Below the pieces are notes generated by a model. That model searched no databases. It had not been told where the DNA came from and saw only the letters and a program-made list of their open reading frames with translations. Of a stretch of DNA of 64,000 nucleotides, positions 1 to 64,000 are shown piece after piece. The translations under genes and the position numbers were made by a program. The DNA is taken from contig JBAIAA010000411.1 in assembly GCA_037893245.1 (NCBI GenBank), forward strand, positions 49,731 to 113,730. The letters are read 5' to 3'. Each line of letters opens with the position of its first letter. Position 1 is the first letter of the stretch. Source of the DNA: Crossaster papposus (taxonomy: Eukaryota; Echinodermata; Asteroidea; Velatida; Solasteridae).

Positions 1-460
1 GGGGGGTTAGAAACTAGCCGAGTACTTCGGTTCTGGCGAAGACGAGACTTAGGGATGTGGTAGGTTTTTTCTTGGCACGTGAATCTAAGTTGGGATATAA
101 TTAACGCCACCTCACTAGTTGCAACGACCCCCCTAGCGGGAAGATCACTTTACACATTTTAATACTGATGCAAGGGGGAAGGGTTGTGTGGCGGGGGACG
201 AGGAATGAATGCACAATGTTGTTGATACCGTACACAAGGTGACTTTCTCTTGAGAATTGGACGTGAAACTGAAACCACCCCCCTCCCCCAACAAGTCTCT
301 GGATGCAAAAAAACAACGACAACAAAACGACACAACAGTAACTCCTGCACATGAGCGCTGCGCATTTTGTTATACATGTAATGGTGAATCATTGACCAGA
401 AAAACGCAACTTCCCACAAAAAATTTTACAGATAAAGTCTACAAAACTTGAATACCAGCA

Positions 461-700
461 GGCCAATTTCATAGAGCTGCTTAAGCATAAAAATTGCTTA
501 AGCACAAAACATTCTTGCTTAGTAAAACTAGCTTACCAGCCACAACTCCATGTGAAGTATATTATTTGTGATTGGTATTAAGCTGTTGTTAGCTTAGCAT
601 AACGATCACATGGAATTTTGGCCCCTAACTTGATATACCAAGCAAGGGTTTTTGTGCTTAAGCAACTATTTGTGCTTAAGCAGCTCTATGAAATTGGCCC
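461..700. repeat. Family G inverted-repeat element, copy 1
   Basis: A 240-bp non-coding element bounded by inverted ends: GGCCAATTTCATAGAGCTGC on the left and its complement ending ATGAAATTGGCC on the right. The ends continue inward as TTAAGCACAA-type hairpin sequence. The same ends and interior words (CTTGCTTAGTAAAA, TTACCAGCC) recur at 21292, 47948 and 52071, which shows a dispersed family. No open frame with known similarity is present. It is inferred to be a non-autonomous DNA transposon (MITE). Its superfamily is unclear because no target duplication is obvious beyond a possible short CAG/CAGG. Confidence 0.7.
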
Positions 701-1224
701 CAGGGCTGGGCTACACTTACGCGAACATTTACCACCATTTGCCAACATTGCAAAAAACACTTTTCCATTGGATGTGCTATAAAATAAAACAAACTCAAAA
801 ATCACTTTATAAAAACAAACAAATTTAACTTCTGAAATTTCAGAAAGGTTTAGGGCTGGTTTGACAAATTTGCTTAAAAAACAAAAATGTCTGGGGGGGG
901 GGGGGGGGGGGGAAGAAGAAGATTTGTTGATTACTTTGAATACAGAGCTACATTGTAAGATTCTCTGACTCTGATACTTAAGACTGTCTTACGTTTCCGT
1001 ATCGTTTGCGGATCCTGTCAGTTTGAGATCTCGCTGAATGCCTTGAAGGGAAAAGCGAGATTCTGTTGCCGAATAACAAGTCCCTTACAAAAATGAATGA
1101 CATTTGTACGACTCGTGATGGACCATTACAAATTGTTGAACGTATTGGTACGGTAGTTTTTGTTTGTTAAAGTTGGGTTTGTCGGAGGATGTCCCACATA
1201 CACGAAGAAGACAAAGATTCCCGG

Positions 1225-1412
1225 GATATTCAAAACACGTCACCAGCAAGACCAGAATTATCTGTCAGGGACCAGCTCACAGCGAGCGAGACCACAAATA
1301 TCAGGGTGTGCTACCCACAGATGCTGGCCTGAACCCGTCTCGGATCGAGGTTCGTGAAAAACAATCCTCTGCCTGGGTCTGGTCAATTTCAAAATAATCG
1401 AACTGGGTAACT
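1225..1412 (+). repeat. Family B fragment, divergent
   Basis: This segment aligns by eye with the interior and right part of family B (compare 3865-4099). It shares ATTCAAAAC, CTGTCAG, GCGAGC, GGGTGTGCT, CCTGAACCCG and GGATCGAGGTTCGT words and ends near AATAATCGAACTGGGTAA. The left inverted end is not recognisable. It is an old, degenerate copy. The two short overlapping open frames here are not genes. Confidence 0.55.
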
Positions 1413-3374
1413 CCCTCCCCCCAAAAAAAAACCCCCCAAAAAACCGGCACTCGTAATATTGGCAGAATAATATTAGTCTTCTTTTTACAAAGTTTGTTCT
1501 TTTACTTGGGGTTTTATAAACATTCCGGGTAGTTGTGCGATTTGTTTTCTTTATAGCTAACAAATCGGTTTTATTCTTCAAAACGAAAAAAAAATACTTC
1601 TTCATCCTTGTTTTGTTTGCTTTTTTTGGAAACAATCAAAACACGTGTAAAAGACAGAGCGAATGAAATGACGGACCAGTTGTACAGATACATCAACTCA
1701 CAATGTTTACTTTCTGTATTTTGCAGAAAATCAAATTTGACTTTTCAGCGTACATTTACAGTGTATGTCAACCTGTTTGCTCTGAGCAAATCGTACTCAG
1801 TTTATCTAAGGAGAAACGAAGAAGGGGAAAATATAAAGGAAAAAGTTCGCAAAGAGTTTAAAACGTGAAAAATGTTTATTCACGTACAAACTGACTCATA
1901 CTAGTTAAGAGGGATCGAGCAAATACCTCGCAAATTTTTTGTTTTAGCATTTTGATTTTGTTTGAGGAGAGAGAGAGAGAGGAGTTGGGGGGGGGGGGGG
2001 AAGGGGGGCTAATTTTGTGGACTAAAAGCCTGTGATGTAGAGAAGACATCGATGTGACTTCTGACAGGCGATAAGAAAACACGACTAAAGAACTGCATTA
2101 AAGATGCGAAATTGTCTGGGCCCTTGAGTCTGCACGGAAGCCAGAGAAAAAAAAAACCAACAAAAATGAAAGCTGGGTGTTTTTTTTGCGCGAGCGCAGA
2201 ATAGCTAATAGACGGTTCAGTGTTTGCGAGGCCAGTGGCCTTCCATCAGAGTTCCGATTTGTCTGCCTTAAAAAATAAAATTAAAATTAAAACCTGTCGC
2301 GTTTATCGGTGTACCAGGGTAGGGGAGAAGTTACAAACTACCTTTCACTTCCCCGAAGTTCGTCCAATCAAAATTGCGATAGTCTCTCGGTAGTACTCTT
2401 CATTTTGCAAAACTTTTTGTTTGAATTTGAAATTTATTACACCGCGCAATCTTCTTATGAATGATCTCATGACAATTGAAAAGCCCCTGATGTCAGTATT
2501 CATCGGTAATTTTACGGGTTTTTTCAGCGTCCCTCTGTCACCATGAATTATGCATTTTATTTGACCTGGTTTTGAAAATGGCACATGCGCACAACTGTAC
2601 GGTACATGTGTATGTCGTTTAGGTTTTCCTTTATTTAGGCGAGACAAAAATACAAAGTTCCAAATCGTCTTACTTTTTGAGTGATTTTTCTACTTTTTCA
2701 TACCCCTCCCCCTTAATGTAAAAATGTCGCGCTACTATGCAAATGTACCTTTATTTACATGTACATGTACTGTACATGATCTTTGAATTTCAAATATGTT
2801 AAGGACATTCATGTAGTTTAAGTCTAGGATAAATAATCGTTAATAGCACTTTTTTTATTGTTTAGGGACAGGTGTATTTTAGTCAAAAATGTTGAGGAAA
2901 TACGCATTTCTTTTAGTTCCGGGTAACCCTATCTCCTGTTTTAGCAAAGTGGACGATACGGCTCGTTCTTCCGTTACCGAAACCGATGAATTTAACGACT
3001 CAAATGTCGGAATAACTGAATATTTGTTTTTCCCGTCTTGTTTTTTTTTCTTTCTTAAAATCCTCTTTGGATAGGAAGTGATGTCAATGTTTTGTGTATA
3101 TATATATATTTTTTTTTCTCGAGAGTTTGATGCGAAGGGTTCAATGCTCTACAGGTTGCCAAGAGGCAAGTCGGAGGGTATTGCTGTGACATTTCCGACA
3201 GCCCCCCCCCCCCCCCCCCCCCCCACTCCTTCCCCCTAAAAATATAAAAACACCTGTTTCTAAGTACACACAATACTTTATAAGATAGTTTGTAGATTCG
3301 TTTCTTCATGTCAATTACATGCCATGAAGGATTTCCACATTAATGCACATGTACATTTTAAAACGTTATTTGTC
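1413..3374. other. Non-coding stretch, simple repeats
   Basis: No gene is recognised. The stretch holds A- and T-rich DNA, a G14 run near 1987-2000 preceded by GA repeats, and a C23 run at 3202-3224. A 100-codon open frame on the minus strand (2345-2647) has no family I can name and no visible splice or promoter context. Confidence 0.5.
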
Positions 3375-3547
3375 AGAGTTGTATTCCGAGTCCCTGCAAG
3401 TCCATTACAAGTCCTTCAGTCTCAAGTCAAGTCAACTGGCTATTCAAATGAACTGTTAACAAAGCGATTGGCTTAATGAAAGGACTTGTGACTGGACTTG
3501 TGAAAGGACTTGTGAAATGACTTGCAGGGACTTGAATACCATTCTGA
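3375..3547. repeat. Foldback (inverted-repeat) element
   Basis: The left arm (GAGTCCCTGCAAGTCCATTAC, then AAGTCCTT words) is complementary to the right arm, which ends in GACTTGCAGGGACTTGAAT. A loop of about 60 nt separates them. Within each arm the word GGACTTGTGA is itself repeated. It may be a small MITE or a snapback repeat; no second copy was found in the window. Confidence 0.6.
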
Positions 3548-3583
3548 TATTTGCTGACATTAAGGCCAGTGGCCCATTAGGAA

Positions 3584-3585
<2 letters not shown>

Positions 3586-3619
<34 letters not shown>
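3586..3619 (+). repeat. Homopolymer G tract, 34 nt
   Basis: An uninterrupted run of 34 G, the longest of about 30 G or C tracts of 14 nt or more in the window. Others lie at 893-912, 3202-3224, 5148-5165, 5280-5303, 11073-11099, 13981-14009, 20370-20395, 25124-25153, 30991-31012, 51612-51633, 54751-54772, 56480-56503 and 63332-63352. The exact lengths may be affected by sequencing or assembly error. Confidence 0.85.
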
Positions 3620-3623
<4 letters not shown>

Positions 3624-3864
3624 AGTTAGCACACACTTTCAATTTTTGTTGAAAGTTTTTGTTAGTGTGATTTTTTAAGAAGGTAAGAGACCTACATGTA
3701 CATACATGTATATGGCTGTCCCATTGCAAATAAAATGTGCACTAACTAAATCTAATCCATTGGGGGCAGTGTTAGAAAATAGCCAGGGTTTTTCCAACGA
3801 TTGCCAACCACAGCACAACAGGTGTCGTGATTTCACAGGATGCTCGAAACTGTAAGTCATTTAA

Positions 3865-4099
3865 CCAGTTCGCGCCGGATGACGAATATAAACGCAAATT
3901 GTTTTCCCACATTCAAAACGGATGACGCATAAACACGCCACGAGCAAGTCTGGAAATGTCTGTCAGCAGCGAGCAAGGCCGGAAATGAGTGGGTGTGCTT
4001 CCCGGTACTGGCGGCCTGAACCTGCTTCGGTTCGAGTTTCGTTAAAAATAATCCTGCACGTCGGCTCGATGATGTTAAGATAATCCTGGCGCAAACTGG
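3865..4099 (+). mobile_element. Family B TTAA-type MITE, complete copy
   Basis: A 235-bp element flanked by TTAA on both sides (3861-3864 and 4100-4103). The inverted ends are CCAGTTCGCGCCGG on the left and, mutated, CTGGCGCAAACTGG on the right. It has no coding capacity. TTAA duplication is the hallmark of piggyBac-type transposition, so it is inferred to be a non-autonomous piggyBac-like element. Its right end still matches the left at most positions. Used here as the family B reference orientation. Confidence 0.8.
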
Positions 4100-4103
4100 T
4101 TAA

Positions 4104-6050
4104 TACAGTCAAGTGAAGTATTTTATAATAATTTAGTAATTTTGCTTATCTTGTTTGCAATTGGTCTATAATACCAGTACCTTAAATTTCCTCTCCCGCA
4201 TGTGACCATGTACATGTACCTGAAGATATTTTATGCCAAAATAAATAAAATAAAATGTACATGTACATGTATGTACGAGAATGTAGTACCAAACATAGGT
4301 CAGTCAAGAATGCGCTGTTCAACTTGATGAATTTGTTGTAATATACAGAAGCTGATCACCTAAGATATCAGATATTTTATTTTTTTTAAATAACAATCTC
4401 GAGTCAAGGAAATGCCATTTGTTAAACTTCTGCGTCAAGTCATCCTTTCTGTTCGCAAAAAAAGAAAATCCTCTGCAGCAAAGAAATGCCGCAGGAAAAA
4501 AAATATAAAGGAAAACCAGCGTAAATGTACATGTAAAGGACACCTTTTTATCACATCGAGGGCGGGCTGTTTCAGCACACGATTTCCTGTCCAGACGATT
4601 GCAAAAGACAACTCCCCCCCCCCCCCCCACCCCCTCTCAAAAAAAAAAAGCCAAAAGAAAAACCAGTGTCAACTTCTCAATCTAAAAATCAATAACGCGT
4701 TGATTACGAGACTTTAAAGCGCACGGCCCATTTTTGCAGGGCAGCTAAGACACGAGGCAAAGAACGTGCTACCGAAGCCTTTTTATTTTTCCCCTCCATT
4801 CTTTTTTTTCTGTGCCCAAAGCTTTTTGACTTTCTACCCCTGGGCATTCGTTTTAAACCGTTGTCTCTGCCACAGTTATTAAAAAGGACGATTTTTTTCG
4901 CTGGGTTCTTCAGACCGCGCTGGGGCACTAAATACAGCACTCCGTGATATTTTTTCTATTTTTCTTTTTAAGTAGAACCAGTGCGAGATATAGAGAGAGT
5001 AGCGTGGATGGTATTTTCCCCGTGCGATGAATATTTCAGCAGGTCTAAAGGGCTCCGGCCGTTTCGGGTTTCGCTGGGTCCCTGTCAATGATATGCCTTG
5101 CAATGTCTAGGCCCTGTCTGTCCTTTACAAGGCTTCTGACGAACTCTCCCCCCCCCCCCCCCCCCACTACCTGTCCTCCGTTGTGATGTGGCCGGGTGAG
5201 CCCACTTCCCCTAGGTCTGACCCAGATTAACATGGAACAATTCTTTCAGTCGGTCAGTCGGCGAGCGGTTTTTTTTAAGGGGGGGGGGGGGGGGGGGGGG
5301 GGGAGTGATGGTGTGACAGGTTTTTTGAGAGGGTGAACATTATACGTGGACACGTGAGAGATAGCGGTTGTTGCGGCTTAGCACCTCATGTTCAATGTCG
5401 TTCCTAGATTCATGTTTCTTGGGGGTTGGTGTCTGGATTACATTTGGGCCATTAAAGCAGGTCAGGTCTTCTGCACTATTGCTCCCTCAAACTAATATAG
5501 ATTATCTCCCCCCCCAAAAAAAAAAAAAAAAAAAAATCTATCTAAGGATTCGAACGACAGTCACATACAAAAAAGGGAGTCAGAAACTAACAAATCTTGT
5601 GTCACGTTTAGCGAAGAAACCAACTTTAACAATGTGAATGGCGAGAACCGAAAATGTGACTTGCACCCACGAAATCAGAGTATCAAAGTTGACATTTTGA
5701 TATTTTGAGATATTGGTATTTCGAGATTCCTTGAATTCTTAGCTTTAAAATGCTATACAATTTTTTTGGTAGGGTATTAATGCCGCGTTTTTTTTAATGT
5801 GAAAATACGATAATTTTATCATGATATTTTTCACATTTTCATTAATTTTGTTACATTTTACTTCTTGGGTACGCTCAAGTAAAATCAAATTTAGATTATG
5901 TTCTGCTAATCATTTGCAAACAAATACTTGGTAGTTCAAAAGAAAACATATGAGAATTGTATCATGCCAAAACAAAACCCCCAAAACAATTCTCCCACTG
6001 TCAAATTCGTGGCAGCAGGTCACAAATAGTCTGTCCCCAGATTTTGTTTT
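4104..6050. other. Non-coding stretch, homopolymer-rich
   Basis: No gene is seen. The stretch contains a C18 run (5148-5165), a G24 run (5280-5303), an A run near 5516-5536 and short ACATGTAC words near 4206-4271. Open frames here run through low-complexity tracts. Confidence 0.5.
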
Positions 6051-6220
6051 GTCTGTCCCCAGATCTTTTTTTTTTTAATTGAAAATTAAATTGAATATTG
6101 CCAATCAACATATTTATATTCTAAAAAAACATTTTGTCTGTCCCCAGATCTTTTTTTCTTAAATTGAAAATTAAATTGAATATTACCAATCAACATATGT
6201 ATGTATTCTAAAATTCCATT
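6051..6220 (+). repeat. 85-bp tandem duplication
   Basis: Two adjacent copies of a unit starting GTCTGTCCCCAGATC (at 6051 and 6136) and containing AATTGAAAATTAAATTGAAT and CAATCAACATAT. A short third piece of the unit start lies just upstream at 6030. The copies differ by a few substitutions and by the length of the T run. Confidence 0.75.
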
Positions 6221-6367
6221 GATGTTTTTTAGGGGTGTGCATTTACGGGTAGTTTAAAACACGGGTACCCGTTAACTTAGTACCCGTTGAAGAAACCCAA
6301 CCAAATCATCGGTGAGTCAATACAGCAAGATTCAAGTGTGCACAGTGATCGAGCCTTTTAGCTTTAA

Positions 6368-6748
6368 AGGTAGGATACACCATTGGTAATTGCTTGAATT
6401 ATCATGAATGGGTAGATTTGGAGGGTTGTATTTCATAGTACCGGTAAATATCGTTTAACTGACTTTTCCGAAGTTTTACAATCATGGATGCCGAGAAAAG
6501 CACGAAAAACAGCGTTTGTTTTCAACCGGGGTCGAGCCGTTATTCTTATGTTATCTTTGTTTTTTCGTGATAGCCATCCGGCGATCGCGAATTTTTCTTT
6601 ATAAAATTCAATTTGTTGGAATACAGGATATCTAGCGCAATCTATTTGCTGAATGCCTAGAATCATTGTTTACTTTCAATTGAGTAAGATATTTCTTAAT
6701 AATTCGGTAGTAAATATTTTCGATATCTGCAAATGGTGTATCCTACCT
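6368..6748 (+). mobile_element. Family A TTAA-type MITE, complete copy
   Basis: A 381-bp element with inverted ends AGGTAGGATACACCA and TGGTGTATCCTACCT, flanked on both sides by TTAA (6364-6367 and 6749-6752). Recognisable internal blocks, in order, are TTGCTTGAATTATCATGAA, CGTTTAACTGAC, GAAGTTTTACAATCATGGA, TTTTCAACCGG, the small palindrome around CCGGCGATCGCGA, and ATCTAGCGCAAT. The short open frame on the reverse strand is repeat sequence. The TTAA duplication and short ends indicate a piggyBac-like non-autonomous transposon. This copy has CCGGTA added after CATAGTA at 6439-6446. Confidence 0.88.
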
Positions 6749-6752
6749 TTAA

Positions 6753-7027
6753 AGGTAAGATACACCATTTGCAGATAATATCGAAAAAATTTACTACCGA
6801 ATTATTACGAAATATCTTACTTTTTGGTCAATAATGATTGTAGGCATTCAGCAAAAGAATTGCGCTAGATATGCTGTAATTGTTCGGAAAACTGAATTTT
6901 ATAAAAACAAATTCAAGATCGCCGGACGGCGATCGCGAAAAAAACACAAGAACCACTGTTGAAAATGAACGTCGTTTTTTCTTGATTTTCTTAGCATCCA
7001 TGATTGTAAAAACTTTGGACAGTCAAT
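6753..7027 (-). mobile_element. Family A MITE, truncated, tail-to-tail with neighbour
   Basis: A reverse-orientation copy starting AGGTAAGATACACCATTTGC directly after the TTAA at 6749-6752, which also bounds the copy on its left. Similarity runs through TTACTACCGAATTATTA, GCGCTAGATAT and CATCCATGATTGTAAAA, then stops near 7027, where the expected right end is missing. The pair of opposed copies makes an inverted repeat of about 660 bp. Confidence 0.8.
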
Positions 7028-7456
7028 TTTTTTGGGGGGTAAGTGATCGCAGATTCTATAACGTTCAGCGGTACGCGTTTTCCTTCCTTAGCGCCACTGT
7101 TTTGTCATCCTCGATTGCGTTCACGATAGCAGTCAGATGTTCATTCTCTTCTGCTCTGATTCCTGTTCTTATAATCAGTCAACCCATGGTGGGGAAAAAA
7201 AAACCAATTCTTGAGCGACCCACTTTTTCACACATGAACAAACTATTGAATTTCCAATAGAAACCTGCTGGCCCCGACTTGGTCAGAGACTCAGAGTAGA
7301 TATCGATTTCGTTTGACAGCAGCCCACTATGAACAAGTTTTTTGCATGGAAATGAAACGTGTGTAATGACCGTCTTCGAATCGTCAGGGTGGCCATAATA
7401 GACCCCAAAAACCAAAAAAACAAAACACCTCAAAAAATATATACAGTTGGTCTAGT

Positions 7457-8023
7457 GGCGATCGGGAAAAAAACAAAACAACCTAAGAACAACCTAAGAA
7501 CTACCGCCCGACGCCGATTGAAAACGAACGCCGTATTTCTTGCTTTCCTCGGCATATGATTCTAAACTTTCTAACAGGTCAGTTAAAGGTACATGTAGGA
7601 TACACCATTTGCAGATATCGAAAATATTTACTACCGAATTATTAAGAAATATCTTACTCATTTGAAAGTAAATAATGATTCTAGGCATCCAGCAAAATAA
7701 TTGCGCTAGATATCCTCTAATTATTCCGAAAAATTTAATTTTATAAAGAAAAATTTGCGATCGCCGAATAACTGCTCGACGCCGGTTGAAAACAATCTCT
7801 GTTTTTAGTGCTTTTCGCGGCATCCATGGTTAGTAAAACTTCGGACAGGTCAGTTAAACGATATTTACTATAAAATACAACCCCCCAAATCCACCTAATC
7901 ATGATAATTCAAGAAATTACCAATGGTGTATCCTACCTTTATACGATATTTACTATAAAATACAACCCCCGAAATCAACCCATTCCTAATAATTCAAGCA
8001 ATTACCAATGGTGTATCCTACCT
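7457..8023 (-). mobile_element. Family A MITE split by a second A copy
   Basis: The outer, older copy is visible as two pieces. The first is 7457-7582, from GCGATCGGGAAAA to GGTCAG. The second is 7943-8023, resuming at ACGATATTTACTATAAAATAC and ending TGGTGTATCCTACCT. The break falls exactly at the family's internal TTAA (GTCAG-TTAA-ACGAT), where the inner copy at 7587-7938 is inserted. The outer left end is missing. The right flank reads TTAG instead of TTAA, consistent with age. Confidence 0.8.
7587..7938 (-). mobile_element. Family A MITE, inner nested copy
   Basis: A complete 352-bp copy inserted into another A element. The left flank is TTAA (7583-7586) and the right flank TTAT (7939-7942), one substitution from a perfect duplication. 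The left end reads AGGTACATGTAGGATACACC, which is the family end with CATGTA added after the first TA. The right end is TGGTGTATCCTACCT. No coding function. Confidence 0.88.
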
Positions 8024-11000
8024 TTAGCATTATAAAGCATTAAGTATTTAGCACCACAGAGGGTATAATTTACACAGTGTATGTACAATGTATTATTATT
8101 ACATTGTAGTACAACAAATCTGAAACTACAGGTAAGCCTAATATTTCATTGTACATGTACCTGCATGATTTCACTGAGCAACCCCATTAACCCTATTAAC
8201 GTACGTCACCCAATACTACAAAATACTACTTTGAGTAAACTGAGTCATACCACACTGGCCTATGAGAATTGAGAGTAGAATTTTGTAGTACTGTGTACTG
8301 TACCCCAAATGAATGCCTACTGTACATGTAGGACATTAAGGTTAAACTGTTCCAACTATGGTGTCCCTCCCCACCCAAACATCTGTGAGATGAGTGACGG
8401 ATGTGTGTCAAGTTCTGGAACAAAGATAACAATCGCATGACAGATACACATGGTGTGGTACAACCCCAGCTGTGGCGAGAGCTGCCTGCGTGTTGGTGTT
8501 GCTTCAGACAGAAACTACTCAATGGTAATTGCTGTTTACAGGCAGCATGCAGCAACCCCAGGAGAGCAGCGACCAAATCGGCGGTGACGACGCCGCATCA
8601 GGTCTGGCGCACTACCGAACGAGGGCGCTGTTTCCTTGAGCCCAGCTGTTTGTTTACGTGGGTTGCAGACGTGGGTCGCAGACAAGAGTCGCAGACAAGT
8701 AAACCGACCTTAAAAAAACACCCAGTGTCAAACTGACTTAATTAGCCGAGCAGCCAAAAAAAAAAAAAAAAATTGTCGAGCGGCAAAAATCTAATTTCAA
8801 CAATTCTGCCCCCACTAGCCAGTTACCGGTACGATGCACCAAAAACAAAGCGACGAAAAACACATTTCAGGGATTTTTCTCTCTTTTTTTTCTTTCTCCC
8901 AGGTTAACAAAAATAGAATAAAAAATAGATTGGGGCCAATGCACCAGAGTGCACTTTCAATGTAAGTAAAACGCACCTGGCCCTGTACGTTGTTTTCCCT
9001 CGTCTTTCCTCAGACCTCAGGAAATGCCCATGACAGTGGGAAGAAATGCCGTTATAAAAAGAAGAGAAGAAAAAAAACACCCAAAACAAAACAAAATACA
9101 AGAATGTCTGAGTGTGGCGCAAGCTAGCAGCAGACGACGGAGAGAGAGAGAGATCAATAATAACGAATGCGTTAAGTAGGTTGATGCCCCCTTTTTGACA
9201 GATCCGCGATCGAACGGCAGGACACGACCTCATCGTGGCAGAACGCGGAGCAGAACGCATAATACACAGGGGCGGGCCGAGGTAGCGCAGATGAACGGCC
9301 GTAAAGGCTCCGCGTCACTGCATTCAGGTGTTTATCTTATTAGGATAAAAAAAAAAAAAAAAAAGCAGGCAGCGGGGTAAGGACCATGCTTCTCCTCATC
9401 ATCATCATCATCCGCGCCCCGGCAAATGGCATCCCCAACCGATAATTGCGGCCGCTCAACATTTAGCGCGTTAACAAGGAGGTTTTCAAGAAGCTTGATT
9501 TGACGTGCTGGCTTGGCCGCTCTCAGCTTCTCACTTCATCTCAGACAATTAATTAAAAAAAAAAATATTAAAAAAAAGGGAGAGGAGAGGGGAGGGGGGA
9601 GTGGCCTACGACCATGCTCTACTGAAAAAGGAACGGTGGACGACTTCAAAATGAATGCAGACTGTAAAATCTGGGAATCAAATAGAGCATAAGAGTGTTT
9701 GATTGGTTTACCTGATGCGACATGGTAATGATTCTGCAAGTATCGGGGGAATATTGTTATTGTATTTCGGAACATTGTACAAATGTTGGCCGACTATTTC
9801 CAACACTACCCCCAATTTATCCACTTTATATATTATATGTAGACCATATTTCATTTACATGTATGGTTGCACATCCGCGATCTATCGGTGGTCTGGTTTC
9901 CTAAACCTGGTAATTCCATGCCATCTATAAATTGCCCGGTTTCGTGGCGAGAAAATCAAGGAACCAGCCTTAAAAAACAACTTATTTTTCCTTGGTTTTT
10001 CTCAAAATCTATGAACTCCTCGAAATCTATGACTTTAAACAGGTCAGCCTCGCAATTTTAAAAATAAAATATGAATCTCATTTTGCCCATTCATTAAAAA
10101 AAAAATTACAGCAAAAACAAAGGATACTAAACAACAAAGATGGATCTTTTTTAAAAGTCGGCATTGTTTAAAAGCAAAAAACTACACAGATAAAATCATC
10201 ATCAGCTAAAAAAGGAAAACGAAAACAGAAAATGGAATCAGTTTAATCCAAACATCGTCTCGAGTTGAATTGGGAATTGGGTCAAACAAGGAAATGCAAA
10301 AAAAAAGAGAACAAAAGTGCATGGTATGTATGATCAACTAACATGAACCCGATCCGAATCTCATACAATGCGATGGATGCAAAAAAAAATACATGTAAAA
10401 GAAAAAAGAAACATGACGCCACGCTAAACAAGAGCCCACTGATTGCCAGAGTCCTGCAATATTACCACGTACTCCAAAAAAAACAAAAAAAACCTGAAAA
10501 TTGCATAGATGGCGAGTGAGATAGTGTGTTTTTATTGGCAACAGAAATTGGTCATTAACGAGGCAATCATCGACAGCTATCATGACACATTACGCCAGGG
10601 CTAGGTTCCATTACATCGCCGTATCCACATCCGTCAGTGATCTTGCAGACCCAAGGTCGCATATCATAACTCTCCGATATTTGTTTTTGTTCTTCTCATT
10701 TCCCTCCCTGGCTACTGCGGGGAAAAAAATTATTAGAGATTTGAATATCATATATGATTATTAAAGAAAAGAAAAAAATTGTCAAGGACTTAAAGGTTAG
10801 TGTGCCTCGGGGGGCTTGGACTTGGAAGAAATAAAAGGAAGAAAAAAAATGGTGACAAGAATTAGACCAGCGATACTTTATACACTCTCTCCCCTACAGC
10901 GGCTCGTGGTAATGGGCGCAGAACGGAACAGGGAAGGCAAGGCGAGGGAGCCCGCAGTGCCAGAGGTAGCACAAATTATGCAGAATGGGGTTAAGGCCGG

Positions 11001-12224
11001 TGTTATTTGCCACTAATTGGTCTGGCGCCTCTTGTTACCCGTCTGGAAAGAGGGAGAAAAAGTGGGTCAGTAGGGGGGGGGGGGGGGGGGGGGGGGGGGT
11101 GGGAGGAGAATACGGTAGGGGATGAGGTGCAGAAGTGGGTCAGAAGACAAGAGCGATTTACATGTAATGTGATGATGCAGAATTGAGTAGGGGGAAAGGG
11201 GGGGGGGGGGGGGGGGAGGGGGGAAATCTTTTGCTCAATTGTATTTTGAGTTATGGTACATTAAATCACCCCAATTTTAAGACAATAAAAAAAAATTAAA
11301 ACGTTTGTGGTACAATTCGAGTCAAGAGTGTTTTTTGTTACCACTCAAAAATGACTTTATCATCAACCTAAAGTATACTTCTCTCAACTCTATATTTACA
11401 AATTTTGTCCACAAAAATTAAACAGTTTCCTGTAGAAGAAAATGAGATTTTCGTTTGCGTTTTGTGATCAAATCAATGCGATTTTGCGTAAAATCTGTAG
11501 GTCGCCATGATAGCTTTTTTTGTGTGTGGACATTGCATTTTGTCGTTTTCTTTATCATTTTACCACAAAAAATACATTAAAAAAAAACGACAGAAACTAA
11601 ATTCTAAAACAGATTACGACATGTCTGGCTCTAACTCAACGCCGAAAATGTTTTCAAAAAAAAAAAAAAAAAAAAAAGACGAAGAAAAAAATGAATAAGA
11701 AATCTGAACAATGCCAACTACAATAAATCCTGAAGGCTAGGGCCTCACTGCCCTGCGAACACTACCGCCAATGTTTACACAAAACCCACGCTATCAAAAA
11801 CCTTCTCTTTTCTTCCCTGCAATTCCGTGCTTTCTTTCTTTTTGTATTAAACAGCTGCCCAAAAGCACTGACTGGTGATTTGTGTTAGGGCAAACAGCTC
11901 ACCGCCCGCACCTCTCTCTCTCTCTAAAAAAAATCATTCAATTTCTCCGACACCCTTGGGGATCTAATACTGTTGGGAAGAATAAGAAAAATAATACCCG
12001 TGGGTCCCTTAAGATGTTGTGAATGCACATGGGAGCGAAAGTAGAAACTATTAGTACCATTTCTTTCCCCCTCTCCTTTTAACGAGTTAGATTTTTTCTG
12101 TGAAAAAAAGTATCACCATTTTTATGGCTTTAGAAAGATTGAGAATAAAGTTTTAATGAAAAAAAAATGGTCTGACAGAATGTTCCTGAAATTTTTGAAA
12201 AAGAAATTTTTTGAGGTGTGCCAA
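8024..12224. other. Non-coding stretch
   Basis: No gene is recognised. Contents include A and T runs (8756-8772, 9345-9364, 11650-11667), a G27 run (11073-11099), a G19 run (11198-11216) and a GAGA stretch near 9138-9152. The GC-rich patch at 9190-9330 shows no identifiable exon. Open frames of 60-126 codons here show no domain and often end in homopolymers. Confidence 0.5.
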
Positions 12225-12397
12225 TTTGTTACCTTAACTCTAGCCCCCTAGGCTAGCTCATGCACTAGAAAGCATACCAAACCTAACTTCAACAACTGCA
12301 CACAGGTTCAGTAATTATTGGTAATGAACCCGAACAGTACTAAACCTGCCAAACTCCAACTTGTTGAAGTTTGATTGACTTGGTACAGATGGGTCTA
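12225..12397 (-). repeat. Family H dispersed repeat, copy 1
   Basis: The reverse complement of this stretch matches 28880-29032 and 61650-61777. Shared words are AACCTGTGTG, CAGTACCAATAATTAC, GCTTTCTAGTG and CCTAGGGGG. The copy runs from CTCTAGCCCCCTAGG to the AGATGGGTCTACG end. No inverted ends or coding sequence were seen, so the class is unknown. Confidence 0.65.
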
Positions 12398-14346
12398 CGC
12401 AGTGTTCTGTGTTCAGGATCAGGATCAGGATCAGGGCTGTGATGACTGGCCATTGGTTCTGTGTGTTAATTGGACCGTGTTTGAGTGGGGACAGACAGGG
12501 TGTACACATCACACTTACAGTTGACCAGGGACTGTGTCTTGACAAGCTGTGAGCTAACCAATCAAATAATTGTACATATTGATTTTTGTTGGGTAATTGT
12601 AGGAGACGAATACACTTTGGGGTCTCAGGGGATGCCCAAATTGCGCGGCAAGTTGTTTACCACCTTTCTTGATCTTTTTGTGTGTGAAAGGGGGGGGGGG
12701 GGGGGGGATCCTGCGCAGAATAGAAATAGTAAATTTTGCAAGTCCAAGCTTATGTGTTTTTTTCTCACAAGTGTCCTGTGACAAAGGATATTAGCAGCCC
12801 AGTTATTTGTTTGGTTTGGATTTTGTGGTGTTTTGTTTTGTTTTTTTGGGGTTTTTTTTTTGGGGGGAGGTGATGGTGGTTGTGGGGCAGGGTAGGGGAG
12901 GGGGTGTGATGGGTGGTGGGTCGTGAGTCGTGATTAGGGAAAGGGGGGGGGGGTACATACATGTACATGTGCAGGTACATGGATCATTCTTAGTTTGTTG
13001 GAGGCATTAAAGAAGAAAGTGTGTTCGTTTCTGCATTCAAATAAGGGACGTCGAACAAAAGGGTCGCCCTTACAAACAATAATTCTATGATTTGGGGAAC
13101 AACATTGACTGTCAATGTACACACACAAATTTACCAAATCCATAAAATCTTAGTCATTATAAAATCAAAACTTGTTAAAATTTTACTTCAACTTTGCTCA
13201 AAGTGTCGTGCAAAATAAGACAACTTTAATAACTTCAACGTGTAGCAGTCCTCCTGAATCGAGGCGTGCGATTGCACCCCCACACCATCGCACGCCTAAA
13301 GCTTCCTGAGAAGTGCTAATAATTGCACGCCTGAATTCCACTGTACCGCACACCTCGGCATACATTTACGGCATAATTATACCACATAATTTGTGAAAAA
13401 AGTATGTCATTAAAGAGAAAATGGCTTAACTGTAAACTAACCAAGATCAATATTAGGGGACAAAAATGCTAAGTATTGTTTAGTCTCGGGTTGGACCACA
13501 GAATCACACGCCAGAAAATGTACACGCCTAAAAAAAATCAAGGTGTGCTATTTTCAACACGCCTGTGATTTTCAAAACAGAAGGACTGGTGTAGTCCTTT
13601 TTTAAATTATTAACGTGTACAGGAAAGAACAAAAAGAAAAAAAAAAGAAAAATTCTTCGTTTCTCCTTTCTTTCAAAAAAGAAGAAGGAAAAAAAAAAGC
13701 AAATTAAGTTGAAGTCCCTGACAGTGAAGCAGCTCATTTACATACCGGTACCTACATCCACGAGCATCCCAAATGACAGGCCCCAAAAGAAAACATATCA
13801 ATAAAATTTTCTTTTATAGAGAGACGCACCCCGATATAATTCCTCTCCCCCCCCCCCCCCCCCCCTTCTTAACCTCGGGCAATGCATTGATCAAGTGTTC
13901 GCACTTTGTTGCGACAAAATCACCAAGAGCTGCTACTGACACACATTCAAACAATAGCCAGCCCCCACCACCCACCCCCTCCCCCCCCCCCCCCCCCCCC
14001 CCCCCCCCCATGATTTATCAAGTCGTTTGAGTCACCACTTCAAATAAAAACCTGTGTGGACGTGTACCGTACACTCCATCTAGCAGACTCTAGCAGACTC
14101 ACAGACAATAAAAACTTAACCCCCCAAAAAGGGAAAAAAGAAAAAAAAAGAGCTTTGCTCACTTTCTGGGGCTGGGCCTCTTTTACATACAGCCGCTGTG
14201 TATTCACTGTGATTGGAAAGTCTAAGGCCTGTCGGTAAATGCACTGCGCAGGCTAACCCGTGTTTGCTAAGCACTCGGGCCCGTGTCTGCCATTTACTAC
14301 TACCGGTTGCTACTGTAGAAAAGGGGGGGGGGGGGGAGGGGTGATG
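12398..14346. other. Non-coding stretch with G/C tracts
   Basis: No gene is seen. The stretch holds four AGGATC units at 12414-12436, a G18 run at 12690, a T/G-rich block at 12810-12960, a C18 run near 13848 and a C29 run at 13981-14009. From about 13250 to 13570 the word CACGCCT (or its complement) recurs at uneven spacing. Confidence 0.5.
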
Positions 14347-14350
14347 TTAA

Positions 14351-14515
14351 AGGTAGATACACCATTTGCAGATATCGAAAATATTTACTACCGATTTATT
14401 AAGAAATTTCTTACTTATTTGCAAGTAACTAAATTGATTCTATAGGCATCCGGCAAAATGATTGCGCTAGATATCCTGTAATTATTCCGAAAAATTGAAT
14501 TTATAAATTTTTATA
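14351..14515 (-). mobile_element. Family A MITE, truncated
   Basis: Starts AGGTAGATACACCATTTGC directly after TTAA (14347-14350). It keeps TTTACTACCGATTTATTAAG, GGCATCCGGCAAAATGATTG and AGATATCCTGTAATTATTCC. It loses similarity after the TTATAAA block near 14515, so the other end is missing. Confidence 0.8.
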
Positions 14516-14912
14516 AATCCAGAAACAATTACACATTTTTTGTTTTTAAATCCCATTAATTTGTTACTGGCAATAAAAAAAAAGAAAACAAAAGAAAACA
14601 GGGGCTGTGTTGCCCCTTTAAGACTGTTGTAATGACCATGTTAATGTGTCCTTTTTTTTGGTACCACCTTTTAACTATAATACTGTGCATACAATACATG
14701 CACAGCTAGCTACTGGGTACCTGCAGGCTTGGTTGGAAGTAATCTCTTTATGCAAGTTTGGATTGGCCTTGAGCGACCTCAGTTGACCTCCGTGACCTTA
14801 AACGACCTTTCAGGTCTCAGCACACTACATGTAGCAGCATGATTAGGGTGATTTGTTTGTTAAATGGTGGGAGCTTTTACATTCATCAACATTGGGTGGG
14901 ATTATGTTTTAA

Positions 14913-15325
14913 AGGTTGGATACACCATTGGTAATTGCTTGAATTATCAGGAATGAGTGGGTTGGGGGAGGGGGTTGGGGGAGGGGGTTGGGGGAGGGGG
15001 TTGGGGGAGGGGGTTGGGGGAGGGGGTTGGGGGAGGGGGTTGGGGGAGGGGGTTGGGGGAGGGGGTTGGGGGGGTTGTATTTCATAGTAAATATCGTTTT
15101 AACTGACCTGCCCAAAGTTTTACAATCATGGTTGCTGAGAAAAAAACAAGGACAAAAAAACAAGGACAAAAAAACGGCGTTCATTTTCAACCGCCATCGC
15201 GATTGTGATTTTTTTTTTTTATAAAACTCAATTTTTCAGAACAATTACAGGATGTCTTTCAAATAAGTAGGAGGTTTCTTAATAATTCGATAGTACAAAT
15301 TTGGAATATCTGCAAATGCTGACCT
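14913..15325 (+). mobile_element. Family A MITE carrying an internal minisatellite
   Basis: Flanked by TTAA on both sides (14909-14912 and 15326-15329). The left end is AGGTTGGATACACCATTGG. The right end is degenerate (GCAAATGCTGACCT). At the family position GGGTGGATTTGGGGGGTTG this copy instead has eight tandem 13-bp units (14962-15065). About 50 bp of the consensus between CAGGAT and CTTTCAAATAAG is missing, including the AGCGCAATCAT block. Two open frames here are read-through of the minisatellite. Confidence 0.85.
14962..15065 (+). repeat. 13-bp G-rich minisatellite, 8 units
   Basis: Eight essentially identical copies of TTGGGGGAGGGGG, then TTGGGGGGGTTG. Each unit has two runs of five G, so the array could form G-quadruplexes. 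It lies inside a family A element, where other copies have a single TTTGGGGGGTTG, and so appears to be a local expansion of that motif. Confidence 0.92.
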
Positions 15326-15329
15326 TTAA

Positions 15330-16208
15330 AGATTGTTCAAAAGCTTTTCTGGCAATAGTACAGAATGGGGAATTGCTCTGCCTATTAGGAAGTTGGTTTC
15401 ATTTAAACAGTAAATGAATTCGACCTTTGAATTGAGTATCCTTTCATTGATTTTGAAGTACGAGCATAATCAGTCTGGTCCTTTGTGCTCAATTGTTGAC
15501 AAAACAAATATTTTCAAAAAAAATTATGCATTATTCCTTAACTGCCAAACCATTTAAAAAATGGTTCTCGGGCAAATCATATGTAATCAGCATCACAAAA
15601 TTTTGTATTTTGTATTTCATTTTTTTAAATTTTATATACGAATTGCGGTGAAATTGCTTAAAAGACAGTGGGATTAAAAAGTTATTCTGCCAATGCTTTT
15701 AAGAACACTGGTAAAGAAGTAGACTGGGGAAAAAAAAACCCAAAAAGTAAAACTGAAACTTTAAGGCCATTCTTGCTCTGTAACAAAGACATTTTGGATG
15801 AGATGTTTATCTCCTTCAGCGTGAAGTAGACACGCACGCTACGCTACGCTACGCATCGCAACACATCAGCGAGAGGCATTAGGACTTTGGGACCTTCGGT
15901 ATCCCGGGGAGGTGACGCCCTGGGCACTTTGTTGGGTTAATGTTTCATTTCGGCTGTCAATGTGCCTAATGGTACTCCGAATCGTGACTCACCCATTTCA
16001 AACGAAATTTTAAGAGATAATAAAAAACGGTTGCATCAGGCCATGTTTTTAAGGTTGGTATGTACACCATTTGCTTGGGCTGTGATTTTTGAAAATGAAC
16101 GGATTTGGGATTCATATTTTATAGCAAATACTGTGACGCTGACCTGTTTTTAAAAGTTTTGTGTACATAGGTACTGACAAAAAAAACTAGAAAAAACATT
16201 GTTTTTTT
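15330..16208. other. Non-coding stretch
   Basis: No gene is seen. The stretch is AT-rich with a short run of ACGCT pentamers at 15834-15853. A 63-codon frame near 15962 has no recognisable similarity. Confidence 0.45.
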
Positions 16209-16284
16209 GTAGTCTGGTTCCTTCAGACGACACCCGAGTAATTTATAGAAGTGGGATAATCATCAGGTTAGGAAACCAGACTAG
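16209..16284. repeat. Short foldback element
   Basis: The left arm TAGTCTGGTTCCTTC and right arm TTAGGAAACCAGACTA are complementary around a loop of about 45 nt. A similar TAGTCTGGTTCCTAG word and a TTAGGTTAGG word recur at 42858-42920, which suggests a small dispersed family. Confidence 0.5.
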
Positions 16285-16577
16285 TTGGCTCGCACCCATT
16301 CACGGACGTGTAACCGTATTGAATGTGGACACCGTGTAACTATTGCGTTTGAAGAATCCGGATGACAGGGGGGACGTGAAGCCAATTTTTCATAGAATGC
16401 CGGTCAGGATTGAGACATTTGAGGTTGTAAGAAAATGGTCATACCGTATGTACATGTACATACGAATGCTACTTCAATTGATTTTCACGAAGCTTGTAAA
16501 TGTACATTTATTACACAACAAACTCATCGGTCCTCATGTACAACATGTGGGGAAAATATACATTCTTGCGACGAAGA

Positions 16578-16801
16578 TACATGTACATGTACATGTACAT
16601 GTACATGTACATGTACATGTACATGTACATGTACATGTACATGTACATGTACATGTACATGTACATGTACATGTACATGTACATGTACATGTACATGTAC
16701 ATGTACATGTACATGTACATGTACATGTACATGTACATGTACATGTACATGTACATGTACATGTACATGTACATGTACATGTACATGTACATGTACATGT
16801 A
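16578..16801. repeat. TACATG hexanucleotide array, 37 units
   Basis: About 37 perfect head-to-tail copies of the self-complementary hexamer TACATG/CATGTA. Both strands read the same, so open frames of up to 165 codons appear on both strands in several frames and none is a gene. The array can form a cruciform. Shorter versions (2-4 units) occur all over the window. Confidence 0.97.
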
Positions 16802-16843
16802 TCAACAAATTTGGGTTACCGCCAACCTAAGGCCAGATAGAGG

Positions 16844-16915
16844 TACAATGTAGCTCAGTTGGTAGAGCACTGCATCGTAAATCCGGTGGTTGCAGGTTCA
16901 AGCCCCGCTCTATGT
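16844..16915 (+). pseudogene. tRNA-like sequence (degenerate tRNA or SINE head)
   Basis: Both internal RNA polymerase III promoter words are present. The A box is TAGCTCAGTTGG (16851-16862) and the B box GGTTCAAGCCC (16895-16905). The D arm (GCTC/GAGC) and T arm (one A-C mismatch) fold, and the layout resembles a threonine tRNA with a CGT anticodon. The anticodon stem is mismatched, the loop lacks the invariant U33 in register, and the acceptor stem does not pair properly. I therefore read it as a tRNA pseudogene or the head of a SINE. Sequence after 16915 shows no SINE tail. Confidence 0.6.
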
Positions 16916-16919
16916 TAAA

Positions 16920-19480
16920 TTCTGAGAAATGAGAATATGGCGGACTCACAAGCAACGTGTAACATCATCTGTACATGTTAGTGCTGGAATTTAAAACCCA
17001 ATTTGTTAATATTTCGGTTTTAATTCTACTATTCGGTTTCGATTTAGAAAACTGAATATTCAAAACCAACCCCAAAAAGTTTAGTCTTCCATTTTTGTGT
17101 GACACAGGCTGAAGAAGACAATTGTAACATCTTCCAATTTGCTCCATGGTCTCCGATTGTACAAGTGGTTTCATCATTAGCCTGCCCATTTGACTTATTT
17201 GTGAGTTCCCATTCATTTTCACCCACATCACAGCTCTGGGGTGTTTTTTTGTAAAGACCCAGTGGTCACTGAATCCTCCCCACTATAACCAGTCATTGAG
17301 AGGGCATTTCTTGTGGCACCTTACTCATTCCTTTTTTGCTGGTATGATTCTAAACAAATTAGGATCTATAACCGGGTTTCGATATCTCCGATTTCTCCCA
17401 CCACTAGTACATGTAACTTCAAATTCCCTCATCGTAACACAAATAAATGACCAAACAACTATTGGCATTAATGCGAATATGACTCAGACAATCAAGTGTT
17501 TACATTCTTTTTTTGCTTTTTTTTTTTTATAAACGCTGCTTCTCAAAACTGTCCGCAGAAAAAAACACTTTGGTGTTTTTGTGTGTGTGGTTTTTTTTTT
17601 ATCTCTAAAATTGAGCTGCGATGTTTCATTCATGAGACTGTGAACCGACATGGTGAATTCTCATCAATTTTACGGCAAAGTGACTCACATTATCAAAAGT
17701 GGACTTGAGGGGGGAAAAGAAGAAGAAAAAAAAGGGGGGGAAAAAAGATAGAAAAAAAAAGATGGATTTTCTTCACTTTCAGACTGCATTTCTGTCGGAG
17801 GATTCTTCAAACAAATTGGAGGATTAGGATTCTTGTTATAAAGGCTTTAAGGGGGGGGGGGGGACCAGAGATTCGCGATGTCTGTCTCATCCACTACCGT
17901 TTGTTTCCAGAGGCAGTTTATAGAGAAATTATTAGTTATCTTTTTCCCAAAATTATTTCAGAGATTGTTATCCTTCCAATTTAAAGAATATAGACATTTT
18001 CACAGTTTACATGTAGAACCATTCATTTAAATCTGTGTTCCAAGCACTTTATAAAGGCAAAATTCCCCAAGTTTTTGTGAATTTCCCCCTGATATTTGTT
18101 TTCTCTAAATTTTCTAAAAGTTTTCATTGACAAAAATAAATGTCACTTTACAAAAAATGAGGTTGATGAACAGAAGTAGGCCGACATGTACATACATGAA
18201 CCGGTATATGTATGATTTAAAAAACAAAACAAACATACCTACAAAATGAGTGGTATTTGAACACACAAATCAAGATCGAAAATACACATTCATGTACTGG
18301 GTGAAGAACAAACAACCCCTAGTCAACAACAGCATGATCATGTTGGGCTCTTTGCCAACTCTCTTTCAAGCACTCCCCAGGTGGGTGATAACAACCCTCC
18401 CCCCACCAGCAGTTTTATAACACAGCTCTTGGGGCAGGGGGAGCGAGGGGGGTTGTTAAACAGAAGTGGGTTTTTTATTGGTCGGTCTGTCTGGCAGTTC
18501 TAAAACGAAGGGCAAGGCTGCGTTTTAATGTTCAGACCACCTGGCCAAACTAATCATTAAATCTAGAAGTGAATTTCAACAGCACAACATTTTGTTGTTG
18601 TGCAATGTGCGCGCGGGGCAATCTTCCCATCAACAGATCCAGACTTCTTATTTTGCCCAAACCACTACACCACCGCCTCTCCCTCCTTCCCTTCCCCTCT
18701 TTCGCTCGTCCCAACTACACCCTGAGGACTCTTGTGAGCTTCTAACCCCGGTTTTAATTTACACTCGGCAGTGTCACCCCCCAGTGGTTTTTGCCAGCTA
18801 CGCCGTGAATGCCCCTACGTGCTGGGAAAGCTACTTTTTTCGTCCCAGTTTTATTTTGTTGGCAATATGCTCCGTAGGAACACACCGTCTGTCCTAGGCT
18901 GTTTGACAGGGTTTGACAGGTCGTCAAGGGGGACATCTCAGACGTGCAGGTAGAACAGTTTTTGTCCACCTGCCGACAACAAAACCACTTCTCTTTTAAT
19001 CTTTCGACCTTTTTTTTTGTACGTCTCTCCCAAAAATAATTAAAGACTTTACACCCCCCCCCCCCCAACCATCAAAATGGAAAAACAATTTACAAAAACT
19101 ATCAAATTTATTATATAAAATACCTGTGAAAAATAACCACAAACGTCCTGTGAAATCGTGGCAGCTATCGTACGGTAGTGTGCCATCATTTTCAAGATTT
19201 AAGGATTTTTACATCACTTTCCAATGATGAACCAGCGAAGAGAACTACAAAAATACACAGCTTTCACAATTTATTTATGTGAATAAAACTATTCTCCTGC
19301 GTCCTATGAAATAATGGCACCTAGTGGGCTGTCATTTTCAAGATAAATAATTGTGCATCACTTTCCACTGATGGTCGACCAACAATCGTAAAATAAAAAC
19401 CAGTTTTTGTTGTTTTAATACTGCCCCCAATATACCACGCACTTAATATCACATCTGTTTGCATTCAGTTACATGTATAC
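16920..19480. other. Non-coding stretch
   Basis: No gene is recognised. The stretch includes T runs near 17520, a purine-rich block (17705-17765), G runs (17849-17862) and pyrimidine-rich DNA at 18660-18730. A 101-codon frame at 18592 has no known similarity. The two blocks 19134-19220 and 19290-19400 share words (GTCCTATGAAAT, CATTTTCAAGAT, ATCACTTTCCA) and look like an old direct repeat about 165 bp apart. Confidence 0.5.
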
Positions 19481-19483
19481 TCA

Positions 19484-19876
19484 AGGTATAATACACCATT
19501 TGCAGATATATCAAACATTTTTACTACCAAATTATCAAGAAATATCTTACTGATTTGAAAGTGAATAATGATCCAAGGCGTCCAGCAAAATTATTGCCCT
19601 ACGGTAGATATCCTTGTAATTGTTCTGAAAAATTGAATTTTATAAAAAAAACTTAAACAAAAAACGCTATCGCCGAAAAACAAGAGCAACAAGAACAACA
19701 AGACCAGGTTGAAAACGAACGCTTTTTTTCTTGCTTTTTTTTCTTGGCATCCATGATGGTAAAACTTCAGACAGGTACGGTGAAGTTAAATGATATTTAC
19801 ATGTACTATAAAATACAACCCTCCAAACCCACTTATTCTTGATAATTCAAGCAATCACCAATGGTGTATTCTACCT
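19484..19876 (-). mobile_element. Family A MITE, full-length divergent copy
   Basis: Starts GGTATAATACACCATTTGC after TCAA and ends TGGTGTATTCTACCT before TTAA (19877-19880). All main internal blocks are present. Three additions relative to other copies lie at or near TA: CGGTA in GCCCTACGGTAGATAT (19600-19607), CATGTA in TATTTACATGTACTATAA (19798-19805), and ACGGT after GACAGGT at about 19775. The CAACAAGA words near 19687-19710 are also expanded. Confidence 0.83.
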
Positions 19877-19880
19877 TTAA

Positions 19881-21078
19881 GAAATCTGGTTCTCTGACCT
19901 GACAATTTATTAGAAATTGGAAACCTACCGGTATTCTGTAAACCATATAAAAGCTACTTTCCTTGCCCCCCCCCCCCCCCCCCCCAATTCTCTTTTGAAT
20001 TAGATTTTAAAGCCACTTTAACATCTTTTGTGACTGAAATTTAAAAAAACAAAATTGGCTAGTTTAGGAGGCTTGAAATTTATCGCAAAACATATTAGGA
20101 AAAATGAAGTTCTCCCCTTTAAAAAAAATTAAATCGTTATTGTGCGTGTACCGGTACATGTATGAATCATCAATTGTTCTTTTTACTGTTAAGAAGGCGC
20201 CATCATTTAAAGTAATCTGCCCCCCAAAAAAACACCCAAAATCTATATTCACCATATTAAATAAACTACCCTCTTCTCAAATGTTTGAATTATTGAAGTA
20301 TGTGGCGCCACGGAAGCCAGTTCTCGCCCTTATCATTGACAGGTGGTTTGATTTTGAGCAAACTGGCTTGGGGGGGGGGGGGGGGGGGGGGGGGGTGTAG
20401 GGCGGGCGAAGAGAAAGACAACACAAACATTATCCCTCTAGTCTGTCTGGTACATGTACCTGTAACATGCAGCAAACGACAGGCAAACTTATCTCGTACA
20501 GAGAGTACATGTAGTTGACTCAGTTGACTCAAAAATGCCAATCATCTTTCGTTGCTTCTAAACAAACAATGCAGTGCCCGTTTTAAATGCAGCACATGTT
20601 CTCATGACAAATCAATAGACAGATTTGTGGGTTTTTTTGTTCCCAACACAAATGAAAATATATCAAGTCATCTCAATTACGGTCTGGCAGTGGAAGTTCC
20701 GAGGGTCGCGCAGCACAAGCACAAGAACAAAAAATATCAGGGACCGATTTGAAGAGCCCCACCGGAACGAACTGCAAAGTCACTGTGACTTTATTATTGT
20801 ACTGCACAAAGGGTCACTTATTGGCGCCCTCTGTTGTTTAAATGCAGAGAGTGGCAGGCAAGAAAGTGTCCAGCTTAGAGAGTGTAGTTTGTTGTGATGA
20901 CAGAAGTACCGGTAGTACCTACATACCGGTACATGTACATGCAATACATTGTGAAAAATTGACATTAATACATTTATTCACTTGTAACGGTATTTCAGGT
21001 ACATTGTTTGGCTAATTACCCTTAACTTTAAACTTGAATGTACGGTCTATTCTGTGTGTTGTTATTTTAAAGCATTCA
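19881..21078. other. Non-coding stretch
   Basis: No gene is seen. The stretch holds a C19 run (19967-19985) and a G26 run (20370-20395). At 20823-20838 GGCGCCCTCTGTTG resembles a CTCF-type core on the minus strand. Open frames of 66-98 codons are unsupported. Confidence 0.45.
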
Positions 21079-21260
21079 TCAAGTGATGTCACTGCGAGGC
21101 CCGACGAGGTAAAAACCTTTTGTTGGAACGAAAAATGAGAAAAGTAAACAATAGGCTCAATTATCACCCTTTGTAACATGTGAAACGTACGGTAGACCTA
21201 ATGTATTTTTCACATGTTTTGTTCCAACAAAAGGTTTTTATGTCTCCGGGCCTCACAGTG
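21079..21260. repeat. Foldback element with 48-bp arms
   Basis: The left arm (21079-21128, CACTGCGAGGCCCGACG through AAAAACCTTTTGTTGGAAC) is complementary to the right arm (21211-21260, GTTCCAACAAAAGGTTTTT through CGGGCCTCACAGTG). A loop of about 80 nt separates them. Identity between arms is about 85-90 per cent by eye. No coding sequence; likely a MITE. Confidence 0.75.
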
Positions 21261-21291
21261 TGTAGAAGTACTACAATTTCCTCACAACAAG

Positions 21292-21531
21292 GGCCAATTT
21301 CATAGACCTGCTAAGCACAACAATTTGCTTAGCACAAAAAAGTCTTGCTCATTAAAAACAGGTTACCAGCCAAAATTCTACAGGTTTTTCATGCCAAGCC
21401 AAAAACAAGCCGATTATCAATCGAAAACTAATAAAGATCACGTGAAAATTTGGTCTGTAATCTTGTTTTTGCCAAAGACAAATTTTCATGCTAAGCAAAT
21501 TGTTGTACTTAGCAGCTCTATGAAATTGGCC
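21292..21531. repeat. Family G inverted-repeat element, copy 2
   Basis: Starts GGCCAATTTCATAGACCTGC and ends GCAGCTCTATGAAATTGGCC, so the ends pair. The interior has CTAAGCACAACAATTTGCTTAGCAC and the TTACCAGCC word, as in the copies at 461 and 47948. Length is 240 bp, identical to copy 1. The open frames on both strands are repeat read-through. Confidence 0.78.
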
Positions 21532-22325
21532 CCAGGTTTTTGACATAATAAGAACACTGTGGCAGAATGACCCATTATATCTGTTTTTGACATCTTAGGA
21601 ACGGATTACTCGGAACGCAAAGGGCATTTGTTACTCCCTTTTTTAGTCTTCTAGTTTGGCCACAAGACTACCGAGCGCTACAAACCCACCACAATTTTGT
21701 GCTGAAAGAGCAACACAGTCTAGCACTGACACGGCCAAATTCCCTGACTATTGCCTGACTATTTCCCCCGACTTTTCCTCGACTTTCCATAACTTCAAAA
21801 TTCCAATAATAACTAGTCAACTCCGGTAATTACATAATGCAAAAGGCCAACGAAACGCCTGAAAAACTTCATAACCTAAAGTCCAAACCCTAAATCGAGT
21901 CGTTTCTCTCCAATTATACAGTGCACTTCAAGTCTGGGCGGCCACCGAAAAAAATTGAGTGAGTCTTCGGTGTTGCCACAGCCCTGCGTCTACTAAAACC
22001 AGCCAGGCCAGCTGAAAACGCTGTCTGCCGGCACAGAATTATCTCCTGCCCTTTCAGCAAAAACAGTGTCCCGCCCCGGACAAAAACATCACTCTACACT
22101 AATGCCCAGGTAGGGGTACCAAAATGTCAGTCACCTTTTTTACCCCCTTTTTTTTTCCAGAAGGGAAACCAGACGGACTGAAAACAGAGGGAATGATGAC
22201 AGAAATTTAGGAAGAAATTTGAGACAGGTAAAAATGGAAATACTTTGTAAAGGGGCACTTCTCGTTGCTGTATTTCGTATAAACACCACAGATTCTTTTT
22301 TTTTGTTTTCATTGGGAAAGGGTGG

Positions 22326-22371
22326 GTGCTAAGCAATCCTTTTTTGCTTAGCAGCTTCGTGAAATTAGCCC
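22326..22371. repeat. Family G end fragment
   Basis: GTGCTAAGCAATCC, then TTTGCTTAGCAGC and GTGAAATTAGCCC, matches the right end of family G. Only about 46 bp is preserved. Confidence 0.5.
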
Positions 22372-23765
22372 AGATGACATCAATGCTTACTTCCTTCATT
22401 TTTAACTGTTACATTTCGGGTCTCCCAAAAAAGAAAAAAAACAAAAAAAAGAGAAAAAAAGTAGGTCAGAGGCAACAAGGTTTGCGGAGGAACATCCCAC
22501 AAGTCAGTGACTTGCTATAAAAAAAACCGTCTGTCACATCCGCCAGGTTGTTGACTAGCCCTCAGGAATAAAATCCAAGTCTATTCTAGATTCCAAACTT
22601 AGATGAATCAGTGTGCGAGGCGAGGCAAGGGGAAGGGGAGGAGGAAAAACATCAGACAACTTTTCTTGTTCTTTTCTCCTTTCATCTATTCCTAGCTTTT
22701 TCTCCCCCGACCCTCCTCGCCCCACTCAATTCAAGCGTCTAAAATGACAAAATCAGATTTAACGCTGCACGGACCCCGACGCAAACAAATTCCCTGTCAA
22801 CGTTTTTTTCTTCTTTTTTTTCTCTTACCCCCCTTCTTTGTTCGGCTGCGTATCCAGGGAACGAGGGGAAAATCAGGAGATAGGTTATTCACATCGTCAC
22901 AAATAAAACAAGTGCACGAACGACGACCCTACATTTTGTTCTCCTCGGTCTATCGTTCGGCGCTCTTTGGAGAATTGACTCTTGGGGTTGTTCAGTGAGC
23001 CAACATAAGAAAGAAAGAAGAAAAAAACCCACCAAATGTGCGAAAAAACGCGGCAATCTAATTAATGTGAGATTTGCGAGGACTCTGGGACACATTCTTG
23101 ACGAGATGGGACAGAATTAAAAAAGAGGTAGTTTCGGAAGAAGAACACGATTAGAGAGTGGGAACAAAACAAAAGAGGAAGGGGAAGGTGGGGGGGGGGG
23201 GGGGGTAGCAGCCTGCGCTGTTTCAGACACGCTGTAATATGCGTGCCGTCGGGGATGCGCAGGATCACACGCATTATGGGATGGATTGTCGACAGGTGGA
23301 AGAGGCTTGTTGCTATTGCTGGAGGGGCCGACACGAGCCACCGACAGAGAACGGCCATAAGCTCGGCGAGACCACAACGGTAGGCCCGTGAATTATGGAT
23401 GTTTCAATCGGAAAAAGAAAGAGACGAGCTGCTTTTGGGGTGTGTTTTTTTTTTTTTGGACAGTAATCTGTCAATGATGCGACTTGTACTACAAATTCGC
23501 TGCCTCATGAATCTTAGATTAGCTTGGCTGCCACTCTTAATAAAACAAAAATTACAAATCTCCTAGGATAAAAAATAAGAAAATGAATTTAACGTGTACA
23601 AATGTTTTTTGTGTGTGTGTGTGTGTGTGCAAGGATGAACCTTAATCCCGCTAAATCCTTCTTCATTAATTTCGTGATTATGGTCGAGGCAGTGCCGATG
23701 ATATCCAGAAGCAATGCAGATGATTTCAAGCATTATCTAGACGTAAATTAATACATGGCTTTAAA
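22372..23765. other. Non-coding stretch
   Basis: No gene is recognised. The stretch holds pyrimidine-rich tracts near 22660-22730, a G18 run near 23190, and a GT repeat at 23610-23629. The minus-strand frames at 23062-23377 pass through the G/C tract and are not convincing. Confidence 0.45.
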
Positions 23766-24236
23766 AGGTACATGTAGGATGTAACCATTGGTAAATGTTT
23801 GAACTATCATGAATGGGTGGATTTGGGGGGTTGTATGTTATAGCAAATATCATTTAACCAGTTCGCGCCGGATGACGTACCGGTATATAAACGCAAAGTT
23901 TTCCCCAGATTCAAAACGGGTGACGCATAAACACGCCACAAGCAAGGCCGGAAATGTCTGTCAGCAGCAAGCAAGGCCGGAAATGCGTGGGTGTGCTTCC
24001 CAACACTATCAGTCTGAACCCGCTTTGGATCGAGTTTCGTTAAAAATAATCCCGCCCTTCGGCTCGGTGATGTTAAAATAATCCCGGCGCGAACTGGTTA
24101 ACTGACCTGTCCGAAGTTTTACAATTATGGATGATGAGAAAAGCAAAGAAAAATGGCGTTCGTTTTCAACCGGCGTCGGGCAGTAGTTCTTATTTTGTTC
24201 TTTTTTCTTTTTATTTCGATCGCCGTCCGGTTAGAG
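23766..24236 (+). mobile_element. Family A MITE split by a family B element
   Basis: The left part is 23766-23857, with end AAGGTACATGTAGGATG and a CATGTA addition. The right part is 24098-24236, resuming at TTAACTGACCTGTCCGAAG. The interruption is a complete B element placed at the internal TTAA of family A. The copy is truncated near 24236 after GATCGCCGTCCGG; its right end is absent. Confidence 0.85.
23858..24097 (+). mobile_element. Family B TTAA-type MITE, nested in family A
   Basis: A 240-bp complete copy with perfect inverted ends CCAGTTCGCGCCGG and CCGGCGCGAACTGG, flanked by TTAA at 23854-23857 and 24098-24101. Compared with the copy at 3865 it has CCGGTA added in GACGTACCGGTATATAAAC. 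Perfect ends and perfect duplication point to a fairly young insertion. Confidence 0.92.
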
Positions 24237-24239
24237 TAT

Positions 24240-25120
24240 GTATTGTATGTGGTACATGTAGGACTTTTTTCTTTGATTTCTCTGTTAAGAAATGGACAGA
24301 CAGTTTTCCCCAAAATGCAAATCAAACATGTTTATGAAACCCAGTCCAGTTCCCTCGGACGGACGCCAATTTCCAACTTCCCTCCCTCCAGACCACAAAG
24401 CTTGCTTATTACTTCTTGAAAAGCTCCTCGCCGACAGCCAAAGTGCGCTATGACAAATCCCATTTCTCCTCCTAAAGCTCTTAAAGCAATAATGCAAGAC
24501 CAGTACCTGGGAATTCGCAAGAAATTCTCCCCTGTTTTTTTCTTCTTTTTTTCCTTTTCTTTAGCCGTTACCGAGTCAGCTGTTCAAATAAAATTGTCCA
24601 CAAAAGGCCCAGGAGTTGCCCAGGGTTGCCCTTCACTGGATAAAACCCCAGACAGACAAACAAAAAAGAGAGAGCTTTTAACTTTTTTTTATTTTTTATT
24701 AATTCAACTCTTCTCACAGTAGTTCTGACCGTCTGTCATTCATGGTCAGTACCCCTCAGTCTATAATAATCCAAAAGTGCAGTCAGCTGCACAAAGTCCG
24801 GGAACCCAACAAGCCGGCCCACACCCGCATTAAATGTTTTTATTTGTTTGCACCGGGACCGAAATTGGATCACAAAATTAGAAAAATGTGGGCCACGACA
24901 ATGGGCAAGGTAATTTTGCGCCCTCTGGGGTTTTTCTCTCTCGTCACTAATTTTGATGCAACCTTCACCGAGAAATAACCAACGGCATATAAACATCCTC
25001 TTAACTTTTTTTCTTTTCATCAATCGTTAATAAATAAAAAAGGGGCAATTTTTTTTTTGTAAAGAGGCGCGGGAACCTTAGGAACAGAGACAAACAAAAA
25101 GTCTAATTTCAGGTGTTTCT

Positions 25121-25155
<35 letters not shown>

Positions 25156-25368
25156 CACTCTTTTTGCATTGAGGGCAACTGTCTGGACTTGTAGTTTTAG
25201 GGCATGGTGACTTTCTAGCCGACACCCGTTGTACGGGAATCGCAAGTCTCGGTCACCTACCGCTGAAGGGAAATGCCAGTTCATATCCGGCTGGGATGCC
25301 ATACATATACATGGCCCAGCCCCTTTGACTTCACCAGCATGCATGTACCGGTAGGGTAGGTAGAAATA
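24240..25368. other. Non-coding stretch
   Basis: No gene is seen. 24290-24510 and 24780-24980 are compositionally complex but show no recognisable exon. TTGCGCCCTCTGGGG at 24914 weakly resembles a CTCF core. A C30 run occupies 25124-25153, and the 135-codon minus-strand frame at 25078 runs through it. Confidence 0.45.
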
Positions 25369-25625
25369 TATAAATAAATTGGTAACAGTTTCAAGAAAGG
25401 GTTCCAACCATTTCATAAAAACATCATTTTCCTGATTTTGTTTCCCCCCGAGTTTTCCCTGATGAATGTTGGACAGTGAATACAAATTATGTCAGTTTTT
25501 ACCCCCTGATTTAAGTGATTGTTTTCAACAACAAAAAGCAAAACCTATTTTTCAAGATGCGGTGAGAACCCTGTGGTGAAGCTTTCCGAGACTACGTACT
25601 CGAGCGAGAAAAAACGTGCAAACAA
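25369..25625 (+). repeat. Family L dispersed repeat, copy 1
   Basis: Matches 29805-30055 in the same order: ATATAAATAAATTGGTAACAG, GGGTTCC-ACCATTTCAT, TTCCTGATTTT, TTCCCTGATGAATGTTG, then GCTTTCCGAGACTAC and GAGCGAGA. Between the last two blocks the copies differ in length. No inverted ends or coding potential are evident. The class is unknown. Confidence 0.65.
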
Positions 25626-25721
25626 ACATCTTGTTTCCCTCATGGGTTCTGTTAAACTAAAACTCAAAGCAATTGGGTTTATCTTCATTAGTCGGTTGCA
25701 GAAGTACATGTAGGCATCACA

Positions 25722-26217
25722 GGTAAGATATACCGCTACACCATTGGCAAGTGCTTGAATTATCAGGAACGGGTTGGATTTGTAGTAAATATTATAGTAA
25801 ATATCGTTTAACTGACCTGTCCGAAGTTTTACACTCATGGATGCTGAGAAGAGAGCAAGAAAAATGGTGTTCGTTTTCAACCGGCGTCGGGCAGTTGTTC
25901 TTGTTTTTTCGCGATCGTTTTTTTCCCGATTGCTGTCCAGCGATCGTGATTTTTTTTTTTTATAAGAAAGATTTACACTCATTTTTTTCATTACAGAAAA
26001 ACGGCGTTCGTTTTCAACTGGCGTTGAGCAGTGGTTCTTAGGTTGTACTTGTTTTGTTGTTTATCAGATTCAATTTTTCTGAACAATTACAGGATATCTA
26101 CATCTAGCGCAATCATTTAGCTGGATGCCTTGAATCATTATTTACTTTCAAATAAGTACGGTAAGATATAAATTCGGTAGTAAAATTATTCAATATCTGC
26201 AATGGTGTATTCTACCT
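25722..26217 (+). mobile_element. Family A MITE with internal duplication
   Basis: The left end AGGTAAGATATACCGCTACACC has no clear TTAA to its left. The right end TGGTGTATTCTACCT is followed by TTAA (26218-26221). The block around CGTTCGTTTTCAACYGGCGT occurs twice (25865-25905 and 25998-26040), which makes this copy about 100 bp longer than its relatives. GTACGGTAAG at 26156-26163 has CGGTA added to the family GTAAG. Confidence 0.8.
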
Positions 26218-26221
26218 TTAA

Positions 26222-27704
26222 GATGCTTGCTCAGCTTCTGTGCAACCGGGTTTTGTTTTCCCGGGGGACCTCTCCGCTTAGACAAACAGTTCCCATTATC
26301 CCCTGCAATGACAGGTGCCAATCAGATCTCTTTTCGCCCATGGATGCCATTGGCCAGGGGTTTGTTTGTTGGCGAGAGACACCCAACAGGGGTCGCTGCA
26401 GCTACATGTACATGTACTACTTAACCATCAGGCAATGCTGATTGACCGACTTGGACTGGAGGGGTGGAAGGGGGGGGGGGGGGATAAAAAGGGGAAGGCT
26501 GAAGCATTCATGAGCTTCGGTCCCTAGCGCTACGGCTCCGTCGCGAACCCCTGATCGGAATACCAAATTGGACGGGTTTGTTGTCCGGGCTCGGCCGAGG
26601 TACGGTACAGGGATGGAAGGGGGGAAAACACCAAAACTGTGCCAATACTGCCCCGGATGGTGTTATCGTGGTCTACTTTCATTTCTTCAGGACAATAGAC
26701 TAGGGAGCGGGCAAAGCCTCTCGCTCTACGTTCTAATCCCCGGCACAATAGCAATCAACCCCAATGGGTGTCTAATATCATTGGTATTATCAACAAGCTT
26801 TTCTATTCTGTTTTTCTTTTTTTCTTTCTTTCTTTCTTTCTTTCTTTCTGGGTTGGTGCCCCTCCAAGCTGTTCTTTAATTTCATTGGAAAGTAATTTGT
26901 CATCCTAGATTTCAAGATCGGTTAGAACTGAGCTGGTCCTTGGTATAAACATTTTGCTCTGGGAGATTTTCTCTCTGTTCTGTTTGAGGGGGGGGGGGGG
27001 GAATTAGGGCTGAATAAAAGAAATCACTCCTTACGGCTATTACATTCATGATGTACTTTTTAAAAATGATTGTCAGCGAGGTGCTCTATAACCGTAATCT
27101 CGAAATAAATCTTCACATTGCGATTTGCCAACACAAGAAGATTTTGTTTTATAATAATAATAATAATAATAATAAATTGTTCGGCCCAGTTTATTGATAA
27201 TCGTGTCACTGACTCCAATTCACAGAAAACGCTAACATAAATTCCTGACATACATGTACATGTACATACATGTACAAATGTACGTGTACGCATACTCTCC
27301 AAACCGATATGACACATCGGGCTACTGTGAAAGGACAAGCTGACTCATTCTTACCAGCAGAGGGCGGTATGCCAATTTAGTGATCACATTTTTTTAACTG
27401 GGGAAACTGCACAGTTGAGCAGGCACCACACTATAACTATTGAGACCGTTAACAATGTGTCCACTTATAGATTAGACCGATACAAATCGCATTATATACA
27501 GTGTACGGTGCTGATTAATATGAACCTGAATTTAATTTGACGTCGACCCAAATACGTCTTTAAAGTTGGAGCACTTCCAGCACTGTTAATTAAAATCTGA
27601 CAGATTGATGTATTTTCGTTTATAATTTCAAATAATTTATCCTACCCCCCCGAAGAAAAAAAAATTATTCCATTTCGAGTTTGACGGAAAATTACAGCAA
27701 GACT
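26222..27704. other. Non-coding stretch
   Basis: No gene is seen. Simple repeats include TTTC units at 26816-26848, a G run at 26988-27001 and AAT units at 27150-27173. A good CTCF-type word lies at 27354-27366 and is listed separately. Confidence 0.45.
27354..27366 (+). promoter_or_regulatory. CTCF-like core motif
   Basis: CCAGCAGAGGGCG fits the animal CTCF core CCASYAGRKGGC at every position. CTCF is an insulator and loop-anchor protein conserved in bilaterians. A single 12-bp match arises by chance at an appreciable rate in 64 kb, so this is only a candidate. Its base-level conservation would decide. Confidence 0.3.
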
Positions 27705-27829
27705 TAAGCCGCATCCGAAACTCTTGTCTAGGGCCATTGTCTAGGTGCGCGCCCATTACAACTACCATGGGAAAAATGCCAACATTAGCCACAGCCATAG
27801 CTCTGAGAGGCCGATTCGGACGCGGCTAT
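27705..27829. repeat. Short terminal-inverted-repeat element
   Basis: The left end AAGCCGCATCCGAAAC pairs with the right end GATTCGGACGCGGCT across about 125 bp. The interior is GC-richer than its surroundings (GTGCGCGCCCATTAC). Target duplication is uncertain. It is inferred to be a MITE; no second copy was found here. Confidence 0.55.
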
Positions 27830-28526
27830 AGCCTCTTTTCATCCCTTCTTGCCAAACAGTTATTCTGAATAAAAAACAAAACCCAACCCTCCGACACACA
27901 GTTTTTGTTGCGTGGCTGGAATATCTACCCAGTAATTGGATTCGGGACGGCTACACTCTCTATGCAACAAAGATGGCAAATCCCCTGCAGGCAAAAACAA
28001 TATTTTCATTCCAAACACCCAGGGTATAAAACGTGTAGAGTAACTACGGTATTAAAGGAGAAAAATAAGGTACTGGTTATCAATATAAATGGGGAACTTA
28101 CCCTGGTGGTAGTTACGAGCAAACGAGCGAGTGAGCGAGCGAGCGTACAAGGAGGGTTGGGTGTTTAGAATGCCAAAGCTTTTCCAAATGCGCTAAAGAA
28201 TCACCTGGATTGGTGGGAAAGGACAACAGAGTACAAATGTTAGAGTAAACAGCGGTATCAATGTCCGTGAGGGGGATTTAGAAAGGATGACAGCTGGAGC
28301 AAGCATGTAACCCTGTAAGGAATGGAGAAAGGTTAAGGGGGGGGGGGGGGGGGTTGGGGGGTGGTGTCGGCCTTGAGTAAATGTCTTAGACTCTGCTCTT
28401 CAGAGAGAGATATTGAGAGATTGGCACAAGAAACATTGAATACTGTGCTTGATTTATGTATACCTTGACATCAATAATAAAAAAACGAAAGCGATATAAC
28501 AATCCGATGAAAATCTCATGTTGAAA

Positions 28527-28610
28527 ATTGTGACCATATTTTGATTGTCGTGCGTAAATTTATATGTAACATTTTTACATTTCAAAAGTGAATACATCTT
28601 CTGATTATTA
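28527..28610 (+). repeat. Family C repeat, copy 1
   Basis: About 84 bp, from ATTGTGACCATATTTTGATT to CATCTTCTGATTA, repeated nearly unchanged at 30401-30490. In both places the repeat ends at a TTA directly followed by CCAGTTC. Copy 1 leads into a B element. Either the block is a preferred or shared insertion context, or it is part of a larger element. Confidence 0.6.
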
Positions 28611-28815
28611 CCAGTTCGCGCCGGGATTATTTTGACTTTGACTGGCCCAGTAACGGGATTGTTTTTTCACGAACTTTGATCCGAGAGTCGGGTCGAGGTT
28701 CGTAGCACACCCTGAATGCTATTTCAGGCCTCGATCGCTACGAGCCGGGCGCTGACAGATATCCGTTTTCAATTCCAGGAAAAGCTGCGTGTACACGTCA
28801 TTCCTTGCGGACTGG
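28611..28815 (-). mobile_element. Family B TTAA-type MITE, reverse orientation
   Basis: Starts CCAGTTCGCGCCGGGATTAT and ends CTTGCGGACTGG followed by TTAA (28816-28819). The left flank reads ATTA, one base from TTAA. The interior is inverted relative to 3865-4099 (CGAACTTTGATCCGAG, TCAGGCCTCGATCGCTACGAG). Length about 205 bp, somewhat deleted. Confidence 0.82.
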
Positions 28816-28879
28816 TTAATGGAGTAAACAGTTTCAAAAACATCTTCGACAATATTAAAATACAGTTTTGAACAATGCA

Positions 28880-29032
28880 TAGACCCATCTGTACCAAGTC
28901 AATCAAACTTCAACAAGTTAGAGTTTAACAGGTTCAGTACTGTTTAGGTTCAGTACCAATAATTACGGAACCTGTGTGCAGTTGTTGAAGTTTTGTATGC
29001 TTTCTAGTGAGAGAGCCTAGGGGGTAAGGGTT
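28880..29032 (+). repeat. Family H dispersed repeat, copy 2
   Basis: From TAGACCCATCTGTACCAAG to CTAGGGGGTAAGGGTTAA. Nearly the same as the reverse complement of 12225-12397, and partly the same as 61650-61777. The word GGTTCAGTAC is repeated twice inside. No coding potential. Confidence 0.68.
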
Positions 29033-29284
29033 AATACATGTAGATAGACGCTATCTCACGAAGAAAGGGCCCAGAGTGTGTAAATACAGAGCAACATGCA
29101 AATAACCACCACAAAAAAACAAAAAAAAGGGTTACTTGACATGAACGCTGCATGCTCCGCAACAACAATAACAAGACATTTTAACGAAAGGCAAGTAATT
29201 CCTATTACAGACACACAGAGAGAGAGAAAGATAGGCAAAACAACCCAACCCGTGTGACATTTCAGACTGATTCATAATCAGCGT

Positions 29285-29480
29285 TGCCCGTGAGAATCCG
29301 TTGTTCGTTGCCCCTCGCGAGCGTCTTATATCAAGTGCGGCGTGTCGCTCATGCTCCGCTTACACGATGCGGGAAAGCGCAGCCAATCAGCCGGCTCCGT
29401 TTCTAGACGCTCATTTCCTGTATTAGGAGGTGCACTCTCCGCGCGCTAGCAGTGAACGACGTGAGGTTATAGGGTCCTTT
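29285..29480 (+). promoter_or_regulatory. CpG-rich patch with a CCAAT box
   Basis: This patch has more CpG than its surroundings (CCTCGCGAGCG, GTGCGGCGTGTCG, CCGCGCGCTAGC). It also contains AGCCAATCAG (29381-29390), a perfect NF-Y-type CCAAT box. No TATA box, clear initiator or downstream exon could be recognised. It may be a promoter or just a GC-rich repeat remnant. Confidence 0.2.
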
Positions 29481-29804
29481 TCCAAAAACAAAAAAAATAC
29501 AATCCTAGATTTCCTCGTCCCGTTGTCAAGTATATATGACAGCGAAGACAGATGCGCTGACGAGTACGTCAGAGGTGGGTTTTTTTTGGCCAGACAGCAG
29601 CCAAACACGACGAGATGAAAGCTTAAACCGGTACGATGTCAATTGTGACGGCGTCTCGCCGAAACGTGCGGGTATCGCTGCTACAATAACAGACTGTGAA
29701 CCTCAAATAACCGTCTTCCTTCCAACTTCAAATTGTAGTCAACAAATGTACAAATAAAAAAACCCAGTGTTGAAGTCTTTATTGATTCTTCACTCATGAT
29801 TGAT

Positions 29805-30055
29805 CATATAAATAAATTGGTAACAGTTTCAAGACAGGGTTCCCACCATTTCATGAAAACAAAAATTTCCTGATTTTTTTCCCCCCCCTGAGTTTTTCCC
29901 TGATGAATGTTGAAAATTCCAAGATAATTATTTTTTTCCCTCCCCCCCCCCCCCCACTGAAAAAAAGGCAAAACCCATTTTTCAGGATGCAATGAGAACT
30001 GTGATGAAGCTTTCCGAGACTACATTATACTTGAGCGAGAGAAACAGTGGCAAAC
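29805..30055 (+). repeat. Family L dispersed repeat, copy 2
   Basis: The counterpart of 25369-25625 with the same block order. It includes GGTAACAGTTTCAAGACAGGG, TTTCCCTGATGAATGTTG and GAAGCTTTCCGAGACTAC. A C-rich run near 29941-29955 sits between blocks. Confidence 0.65.
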
Positions 30056-30400
30056 ATTGATCACGTCAACAAAAAATACAGTCATCAGCGCAAAACTCCT
30101 AGACAAATTGTCTGTGATAAGAGCCTCATACCGGTACATGTACATGTACACATATACCGTACAGCATGTACGTATATTATACACATGTACATGTACTTTT
30201 TGGCATGTTCGATTCTTGGTTTTTCCCCACTAATATTGTACAACAGACTGTAACTTTGGGGTTTGAGAGAGGGATAATTGGACAGTAAAACAAAATCAAG
30301 ATATTTTGTTCAGCTTTTCCAAGTTCGTTCGTTCTGGCATTATTAACACATACATGTACATGTAGTGCTGAATCGATTCAATACACTTTTTACAAAAAAA

Positions 30401-30490
30401 TTGTGACCATATTTTGATTGTCGTGCGTAAATTTCTATGTAACTTTTTTACATTTCAAAAGTGGATACTTGCATGTAATACATCTTCTGA
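30401..30490 (+). repeat. Family C repeat, copy 2
   Basis: Repeats 28527-28610. It differs by an inserted CTTGCATGTAATA after GGATA, again at a TA. It ends CTTCTGATTAACCAGTTC and then continues with a sequence that is not family B (CATACTTCACGCGAATG). Confidence 0.6.
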
Positions 30491-30769
30491 TTAACCAGTT
30501 CATACTTCACGCGAATGTCATTGCGAAGCCAATTCATTATTAGGGCAACGGAGAACTTCACAATGAAACTTCATTTGTTTACATCATGAAATTAACTGAG
30601 ATGGGTTCATAAACATTAGGGTTAACATTTCATGTTGTACAATGTACATTTGGGCAGCTAATTTATAAAAAATACAAAAAAATTCTCTGGAAGTATTTTA
30701 CATTGTTTCAAATTGGAGTTATACACTATGTAGGCTTCGTAACGTCCGTAATGACAGAACTGTCCAAAC

Positions 30770-31130
30770 ATATTCAACGTAACGACACGGGATTAACAAA
30801 TCTCACTGCCACATTAAAAATGGATCAAGTCTCGGTGTGGGATTCCCGCTGTACTGAGACCGAGTTCATCCTTTTTCGCTCGTTTGAGGCCCATTTAGCA
30901 GTCGGCCAAATTCTCCACCGGTGCCTAGGAATCGATATGCTGACAGGTGTATGTGTGAACAAAGGCATTACCCCCATTACTACTACTACCCCCCCCCCCC
31001 CCCCCCCCCCCCACTCTTTTCTTTTTTAATAATAATAACAGACTGAGCTTGGCAGCAGTATTGCTTGTCAGGCTTCAAACGCGACAACGGGGAACAGACA
31101 GATCAGAATGCATTGTGGGAACAGACGAGC
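30770..31130. promoter_or_regulatory. Complex non-repetitive block, possible regulatory element
   Basis: The block has balanced composition and lacks the homopolymers typical of the window until the C run at 30991. It contains GGATTAA, TGACAGGTGT (TALE/TGIF-like) and AACAAAGG (SOX/TCF-like) words, and GCATTGTGGGAAC at 31107. A 108-codon frame crosses it but ends inside the C tract and shows no domain. Candidate only. Confidence 0.15.
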
Positions 31131-31851
31131 GGCATGTAATAAACCATCGTCTTTAATCCAAGTCTCACTTTAATCCATCATTATATCCTGAAAATGCACG
31201 GGAGTACGAAACCGAAAGTGAGCATGTGTCAAAAGTTCGCTAGCTGATTGTGATTAGATATTAAACTTTTAAAGCCCCCCCCCCCCCCCCCCCACACATA
31301 AAATTGAGAAAAACAAATCATCCTACCTTTATTGCATGTGGTTTGTACATGTACACTGTACGTATACGGTTAATTCCCATGCACGTGTTGGCATGCCGAG
31401 TTTACTGATATCTGTGAAGCTGATTGATAGAGTTAAGATGATATCCAGATACATAATACACAATGTGTATTGAAGACGAACACTGCATAATCGCAGGCCA
31501 AGTCACCGAAACCAACCGTGCCACTGCATTCGTGTCCCGTCTGGAATAATCGCTTCTTATTAAACTGCTCTCTGTACTAAAACGTACGTGTCTCCTAACG
31601 ACGGGAATCGCTTGGTTAATAAAAAATAGATTGCTTCAACCCAGACAGTTGTGTTTTCCTTGTGTTTTTTTTCTTTCTTTCTGGGTGTTAAGACAAACAA
31701 ACTGTCTGTACATTGTGAAGCAGCCTTGATCTGAGCACAGGCCAACATGCTCAAATTCGGTACCCTGTGGACACATGAACATAATGTGTACAATGAAGTC
31801 AAAAGGTCTCCACAGGGTAAATTTCTACAGACGAATAGGTCTCCACAGAAA

Positions 31852-31903
31852 ATTTCACGAAATAGATTTTGGGATTACAATCCCAAAATCTATTTCGTGA
31901 AAT
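31852..31903. repeat. Perfect 52-bp hairpin, 25-bp arms
   Basis: The left arm (31852-31876) ends AGATTTTGGGATT and the right arm (31879-31903) begins AATCCCAAAATCT. The two are perfectly complementary over 25 bp with a 2-nt loop (AC). The following 31915-31970 holds GTTTAG/GGGTTAGGG words loosely like telomeric repeats. Confidence 0.9.
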
Positions 31904-32514
31904 TACTCAAAATTACTCAAAAACTAGGTTTAGGATTTGGGTTACGTTTAGTGTTTGGGTTAGGGTATAATATAGCCAGGGTATATTGGGTCGAAATTTC
32001 TCAACCCAGGAAATTAATTGTGGCTGAAATAGGAGCATTTTGAAAAAACGTGCTCGACTTTCTAACCATTTTGTACACGAGAACAAAAGAGATGTCTCCA
32101 CTAGGGTACACATTTGTCTGTGTTCACCCTTCCCGCCAATTTCTGCGTAACTCGTGTGATAAGGATATACAATTTGTTTTGTGGGGAGGGGGGGATTTGT
32201 TTGTACAGACACACACAGTGATGACCTTTGATCTTTTTGGCAAATTATGAGGGACATTAGGAAAAAAATGTCGCTGGTATACGTGCTCTACGATTTGGGT
32301 TTTGGAAATTATACTGTAACAAAGGTCGTTTCTGTTGGGAATATCTAAACAACATGCCAACAATGCAGACTTTAGATAAAGACACCACTTTGTTTTCTGA
32401 TACTAAAAGTGTGTTTTATTTCTAAAAAAGACTATTTATTTTTAAAACCTCCTTTTGTACGTTCTGAAAATGCTTGTCCAGGACTGAGTTCTTTATTCCA
32501 AAATTTTTCTTAAA

Positions 32515-32760
32515 CCAGCTTGCGCCGGGATTATTTTAACATCACCGAGCCGAGGTGCGGGATTATTTTTAACGAAACTCGATCCGAGGCGGGTTCAGGC
32601 CGATGGTAGGCCTACCGGGAAGCACACCCACGCATTTCCGGCCTTGCTCGCTGCTGACAGACATTTCCGGCCTTGCTCGTGGCGTGTTTATGCGTTATCC
32701 GTTTTGAGTCTGGAGAAAACTTTGCGTGTATATCCCGGTACGTCCTCCGGCGCGAACTGG
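32515..32760 (-). mobile_element. Family B TTAA-type MITE, reverse orientation
   Basis: A 246-bp copy from CCAGCTTGCGCCGGGATTAT to CCGGCGCGAACTGG. The right flank is TTAA (32761-32764) and the left flank TTAA plus one extra A (32510-32514). The interior is the reverse complement of 3865-4099, including the two GGCCTTGCTCG words. Open frames on both strands here are element sequence. Confidence 0.88.
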
Positions 32761-32764
32761 TTAA

Positions 32765-33380
32765 ATTGTTGCAGCAACCACGGGAATGGAAAAACAAATA
32801 TTTGTTTTCTTCTCTTCGTCAACAGGTTTCTGAAACTCAGTTTTCGTAAGATTAGAATTTTAGTTTTGAGGAATTCTTTTTATTGTAGAAACGGCAAAAT
32901 ACAGTACGTGATATTAAAACTAGTCATTCCCCCCCCACCCCCGACAGTATGAAATGTTTCAAAGAAATTTTAAAATGTCACTGTATTAAACCAAACACCA
33001 CCAAAAAGATATTTCAAATCAAGATAAAATAATTCCAATTTTAAAGCTTTGCTCAAATTAGTACTAAATATATTTTTGTAATTAATTTAATTAAGTTTTT
33101 ATTTGTTTATTTTTTGTTCTTTATTATTTTTGTTCATCCAAAAAAAGAAAGTATTATGCTCCAATGGGCAATTTAATTTCTAGCTGACATACTGTCGGGA
33201 CTCAGTCCGTCAAAATGCACTTTGCAATAACAAGGAATTAAGGCCATGAAACCCCTCCAGACTTAAAACGCTGACCCACATACAATAATATAAAAATGAG
33301 CCCCCAATATCGTTAAATTCCCCAACGAAAATCGCCAACCTTTCAACAACAGGCACTCTGAATAGAACTGCTGTCGGGTC

Positions 33381-33414
<34 letters not shown>

Positions 33415-34396
33415 AGGACAGGAAAAGGGAGAAAGAAATAGGTCCGAAACCAGCACAAAACATCTCGTCTGATATGGATACTGACCGACGATGCCGCAAT
33501 AACAGAAAGCGATCGGCGGGTTAACGGGTTTTGAGCGAGGAGTTGAGGAGAAAAACAGGCCTATCAAATAGTCCCCCTGTCCATCTTTTTAAGTCATTTA
33601 ATGTCGTGCACCCGAGGGTTTCAATTACAAACTGGGTTTTCTGGTGTGTGTTTTTTAGACAGTCTCGTCTTTTCATGATGTTCTAGATTCTGTAAAAGTC
33701 TACTGTCTTGTCCTTCGTTTCATTTAATTTCCTTAATAGGACGAGGCTAGGGAAAACCAGGTCTTTATCTTCTTTTTTTATCTGCCGAGGGCATCACTTG
33801 CACTTGGCGAAAACCAATATCAAGTTCAAAGATCTATATATATAAATGGTCGGATTCGTTTACGCATTTTAGTTGAGGAAGGGATACCGGCGATACCTCT
33901 TATGGAGCCACAATTAAATTGCATGATTGGGAAAATGAGAACTACCTGTCTCTTACGATGCATTGAAGCTGCTCTGAAAACAGCGAGGGAATCGGGTTGT
34001 CAAGCGGGATTTCCCAGAAATAAGAATAGCAACAGGAACGACACCCCGCCAAGCACAAGGTTCCATTGGCCTAGATTTTGTTGGAGCATTTCTTTTGTAT
34101 TAGGGCAAGCTCACGATTATGTGTTTAGCTTTGAGGCAGGCTTTGCCTACATAATAGGGAGACCCCGTAGACCGTGATTATGTACAAAAATCTGGAGCGA
34201 CAGGCACAAAAAACGTGAAAATGAAAGAAGAAGAAAAGAAACCCTTTTGTCCAACTCAACCACCTGCAAATACAATGGTTCCCATGAGTCTGCCCCAAAG
34301 AACTGAAAAGTACATTAAATTTTCTTGAAAAAAATAAAATAACAAAGTGCTAACATGGATGTTTGTATTCCTTTGTTTTGCTTTTGGTGACAGCTC
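32765..34396. other. Non-coding stretch
   Basis: No gene is seen. The stretch is AT-rich with an A27 run (33387-33413). A 91-codon frame at 33902 has no recognisable domain. Confidence 0.45.
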
Positions 34397-34643
34397 TATG
34401 TTCCGAAACCCTTATGTTCCGACACCCCTATGTTCCGACACCCCAACATGTACCGGTACATGTACATGTATGTTCCGACACCCCTACATGTATGTTCCGA
34501 CACCCCTACATGTATGTTCCGACACCCCTACATGTATGTTCCGACACCCCTACATGTATGTTCCGACACCCCTACATGTATGTTCCGACACCCCTACATA
34601 TATGTTCCGACACCCCTACATGTAGGTTCTGACACCCCTACAT
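34397..34643 (+). repeat. Minisatellite built on ATGTTCCGACACCCCT
   Basis: The first units are 16 bp apart (34398, 34414, 34430). The next interval is 40 bp, because ACATGT, ACCGGT, ACATGT and ACATGT are added. After that eight units follow at 22 bp, each with CATGTA added at the TA (CCCCTACATGTATGTTCC). The spacings are therefore 16, 16+4x6 and 16+6. The overlapping open frames are read-through and not genes. Confidence 0.93.
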
Positions 34644-35739
34644 TGAGAAATCAAATTCTTGTGAAAGACCTCCAAGAACTTTAAATTTACAATGAGTTAA
34701 AGCAAAAGCAACACTAACATCGGACCCCAAAACAAACAAATACATGTAGTTTTTGGGGTTAGGAAATCTGTACCAAGGTAAAATAGCCCTGGTGAAATAA
34801 AATATATATTTTTTTTATTCATAACGTCAACGCACTTGTTAGACTTATTTCAAGCCTGATTATACGGTACATGTAGGTCCTTGGCCCCAGAATGCTGGTT
34901 TTCAGTTACCAGTAATCCAAGAGCAATTTAACCTAAAAAAACAACACCTGAAACGAGACTACATTGCCAGACACTTTCCTCACGCGAGTCATTCAATACG
35001 AACATCTATATACTGTCCACACATCGTCAGTATGTTAACAGCAAACATTCAGGGCTACAGTTAATCTTCAAGTGGCTAACAATTTGTGCCTCAAGAGATG
35101 TTTTTGCAGAACTAGAAGGGGATAAGAATTGTGACTGGAAAGGAAAATGTTTACCCAGCTCTGAATTTGTGATTTATTTTTTTAAAGACCTACATACATG
35201 AGTTAGTCTTGCATACGCACTGTGGACCTCCGAACAATATAGGTCCACACGATGCTGGAAGAGGTTACGGTTTGTGGACTTGCCCAGGTCCACAATCCGT
35301 CTTTCCGAAAAAGAGCGCTAGAGAAAAAACGGGTTAGGGTTATATATAGAAAAGATAGAAGGAACAGCTGAGAGGCCCAGAATCAAAATTTGAGGGGAAG
35401 CGAGAAAAATGAGTATTTAGTTTTTTAACTACACAAAGACAAAGGAATGTCCACAGTATGTACGCAAGGTAAAGCTGAGTGTGTATGTGTGGTCATTAGA
35501 AAGCGTTATTCAAACTACAATGCATTCTGAACCAACATGTACCGGTACCTACCGAGCTCTGCCAAAAAGCGTGAAAAAAAAAACACTTTGGAGTACAAAT
35601 GTTATTTTGGGAGACCTTCCTGCAAATGATTGCGGGTAATTTCTGTACTTTGTTTGGAGTATAAAATGACTGATTGTGGATCCCGATGTAATCACAAGCT
35701 AACAGGAAAACATTTTTTTTTAAATTCGCAACCGCATGA
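34644..35739. other. Non-coding stretch
   Basis: No gene is seen. At 35220-35294 the words GTGGACCT, AGGTCCACA and TGTGGAC form overlapping inverted repeats. The rest is AT-rich. Confidence 0.45.
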
Positions 35740-36120
35740 GGCCGCTAAACCCCATGATTTACAATGATCAATATACACAGTCATTCATGTGTCATGCCAC
35801 GGGATTGGCTTACATCATTTAGACCTGTTGGTCGGGTCAAAGAAGGGGGGGGGGGGAATGTTGATCAGAGAGGGGAATGCTGATCAGAGAGGGGAATGCT
35901 GATCAGAGAGAGTCTAACGACCTGGTAACAAATTAACAGTGGTTATGAATGTTGCAGGGCTTATGAATGTTACGACTGTCACAAAGAAGATGGCGGGATG
36001 ATGTGGAGATGACGGTCTCGGATCGACATAACTAGCAGGACCTTTGCTCCGATAAATAACCCATTATGCCGCAATTAGGGAATTCAATTAGTGTTGGCTT
36101 GCATTTGTGAGTCGGAAAAG
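35740..36120. promoter_or_regulatory. Candidate cis-regulatory block
   Basis: A block of complex sequence with clustered developmental-factor words: AATGATCAATAT (Onecut-like), GGATTGGC, GATAAATAACCCATTATG (Hox/AbdB-like) and two CAATTAG homeodomain cores at 36074-36091. It also contains three 19-bp tandem units, GGGAATGCTGATCAGAGA (35857-35914). The assignment rests on motif density only, with no conservation data. Confidence 0.2.
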
Positions 36121-37455
36121 GGAGGGGGAGGAGGGGGTAGTGATTGATTCATTTCAGTCAAGCGGTGGAGATTAAAAAAGTATGAAAAAAAAAAGCCAAA
36201 TCAAGGTTTTGCTTCAAGCGCATAATATGTGCCTACATGTACTTCCAATGCAGCGCCAAAAAGAAGTAAATTTGATTTCATGAATTTTTTTCGTCATTTT
36301 CAATAATAACTCAACTAGAGACCAATAATAACTCAACTAAAGTTTTAGCTCAGTTGTACTTTTTCAAGAAAAAAAAAAAAAAATCGTGGAAAAAAAAAAA
36401 AAATCGTGGGGAAAAACCATGCACACTAATTTCGTCAACAGCACTCTTTTTAATTCCCAAGAATCTGTCCGCTGAATGATTGCCGGAAAAAATCCCCCAG
36501 ATTTCTTAAATTTCCTTCTAACGACTGCAAGCCAGACGAACTAAAAATTCACACAGTGTTTTTCCCGGAAGTTTGATCTTTTAACCCAATAATTTTCTTT
36601 TAATAATAATTTTGGATAAATGCAAATGGAATGAATGCTTTTTTTGGGGGGGGTACTTTGCGATTCTAGCTTAACAGACAGCGAGCTTTCAGCACATCAC
36701 AGCGGGTTTGTTTTTCAATCGAAAACTCTGCACCAAAATGCATTGCTCACACGAAACCTTGATTTTGCTGATTAACACTCATCTGTAAGGCGCCCGACAA
36801 CAGATTTACTATAATCCATCAAAGTCATTTCTACACCTTTGAATTGTCTACGCGTATTTGCCATACGTACAAGAACATACAACCAAATCTGTCCACAAAG
36901 AACCTTCCACTGTTTGGCGAAAGAACTACATTTTAAGAAATTTACATGTAACTCTGTTCCAGATCCTTTTGGGTCTGTGTTTTTTGTTCCCCCTGGGGGA
37001 GGGGGGGGGGGAGATTTTTGAAGCAAGGTTGGCCATAAGGATATAACTCAAATTGACTCACGAGAGTTGATTTTCAACCTCAAAAACTGTACAGTGTACA
37101 AGGTGTAAGAACCTAACAAGAAAAAAGAATGTTGCCTTAATTGAAGCTATTTTTTTTCCTTTTCTTATATCATCTCAATGAAGGTAAATCAGTGCCAAAA
37201 TGTGGGAAAAAACATGAATCTGGGACTAAGAAAAACATTTTCAATTCTGTTAGGAAATGTTCTCAACTCTCCATAGACTTTGTACACAACCGCTGAAGTA
37301 CCGGTAGCGTCAGTATACTACATTCTTTTCTTTTAGTAATCAAAACTGAGAAGAAAAATACTCAAATCCAGAAATCAAGACTGTGAGATTAAAAAAAGCT
37401 TGAATTCAACATGACAACTACCGGCTTTTTACAACAACAAAAACACAAAATTCAG
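36121..37455. other. Non-coding stretch
   Basis: No gene is seen. A runs occur at 36368-36383 and 36390-36404, and G runs near 36648 and 36998. The 84-codon minus-strand frame at 36772 starts in a G/C tract. Confidence 0.45.
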
Positions 37456-37456
37456 G

Positions 37457-37598
37457 CGAGGATTAGAGAACATTGTTCCTTTCATGTGCGTACAGGTACA
37501 TGTACATGTACCTGTACCTTGGCAACTGGCCGAGGATTAGAGAACATTGTTCCTTTCATGTGCGTACAGGTACATGTACCTGTACCTTGGCAACTGGC
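37457..37598 (+). repeat. Tandem duplication, 74 and 68 bp
   Basis: Two copies start CGAGGATTAGAGAACATTG (37457 and 37531) and end CTTGGCAACTGGC. They are identical except that the first has ACATGTACATGTAC and the second ACATGTAC, a difference of exactly one hexamer. The overlapping short frames on both strands are repeat read-through. Confidence 0.9.
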
Positions 37599-37749
37599 CC
37601 TATAATACTGGCTGCAACAATGGAAAACGATTGTGTTGGTCGACAAATAACATGTATAGGGGTAGGTGGGGAAACCTGTGTGCGTTGGTAGAAGTTTACA
37701 GACAATGGAGGTGTTGCGACTTCTTCGCACCTGCAAGTAGGATGCTCTG

Positions 37750-38570
37750 GCGCCCTCTATGACGAGCCCGTTGTAAAATTAGGCCAGAAAGGCATACATT
37801 TGCATGTTCATGTGCGATGTAAATTTTGATAGACAGGCATTGTATACGTACCGGTGGTACATTCACATTGTAATGTAGTCAATAAGTATAGTATAAGGCA
37901 AAAGACAAAAATGGCAAGTTTACATTATGGTTGCAGACGGGTAAATAACCTGCCACCGAGCTCGGTGATAAATTTGGCGACTTCCAGAAAAAAAAAGAAT
38001 TAATATTCTTCAAGGTGTTTACAACACACGTCAAATTAAAGCTTACCAGTAATTTTAATCGCTACTCACTTCCTGTTCAATTTTTGGAGCAGTTAACCCA
38101 GTGACGTTTTTGGAGAAGAATAATTCCTTTCAAAGATGATTGCCCATAAAACTACATATATAGTCCTGATGAAGTCCATTACTTATATATTGCCATTTAA
38201 AACAAAATGATGCCAAGAATGCTCTATTACAAAATAGAGCAGTTTTAGGGCCCAATTTAATCTAAAATTCACAGAAATACAAGCCGGCAGTCTTGTGCAT
38301 GGCTTCCATCTTTCTTTCTTTTTTGCAAACTCTCAAGTTCATGGACCCAAGAAACTGCTTGTGCTCAAAGAAAGGTAAAAATGTTTTTTGTTTTTAGAAT
38401 ACATGTAAAAATAAACAATATATATTTTTTTTAAATAATTAAATAAATGGTGGAACAGCACGGAGATCGTAACCTTAAATCTCATCTTCCTGATGGTGAA
38501 ATTCAAAAGGCAAATAAAAACAATACGATAAATGTTACATTAATTCCACTACAAGAGAACCAAAAATAAA
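37750..38570. other. Non-coding stretch
   Basis: No gene or recognised repeat is seen in this AT-rich stretch. Confidence 0.4.
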
Positions 38571-38689
38571 TGTGGGTTGGGGATGGGGGGGGGGGGAATC
38601 CAGTCTCATTACTGAACAGTGGCTCAATTAATCCCCAAGCCGTTTCTCCCCCCCCCCCCCCCCCTACCCACAGCCTCTCAAAGATATCT

Positions 38690-38885
38690 ACACCGAGGAG
38701 GTGGGAGAGATTAGTTTTAATAAAAAGCGATCAAGCCATCAGGAAGATAATGCGCCATTTATCAAATGGACACACCAGTGTAAAAAGCCCAGACAGCTAC
38801 CGTAAGGGACTGCATCAATTACCGGCCTGCTGCCAGCCTCTGCATGCAAATCAAAGGCACTGAATCCTGTGCAAGATGCTCCGAC
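38690..38885. promoter_or_regulatory. Candidate cis-regulatory block with octamer
   Basis: Complex sequence containing a perfect POU octamer ATGCAAAT (38844-38851). This overlaps ATCAAAG (TCF/SOX-like), and TCAAAGATATC lies at 38677-38687. It ends directly where the 109-bp tandem repeat begins. No conservation information is available. Confidence 0.2.
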
Positions 38886-38886
38886 A

Positions 38887-39300
38887 GTTAAAGGTATCGG
38901 TACTTATAATATACTAGAGTGAGTCAAAAAGAAATTCTCTCAACTCTACAGTAATATATTAGAATTATTTCTAGAACTATTTCGGTCAAGGTATTGTTAA
39001 AGGTATCGGTACTTAAAATATACTAGTGCGAGTCAAAAAGAAATTCCCTCAACTCTACAGTAATATATTATAATTATTTCTAGAACTATTTCGGTCAAGG
39101 TATTGTTAAAGGTATCGGTACTTATCATATATATACTAGAGCGAGTCAAAAAGAAATTCCTTCAACTCTAACAGATAAAGGTACCATTAAAGGTATCGGT
39201 ACTTGTAATATACTAGAGGGAGTCAAAAAGACATTCCCTCAACTCTAAAAATAACATATTACAATTATTACTAAAACTACATGTATTTTGTTAAACCACT
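38887..39300 (+). repeat. 109-bp tandem repeat, four units
   Basis: Units start GTTAAAGGTATCGGTACTT at 38887, 38996 and 39105, with a fourth (ATTAAAGGTATCGG) at 39186 after a shortened third unit. Each holds GAGTCAAAAAGAAATTC and CTCAACTCTA. The units differ by a few substitutions, consistent with a moderately old satellite-like expansion. Confidence 0.9.
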
Positions 39301-40295
39301 AAACATGAAAGTGCATCGATTTGTTAGAATATCCAAATAAATATAGAACAATTTGGAAATTCAATTTTTAAATTACCCGGTACAAGTTAGCGATTGAATA
39401 TAATCCCAGCTGTTGTGCCTAACCATTCACACGGTACTGTATACAATAAACCCATACTCACTAGAAGAAAACTGTAGACGGCTGCCAAAAAATAGTAGGC
39501 TCACCTAAATGTGTACAGGTAACTTTGGAACCAAAGAAGTAATAAATTAAGGAAAAAAAAGATAGTTTTAAGCCAATAACAAAAATATTACAATTAATTC
39601 TAGACAATTGTCTGTGATTTGTTAATTTTTTTTCCTTCTACATGTACATGTACTACCGTATGTGCATACTTGCCTAAAATCTATTCAAAAATATATTCTT
39701 CTAGAGGGAACTTTTTGTACTTGCTCTGTATACCGGATACAACATTTCAAAACGTCAATTATGACTGCAAATTGGGGGAAAAACAAGGATTTTTTCCCCT
39801 TCAAATTCCCCCCTCCCCCCCCCCCCCCCATTTACTAAATTAGGTTAGTGCCTATATTGTTTGTTCTCAGTTACAAATCCCTGAAAAGCCAGTAACACCA
39901 GACATCTACACATTTTTATTTTTTCCTCAATGTCTGTTTTTAGAACAAAACAAAAGAACCGCAGCAACAATTCTCAATTTCCGTTGCCTACGGCAACAAG
40001 TGGCTTTCTCAAAACCTGCTAAGCAACAAATCTCCTTGTCTTAACAACAACAACCCCCCCCCCCCCCCCTTCCTTCTTCTTCTCCTCAGTCATGACCAAA
40101 CATTGTTAGTCTACACGTTTCGCCGCAGACAAAATAAACAGATTGACAGTGTTGCAAGTCCAAGTCGACAGGGTGGACAAAATAAATGGCCAGGACTAGA
40201 CTGGGTCTGAATTATTGACTTAGGAGGCAAGTTCTTGGAATCGTGGTCCCGGGATCCTGCCCACAAATATTGACCTAAATAATTTAGATGCATGT
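39301..40295. other. Non-coding stretch
   Basis: No gene is seen. C runs occur at 39813-39829 and 40052-40069. The rest is AT-rich. Confidence 0.45.
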
Positions 40296-40965
40296 GCATT
40301 CCTTGAGCGACGACCCGGGTGACACGAAAACAAAGTTTTCCCCACTGTATTGTGGATACAGGTACTACACTGGTTTCCCATTGAGCAACACATAATATTC
40401 AAACTCCTTCTCATCACCTACCGGGTACCGGTCTATCAATGGATCAGCACCCCACCCAGTACATGCAACAACTAATATCAACATACAAGACTGTGCGGCA
40501 ACTCCGCTCCAGTGACGCACACTTGCTTGTGGTTCCATCTTCCAGTTCCCAAGGCTTATGGGGACACAATTTTTTCTGTTGCAGCCCCTCGTCTATGAAA
40601 CAGTCTACCAATCCTGCACCTGATTTCACTAAACTCTTCGTAACTTACGATGCATCGCAGCCCCGCGACGCGTCGTATCGTATCTCTACGACGCGTCGCG
40701 TTACTCTTCGTACGCGTCGCGAGATGCGACGCGTTACTCTTCGTAACTCGAATTGCGACGCGTCGCAACGTTTGGTGAAATCGGGGGCTGAGATTACAAC
40801 CAGATGTTGACTCTTTCAAAACCTACCGGTATCTCAAAACCTACCTTTTCACTCATGTATACATATCAGTAGTTCTCTTCGACTCCAGCGCAGTGAATAG
40901 ATTTTTCTAGATACCAGCGCTAGACAAGTTGTTATCATTATTATTATAATGACGGATGGTCCATG
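40296..40965 (+). pseudogene. Decayed non-LTR retrotransposon, RT C-terminal part
   Basis: Frame-by-frame translation gives a series of pieces in the order typical of CR1/L2/Jockey-like reverse transcriptase C-termini: RVTRK, LHWFPIEQHIIFKLLLITYR, LISTYKTVRQLRSSDAHLLV, KAYGDTIFSVAAPRL, NSLP and DVDSFKTYRYLKTYLF. The pieces lie in different frames with several stop codons, so the copy is dead. The 3' side runs into ATTATTATTAT at 40938-40950, like the short A/T microsatellite tail of CR1/L2 elements. A 161-bp foldback splits it at 40622-40782. The 123-codon open frame at 40439 is one piece of this remnant, not a gene. Confidence 0.82.
40622..40782. mobile_element. GC-rich foldback element inside the RT remnant
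   Basis: Inverted ends GATTTCACTAAACTCTTCG and CGCAACGTTTGGTGAAATC enclose repeated CGACGCGTCG words. CGACGCGT is itself nearly palindromic, so the whole 161 bp can fold. The RT reading continues on both sides, which supports an insertion. The flanking target duplication is not clear. Confidence 0.72.
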
Positions 40966-43900
40966 TAGGTTTCACTGTCACACTGCATTGTGGGCAATGA
41001 CAATGTAGTTTTACATGGTTTTTTTAGCCGCGTCACAGACGGGCGCTCTATAACCTAGTGGTTTGGTTTTTTTTTCTTCTTGTGCCAATTAAATTCAACA
41101 TCGATGAACTCCTCGGTAAACACCTCACCAAACTGACAACAAAAGCCGCACGACAGTGTCGGGTAAACAAAGCCGCACTATTCGGTGTCTGGTTGTAGTC
41201 GAATAGTGCCTTCTGAACATTATGAAATGATCATGATAGAGAGAATTTTCTGCGGTATATTGCATTTCAACTGGACCAATACACAACGACGCGGCCCCTG
41301 CACAAATTCGTGCATGTTTTCGCCAGGGTGGCCAAAATATTGGAACGTACAATGTATGTACTAATAATTAAAAAAATTAAAAAAATTATTATATTTGTGT
41401 TGGCTTTTAGGAAAAAATTGGAATACTTGAAAGCCTGCAAATAAATCTAATCCCCACTCTCTCTGCAGAACAACATTGGCCATCAAAGAAACGGTAAAAA
41501 ACAGCCGAAGAGCATTAGATAAAAACCTCCAGTGGTCAGTATAATTATCACAAAACAGTGGAACCAGATATCCCTGGCTACCGCAGCTACGGGTAAGTAA
41601 GTAACAGAGCAACAATTTACACATCATGCCCTTCTTCCTTAAAAATGAAATGCCACTACCTGCCCCGAGGTTCAATTTGTACTTAGAAGAAGGGGCAGAG
41701 AGAGTGAGAGAAAAACAGAAAATGGGCCTGGTCTCCTAGCGTGCTCGGTATTGCTCTGCTAATGGAGCACCTTGGTGGAACTTAGAGGCAGCACACCTGG
41801 CGGTATAAACCAGAGAGAGATGTTTATTGGCTGCTTGTGGAGTTTGGATTGGCTTGACCAGGTTAGACAAGCCTCCCCTCCCCCCAACCCCCTCTCCCCC
41901 AGGCTAGGTGGAAATCAAGTGATCCATCTAGGAAAGCTTGGAATACAAAATATACCCTTTAAAAATATGTACCCATACATGTACGGGTACATACTGTGTG
42001 TGATCCAGTTATTCAAGTGTGCTTATTAGAAGACTTACAAGGGATTTTTATCACAAGCAACAAGACCTCTTATTGGCTACTGTGTGTGCTTGAAGAGTGT
42101 GAGCAACAAGCATCCTCATTGGCTACTGGCAAAGAGGGCATGCTAGTTTTTTTGGCAATAAAACGGACTTCGTGATTTAGATTTCAGCCTAATGAAATAG
42201 GCAGTTCAAGTGATTCTATTTATTGGTTTTGTTTTGGATGTTTGCAAATGTTATATAATGCATTAACCCTAACCCTCCCGGGTATTTTGGCAAGAAACCC
42301 TGCAAGAAACAGCAACATGCACCATTTGCCAAAGTGACAATCCTGCCCATAGGCCAAACTGCCTCAGAGTCTGTGGTCACCCAACACAGCAAAATCCATC
42401 TCTGACATTTAGCTCCCAATGAATGAGACATGGACTTTTTTTCTAGATCATGCGCTGGTGTTGACTGCTCAAATGCATCAAAGTGTAGCCCAATGATGCA
42501 CTGTGCTGTGTCTGGCAGGGTTAGGGTTATATTGCCCCAATTTAGTCATCAAGATGACATCCAATTGGCTTGGCAGACATTCCCAGGGACTCACCTAGTC
42601 CTGGGGAGACCCTATTTTAGGAAAGCCAGACAGACAGACAGGCTAGGCAAGTAAATAAACGCCTGGCTAGTCTTGCTGTGATGAAATGCCCCAGCTGTAA
42701 CCATAGCTAACAGTCATTATCCGGGCCCACAGGTGGCCCCTACAATTAAGGCCATTTTGTAATAAAGTAGTCAGACTAATAACAACAGGTGCAAGTTACT
42801 GGTACCAGACAAACTAAATATAAAATAAAGCCTGGTTCCCTGATTAAAGGCAATGTTGGCGGTAGTCTGGTTCCTAGAACAAATAAGTCGGACTATTTCT
42901 GATGAATTATTAGGTTAGGTGAGGTACCGGTAACAAAAAGAGGAATTACTTTTATATTTTCAAGTGATAATTAAATGTGAAAATTGCCAAAGAATGAAAT
43001 ACACGTAAATTGCATCACAAGTAAAAACACACATTTCAGCGAGGTAAAAGTGTTTCGTGTATTAACACAGATCCATGCACATCTTGGCAAAATTGCGAGC
43101 CGACATGTACATGTAGCATCCACACCAGATACAAACTGAACACAAGTCTAATTGTACAGGCACACATTACAGACATGTATAATGTACAAATTGTCATTTC
43201 AATTTGCATGCTATCCATGACATTCGGCTGTACTCTACAATTTGATAAGTTTGTTTTTCTCCGGGACAGTATTTCGTAAGCTCCTCCAAGGCGATGTTCA
43301 GTCCCCAAAGCACCATTTCCGAGATTGTCTGGGTAACCTGATCAATTCCATTGATACACGGTAGCTTTTGGTACGGGCTGCAGTCCAGGCTAGGCCAGCG
43401 ACTCGCCCTCAAATTTCACCCTCTTTGCATTTCAACGAGTAGAGAAGAAGGGCGCTGAGCGGCGCTGAGCACAGCGAGCTCAATACAGTAGCGTGGCAAA
43501 GAACGAAGAAGAACAAGAAAGAAAGAAAAAAAAAAAACACTAGATGTTTATTGGGGCACTCAGGTTGTTCCTCTCCCCAGAGTTCCCCATGGAGACGGTT
43601 GCCGGGCAACCGGCAGTGGAGGATCCTGGGAAAATTGCGGAAGAAGGTGAAGTGTCTCTTCTGACAAGGGCCGGATTGATGAGATGGGCCCCACTAGGGG
43701 CGAGGTCCATCTATGGAATATTTTTTCTCAAGTATTTTCCTTGTATTGTCTTTCGACTATTAGAAGTTGCAGGTTTTCAGCCAGACCAAGGTGACAAAAG
43801 TAGGAGAATGTACATGTACAAAGTATGTAGATTGTAGAATCAAAATTTCAACAACAACAACAGGACAGAAGTAGGACTTTGGAGGACAAAATTGAGAAAA

Positions 43901-44531
43901 AAGTAGAATTTTGGGAGCTTTCAGCCCGAGAAGTTTTCATTGATACTCAAGCGTGTTCGCTTCATCGTACCAGTAAGCCTCTTGAATTTTGAATGTTCTG
44001 TACTCACAACACCTGTGCTCCATCCTCAACTAAGCTCTCAGCGGTACAGTTGCAGTACTCCTGCATCCATCCCATTCAATGTGCGATATGACATTGACAG
44101 TATGCAACACAGTAATGACAAATTTTCAATGAAATGTTCCTTTATTTTGGAGTTGTGGGAGTGTGGGATTCAAAATGTAGGAAATGGTAGAAGCAAGGTA
44201 AGAAAACTAGGAATATTTGAAATCCTAAAGTTCTAAGCAAAAGCTACCCGCATTTTTTTAAACAACGTACATACATGTACGAGTTGAGTCATAACTTTTT
44301 ATGAAATAAAGTGTTGATTAAATGGGTTGGGAAAATCAGAACACTTATAAGTGGGTTACTGGACTTTATATTGTGACAAAACTAGAAACACATGGAACAT
44401 TTGTGTTTGTCTGCACAAACGTACTTCTGACTCAAGCTTTTATAGGAATGAAAATGGGAATCAAATTGTTACATGGGGTACAATGCAATTTGCATGGAAC
44501 TGTGATACTTTCCACGGTCATACATGTACAA
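40966..44531. other. Non-coding stretch
   Basis: No gene is confidently recognised. Two CTCWTATTGGCTACTG-type words 47 bp apart (about 42056 and 42103) form a short tandem repeat with inverted CCAAT boxes. The 97-codon frame at 43544 (with an internal ATG at 43589) overlaps a palindromic X-box-like motif but has no recognisable domain. A GTACTCACAACAC word near 43998 reappears inverted near 63617. Confidence 0.45.
43598..43610. promoter_or_regulatory. X-box-like palindrome (RFX type)
   Basis: GTTGCCGGGCAAC consists of two inverted GTTGCC half-sites with a 1-nt spacer, close to the RFX X-box GTTGCCATGGCAAC. RFX factors drive ciliary genes in animals. Spacing of 1 rather than 2 nt is at the edge of the accepted range. 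It lies in a GC-richer patch (43440-43700). Confidence 0.3.
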
Positions 44532-44678
44532 CAAGAATAAACGCTCGACGCTTTTCTTGCTCGGCATTCATGATTGTAAAACTTCGGACAGGTCAGTTAA
44601 ACGATATTGACTATAAAATACACCCAATCCACCCATTCCTGATAATTCAAGCATTTACCAACATGGTTTGTCCTACCT
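44532..44678 (-). mobile_element. Family A MITE, right-end fragment
   Basis: Retains TTTTCTTGCTCGGCATTCATG, GTAAAACTTCGGACAGGTC, GTTAAACGATATT and the end GTTTGTCCTACCT, followed by TTAA (44679-44682). The other half is missing. The 159-codon open frame on the plus strand runs into this fragment and is not a gene. Confidence 0.8.
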
Positions 44679-44682
44679 TTAA

Positions 44683-45462
44683 ATACACAGTTTTTCCAGA
44701 CACATTTCGACTCAACGTAAACAAAATCACAATCAACCCTAAGAAAGAGAAACCGCAGCTATGTGTCACTGCAATTATAGACAGCCATAGACAGTCAAGA
44801 AGAGGGAAAACCCTCCAGCCCAGCTACTGACCCAAAAAAAAATTCATTACACATGGTGTCTCTCTGCGACTCTCTACCAGACTACGCATAATTAGTTGGT
44901 GGTGTGTTTATCTTCTGCTCTATTCCGTAGTTCGCAGTTGTTCTGTGTGTGTTTGGTAATAATTGGGTCAATGAAAGATTCCTTCGTGCCCCTAGGGGAA
45001 AACTGACTAGACAAACAGATGCAAATTTCATTTTTTTTTTTGGAGGAGGGGGGGAGGGGGGGGGGGGGGAGATATTTGTGCAAATGTGCTTTGGGCAAAA
45101 GCATGCCCACGCTGCTTAGCGGTCGAAGGTCAGTTGCGACACCGAGGCCTTTATGACGCAATTAGGAGGCGTTGTATCACACTTGGGAAAAACGCTGAGA
45201 ACCAACGAGAGGGTGTTAATGACAAACTGTGCCGGCTGGAGAAGCGCTAAGCGCTAACGCTGGACAGAATTTAATGTGTAGCGGTGTACGACAAGACGAA
45301 CATTAAAAAATTCATCTGCAAAACATACCATACATGTACCGGTACATCAATGCCAGCCAGTTATTGAAGTACGTGTGGGACAAGAAATTATTCATATTAA
45401 TGTTTCATCCGGCTTCAATCTACACACATGTACATGTATTAAACAATTCGCAACAGAATTTG
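44683..45462. other. Non-coding stretch
   Basis: No gene is seen. The stretch holds a T run, a GGGGGAGGGG block near 45045-45070 and two or three TACATGTA words. Confidence 0.4.
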
Positions 45463-45464
45463 TA

Positions 45465-45695
45465 TTGACACTGACCGAGCCCAGGCACGGGTTTTTTTTT
45501 TTTAACGAACCTAAATCTGAGACGGATTCAGGTCGGCATCTGTGGGTAGCACACCATAATATCTCCAGGCCTCGCTCGCTGCGAGACGGTCGCTGACCGA
45601 TATATCCGGCCTTGCTCATGACGTGTTTATCCGTCATCCGCTTTTCAAATCCGGGCAAACTTTGCGTGTACAATGTATGTACCGGTACACGGAAG
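45465..45695 (-). repeat. Family B fragment, reverse orientation
   Basis: The interior resembles the copies at 28611 and 32515: GACCGAGCCCAGGCACGGG, AACGAACCTAAATCTGAG, TCAGGTCGGCATCTGTGGG, GGCCTCGCTCGCTGCGAG, GGCCTTGCTCATGACGTG and CTTTGCGTGTA. Both inverted ends are lost. A TACCGGTAC word marks its right side. Confidence 0.68.
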
Positions 45696-46668
45696 CTACC
45701 GTCATGCGCACACGAGCACACGGCTACCGATGCTTTTGAAGTTCCCCTGTCATTCCGGATTACAAACCAATTCTGCAAGAACTAATGCATGACAAATCAG
45801 CATGCCCAAGTCCTGGGTCATGATTTATGTATCTGATATTGGATGCATAGGGGCTATTTGATCAGCCTAATTTATAATGGAATATTATACCAGACTAGCC
45901 AGAGAAAACTCTGATTATGGCCCCCGCTCTGTCATTCTCAATTTGTCGGCCGCTCCGTCAATTTTTTTTAATATCTGTGTGTTGTGATTTCCATTTTGGA
46001 GGGTAAAAAGAATGATTATTTTTCTTTTCTACCTCAGTAGATGTCTTTGCGGAACGCAAGCCAGGTGCAATGTCACAGCTTTATTTTGTTAAAGGCCAAA
46101 TGATGAGATGTTTTAAAATGCAAACTAAAAAGCTTTAAATTTGATTTTAAAGTAAATACAGCTATCGACTATAATCCTGCAAGATCCTTTAGAAATCCAC
46201 CAGTAGGATTACGCTAGATTACGCTGGATTGCCCCGCCCGTTTATGACTTCAAAGTAAGTTCAAGTGAGGACTGTGAACTTACTTTATATAAAAGTTTGG
46301 GACGGAATATTCCACTTTTCTGTTTTTTTGCACTGTGGAGGATTTCACTGAGATTTCGGAAAACTTCCTGGCAAAAATACATGTATCCAGATGGAGAGTT
46401 GGGGCACGTACACACAGATTCTGTTTTCGAAGATGCCTTCCGGCAAAGTGCTTTTCTTGAAATATTTTCAACAGCTGAAATTATAGCCCCTACATGTACA
46501 TGTACATGTACAAGTTCTACTAAAAATAGTAATATTTTAAAAATAGTAATACTTTTTTGGTAGAAGACTAAAAGGTAGTTCAGCTAAAAGTTTTATTAGA
46601 AGATATAAGATAGATACAGCAGTGTAATATGTTGTCACTTTTTTCAATTTTACTTGACAAAAAAAGCA
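45696..46668. other. Non-coding stretch
   Basis: No gene is seen. Short ACATGTAC words occur at 46492-46511. Confidence 0.4.
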
Positions 46669-46669
46669 A

Positions 46670-47119
46670 TATGTGACCCGCTCTACAAAAATGAGTCTGA
46701 TGTCGGAAAATACATTTTTACGTAAAGGGCTGTTTATTGTCTCAGAAGTGATTTTTCCTTCAACAAATAATATTTTAGTTTTAAGGCAATTTGGTTTCTT
46801 CGACACCTATATTTTCAGATCTGATCGATTGAAAAGATTGTTTTGATCCCTAAATTAAATTTAATACAGGTTTTGTCATTCTCTTACCATAGCATCTGAT
46901 GAAGCACTACAATTGTAAATCTTTATTTCTTTTCAAAGACATTTTGAATATAACTGAGAACAAGAAAATTTAACAAAATTGTAGAAGACCAACGCATGAC
47001 ACTACGGAGTTGTGCCATATCAAATGAAAGCTTTTTTTCCTTCTTTTTCTGATCAACTGTCAAGTTGAATTTTTTTTTTTTAACACATCAGACTCATTTT
47101 TGCAGAGTGGGTCACATAT
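46670..47119. mobile_element. 450-bp terminal-inverted-repeat element
   Basis: The left end TATGTGACCCGCTCTACAAA continues as AATGAGTCTGATGT. The right end is its complement (ACATCAGACTCATTTTTGCA, then GAGTGGGTCACATA). About 34 bp of end sequence pairs with a few mismatches. The interior is AT-rich and non-coding. It is likely a non-autonomous DNA transposon. The superfamily is undetermined because the flanking duplication is ambiguous. Confidence 0.78.
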
Positions 47120-47663
47120 GTACCGGTACATGAACCGGTATAGTACTAGTAGAAGCCCGAAGAACAGTTGTAAGAAAGGTTTAAATTGCATTTAAAATAA
47201 CCATTGAACAACTTCAAGGAAGAGAAATACAATGGATGAACTTACCTTACGCTGCACCAGAATCAAACTAAAAAAACAACTAACCACTTTCCTGTTCTTT
47301 TCAAAGAATTTTTCACTATTCTCAAATTAAAAAACCTGTATATTATTCGTAAACATTTCCTTTTAATCTCGCACCTGTTTCCGTTTTAATTTGTACATTT
47401 CTGGAAAAAAAAAATTAAAAAAATCCTGAACTTTATGATCAGTTGTAGGGTCAAACAACATCCAACCACACAAAAATCTGCCCCCCCCCCCCCCCCCAAA
47501 AAAAGCTATTTTTAAAATCAGTCATGTTTCAAGGGAGAATGTTAGGCTATTTTCTTTTTAACTTGGCCATGCCCTCAAGTGCAGCGCAGCGTCGCTTGAC
47601 ACACCATAGAACTCCAAGGATGGAAGGGGAAGGAAAGCCATGACCTATTTTGTTATTATCGGG

Positions 47664-47718
47664 AGGGATCTCTGCACGACCGGCGCGGCGTGGGATCTCT
47701 GCACGACCGGCGCGGCGT
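47664..47718 (+). repeat. 27-bp perfect tandem duplication
   Basis: The unit starting GGGATCTCTGCACGACC and ending GGCGCGGCGT occurs twice back to back (47665-47691 and 47692-47718). It sits in a complex, non-repetitive block (47560-47900) that otherwise shows no recognised feature. Confidence 0.85.
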
Positions 47719-47947
47719 GGGCTTTAACAAAGAAATCCTCTCGCGGCTTCTTACGGGATCCGATGTCGGAAACTTGAGCGCTGCATTAATAAGAAGAGAG
47801 AGTGAGAGCTAGTTCCTATGGTGATACTTTTGAGAGTGGAATTGTAACGTCGAGGTACGCTTTAAGGGTGAGGAAGAGAAGGAAAAAAGCTCACTAAGGG
47901 CTCGCTTGAATAATTGCCCGATTAAATTGGCAGTACGAAAACAAGCA

Positions 47948-48398
47948 GGGGGACTGTTTCATGGAGCTGCTACGCACACACATTTGCTTAGAATGCGTCC
48001 AGAAGACGATCAGAGCATACTGATCGGAACGTCCGATCTTCTGAACTTACAGGTTCGTTTCAGAACCACACATCTTTCGAAAAAGAGATTTCCACATGGT
48101 GTCTCCGCAAACCTTTACTACCGGTAGATCAAAGTAAAACAGGTTACCAGCCAAATGTTCATGTGCTTTTTTTTATGCTAAGCAAAAACCAGCTGAATGC
48201 CAGTCACAAACAATATATACTGTATTATACTGTACATCACCTGAAAATTTGTTTAGGCCCAAATAACTACCTTTTTCGACCTACACTGTACATGTACTGT
48301 ACATGTACATGTACCTACCCTATTTTTGAAAAGCTTGTAATCGGAAGCAGAACTATTTTTGTCTGGCCTTTAATAGCAGCTCCATGAAATTGGCCCAT
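47948..48398. repeat. Family G element with inserted DNA
   Basis: The left end is degenerate (CTGTTTCATGGAGCTGC) and the right end is AGCTCCATGAAATTGGCCC. The interior has TTTGCTTAGAATG, AACAGGTTACCAGCCAAATG and ATGCTAAGCAAAAACCAGCTG. At about 450 bp it is some 200 bp longer than copies 1 and 2. The extra part (about 47995-48130) contains a small CAGAAGACGATC/GATCTTCTG hairpin. Confidence 0.65.
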
Positions 48399-48974
48399 GG
48401 TTTGGTTTCCCAGTAAGTAAACAAAGGAAGTAAGAAGACAACAATTATAACAGATGTTCACCTTATTCGATAAAAAACTAACAGGAACAAATTATTACGA
48501 TAAAAAAATATTTAAAAAAAATAAAATTACATCGAGCCAGCGCTCTAGTAATTTAATACAGCTCTATATGGCCCAGACGTATCCGAACACTAGACTGATA
48601 AATGTCTGCCCAAACTGGGCAAAGATATACAGGTACATGTGTATGTATGTACCGGTACATACACAACACTAAAAAGAAATCCATCTGTACCAAAATTACG
48701 TATGCCAACCAGGTATTAAACAAGACAGTACCCCCAGGCTACACCAACTTGCACTCAATTCACATCATCCAAAACAAAACAAAAAACAAAACAAAACCAT
48801 ACTTTGCTTGTTTGTTTTTCCTCCTGAAAAAAAAAAAAAAAAAAAAAAAAAAAACCGAGAGAAAGAATTATTTACCACCTGGTTCAAAAGGACAGTTGTA
48901 AATAACAAACAAAACTACTTCCCCTGGCCGGAGTGAAGCGAGCCAATCTCCCCCTTCTTTTTCAAAATCCCTAC
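48399..48974. other. Non-coding stretch
   Basis: No gene is seen. An A-rich run of about 28 nt lies at 48826-48854, preceded by AAAAC repeats. Confidence 0.4.
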
Positions 48975-49230
48975 CCCCTAACTCTAGCTTGAGAGGTAAT
49001 GGACCGCTGGCCCAGTTGCATCCATTAGACTTGCTAATGGCACGATCAGGCGCTTTACAGTTTCATCTCTCCTGACAGACTTTAATACTAAAAGGAGAAA
49101 GGAGGAAAGACTAGAGGTAAAGGGGTAAGGGGAGAGACAGAGATAGAGAGAGATTTGCTTCTCTGAAATATTGTGCTGAGGCAGACCGCCGAAATCCCCA
49201 GAAGCGATGCCCTGTTCTCTCAACTCTTTT
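48975..49230. promoter_or_regulatory. Candidate cis-regulatory block with paired homeodomain sites
   Basis: CCATTAG (49022-49028) and CTAATGG (49034-49040) form a perfect inverted pair of homeodomain cores separated by 5 nt. The surroundings are complex, from GAGGTAATGGACCGCTGGCC to CACGATCAGGCGC. A purine-rich run follows. No exon was recognised. The assignment rests on motif arrangement only. Confidence 0.22.
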
Positions 49231-49630
49231 GCCCTTTCGTTCTCAATCTCGTTCTTTCTCTCCCTATCACTTTCCTGAGACGATGCTGAAAGTCAAATTC
49301 AAAGCCTGCCTTGTTTTGTTTTTTTATCTCCCGTACAAGCCTTCATCTTCAACTCGCAGGTTCTCTATTTCAGATCTGGGTGTTTATCAAAGAGAGTGTG
49401 GCATCTACGATAATGTGAATTAGCTCTGTGAATTTCAAATGCGGAGAGCCCGGTGAATTTTAGATTGCCGCCCTGTGAATTTCAATCTCGGGGTTGTGTT
49501 TGCGTCACTGAATTCTTGCATTCGATCTATCGCAGAAAATGTGTTTGTCTACAGTAATGCAGAATCACGCGCATCGTGTACAGTGCATAGATGCGCATGC
49601 AACATACTGGTGCCATACACGTGCAGTGGA

Positions 49631-49770
49631 GTGCCCTGGCCTCGTGGTCTGGAGCATTGAATTTGTAATCTGTAGATAAAGCTACAGGTTGTGGGTTCGA
49701 GTCCAGACTGGGACTATGGTACATGTACATGTACGTGTGCCCTCGGGCAAGGCACTTTATCACTCATTGC
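49631..49770 (+). mobile_element. tRNA-derived SINE
   Basis: The A box TGGCCTCGTGG (49637-49647) and perfect B box GGTTCGAGTCC (49694-49704) are 47 nt apart, as in a tRNA-derived RNA polymerase III promoter. A non-tRNA body follows, with GTGCCCTCGGGCAAGGCACTTTATC (49737-49761), a conserved tail motif of several invertebrate SINEs. The cloverleaf itself is degenerate. ACATGTACATGTAC is present between head and tail. The 3' end abuts a family B end fragment. Confidence 0.85.
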
Positions 49771-49773
49771 TTC

Positions 49774-49833
49774 TCTCCGTTTTGCATCCGGCATAAAACT
49801 CTGCGTGTATACACGGCACCCGACGCGAACTGG
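49774..49833 (-). repeat. Family B right-end fragment
   Basis: TCCGTTTTGCATCCGGC, then AAACTCTGCGTGTATA and CCCGACGCGAACTGG, is followed by TTAA (49834-49837). It matches the last 60 bp of the copy at 32515-32760. The rest of that element is absent and is replaced by the SINE. Confidence 0.78.
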
Positions 49834-49837
49834 TTAA

Positions 49838-52070
49838 TGAGCAGAAATACTAACATTTGCATAGACGGACTGCTTTTAGTGCAGTGACATCTACTGAACA
49901 GATGTCCGCAATCCTATCGTCTGTTGACCTACATTTTTTGTGTATTTCGGAAGGAGGCCGGCTTCAAAAGCTGGGAAGGGAGGAAGCCATAATAATGAAA
50001 TCAAGATGCCCGGGGGGATTTCAATTTAGCATCTTTCCCCCCTGTACATTCCCGCAAAAGTCAACATTGGATATTAATTTGTTTGTTAGCCCGGCAAACC
50101 AATAGAAGAACGATACATGTACTATGGAATGCGTATTTTGGACACTAACAACAAAGAGTACGATGTCAGCTTCAAAATGCAAAATCCTTGAGAATGTGGA
50201 TGTGGTCGGGGGAAAACAAAATTGAAAGATTTGTGAAATTCACAAAAGCACCACCTCAAATTTGGTATAAAATTATAGGGGACAACAAGTTTTAAAAAAA
50301 TTACATGTTTTTTGTATAAATTAAAAACAAAATTGATTCTGAATTTCAAGTGGGGTAGTAATTTTGGCACATTGGTTTTTTGTGTGCAAAATTATTATCT
50401 GGCTTTGTGAACTAAAAAAAAAAAATCAGAAAGTCACAAAAAACCGGTTTGTGATGAAGAGAAACCCACAGAAAACCAGCTGAATATTTGAATCAATAAA
50501 CATGTAGCAGGCCCCATTTTGTTGTCCTTCGTTCGATCAACCGACATCTATTAAATGTGGCATAAAAATGCGTCAGCTGCGCATCTGTTGAACCCGTTTG
50601 TGCTTTCTGGGTTGAATTTGTTTGGAGCAATGAAACGTCCGGGGTTGGAGAATTTTCATGCCTGTCCGGTTTCGGGAGATCTCAAAACCGGCAATTAGGT
50701 TTATACTCGATACCGGAAAGGTCATTTTTTTATTTTGGATTTTTTTTTTCCAGCTGGATTTATACCTCGGGCGCTGAAACTGTGAACGCCTTGTAATAAT
50801 TAAATAGACGGACATTTCGAGTTCACTTTAACTTTGGTGCATAGCCAAATTGGGGCATGTTTGTGTACATGTCATTGGATATGTTCAGGTACCCAACAAC
50901 TTGGTGTAAGAGTTGGACCAAGTTGAATTGAGCAGAAAGGTCATACGAGTCACAGTTCGACTCTGTTGGATTCAGCAGGCAAGTCCTGGAAAAACCATTG
51001 GAAGTTCGGGTGGTAAAAAAAAACACACACAAAAAATGACCAAGTTCGGACTTTCTTTTGTGAACCGATGTAATCCCCGTTGGAATCGCTACGTAGACAG
51101 AACATCGACCCAGAAAAACAGAGAGAGTGGAGAACGCGCAAACATCATTAAGTAGGAATCGGAAGGAAAAACAAATGGAAAGGAAAAATAAAGGACAGGA
51201 AATACTGCAACTCAAGTCAACGAACTGGATTTGAATTTCAAACTACACAACCCACCCCCCTAAAAAAAAAAATATTTTAAAAAAAAAAATAACAAAATAA
51301 AAAGGGGGGGAAAACAAAGATATACATACTTAACAACTGGTGAATTATTTTCTTTTGATCTTTGCTAGAGCTTGTATAAATATTGATGAAACTTGCAACA
51401 GAGGGGGGGAGGGAGAGTTAAAGTCACCTGGACAAGGAAATATCCAGCCCGGAGAAGTTTGTTTTGCTTCCATTTGAAACTTGTTGAGTAGATGAAACGC
51501 AAATAGCAGAGACATGCATATGAATATATTCAGTCAATTTTCCTCCGAGTGCGTCTAAAATAGTCGAATGCAAAGGTGGCAGATGAATTAATCGGAAAAG
51601 AAATTGTAAAGTGGGGGGGGGGGGGGGGGGGGGAGAGAGTCCACTGGACACTCTTCTTGCAAAGTCGCTTCCTGGATATTTCCCCTGGCGCTCAAAAGAG
51701 ACTGAAATACCCATTAAAGATGCCCAAACAAAATTGGGTTTCAGGAAACTCGATCCAGAATATGAACCTCTGGGAACATTTATATTATTTTTTTTGTATT
51801 TAAAAAAAGATAAAAAAATATTTTGTGCATCTTCGGGGAGGTTGAAAAGTTGTACTGATGGTCACCAACACAGTTAAAAAGTGGGTCAGAGCAGAGGTAC
51901 ATGTACGTAGGAGATATGTGTGCACTATTTTACGAAACACACTGGTGAAAAAATACAAATTTCTCTAGGTTGCCAACAACACAAGAAACCACTGAATTAT
52001 TATGAATTATACTTACTGGCTGTAAGCAAACAATAGTCTCAAGAATCGTGTGAAATCATGCCACCTGAAG
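49838..52070. other. Non-coding stretch
   Basis: No gene is recognised. The stretch holds A/T tracts, a G22 run (51612-51633) and several 60-130 codon frames with no known domain. Confidence 0.45.
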
Positions 52071-52288
52071 GAGCCAATTTCACAAAGCTGCTAAAGCACA
52101 ACAATTTGCTTAGCACCAAAAAGTATTGCTCAGTAAAGACCGGGTGTTTTTAATGCTAAGCAAAAACCAGCTGATTTATAAGTCACAAATAATATACTGT
52201 ACATGTACATGTATTGGTCTGTAACACTGTTTTTGCCCCCCAAAAATGTTCACAGCTAAGCAAATTTTTGTTCCTTGAAATTGGCCCC
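52071..52288. repeat. Family G inverted-repeat element, copy 5
   Basis: Starts GAGCCAATTTCACAAAGCTGC and ends TTCCTTGAAATTGGCCC. It shares AGCACAACAATTTGCTTAGCA and ATGCTAAGCAAAAACCAGCTG with the other copies. It is shorter (218 bp) with part of the right arm lost. It contains TACTGTACATGTACATGTA. Confidence 0.7.
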
Positions 52289-52602
52289 TGGTTTGCTGTG
52301 GGTTTTCATGAAAAGTGACATTTTTGCATCAAATTTCCAATCATTGCCGGCCAACTATCGTTGAAAAAAACTTGATTTTTTTCCTTTAAAATACTGTCCC
52401 CACTTATTTAGTTTGCTTACAAATTTTGGTTGCTTGCAATTGGTTACACATTTGACGCACACCAAGCAAGTTTGTTTTCGACGGACTTGGCCCAAGTAAA
52501 ACATACGATGTACGTACATTATTTCGCACAGTGCTATCAGATCTTAGAAATAAACTTTCCAATTCACATGTGGTGTGAAATCATCCGGCACTTCCTGTTT
52601 AA

Positions 52603-52805
52603 AGGTACTATATGATACACCGTCCGGCGATCGTGAATTTGGTTTTATAAAATTTAATTTCTCGAAACAATTACAGGATATCTAGCGCAATCCTTTTGCC
52701 GGATGCCTACAATCATTATTTACTTTAAAATAAGTATGATATTTCCTAATAATTCGGTAGTAATTTATTTTCGATATCTGCAAATGGTGTACATGTATCT
52801 TACCT
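52603..52805 (+). mobile_element. Family A MITE, internally deleted
   Basis: The left end AGGTACTATATGATACACC jumps directly to the CGTCCGGCGATCGTGAATTT block, so about 200 bp of the consensus is missing. The right end is intact apart from an added CATGTA (GGTGTACATGTATCTTACCT). TTAA flanks both sides (52599-52602 and 52806-52809). The right TTAA is shared with the palindromic family D element. Confidence 0.87.
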
Positions 52806-52809
52806 TTAA

Positions 52810-53290
52810 AGGATCACAGAAATAGAAAAATAAAAATTACTTATATGATATAAAACATAGGTTACAGTATTAATACACCCAATACAAACAATTGTGTGTG
52901 ATTTTATGGTTATTTGAGCCATTACAAATTTCAAATTTCTCTTCGATGGCCCCGCCCAGAAAAATTCCCCCTTTGACAGAATGCCTGGATGTCGAAGTCG
53001 TGACGTCACGTAAAGAATAGCTTTCTTCGCGATTGATTGCGATCGCGTGGTTACGTACATGATGTACGCATGCGATCGCGATCAATCGCGAAGAAAGCTA
53101 TTCTTTACGTGACGTCACGACTTCGACAGGAGGAATTTTTCTGGGCGGGGCGATCGAAGAGAAATTTGAAATTTGTAATGGCTCAAATAACCCTAAAATC
53201 ACACACAATTTTTTTTATTGGGTGTATTGATACTGTAACCTATGTTTTATATCATATAAGTACTTTTTATTTTTCTATTTCTGTAATCCT
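52810..53290. mobile_element. Family D long-palindrome TTAA element
   Basis: Inverted ends AGGATCACAGAAATAG and CTATTTCTGTAATCCT are flanked by TTAA on both sides (52806-52809 and 53291-53294). The arms are about 220-240 bp and about 95 per cent identical over their length. Only about 20 nt of unpaired centre remains, between inverted CGATCGCG words near 53041-53075. Each arm carries GTGACGTCACG (a palindromic CRE word). The left arm has about 20 extra nt (AGAATGCCTGGATG region). The mirrored open frames are arm sequence, not genes. Confidence 0.93.
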
Positions 53291-53484
53291 TTAATGCCCG
53301 GTACAAACAATGATAGGGGACTGAACATTGATAAAAAGTGCTGTGACCTTTACAGCACTTTTTAGGGGGTAAGAATAGAAACTTTGGATGCCTTTGAAGT
53401 TTGAATACCCGAGTGCAATGGAGGGGCAATGTTGCATGTCAAAAAACTGAATCGGCCTAGAAAAAAACCATACATTTGGCTTAA

Positions 53485-53715
53485 AGGTATATGTAGGATA
53501 CACCATTTGCAGATATCAAATTTGTTTACTACCGAATTATTAAGAAATTTTCTACTTGTTTGAAAGTAAATAATGATTCTACATGTAGGCGTCCAGCAAA
53601 ATGGTTACGCTAGATATCCTGTAATTTTAAACAAAACAGTCATGGTCGCCAAATGGCGATTGCGTAAATACAAAAAAACAAAAAGAACAACTGCCCCATG
53701 CTGGTCGAAAACGAA
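53485..53715 (-). mobile_element. Family A MITE, truncated
   Basis: Starts AGGTATATGTAGGATACACC directly after TTAA (53481-53484). It keeps the main blocks to GGCGATTGCGTAAAT and CTGGTCGAAAACGAA, then diverges near 53715. It shows two TA-centred additions: TATGTA at 53489 and CATGTA in GATTCTACATGTAGGCG (53580-53588). Confidence 0.83.
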
Positions 53716-55130
53716 TATATGGTACAAAGTATATTATGATGTTCAATCATTTGTGTGCAAAAATATCAACAGTCTAATAAAGCCATATACGCCACACTGA
53801 ATAAAGCCACATGTACGTACTAATAACACATTCAAAGAACTGAAGCTACCTGTACAGTACCATACAAGTACAAGACATAAGACATAGGGAAACTGTAATA
53901 ATCTGCTCGCAAAGCATCAGTTAAAATCTTACAAATACCAATTACGCAAACACGTTAAGGGGGAAACAACGATGTATCATACTCTGCCTTACCATCCAGA
54001 TATTTTCAAAAAGGTACTAGTACACAAAGATCCATACATGTAAAAAGGCAAAAATTCAAATTTATCATTATAATAGAATTCATTGTAGAACTTAATTCTG
54101 TAAGTACCGTACTTACTTCATGCAGAGATACTGTAGGGAGTGCCTACTGTAGCTCTATGAGTATGAGTACTCCGTTTCCCACATAAATCTCTGTTCAGTC
54201 AATACAGGTGTACTGTCTTTTTAGTTTGGGGGCTCATGTTAAACCACACAGTTCAGTCAGCAAACTACATTGTACATGTGCCACATGTAGTTGAACATTA
54301 CTACTGCATGCACCCTAATGTAGCTGAACCTTGAAATAGCTCCCTCCCAATCAAGGTCGGCACCATGAGGCTGCTATCATGATAAACACACCTAGCACAG
54401 CACCACCATAGCTGTCTGGGTTCATTATCAGTGCAGCTAAATAAAAAAGTCAGTCTGCCCTTGAGACTAGACTGTACAGTATGTAATTGGCAGCAGAATG
54501 GAATTTGTTATCCCATTGAAGAAAATACATCAATTGAACAGGTCATGGGTTGGGGGGGGGGGGGGGGGGAGGGGGTTAAGGAAGAGAATGGAGTAGAGGT
54601 GTTGGCATTAGGCACCTGTGAAAATACTTATGATACAGGCATTGCATCATTCATAAGTACAAAGTTTACAATTATTTCTTGATAAAAAAAATCGTTCACT
54701 GTCTATAAATGTTTTATAAAACAATGTATTCACTTGTCTTTGTTTTTGGACCCCCCCCCCCCCCCCCCCCCCACCACTCCTCCCACCTCCCACACACGAT
54801 TTATTTTGTATTGTTAACCAGCTTACACAAAACAATCTGAGAATTTGGATACTGTTGGGGTTTCCCCTATCAATTTCCATGCAACACCAGTAGCACTGAA
54901 ATTCATGAACATAAATTGCCCTACTTACATGTACTGGTACATGTAGGCTCACCATGTGTAACAAGCCAACACTAGTACCAGTATAAGGAGAGGGAAAAAA
55001 AGCCAGGCAGTGCACAGTAATGTGCAGAATACTAGGTTAATTTATGGAAAGCATGTGCTTCAAGCTTTACCACTGATTCAACACATGGCACCTCTGTGTC
55101 TATGCATGTTGTATAGGGTACATTTTACAG
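53716..55130. other. Non-coding stretch
   Basis: No gene is seen. G and C runs lie at 54553-54569 and 54751-54772. The stretch is AT-rich with scattered ACATGTA words. Confidence 0.45.
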
Positions 55131-55134
55131 TTAA

Positions 55135-55526
55135 AGGTAGGATACACCATTGGTAATTGCTTGAATTATCATGAATGGGTGGATTTGGGGGGTTGTATTT
55201 TATAGTAAATATTGTTTAACTGACCTGTCCGAAGTTTTACAATCATGGATGGCGAGAAAAGCACGAAAAACAGCGTTTGTTTTCAACTGGCGTCGAGCAG
55301 TTAATTTTTATGTTTTTTGTGGGGTTTTTCGCAATCGCCGTCCGGCAATCGCGAATTTTTCTTTATAAAATTAAATTTTTCAGAATATTTACAGGATATC
55401 TAGCGCAATCATTTTGCTACCGTACCGTAGATGCCTAGAATCATTATTTACTTTCAAATGAGTAAGATATTTCTTAATAATTTGGTAGTAAATAGTTTTA
55501 ATATCTGCAAATGGTGTATCCTACCT
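55135..55526 (+). mobile_element. Family A MITE, best-preserved full copy
   Basis: A 392-bp copy with ends AGGTAGGATACACCA and TGGTGTATCCTACCT and perfect TTAA flanks (55131-55134 and 55527-55530). All internal blocks are present, so it serves as the family reference. The only notable addition is TACCGTACCGTA replacing the TGG of GCTGGATGCC (55418-55430), which looks like two successive TA-centred additions. Confidence 0.92.
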
Positions 55527-55530
55527 TTAA

Positions 55531-55740
55531 AGGGGTAATTCACATTTTGCAGATATCCCAATACAAAATACTGTTGAAAACCTTACTTGTTATGAAGATA
55601 TTTATGATTCTAAACTCCTCGTGAAATTATTTTGTCTGGCATATGCAGTGTCATTTTGAAGAAAAGAATGCCGTTTACCAAATGTGCATCTCAGTCTCTC
55701 AGAGACACGTACATTTTGATTTTGTTAGGAAGTTTCTGCA
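55531..55740 (+). repeat. Possible family F element, left end only
   Basis: Immediately after the TTAA shared with family A, AGGGGTAATTCACATTTTGC is followed by AGATATCCCAATAC. It begins like the family A end (AGGTAGGATACACCATTTGCAGATATCG) but is clearly different. It may be the left end of a related TTAA family. No matching right end was found, so the 3' limit is arbitrary. Confidence 0.35.
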
Positions 55741-58032
55741 AATATTAAAGTGCATGCAAATGTCCTAAAGACGCGCAGCGTAGCGTGACCCACGCGTAGC
55801 TGCAATCCGCTGGCTGAGAACGCACCCTTAACGCAGATATTGTGGTCGTAATCAAAATTGTGACTCGACAAATTTTGAATTAAAATCAAAATTGTAGAAT
55901 ATTGGTTTCCGGGAATATATGCAGCCTTCATAGAGCTAAAAACTTCATCAGGTTGTTTGTCAAGCAAGCACTTTTGCTGCTTCGAACAATTAAAAAAATA
56001 ACCTTGTTTTTAAGGTGAATGCCATTTATACTGAGGAAAACAAACAAAAGCAAAGCAAGATACCCTTAGCATGTGGTCTAGAGCAAACAACATATCAGGT
56101 ATTGGTCTGGTAACAATAGAATGCTCAAACAAGATTAAGATAAAAAGCCCTTAATCCATGGAACAAAAGGACTGCTCTTTCCAGACAGGTGTTTTAGGTG
56201 CTGCTGGTAATATTTTAGGGCTAATGGTTTTGGGGGCTTGTGGGAAAGTATTAATGGAGCATCAAAAGCTCAATATATCGGTAGGATACGATTTTTATAT
56301 TATAGTTGCGGGCCATTTTTGATTGATCCTGAACATGTGTTTCGGATCAATGTAAAAACAATATCAATAGATTGATTAGGAAAGTGGGCAGTGATGACAT
56401 TAAAGGGGATTAAATAAAATCAGTACTCGGACAAAACAATGTATTGATGATGGCGTATTTACCAATGAACAGATGTCAACCCCCCCCCCCCCCCCCCCCC
56501 CCCTCCCCCTAAAACAAATAATAATAATAATAAAATAAACTGATGATATACTCAAAATAGTAATATACAATTTTGTATATTCAGTTACATGTACCGGTAT
56601 ATATACATGTATTGCCCAAATGGTATTAATTTTATTTTTAATTCAATCTCTTGTTTATTTTGATATGTACATTGTAAATTCTTTGCACGGATTTCATTTA
56701 TTAATCTTTGCTCTTGTTTACAGTCCAATGCACTTCAATAGTGGGCTCCCTCCCTCTTGTTTTTTACATGGCACTCCAAAGCATTTAGTAACTACAGAAG
56801 CGCCATTCACTGTACATGCAAAGAATCCTTCAATGCACTGCAGCCGGAGTGATTTAGCATGTAGCACTGACTTGCAGCAAAGAACTCTCATAGAGGAAGG
56901 GTTAATTAAAATACAAATGTTTCTAATGGGTGGGAGGGAAGGGGTTGGGGACACACTTATTTCTCGATAAATTATTCACAACAATTGATGCCTGACGAAT
57001 GTGCTGTGATTGGAAATGACAGTGTTGAAATCTAAAGCAAAGAGCCCTACCTGAACTTAGGATGGATTTAACTTGGGGTAAGCTACTGTCGATCACTTGT
57101 CATCAAGTTAACGGTAGAGTGTTCAGAACACCTGCAGAAAGGGAAAAAAACATTACGGAAACAATTTAGAATTTTTGTTTTCCTCTTAAACTGAATAAAT
57201 TCAAATCCACTGTTCCACAGTGCTTAAAACTCATGGGCTAACGGTACATCTGAAGAAAAATTTGAATTGTAGAATTGGCAGAGGCGAGGCTAGGAGAAAA
57301 AAGAAAACACTACAAAAGAAACGGACAGAGTTCGTACAAATGTAGGTCTTGTTGGGGGGGACAGGAGTTCGTACAAATGTAGGTCTTGTTGGGGGGGGGG
57401 GGGGGGGGGAGGGGTGAGAAGAGTGGGGCAGGTGGGGAGTGGGGCAGGTGGGGAGTTGGGGGTGGGGGTGTAAAACGATGGGGGTCTAAAAGGTCACTTG
57501 GTCTGGGAGATGACATTTTGAGTAAATCTCTTTGCAGATCCCCAGGAAATATTGCAAAGGTCACCGACTCAATTTGTTTTCCCTTCCTGTTCCTTTTTAT
57601 CGCCCTCTTAAAAGTTCACGTCTGTAAGATTGGATATTCTAATTAAACATGGGTGGAGTTAGGGGAAGGCAAGTATTGACGGCTGTCAGTCGATACACGC
57701 TTCAAGTGTTTTCATGCTCAGGGGGTTAAAAACAAAACAATATACACCACACTGACAAAAAAACAGTATAACATGTGTACATTTAATATATTTCCACATG
57801 CAAAGTTAAAATTTGGAAAAGAAAGTGAAAACCTGTCCAATCACATTGTCCTTGTTAAAAGAGCCTTTTCATAGACAAAAAATTGATATTAATTAATTAC
57901 CCCTAATCTTTCCAAATCCTCCAAGATCAATATGATTTTGCACACACCCTAGGGAGTTAGAGGTACATGTAACTTACTTAAAGATTTTCGTAAATAACTG
58001 GATGAAAAACAAACAAATTGAAATATTTTTAA
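55741..58032. other. Non-coding stretch
   Basis: No gene is recognised. The stretch holds a C24 run (56480-56503) and a 36-bp tandem duplication (57325-57360 and 57361-57397, unit ACAGAGTTCGTACAAATGTA). A G17 run and a GGGTGGGG block follow. The 116-codon frame at 56620 has no domain. Confidence 0.45.
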
Positions 58033-58133
58033 AGGCAGGATACACCATTGACACTTGAATTACCATTAATAGGTGGATTCGCGGGGTTGTACATGTATTT
58101 TACAGTAAATATAACTGACCTGTTACAATCATG
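58033..58133 (+). mobile_element. Family A MITE, left part, ending in a minisatellite
   Basis: The left end AGGCAGGATACACCATTG follows TTAA (58029-58032). Blocks run to CTGACCTGTTACAATCATGAA, with CATGTA added at TTGTACATGTATTTTA (58090-58098). Where the family would continue with TTTTCAACCGGCGTCG, this copy passes directly into 16-bp tandem repeats with a similar sequence. Confidence 0.8.
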
Positions 58134-58447
58134 AATTCGAGTTCAACCTGGGTCGAGGTTCAACCCAGGTCGCGTTCAACCCAGGTCGCGTTCAACCCGG
58201 ATCGCGTTCAACCCGGATCGCGTTCAACCGGATCGCGTTCAACCCGGATCGCGTTCCAACCGGGTCACGTTCCAACCGGGTCACGTTTAAACCGGGTCAC
58301 GTTTAACCCGAGTCGCGTTTAACCCGAGTCGCGTTTAACCCGGGTCGCGTTCACCCGAGTCGCGTTCAACCCGAGTCGCGTTTAACCCGGGTCGAGGTCA
58401 TTCCAGGTCGCAGTCAACACGAGTTGCGTTCAAGCCGGTTTCGAGTT
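58134..58447 (+). repeat. 16-bp minisatellite, about 19 units
   Basis: Units of the form GTTCAACCCGGGTCGC, with 15- and 17-bp variants and base changes that are shared by neighbouring units (for example GGATCGC in a run, then GGGTCAC, then CGAGTCGC). This indicates stepwise local duplication. The unit resembles the family A block TTTTCAACCGGCGTCG. The short RS-rich open frame is repeat read-through. Confidence 0.93.
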
Positions 58448-59370
58448 AAAAAAGGTCTTAAAAACATGTTTTCTACTAAAAGGAATTAATGTCTACAGTT
58501 ACCGGTACATCCTCCACAGATAGCTAGTGAAGTTTCCTTTAATGCTATTTTTTTAAACCAAATTTCTGTCTTCTCCCCTACAAATCTAAAAATCCTCATT
58601 AAATCCCCTTAAGGGCAAACTGCTAAAAATAGTTTCCTAAAACAGCTACAGCCCAGTGACATTGAACTCTTGGAATGAGAAGAGAGATAAATATGAGCTG
58701 GCTTAGTGTTGTCAAGGACCCCTAATCCCCCCCCCCCCCCTCCCTCTCTCAAAATTGAGGTGGTTGATTAGCCTCCAAAATTACAAAGGCAACAGACTTG
58801 CAGTTTCACTGCCAGCTGGTGCAGTGTGAAATTCGGACACTATGAAATGTGGAAACCATGGGTTGCATTACACATCCCCAAGTCCCGATAATGATGGACA
58901 ACGACAGGTTATGTGTGAGGGCTAGAGTGCAAGAGAGCAGCTCTCACAAAGCCCAAATTGTTATACCGGTAGAACACCGAAAACTCACGATTCCGCCATA
59001 AATACAGTAGCCGTCCGCAAAAGCATCCAGAATTTCTGCTATTTCAGTCTGATGAATTTAAAGAACTTCAATTTGTCTGGGCTATGATTCAGGGGGAAAA
59101 TAAAAAAATGTTACAATTTTTCATTTACTGTCAGAGGAGGCAAATACGATTTCCGCACTACATTGATGATAACTGTTTACTTCTTTTCCCGTGGTTTATC
59201 GCAATTTGCATTCTGTGTCTTGTACAATTAGAGCAATCGAACAAGAAACAGAACAGTAATGTCTGTATTTCTTGGATTGGGCCGGAACTGTGGGTAAGGG
59301 GTAATCTAGGGAACGACGCCCCCAAATCATTGCCCTGATATGTTGTCAGACGTCGGCGGCGCCACCAGTT

Positions 59371-59408
<38 letters not shown>

Positions 59409-60187
59409 CTGGGTCTTGCATCGACTGAGAGGACAGACTTCGGGGAAACCGCTCTAATTCCAGAACCTCTTTCTCGGGAGATTGAGGTTCATCTTGAGGG
59501 GATGTAGGAAACAGCTGAGCCGCTGTTGCATACATGTACCGTAAGTTCAGGTTGACAAATGCAGTCTCTCTGCAAGTGCTGAACATTAATGGCACCTGTA
59601 ATTTCTTTTAAAGTAATTTCTGCACTGCACCGAAGATGATCACAGACAAACACAAGTTACAGGTTGCACAGGATTCCACGACTGTCGTTCTCGAAAAATA
59701 TTAACTCCCAAAGACTCCTTGTAAGTTGTAAATATTTCCTAACATTCCATGAAAGTTTAAAATTCCAGGATTTTTCCCTGAGACATTTTGTCAGGACTGT
59801 ACATGACATTGTACACAGAGTCATAATGTACCAGTACATGTACCTGTATTCTCTGAGTTATTGGTCTTGTCAAGACAACTGCTATTTATAGGAATACAAT
59901 CTCAACTGAACTATTTTACAGGTTTACTGTACAACTTTAAAGTTGGACACTGTTGGCTTGCCGCGAAAGGATTTATGGCAGAAGGGTCAGGGAATTAGGG
60001 GGCCAAGGGGCAAAGGTCGGATATCTTTTGGAGAGAAAAACATTTCTTGGTATTGGACATTCCCAAACCTGTTTTCTATGTTCTAGAATGTAAACAAGAG
60101 AACCCATGTCATGAAGTCTAAACACAAGAGGTCTACAAATACATTTTTGGTTTGTTTTTTTAATTAATGACAACATCTGAAATTTCT
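58448..60187. other. Non-coding stretch
   Basis: No gene is confirmed. CTAAAAATAG (58623-58632) is a perfect MEF2-type word within complex sequence (58600-58720). A 28-nt A run lies at 59375-59402. The minus-strand frame of 145 codons at 59158-59595 crosses that A run. Its upstream part (PTSPQDEPQSPEKEV) is not low-complexity DNA but matches nothing I can name. Confidence 0.45.
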
Positions 60188-60694
60188 GTAATGCTGCTCT
60201 AACACTGTGGCGAATATGCTAGCGAATGTTGCTTACGAATGGAAATATTTGACAATCGCTCAACTTCGCAACATTCGCCGTGTCTTCGTAAGCGTTGGTT
60301 TACAATTCGGAACGTTCACAAGTCATTCTCCACCTCCTTACGAAGATCGGTCAATTTAGGAAGCGCTTCCTAAATTTCAGGCGAATGTTTGTGAAGATGG
60401 TCATTCGCCGTCGATTTTCGTAAGCGTTGGTAAGCCATTGGTAACGTTGTAAAGCGTGCGTAAGCGTTGGCAACGTTCGTTAGCTATTTTGTTAGGCATT
60501 GGCAAGCATTGGTAAGCATTCCGTAATGTATTCGTAAGATATTTAAGGAGAGGTCGAGGGACGACCGAGGACGACCGACGGGTGACCGAGATGAAATATT
60601 CACTATCCAATCGCAATTTTTGGGCGAATTCACCTGCGAAATTCAAATATTCATATTCGCAAGAATATTTGCCACAGTGTGAGAGCAGCATTAC
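60188..60694. mobile_element. 507-bp terminal-inverted-repeat element
   Basis: The left end GTAATGCTGCTCTAACACTG continues as TGGCGAATAT and pairs with the right end ATATTTGCCACAGTGTGAGAGC, then AGCATTAC. About 30 bp pairs with two mismatches. The interior is rich in CGTAAGCGTTGG, TTCGTAAG and GGTAAGCATT words (60230-60540), a motif lattice of its own, and in GACCGA repeats at 60553-60590. Non-coding; superfamily unknown. Confidence 0.8.
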
Positions 60695-61649
60695 AAGTAA
60701 ACAAATTGTCATCATACAAATAAATTCTAATGAATAATTCAGTAGGAATATTAACATCAAAGCTCATTTCGTGCTTCAAATCTTTAAAAATATGCCTTGT
60801 GCACGTAAACCATCTTGGATCTTCCAAACCCTATCTCTTGAGCAGGATCCTTTAATCTGCCAGAATAAAACAGGCCCTCAGAGGATCAGCTTAACTGAGC
60901 CACATCAGTCACCCCCCACTTAATCGCACCCCAACCTTGAAATTAAATATTTGCCTCAGTCTCTAATGGCCCCTGACAATTCAACCTTTAAACTGCCTCC
61001 CCTCCCTGCAATTATCTGGCCCAGAATGAGAATGTGACATTGATATTTAGGGGAAAAGGGGGTACGGAGGAGGGGGTGGGGGGAGGGGAGGATATTCCAG
61101 CATATCTACAGAGTCTTAACAACCAGGACAAGCAACAGCCGTCACTGTTATCTAATCTCTCCCCCGCTGGTCCCACTTCTTTAAACGTCTTCAACTTAAT
61201 GTTTTGAGACAAGTGGAAGAATTAGACCAGTGGCCTCCTGCAGACATTTCAGAAATAAAAAAAATGAAATACCAGAGGTTTGTTTTCTGTTTTAGCGTGA
61301 TCTAATTTCGCTGGACAGTGTGCACATTTTATATTGTATATTTTGGGATCCCAGAAAATAAAATAAAAAAATTGATATAATGTAACTGATACTGTAAGCT
61401 GTATGAAATTACCGGTATCTCAATATTAGAACTGTACACAGTACATGCAGTATTGTCAAATTCACAATAATTTTTTTAATGTTTGTCAAGAGCGATTTAG
61501 TATGTAAAATTCGTTTGTCTTTGTCCTTCACTTCTTTATAACACTGAGGGAATTGGAAGCAGGGATGACATTGTCAATTTCGAAAAGAAAGTCTAAAAAT
61601 TGATGAAATGTCTGAAAAATGCATACTGTATCTTTGTATACAAATAATG
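60695..61649. other. Non-coding stretch
   Basis: No gene is seen. 60840-61050 is compositionally complex, with AATTAAATATTT and CTAATGG words, and could be conserved non-coding DNA. That cannot be judged from one sequence. Confidence 0.4.
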
Positions 61650-61777
61650 TCTAAGTTGGAGTTTGGTAGGTTTTATACCTGGTACTGTTAGGTTCAGTAC
61701 CAATAATTACTGAACCTGTGTGAGCTGTTAGGTTTGGTAATGCTTTCTAGTGAGAGAGCCTAGGGGGTAGGGTTAAG
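61650..61777 (+). repeat. Family H dispersed repeat, copy 3
   Basis: From GTCTAAGTTGGAGTTTGGTA to CTAGGGGGTAGGGTTAA. It shares GGTTCAGTACCAATAATTAC and GCTTTCTAGTGAGAGAGCC with 28880-29032. It is slightly shorter than copies 1 and 2, and a second GGGGGTAGGGTTAA follows as a short tandem repeat. Confidence 0.7.
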
Positions 61778-63748
61778 GGAGGGGGTAGGGTTAAGGAGGG
61801 GGATGACAAATGTATACATTTACTCTTTCAAGCCCACCAAAAACAGGACTTTGATTTTAGACAGCCATATTGCAGCCCACTCGTTTTTTCCTTCTTCAAG
61901 TGTCTGCTGATTTGTGGCAAGATATTGGAGATAACCCCTCCTCTTCGGCCAATCTCACTGCCACCCCCCCCCCCACCCCACCCCCTACTTCTACTTCCAC
62001 TTCAATCTCACTATCCAATGTAAGTCTATTCAATGACATGAGGTACATGTATGAGACAGAAGAATCACTAAGCCCACACATCAACGCTTGTCAAGTTTAT
62101 CCCGTCTTGTAAACTATCTTACCATCCTCATCTCATACTGGCATAAACTAAGATCTGCCCGAGTATATTTTTATCCTTCTCCATCTTGTACCGGTACAAC
62201 AAAACGACTGTAAACGTGCGAGCAATACGATACAGCATTTACATGCACGGCCAACAGTAAGTGACCCCCTTTTATTCCACTACTTTCATACTATTTCTTC
62301 ACAAAATATAGTTAGAAGGCACGCCAAAGATTACAAATATCAAACAAATTATAACTGATATTATTCCTGAAATGTATATACCTTTCACTAGTTGCTAAGA
62401 ACCCATCTTTTGAGCACTTTTGCTGCGTCAAACAAAAATAATAATAAATATACAAAATGCACAAATGACAAAATAGTCTACTCTAGACGTTTAACCAAAT
62501 AGCCATGTACATGTATGCCAATACAATAACACCACTTTCATCTTCAAAGGAGGAGTGATCACTACCAGAGCTTTTCAAATTGAAAGGACTGCATATTTTT
62601 ATGACGATCTGGAGCAAATATGCAAGTCCTTAAAAAAAAAAATTTTTTAAACAAAAAAGGTTTCGACAAGAAATGCTTCGTACCACTATTTGTAAAAATG
62701 CCAAGAGCATCACTGTTGTGCACAGGCTTTGTACTCCAAAAACAAACCCTAAATTGATTTGCAGCTATTTGCTTGGTTTACCAATTGACGCAGGTACTGC
62801 AGGAACAAATGTACAATCATGTCAAAATCGCTAATGTGCTACCGGTACTTTGTCTAAACGCTAGGGGCAATGTTAATCTTCGAGCAAGCAGAAAGAACAA
62901 GGGAAGACTGAGGTGGGAGGGAGGGAGGGAGGGAAGGTTGAATTCATTCCAAACTTGACGGAATAGAAACCCGGCCCTTCTATGATGGTTTATCGATCAC
63001 GCGATCACTTAGATTTGACTAGTGAGGAACTAGACGGAAAGTGAAGGAAGGAAGGGGGAATAAAGGGGGAGGGGGGGAGAATTCATTGCATTAGCGTCGA
63101 GTCCAGCGAACACATTGTCTGGACAAACGTGTCTGCGGGTGTGACAAAGAAAGAAAAAAGATAACATTTGCGGTAAGCCATGGCCAAGTTGTGAGGGTGA
63201 AAACAGGACCAATACAAGTCGGAGACTGCGGCGGGTTACCGTGACAACCTGCAGTGCAAATAGCTTCTGGCCTGTTGCATAAAATTGGGGACTAAAATAG
63301 CGACCACAGTTTGGTAAGGTGGTTGGGGGTGGGGGGGGGGGGGGGGGGGGGGGTGTCTGCAGCCTTATGTGTGTCAGTGTGTGTTGATGTGCAAATGGGA
63401 AAATACTTAAAGATTGCAAAAGAGGCCGTTCAGGGCAAGATGTTCAAGATGCCCCACCATATGTTGATTTCTTGCGGGAACAGTTTTTCTTTCACGGGTC
63501 TCATTTTACAATTGAAATACAGTCTGTGAATGTTTGTCAGAAATTGAAGGCCTTCAAGCAGACCCAGGCTAAAAAAAGTAGGAGTAGTCGATAACCAAAA
63601 AGAAAAGTAAAAGACCAGTGTTGTGAGTACAGAACTAGTCTTGGTTGCAAGACGTCCGAATCGCGGTATGTACATAGCACGCGTAGACTGCCGATGCGGG
63701 CGTCCTCTAACGTACGCCGTAGACCATAGGACGTCTTGGCTAACTGAC
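61778..63748. other. Non-coding stretch
   Basis: No gene is seen. The stretch holds GGGA units at 62917-62938, a G21 run at 63332-63352 and several short frames without domains. Confidence 0.45.
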
Positions 63749-63945
63749 ATAATCGCTCGTAAAATTCCTAGCAGAATTGTGTCGCATTTTCATATGTGCG
63801 TGTGGACATTGCGTGCATAATTACGTGACGTAACAGAAACTTGACCAACGAGGTCAGCGATTATGCATGTTTACGTCGTGCGATTATACACGCGCATGCA
63901 TGCAAATGCGACACAATTTTGCTCGAAATTTTTTCAAGCGATTAT
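63749..63945. repeat. Foldback element with 80-bp arms
   Basis: The left arm begins ATAATCGCTCGTAAAATT and runs through AATTGTGTCGCATTTTCAT. It is complementary to the right arm, which contains GCAAATGCGACACAATTTTG and ends CAAGCGATTAT. The arms are about 80-85 bp and imperfect, with a loop of about 25 nt (ACTTGACCAACGAGGTCAGC). No coding potential. Confidence 0.75.
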
Positions 63946-63949
63946 TTCA

Positions 63950-63998
63950 AAATGTCAATATCTATCTGCAAATGGTGTATCTTACACTGTACCTTCAA
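63950..63998 (+). mobile_element. Family A MITE right-end fragment at window edge
   Basis: ATCTGCAAATGGTGTATC, then TTACACTGTACCT, is the right end of family A with a small insertion (ACTGT) in the end sequence. It is followed by TCAA where TTAA is expected. Only about 50 bp is present, and it directly follows the foldback element. Confidence 0.65.
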
Positions 63999-64000
63999 AC

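Follow-up and report, generated by a model that had tools for sequence, protein, structure and literature searches.

Short additions at TA in two repeat families of Crossaster papposus as probable excision scars of Tc1/mariner-type transposons

Copies of two repeat families in the genome of Crossaster papposus differ by short additions placed between two TA dinucleotides, and these additions are very probably footprints left when cut-and-paste transposons of the Tc1/mariner type, which target TA, were excised. The palindromes TACATGTA and TACCGGTA, standing at TA, match the form of an excision remnant and would thus be the record of many past jumps. The window is the whole stretch of 64,000 nucleotides that was analysed (contig JBAIAA010000411.1, here C411, positions 49,731 to 113,730) and positions are those of this stretch. 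Tc1/mariner excision scars had been proposed in an initial annotation of the window, and tests at fixed repeat sites across the genome support the proposal.

Members of family A, such as the reverse-strand copy at 6365..6751, are approximately 350-390 bp long, apparently non-coding, and have inverted ends AGGTAGGATACACC, with TTAA flanks in the family. Family B copies are about 240 bp, with inverted ends CCAGTTCGCGCC and TTAA flanks (23854..24101, forward strand). Both families are common to C411 and other contigs, and we regard them as TTAA-flanked residents that would be unrelated to the elements that made the scars and would have acted as recorders of additions. All 12 of the additions at TA named in the initial annotation are present, offset by no more than 3 bases from the positions it gave, and alignments of family A and family B place a plain TA at these sites in other copies, though at 23769..23776 only in ungapped register and at 26157..26163 by eye, the gap there being masked by a nearby deletion. 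In family A, TACATGTA scars lie at 7590..7597 (near the left end of the copy), 19798..19805 (site 2 of the genome-wide tests), 23769..23776, 52790..52797, 53580..53587 (site 1 of those tests) and 58090..58097, a TACCGGTA scar at 6439..6446, where other copies have plain TA, and TACGGTA scars, of the 3-base class, at 19600..19606 and 26157..26163. The same family carries TATATGTA (addition TATG) at 53488..53495 and, at 55418..55429, TACCGTACCGTA, which is either two 3-base scars or a duplication of one. The remaining named addition belongs to family B, a TACCGGTA scar at 23878..23885 (site B of the tests, row C411:73600).

Several other additions were located. In family A they are TACGGTG at 19776..19782, probably a scar whose second TA has mutated, and TACATCTA at 26099..26106 (CATC, differing from CATG by one base). 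A second family B copy has a TAGGCCTA scar of the GG..CC class at 32607..32614 and also, at the site that corresponds to 23878, CCCGGTA (32734..32740), a CCGG-type addition in which TA has probably mutated. Upstream on the same contig, L025 contributes three more, two of CATGTA and one of CCGTA. The window also includes a (TACATG)37 microsatellite at 16578..16801, plausibly grown from a TACATGTA scar, and a forward-strand tandem array at 34396..34643 whose 16-base unit, CTATGTTCCGACACCC, gains CATGTA at its TA; the resulting 22-base unit is then repeated approximately 8 times.

Among 8-mers with at least 8 copies, the two most over-represented in the window are TACCGGTA (47-fold; 26 versus 0.55 expected) and TACATGTA (44-fold; 130 versus 2.97 expected, 37 of the 130 being in one (TACATG)n array and 8 in a second). 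When tandem runs were excluded from 74 kb of C411, there were 27 copies of TACCGGTA (0.63 expected) and 60 of TACATGTA (3.4 expected). CCGG between identical dinucleotides was found 27 times with TA and twice with the other 15 combined, and CATG 60 times with TA and 21 times with the others. Hence, on C411 strong enrichment of CCGG and CATG occurs only with TA flanks.

In 220 kb of other contigs, TACATGTA (8.3-fold) and TAGGCCTA (9.7-fold) were over-represented and TA was the clear top flank for both, whereas TACCGGTA reached only 2.2-fold (4 versus 1.8 expected) and TA was not singled out for CCGG (AA 7 versus 3.1; GA 4 versus 1.4). The CCGG:GGCC ratio was 27:1 on C411 and 4:12 in the 220 kb. 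Other TA-flanked palindromes to which no scar reading applies are also over-represented, namely TAATATTA (5.5-fold, in the 220 kb) and TACTAGTA (4.1-fold), and in the first 200 kb the palindromes TGACGTCA and TCACGTGA stand above the scar words. The 3-base words showed no enrichment outside C411 (TACCGTA/TACGGTA 16 versus 17.2 expected; TACAGTA/TACTGTA 26 versus 27.6) and, for this reason, the 3-base classes rest on the repeat-site tests. The TACCGGTA pair total was not in excess (reversed-pattern control 1,044 against 1,223); for TACATGTATACATGTA the reversed-pattern control gave 273 against 439.

Scar density and class mix are therefore uneven across regions, and the unevenness of density is not predicted by the excision-scar explanation. 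In family A copies outside C411, 20 of which were taken as best matches, a choice that selects against additions, there was one scar (GGCC, L043) in 10,001 aligned bases (C411 total, 4,330). An all-against-all indel count, which had too few repeats in the DNA compared, gave 9 TA-class majority additions on C411 (5 of them scar words, four CATG and one CCGG) and 10 others, and at other loci 5 TA-class additions, with no scar word among them, and 7 of other kinds. The divergence of C411 from the 220 kb elsewhere, in density and in class mix (CCGG 27 and GGCC 1 versus 4 and 12), would fit an origin of this contig from another, related species that is part of the assembly and richer in such additions. 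We consider this unlikely, as families A and B are shared and the TACCGGTA pair clusters inside megabase contigs (for example, C21 at 2.207-2.283 Mb), and it would alter the owner of the scars, not their nature. The shared repeat families and the clusters in large contigs also led us to reject contamination as the whole explanation.

The genome-wide tests examined additions at fixed sites within the repeats. At site 2, a TA in family A, 55 of the 100 additions listed (of 128) consist of bases of one element end followed by those of the other, the end words of the model having been partly picked from these same rows; the remaining 45 comprise 33 duplications or very short additions and 12 others. 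For site B, in the unrelated family B, the word list was fixed beforehand; the site was picked because a window copy has CCGG there, and that copy is included among the rows. Here, 58 of the 100 additions listed (of 114) are single scars, 8 are two scars or a scar plus TA (a category introduced at this step), 3 contain a scar word (the match within TATAAATAGGGCTA being probably spurious) and 31 are not model scars. By length, 13 of 17 3-base additions were scar words (2.7 expected), as were 40 of 46 4-base additions (1.6 expected, the list allowing 9 of the 256 possible words) and 5 of 8 5-base additions (0.08 expected). Approximately 1 % of the copies of this family B site carry a scar. At any of the sites, copies with the same class may in part descend from a single event. 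Site 1 in family A gave 29 single scars and 19 other additions, with 45 of the 99 transcribed being copies of the neighbouring TTC. At a GA control in family B with an equal number of fixed bases, there were 6 places versus 114 and none of a scar class, and a non-TA control in family A yielded 22 places in all and no whole addition of a scar class, these control figures being places not scaled to intact copies.

That additions are centred on TA, as initially predicted, is seen at sites 2 and B relative to the two non-TA controls, and in the C411 flank control. The four classes first listed (CATG, CCGG, CGG and CCG) were borne out by the genome-wide tests, and further classes implied by the mechanism were seen, namely CAG/CTG, CAGTG/CACTG, CAGCTG, CAATG/CATTG, CAAATTTG, CCCGG/CCGGG, GGCC, GGCCC and GGGCC. 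In form, the additions correspond to the first 2-4 bases of one end of an element joined to the complement of its opposite end, the source ends being known for CA only. The excision reading held in tests that were able to fail.

The duplications and very short additions at site 2, the TTC copies at site 1 and the (TACATG)n arrays are what replication slippage or small tandem duplication would leave. As the origin of the scar words, slippage is extremely improbable, because the flanks at the tested sites are not a source of CATGTA, CCGGTA or GGCCTA and the same words appear at three sites, in families unrelated to each other, and are absent from the non-TA controls. A different reading takes TACATGTA and TACCGGTA as binding motifs with a function, which selection has spread or retained; this has been proposed for the same pair in Phytophthora promoters. 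PMC3597505 gives TACATGTA (M93) and TACCGGTA (M94) as high-confidence promoter motifs, and PMC3520976 reads TACATGTA as a likely homodimer site, naming the Irx family. For the words studied here this is very improbable, given that they are clean 5-6 base additions at a number of separate TA positions within repeats flanked by TTAA, and a palindromic motif does not explain the accompanying non-palindromic 5-base relatives CAATG, CATTG, CAGTG, CACTG, CCCGG and CCGGG.

Excision would account for these forms as follows. An element would enter a TA, which is duplicated, as is known for the Tc1/mariner family and as the TA flanks of resident elements here reflect. Transposases of this kind cut slightly inside the element ends; from the scar lengths, the cut here would lie 2 to 3 bases in from either terminus, leaving a 2-3 base overhang on each flank. 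End joining would then retain 2+2, 2+3, 3+2 or 3+3 bases, or pair two 3-base overhangs, with predicted products TA-CATG-TA, TA-CCGG-TA, TA-GGCC-TA, TA-C(C/G)G-TA, TA-C(A/T)G-TA, TA-CAATG-TA and others of this kind. Three or more end types would be involved, CA (CAG, CAA or CAC), CC (probably CCG) and GG (GGG or GGC), and some scars may later have slipped into (TACATG)n arrays.

Resident elements supply one of these end types. A Tc1-type element of 1,600 bp (L052:106-1705) is present twice; the two copies differ in their flanks and share 99.4 % identity. It has TA flanks, inverted ends of approximately 200 bp with termini CACTACTC, a match to PF01498 and a partial match to PF13358 (DDE_3, 66/146 positions), and so has the inverted ends, TA flanks and DNA-binding and DDE domains of a Tc1-like element, with no single open frame spanning both domains in this copy. 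Its ends (CAC) account for the CA classes only. A second element, L023:1419-2066, has TA flanks and inverted repeats of approximately 210 bp beginning CAGGRTGTCCACAT. Another Tc1-type family (L053/L054 and L055/L056) has the left end AAC, and the 2+2 word for this family, TAAATTTA, is not over-represented. Transposases of the IS630-Tc1-mariner group are indicated by the two domains of the resident element and, genome-wide, by PF01498, for which 150 matches were scored from 302 candidates, spread over many contigs. All but 2 of the PF13358 matches listed (150 scored) were on C8, a concentration that hides host copies. The mariner model PF01359 gave no match, nor did its controls. The expectation of a Tc1/mariner element with matching ends was thus borne out for CA and not for ends starting CCG; among the matches listed from the 316 kb scanned there was no convincing TA-flanked inverted repeat starting CC or GG. 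Two candidates were rejected, the L007 CCGCGG pair as a CC-ended element (it sits within a longer inverted repeat) and L049/L050 on C692, a segmental duplication without an element boundary.

With CC and GG ends lacking a linked transposase here and the PF01359 search empty, the additions could be due to a TA-targeting element outside Tc1/mariner, or to abortive insertions instead of excisions. This appears distinctly unlikely, since the lengths of the scars, and the 3-base C(A/T)G and C(C/G)G forms made by pairing, are those expected of Tc1/mariner cuts and Tc1-type transposase matches are widespread.

Two rough extrapolations put the scar total at 0.16 to 0.68 million. We suggest, tentatively, that scars in such numbers could be one of the main origins of small insertions and new microsatellites and of regionally top words (as in the window), that the class mix (CCGG on C411, GGCC in the 220 kb) could record which lost families visited which regions, including CC- and GG-ended ones not yet known, and that TACATGTA and TACCGGTA in Phytophthora could have arisen by the same process. 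The contrast in scar class between regions is directly testable. Multi-copy TTAA repeats serve as natural reporters, so that one assembly shows how often excisions were repaired and with what range of products, without crosses or assays. Any genome can be examined in this way, by scoring what has been added between two TA at a given position of a repeat and comparing it with a non-TA control. The ends of lost transposons can be deduced from their scars. There is also a warning in that abundant TA-flanked palindromes, possibly including the published Phytophthora pair, may owe their presence to excision and have no regulatory role.

Sleeping Beauty leaves the footprint TAC(A/T)GTA and, to our knowledge, footprints are known mostly one at a time, as single events or in assays, whereas here they are the window's most over-represented 8-mers and, at one repeat site, are carried by about 1 % of copies. 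The additions resemble the footprints of Tc1, Sleeping Beauty, ZB and Passer in having TA on both sides and in their CATG and C(A/T)G forms, and differ in including CC and GG end classes, for which source elements were not found in 316 kb. Published footprints are of 2-4 bp for Tc1/mariner (PMC7913693) and 0-4 bp for Passer (PMC9976928); the known Tc1/mariner footprints consist of 2-4 bases derived from the element ends, in contrast to up to 8 here. The resident 1,600 bp element is like Tc1-like transposons (PF01498 plus PF13358) in its inverted ends, TA flanks and both domains; unlike them, its CAC ends cover only the CA classes. According to PMC4423477, a comparison of two rice species found 94 DNA transposon excisions, Mariner (DTT) included, of which only 8 were perfect (exactly two target-site copies), the rest having deletions or filler DNA. 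That study is likewise a genome-wide excision record drawn from DNA comparison, and the classed scars here differ in being short and of few fixed words. Among the matches listed in open-licence PMC, no earlier report of abundant scars, or of these words as scars, was found besides the Phytophthora papers. PMC3520976 states that the C. elegans Tc1 footprint is TACATGTA and mentions this reading for its motif-1 TACATGTA, setting it aside because of how abundant and conserved the motif is. The Phytophthora infestans motifs M93 TACATGTA and M94 TACCGGTA (PMC3597505) are the identical pair of abundant palindromes; in both papers they were read as transcription-factor sites, whereas the additions studied here lie in mobile repeats.

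The window forms the final 64 kb of its contig (JBAIAA010000411.1, here C411; 113,730 bp) in an assembly of 1.02 Gb and 1,841 contigs. The initial annotation had named short additions between two TA and read them as footprints (here, scars) of Tc1/mariner excision, and each of its words is present no more than 3 bases from the place assigned to it. The accompanying statement that other copies have a plain TA was borne out in alignments for the named sites, by the ungapped register only at 23769 and by eye only at 26157. Of all 8-mers that occur eight or more times in the window, TACCGGTA (26 against 0.55 expected under an order-2 Markov model) and TACATGTA (130 against 2.97) show the strongest over-representation, with 37 of the 130 lying within one (TACATG)n array and 8 within a second. 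With tandem runs excluded, a 74-kb portion of C411 has 27 TACCGGTA against 0.63 expected and 60 TACATGTA against 3.4. When each of the 16 dinucleotides in turn was used as a matching flank on both sides of CCGG or CATG, strong enrichment on C411 was limited to TA flanks: CCGG was found 27 times with TA and twice with the other 15 dinucleotides combined, and CATG 60 and 21 times, respectively. A sample of other contigs totalling 220 kb showed a weaker excess (39 TACATGTA against 4.7 expected, 12 TAGGCCTA against 1.2 and 4 TACCGGTA against 1.8), and TA was not singled out there as the flank of CCGG (AA, 7 against 3.1; GA, 4 against 1.4). The same 220 kb also has an excess of TAATATTA (38 against 6.9) and TACTAGTA (8 against 2.0) that has no scar reading, and in the first 200 kb the scar words are outnumbered by TGACGTCA and TCACGTGA. 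Runs of G or C of at least 16 bases, found at 26 places in the window and four in an upstream locus of the contig (L025), are approximately six times denser on C411 (4.1 per 10 kb) than in the 220 kb elsewhere (0.7).

Additions were recorded in two unrelated repeat families, A and B, which are short and TTAA-flanked with inverted ends (AGGTAGGATACACC in A, CCAGTTCGCGCC in B) and are not TA elements. The family A consensus, from 20 copies, is 353 bp and family B is approximately 240 bp; a first look across the assembly gave 4,382 family A candidates, 40 of which were scored, and 19 consecutive bases of family B are matched exactly at 7,940 places. Family A copies on C411 (4,330 bases aligned to the consensus) carry the additions named in the initial annotation and three more in L025, and copies elsewhere (10,001 aligned bases) carry a single scar, GGCC in locus L043; 20 of the latter copies were chosen as the closest matches, a criterion biased against copies with additions. 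At locus L017, a tandem array with repeat units of approximately 1.7–1.9 kb contains family B copies.

For individual sites, all places in the genome with the exact flanks of the site and 1–20 bases between two TA were retrieved. Site 2 of family A (ACGATATTTA..TACTATAA) gave 128 places, and the 100 listed include CATG (23), CCGG (7), GGCC (4), CGG (3), CTG (2), CAATG, CATTG, CCCGG and CCGGG (2 each) and single cases of CAGCTG, CAAATG, CAAATTTG, CACTG, CAGTG, CCTG, GGCCC and GGGCC. Of these 100, 55 fit a model that joins the opening bases of one end to the complement of those of the other (ends CAGT, CAAA, CCG and GGG), the remainder being 33 duplications or very short additions and 12 others; as the model words were partly taken from the site 2 rows, this fit does not count as independent evidence. 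Site 1 (AATGATTCTA..TAGGCATC) also gave 128 places (100 listed, 99 transcribed), and the 99 comprise 29 single scars (17 CATG), 2 double scars, 4 additions containing one, 45 copies of the adjoining TTC and 19 others. On recount, a TTTC (21) or CTTC (9) addition recurs among the 100 listed rows, with five copies on contig C790, and probably marks an inherited subfamily rather than scars.

The test in family B was run with the scar word list already fixed, at a site (GGATGACGTA..TATATAAACGC) chosen since a window copy has CCGG there (TA at 23878), and that copy is counted among the rows. Additions were found at 114 places, and the 100 listed comprise 58 single scars, 8 in a category introduced during this held-out step (two scars, or one scar with a TA), 3 in which a scar word is embedded, one of them probably spurious, and 31 others. 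The single scars are CATG (18), CCGG (17), CAG (5), CCG, CGG and CCTG (3 each), CTG, GGCC and CAATG (2 each), and CATTG, CACTG and CAGTG (1 each). Among the 100 listed, 40 of 46 four-base additions fall within 9 allowed words of the 256 (1.6 expected), as do 13 of 17 three-base additions (2.7 expected) and 5 of 8 five-base additions (0.08 expected) within theirs. A control for duplication of GA in family B, with an equal number of fixed bases and an equal gap, found six places genome-wide, none of scar class, and a looser pattern placed away from TA in family A found 22, mostly short duplications, both being counts of places and not rates. The earlier claim that additions are centred on TA and belong to limited word classes held in a second family. 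The intact family B site occurs 7,940 times, giving additions in 114 of 8,054 (1.4 %), and the scar-bearing share is approximately 1.0 %, as 69 of the 100 listed rows are or contain scars.

Tc1/mariner transposases cut the non-transferred strand 2–3 bases inside the element, with joining at TA, and Sleeping Beauty leaves a 3-base scar of the C(A/T)G type. Two element-end overhangs joined as 2+2 would produce CATG, CCGG or GGCC, while 3+2 or 2+3 joins would produce CAGTG/CACTG, CAATG/CATTG, CCGGG/CCCGG and GGGCC/GGCCC, and a 3+3 join CAGCTG. Three-base overhangs paired at their outer bases would leave three bases, the middle one of either kind: C(A/T)G or C(C/G)G. Each 5-base and 3-base word pair is represented by both its members when sites 1 and 2 and the family B site are taken together, and such paired forms are difficult to obtain by slippage, by random insertion or from a motif under selection. 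The 5-base words leave the third base of the CC-class end ambiguous, because CCG and CCC yield the same two, and the 3-base forms make CCG the likelier. In the GG class, the end could be GGG or GGC by the 5-base words. The reading of the additions as excision scars, and with it the original proposal that this genome carries very many of them, is well supported by the repeat-site tests and the non-TA controls. Footprints are given as 2–4 bp for Tc1/mariner elements (PMC7913693) and 0–4 bp for Passer (PMC9976928).

Source elements with ends TACA or TACCG had been anticipated, and a TA-flanked, CA-ended Tc1-type element was indeed found, whereas no CC- or GG-ended element was found in the 316 kb scanned, which is the main gap in the scar reading. 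A 1,600-bp element common to loci L051 (contig C79) and L052 (C469), 99.4 % identical with differing flanks, has inverted ends of approximately 200 bp beginning CACTACTC immediately after TA and PF01498 and PF13358 matches in two open pieces; its 2+2 scar would be TACATGTA. A further TA-flanked element (L023, 1419–2066; 648 bp) has inverted repeats of approximately 210 bp beginning CAGG(A/G)TGTCCACAT. Matches to PF01498 are found on many contigs (302 candidates, of which 150 were scored), with open frames of up to 387 aa, and a PF01359 profile search gave no match. A second Tc1-type family begins AAC; seen at L053 (C621), L054 (C113), L055 and L056, it is known from the left end side alone (TA followed by AACACCTCAACAAAAGTAA), and the C621 and C113 copies are 99.4 % identical. 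Loci L049 and L050 (C692, 307300–309500 and 352100–354300), which have a Tc1-type transposase match within a 385-aa frame, are identical across 2,194 bases and probably arose by recent segmental duplication. A search of the whole assembly for DDE_3 gave 818 candidates, of which 150 were scored; of the matches listed, all but two fall on contig C8 (5.3 Mb or longer), in near-identical copies, most with 241-aa open frames. C8 is probably bacterial, a chromosome within the assembly on which an IS630-type element has multiplied massively. A dispersed repeat of another transposon type spans approximately 430 bp, has inverted ends close to TGTGACC(C/G)GCTC and lies at 46672–47116 of the window and also in L006, L008, L011 and L015.

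The genome has approximately 69 million TA sites (13,523 per 200 kb), of which 1 % would be 0.68 million scars if the family B site is typical, and the TACATGTA excess alone (34 in 220 kb) extrapolates to 0.16 million; the two rough estimates agree within a factor of approximately 4. The mix of scar classes varies by region. The ratio of TACCGGTA to TAGGCCTA is 27 : 1 on C411 versus 4 : 12 in the 220-kb sample (Fisher P 1e-6), and CCGG and GGCC number 17 versus 2 at the family B site and 7 versus 4 at site 2 of family A (100 listed each). Close TACCGGTA pairs number 1,223 genome-wide versus 1,044 for the reversed pattern, and thus there is no excess of close pairs as such. Among the matches listed (up to C40), they cluster, as the five contigs of known length in that range illustrate: 13 merged places in 2.46 Mb on C21, 6 in 2.67 Mb on C25, 2 in 4.22 Mb on C5, 1 in 4.25 Mb on C18 and 0 in 2.91 Mb on C35. 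Seven of the C21 places lie inside 76 kb, and the binomial P for C21 is 2e-6, though C21 was picked after viewing the list and its P value is therefore too small. The clustering points to C411 being one of several islands dense in scars. Any one of age, target preference, local jumping and different ancestry of regions could produce the regional difference, and C411 itself is probably not a foreign contig.

Some scars appear to have changed since they formed. The tandem array at 34396–34643 has a 16-base unit that acquires CATGTA at its TA, giving a 22-base unit that is then repeated, and a scar may likewise have given rise to the (TACATG)37 array at 16578–16801. TACCAGTA and TACTGGTA, the words to which TACCGGTA would decay at its CpG, are 4.9-fold in excess on C411 (11 against 2.3 expected), as would be expected if CCGG scars age in DNA assumed to be methylated.

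Tc1 of Caenorhabditis elegans is reported to leave TACATGTA (PMC3520976), and in rice 8 of 94 excisions were described as perfect (PMC4423477). The mechanism behind Tc1/mariner footprints is known, and what is unusual here is their abundance, the breadth of their spectrum and the regional mix. Both palindromes, TACATGTA and TACCGGTA, also figure among the promoter motifs of Phytophthora infestans, the pair being numbered M93 and M94, with 4,150 occurrences of M93 in its promoters (PMC3597505), and a Tc1 footprint reading of TACATGTA was, by the account in PMC3520976, weighed and then set aside in that species. The present data, from another genome, would make the footprint reading of the Phytophthora TACATGTA worth testing.
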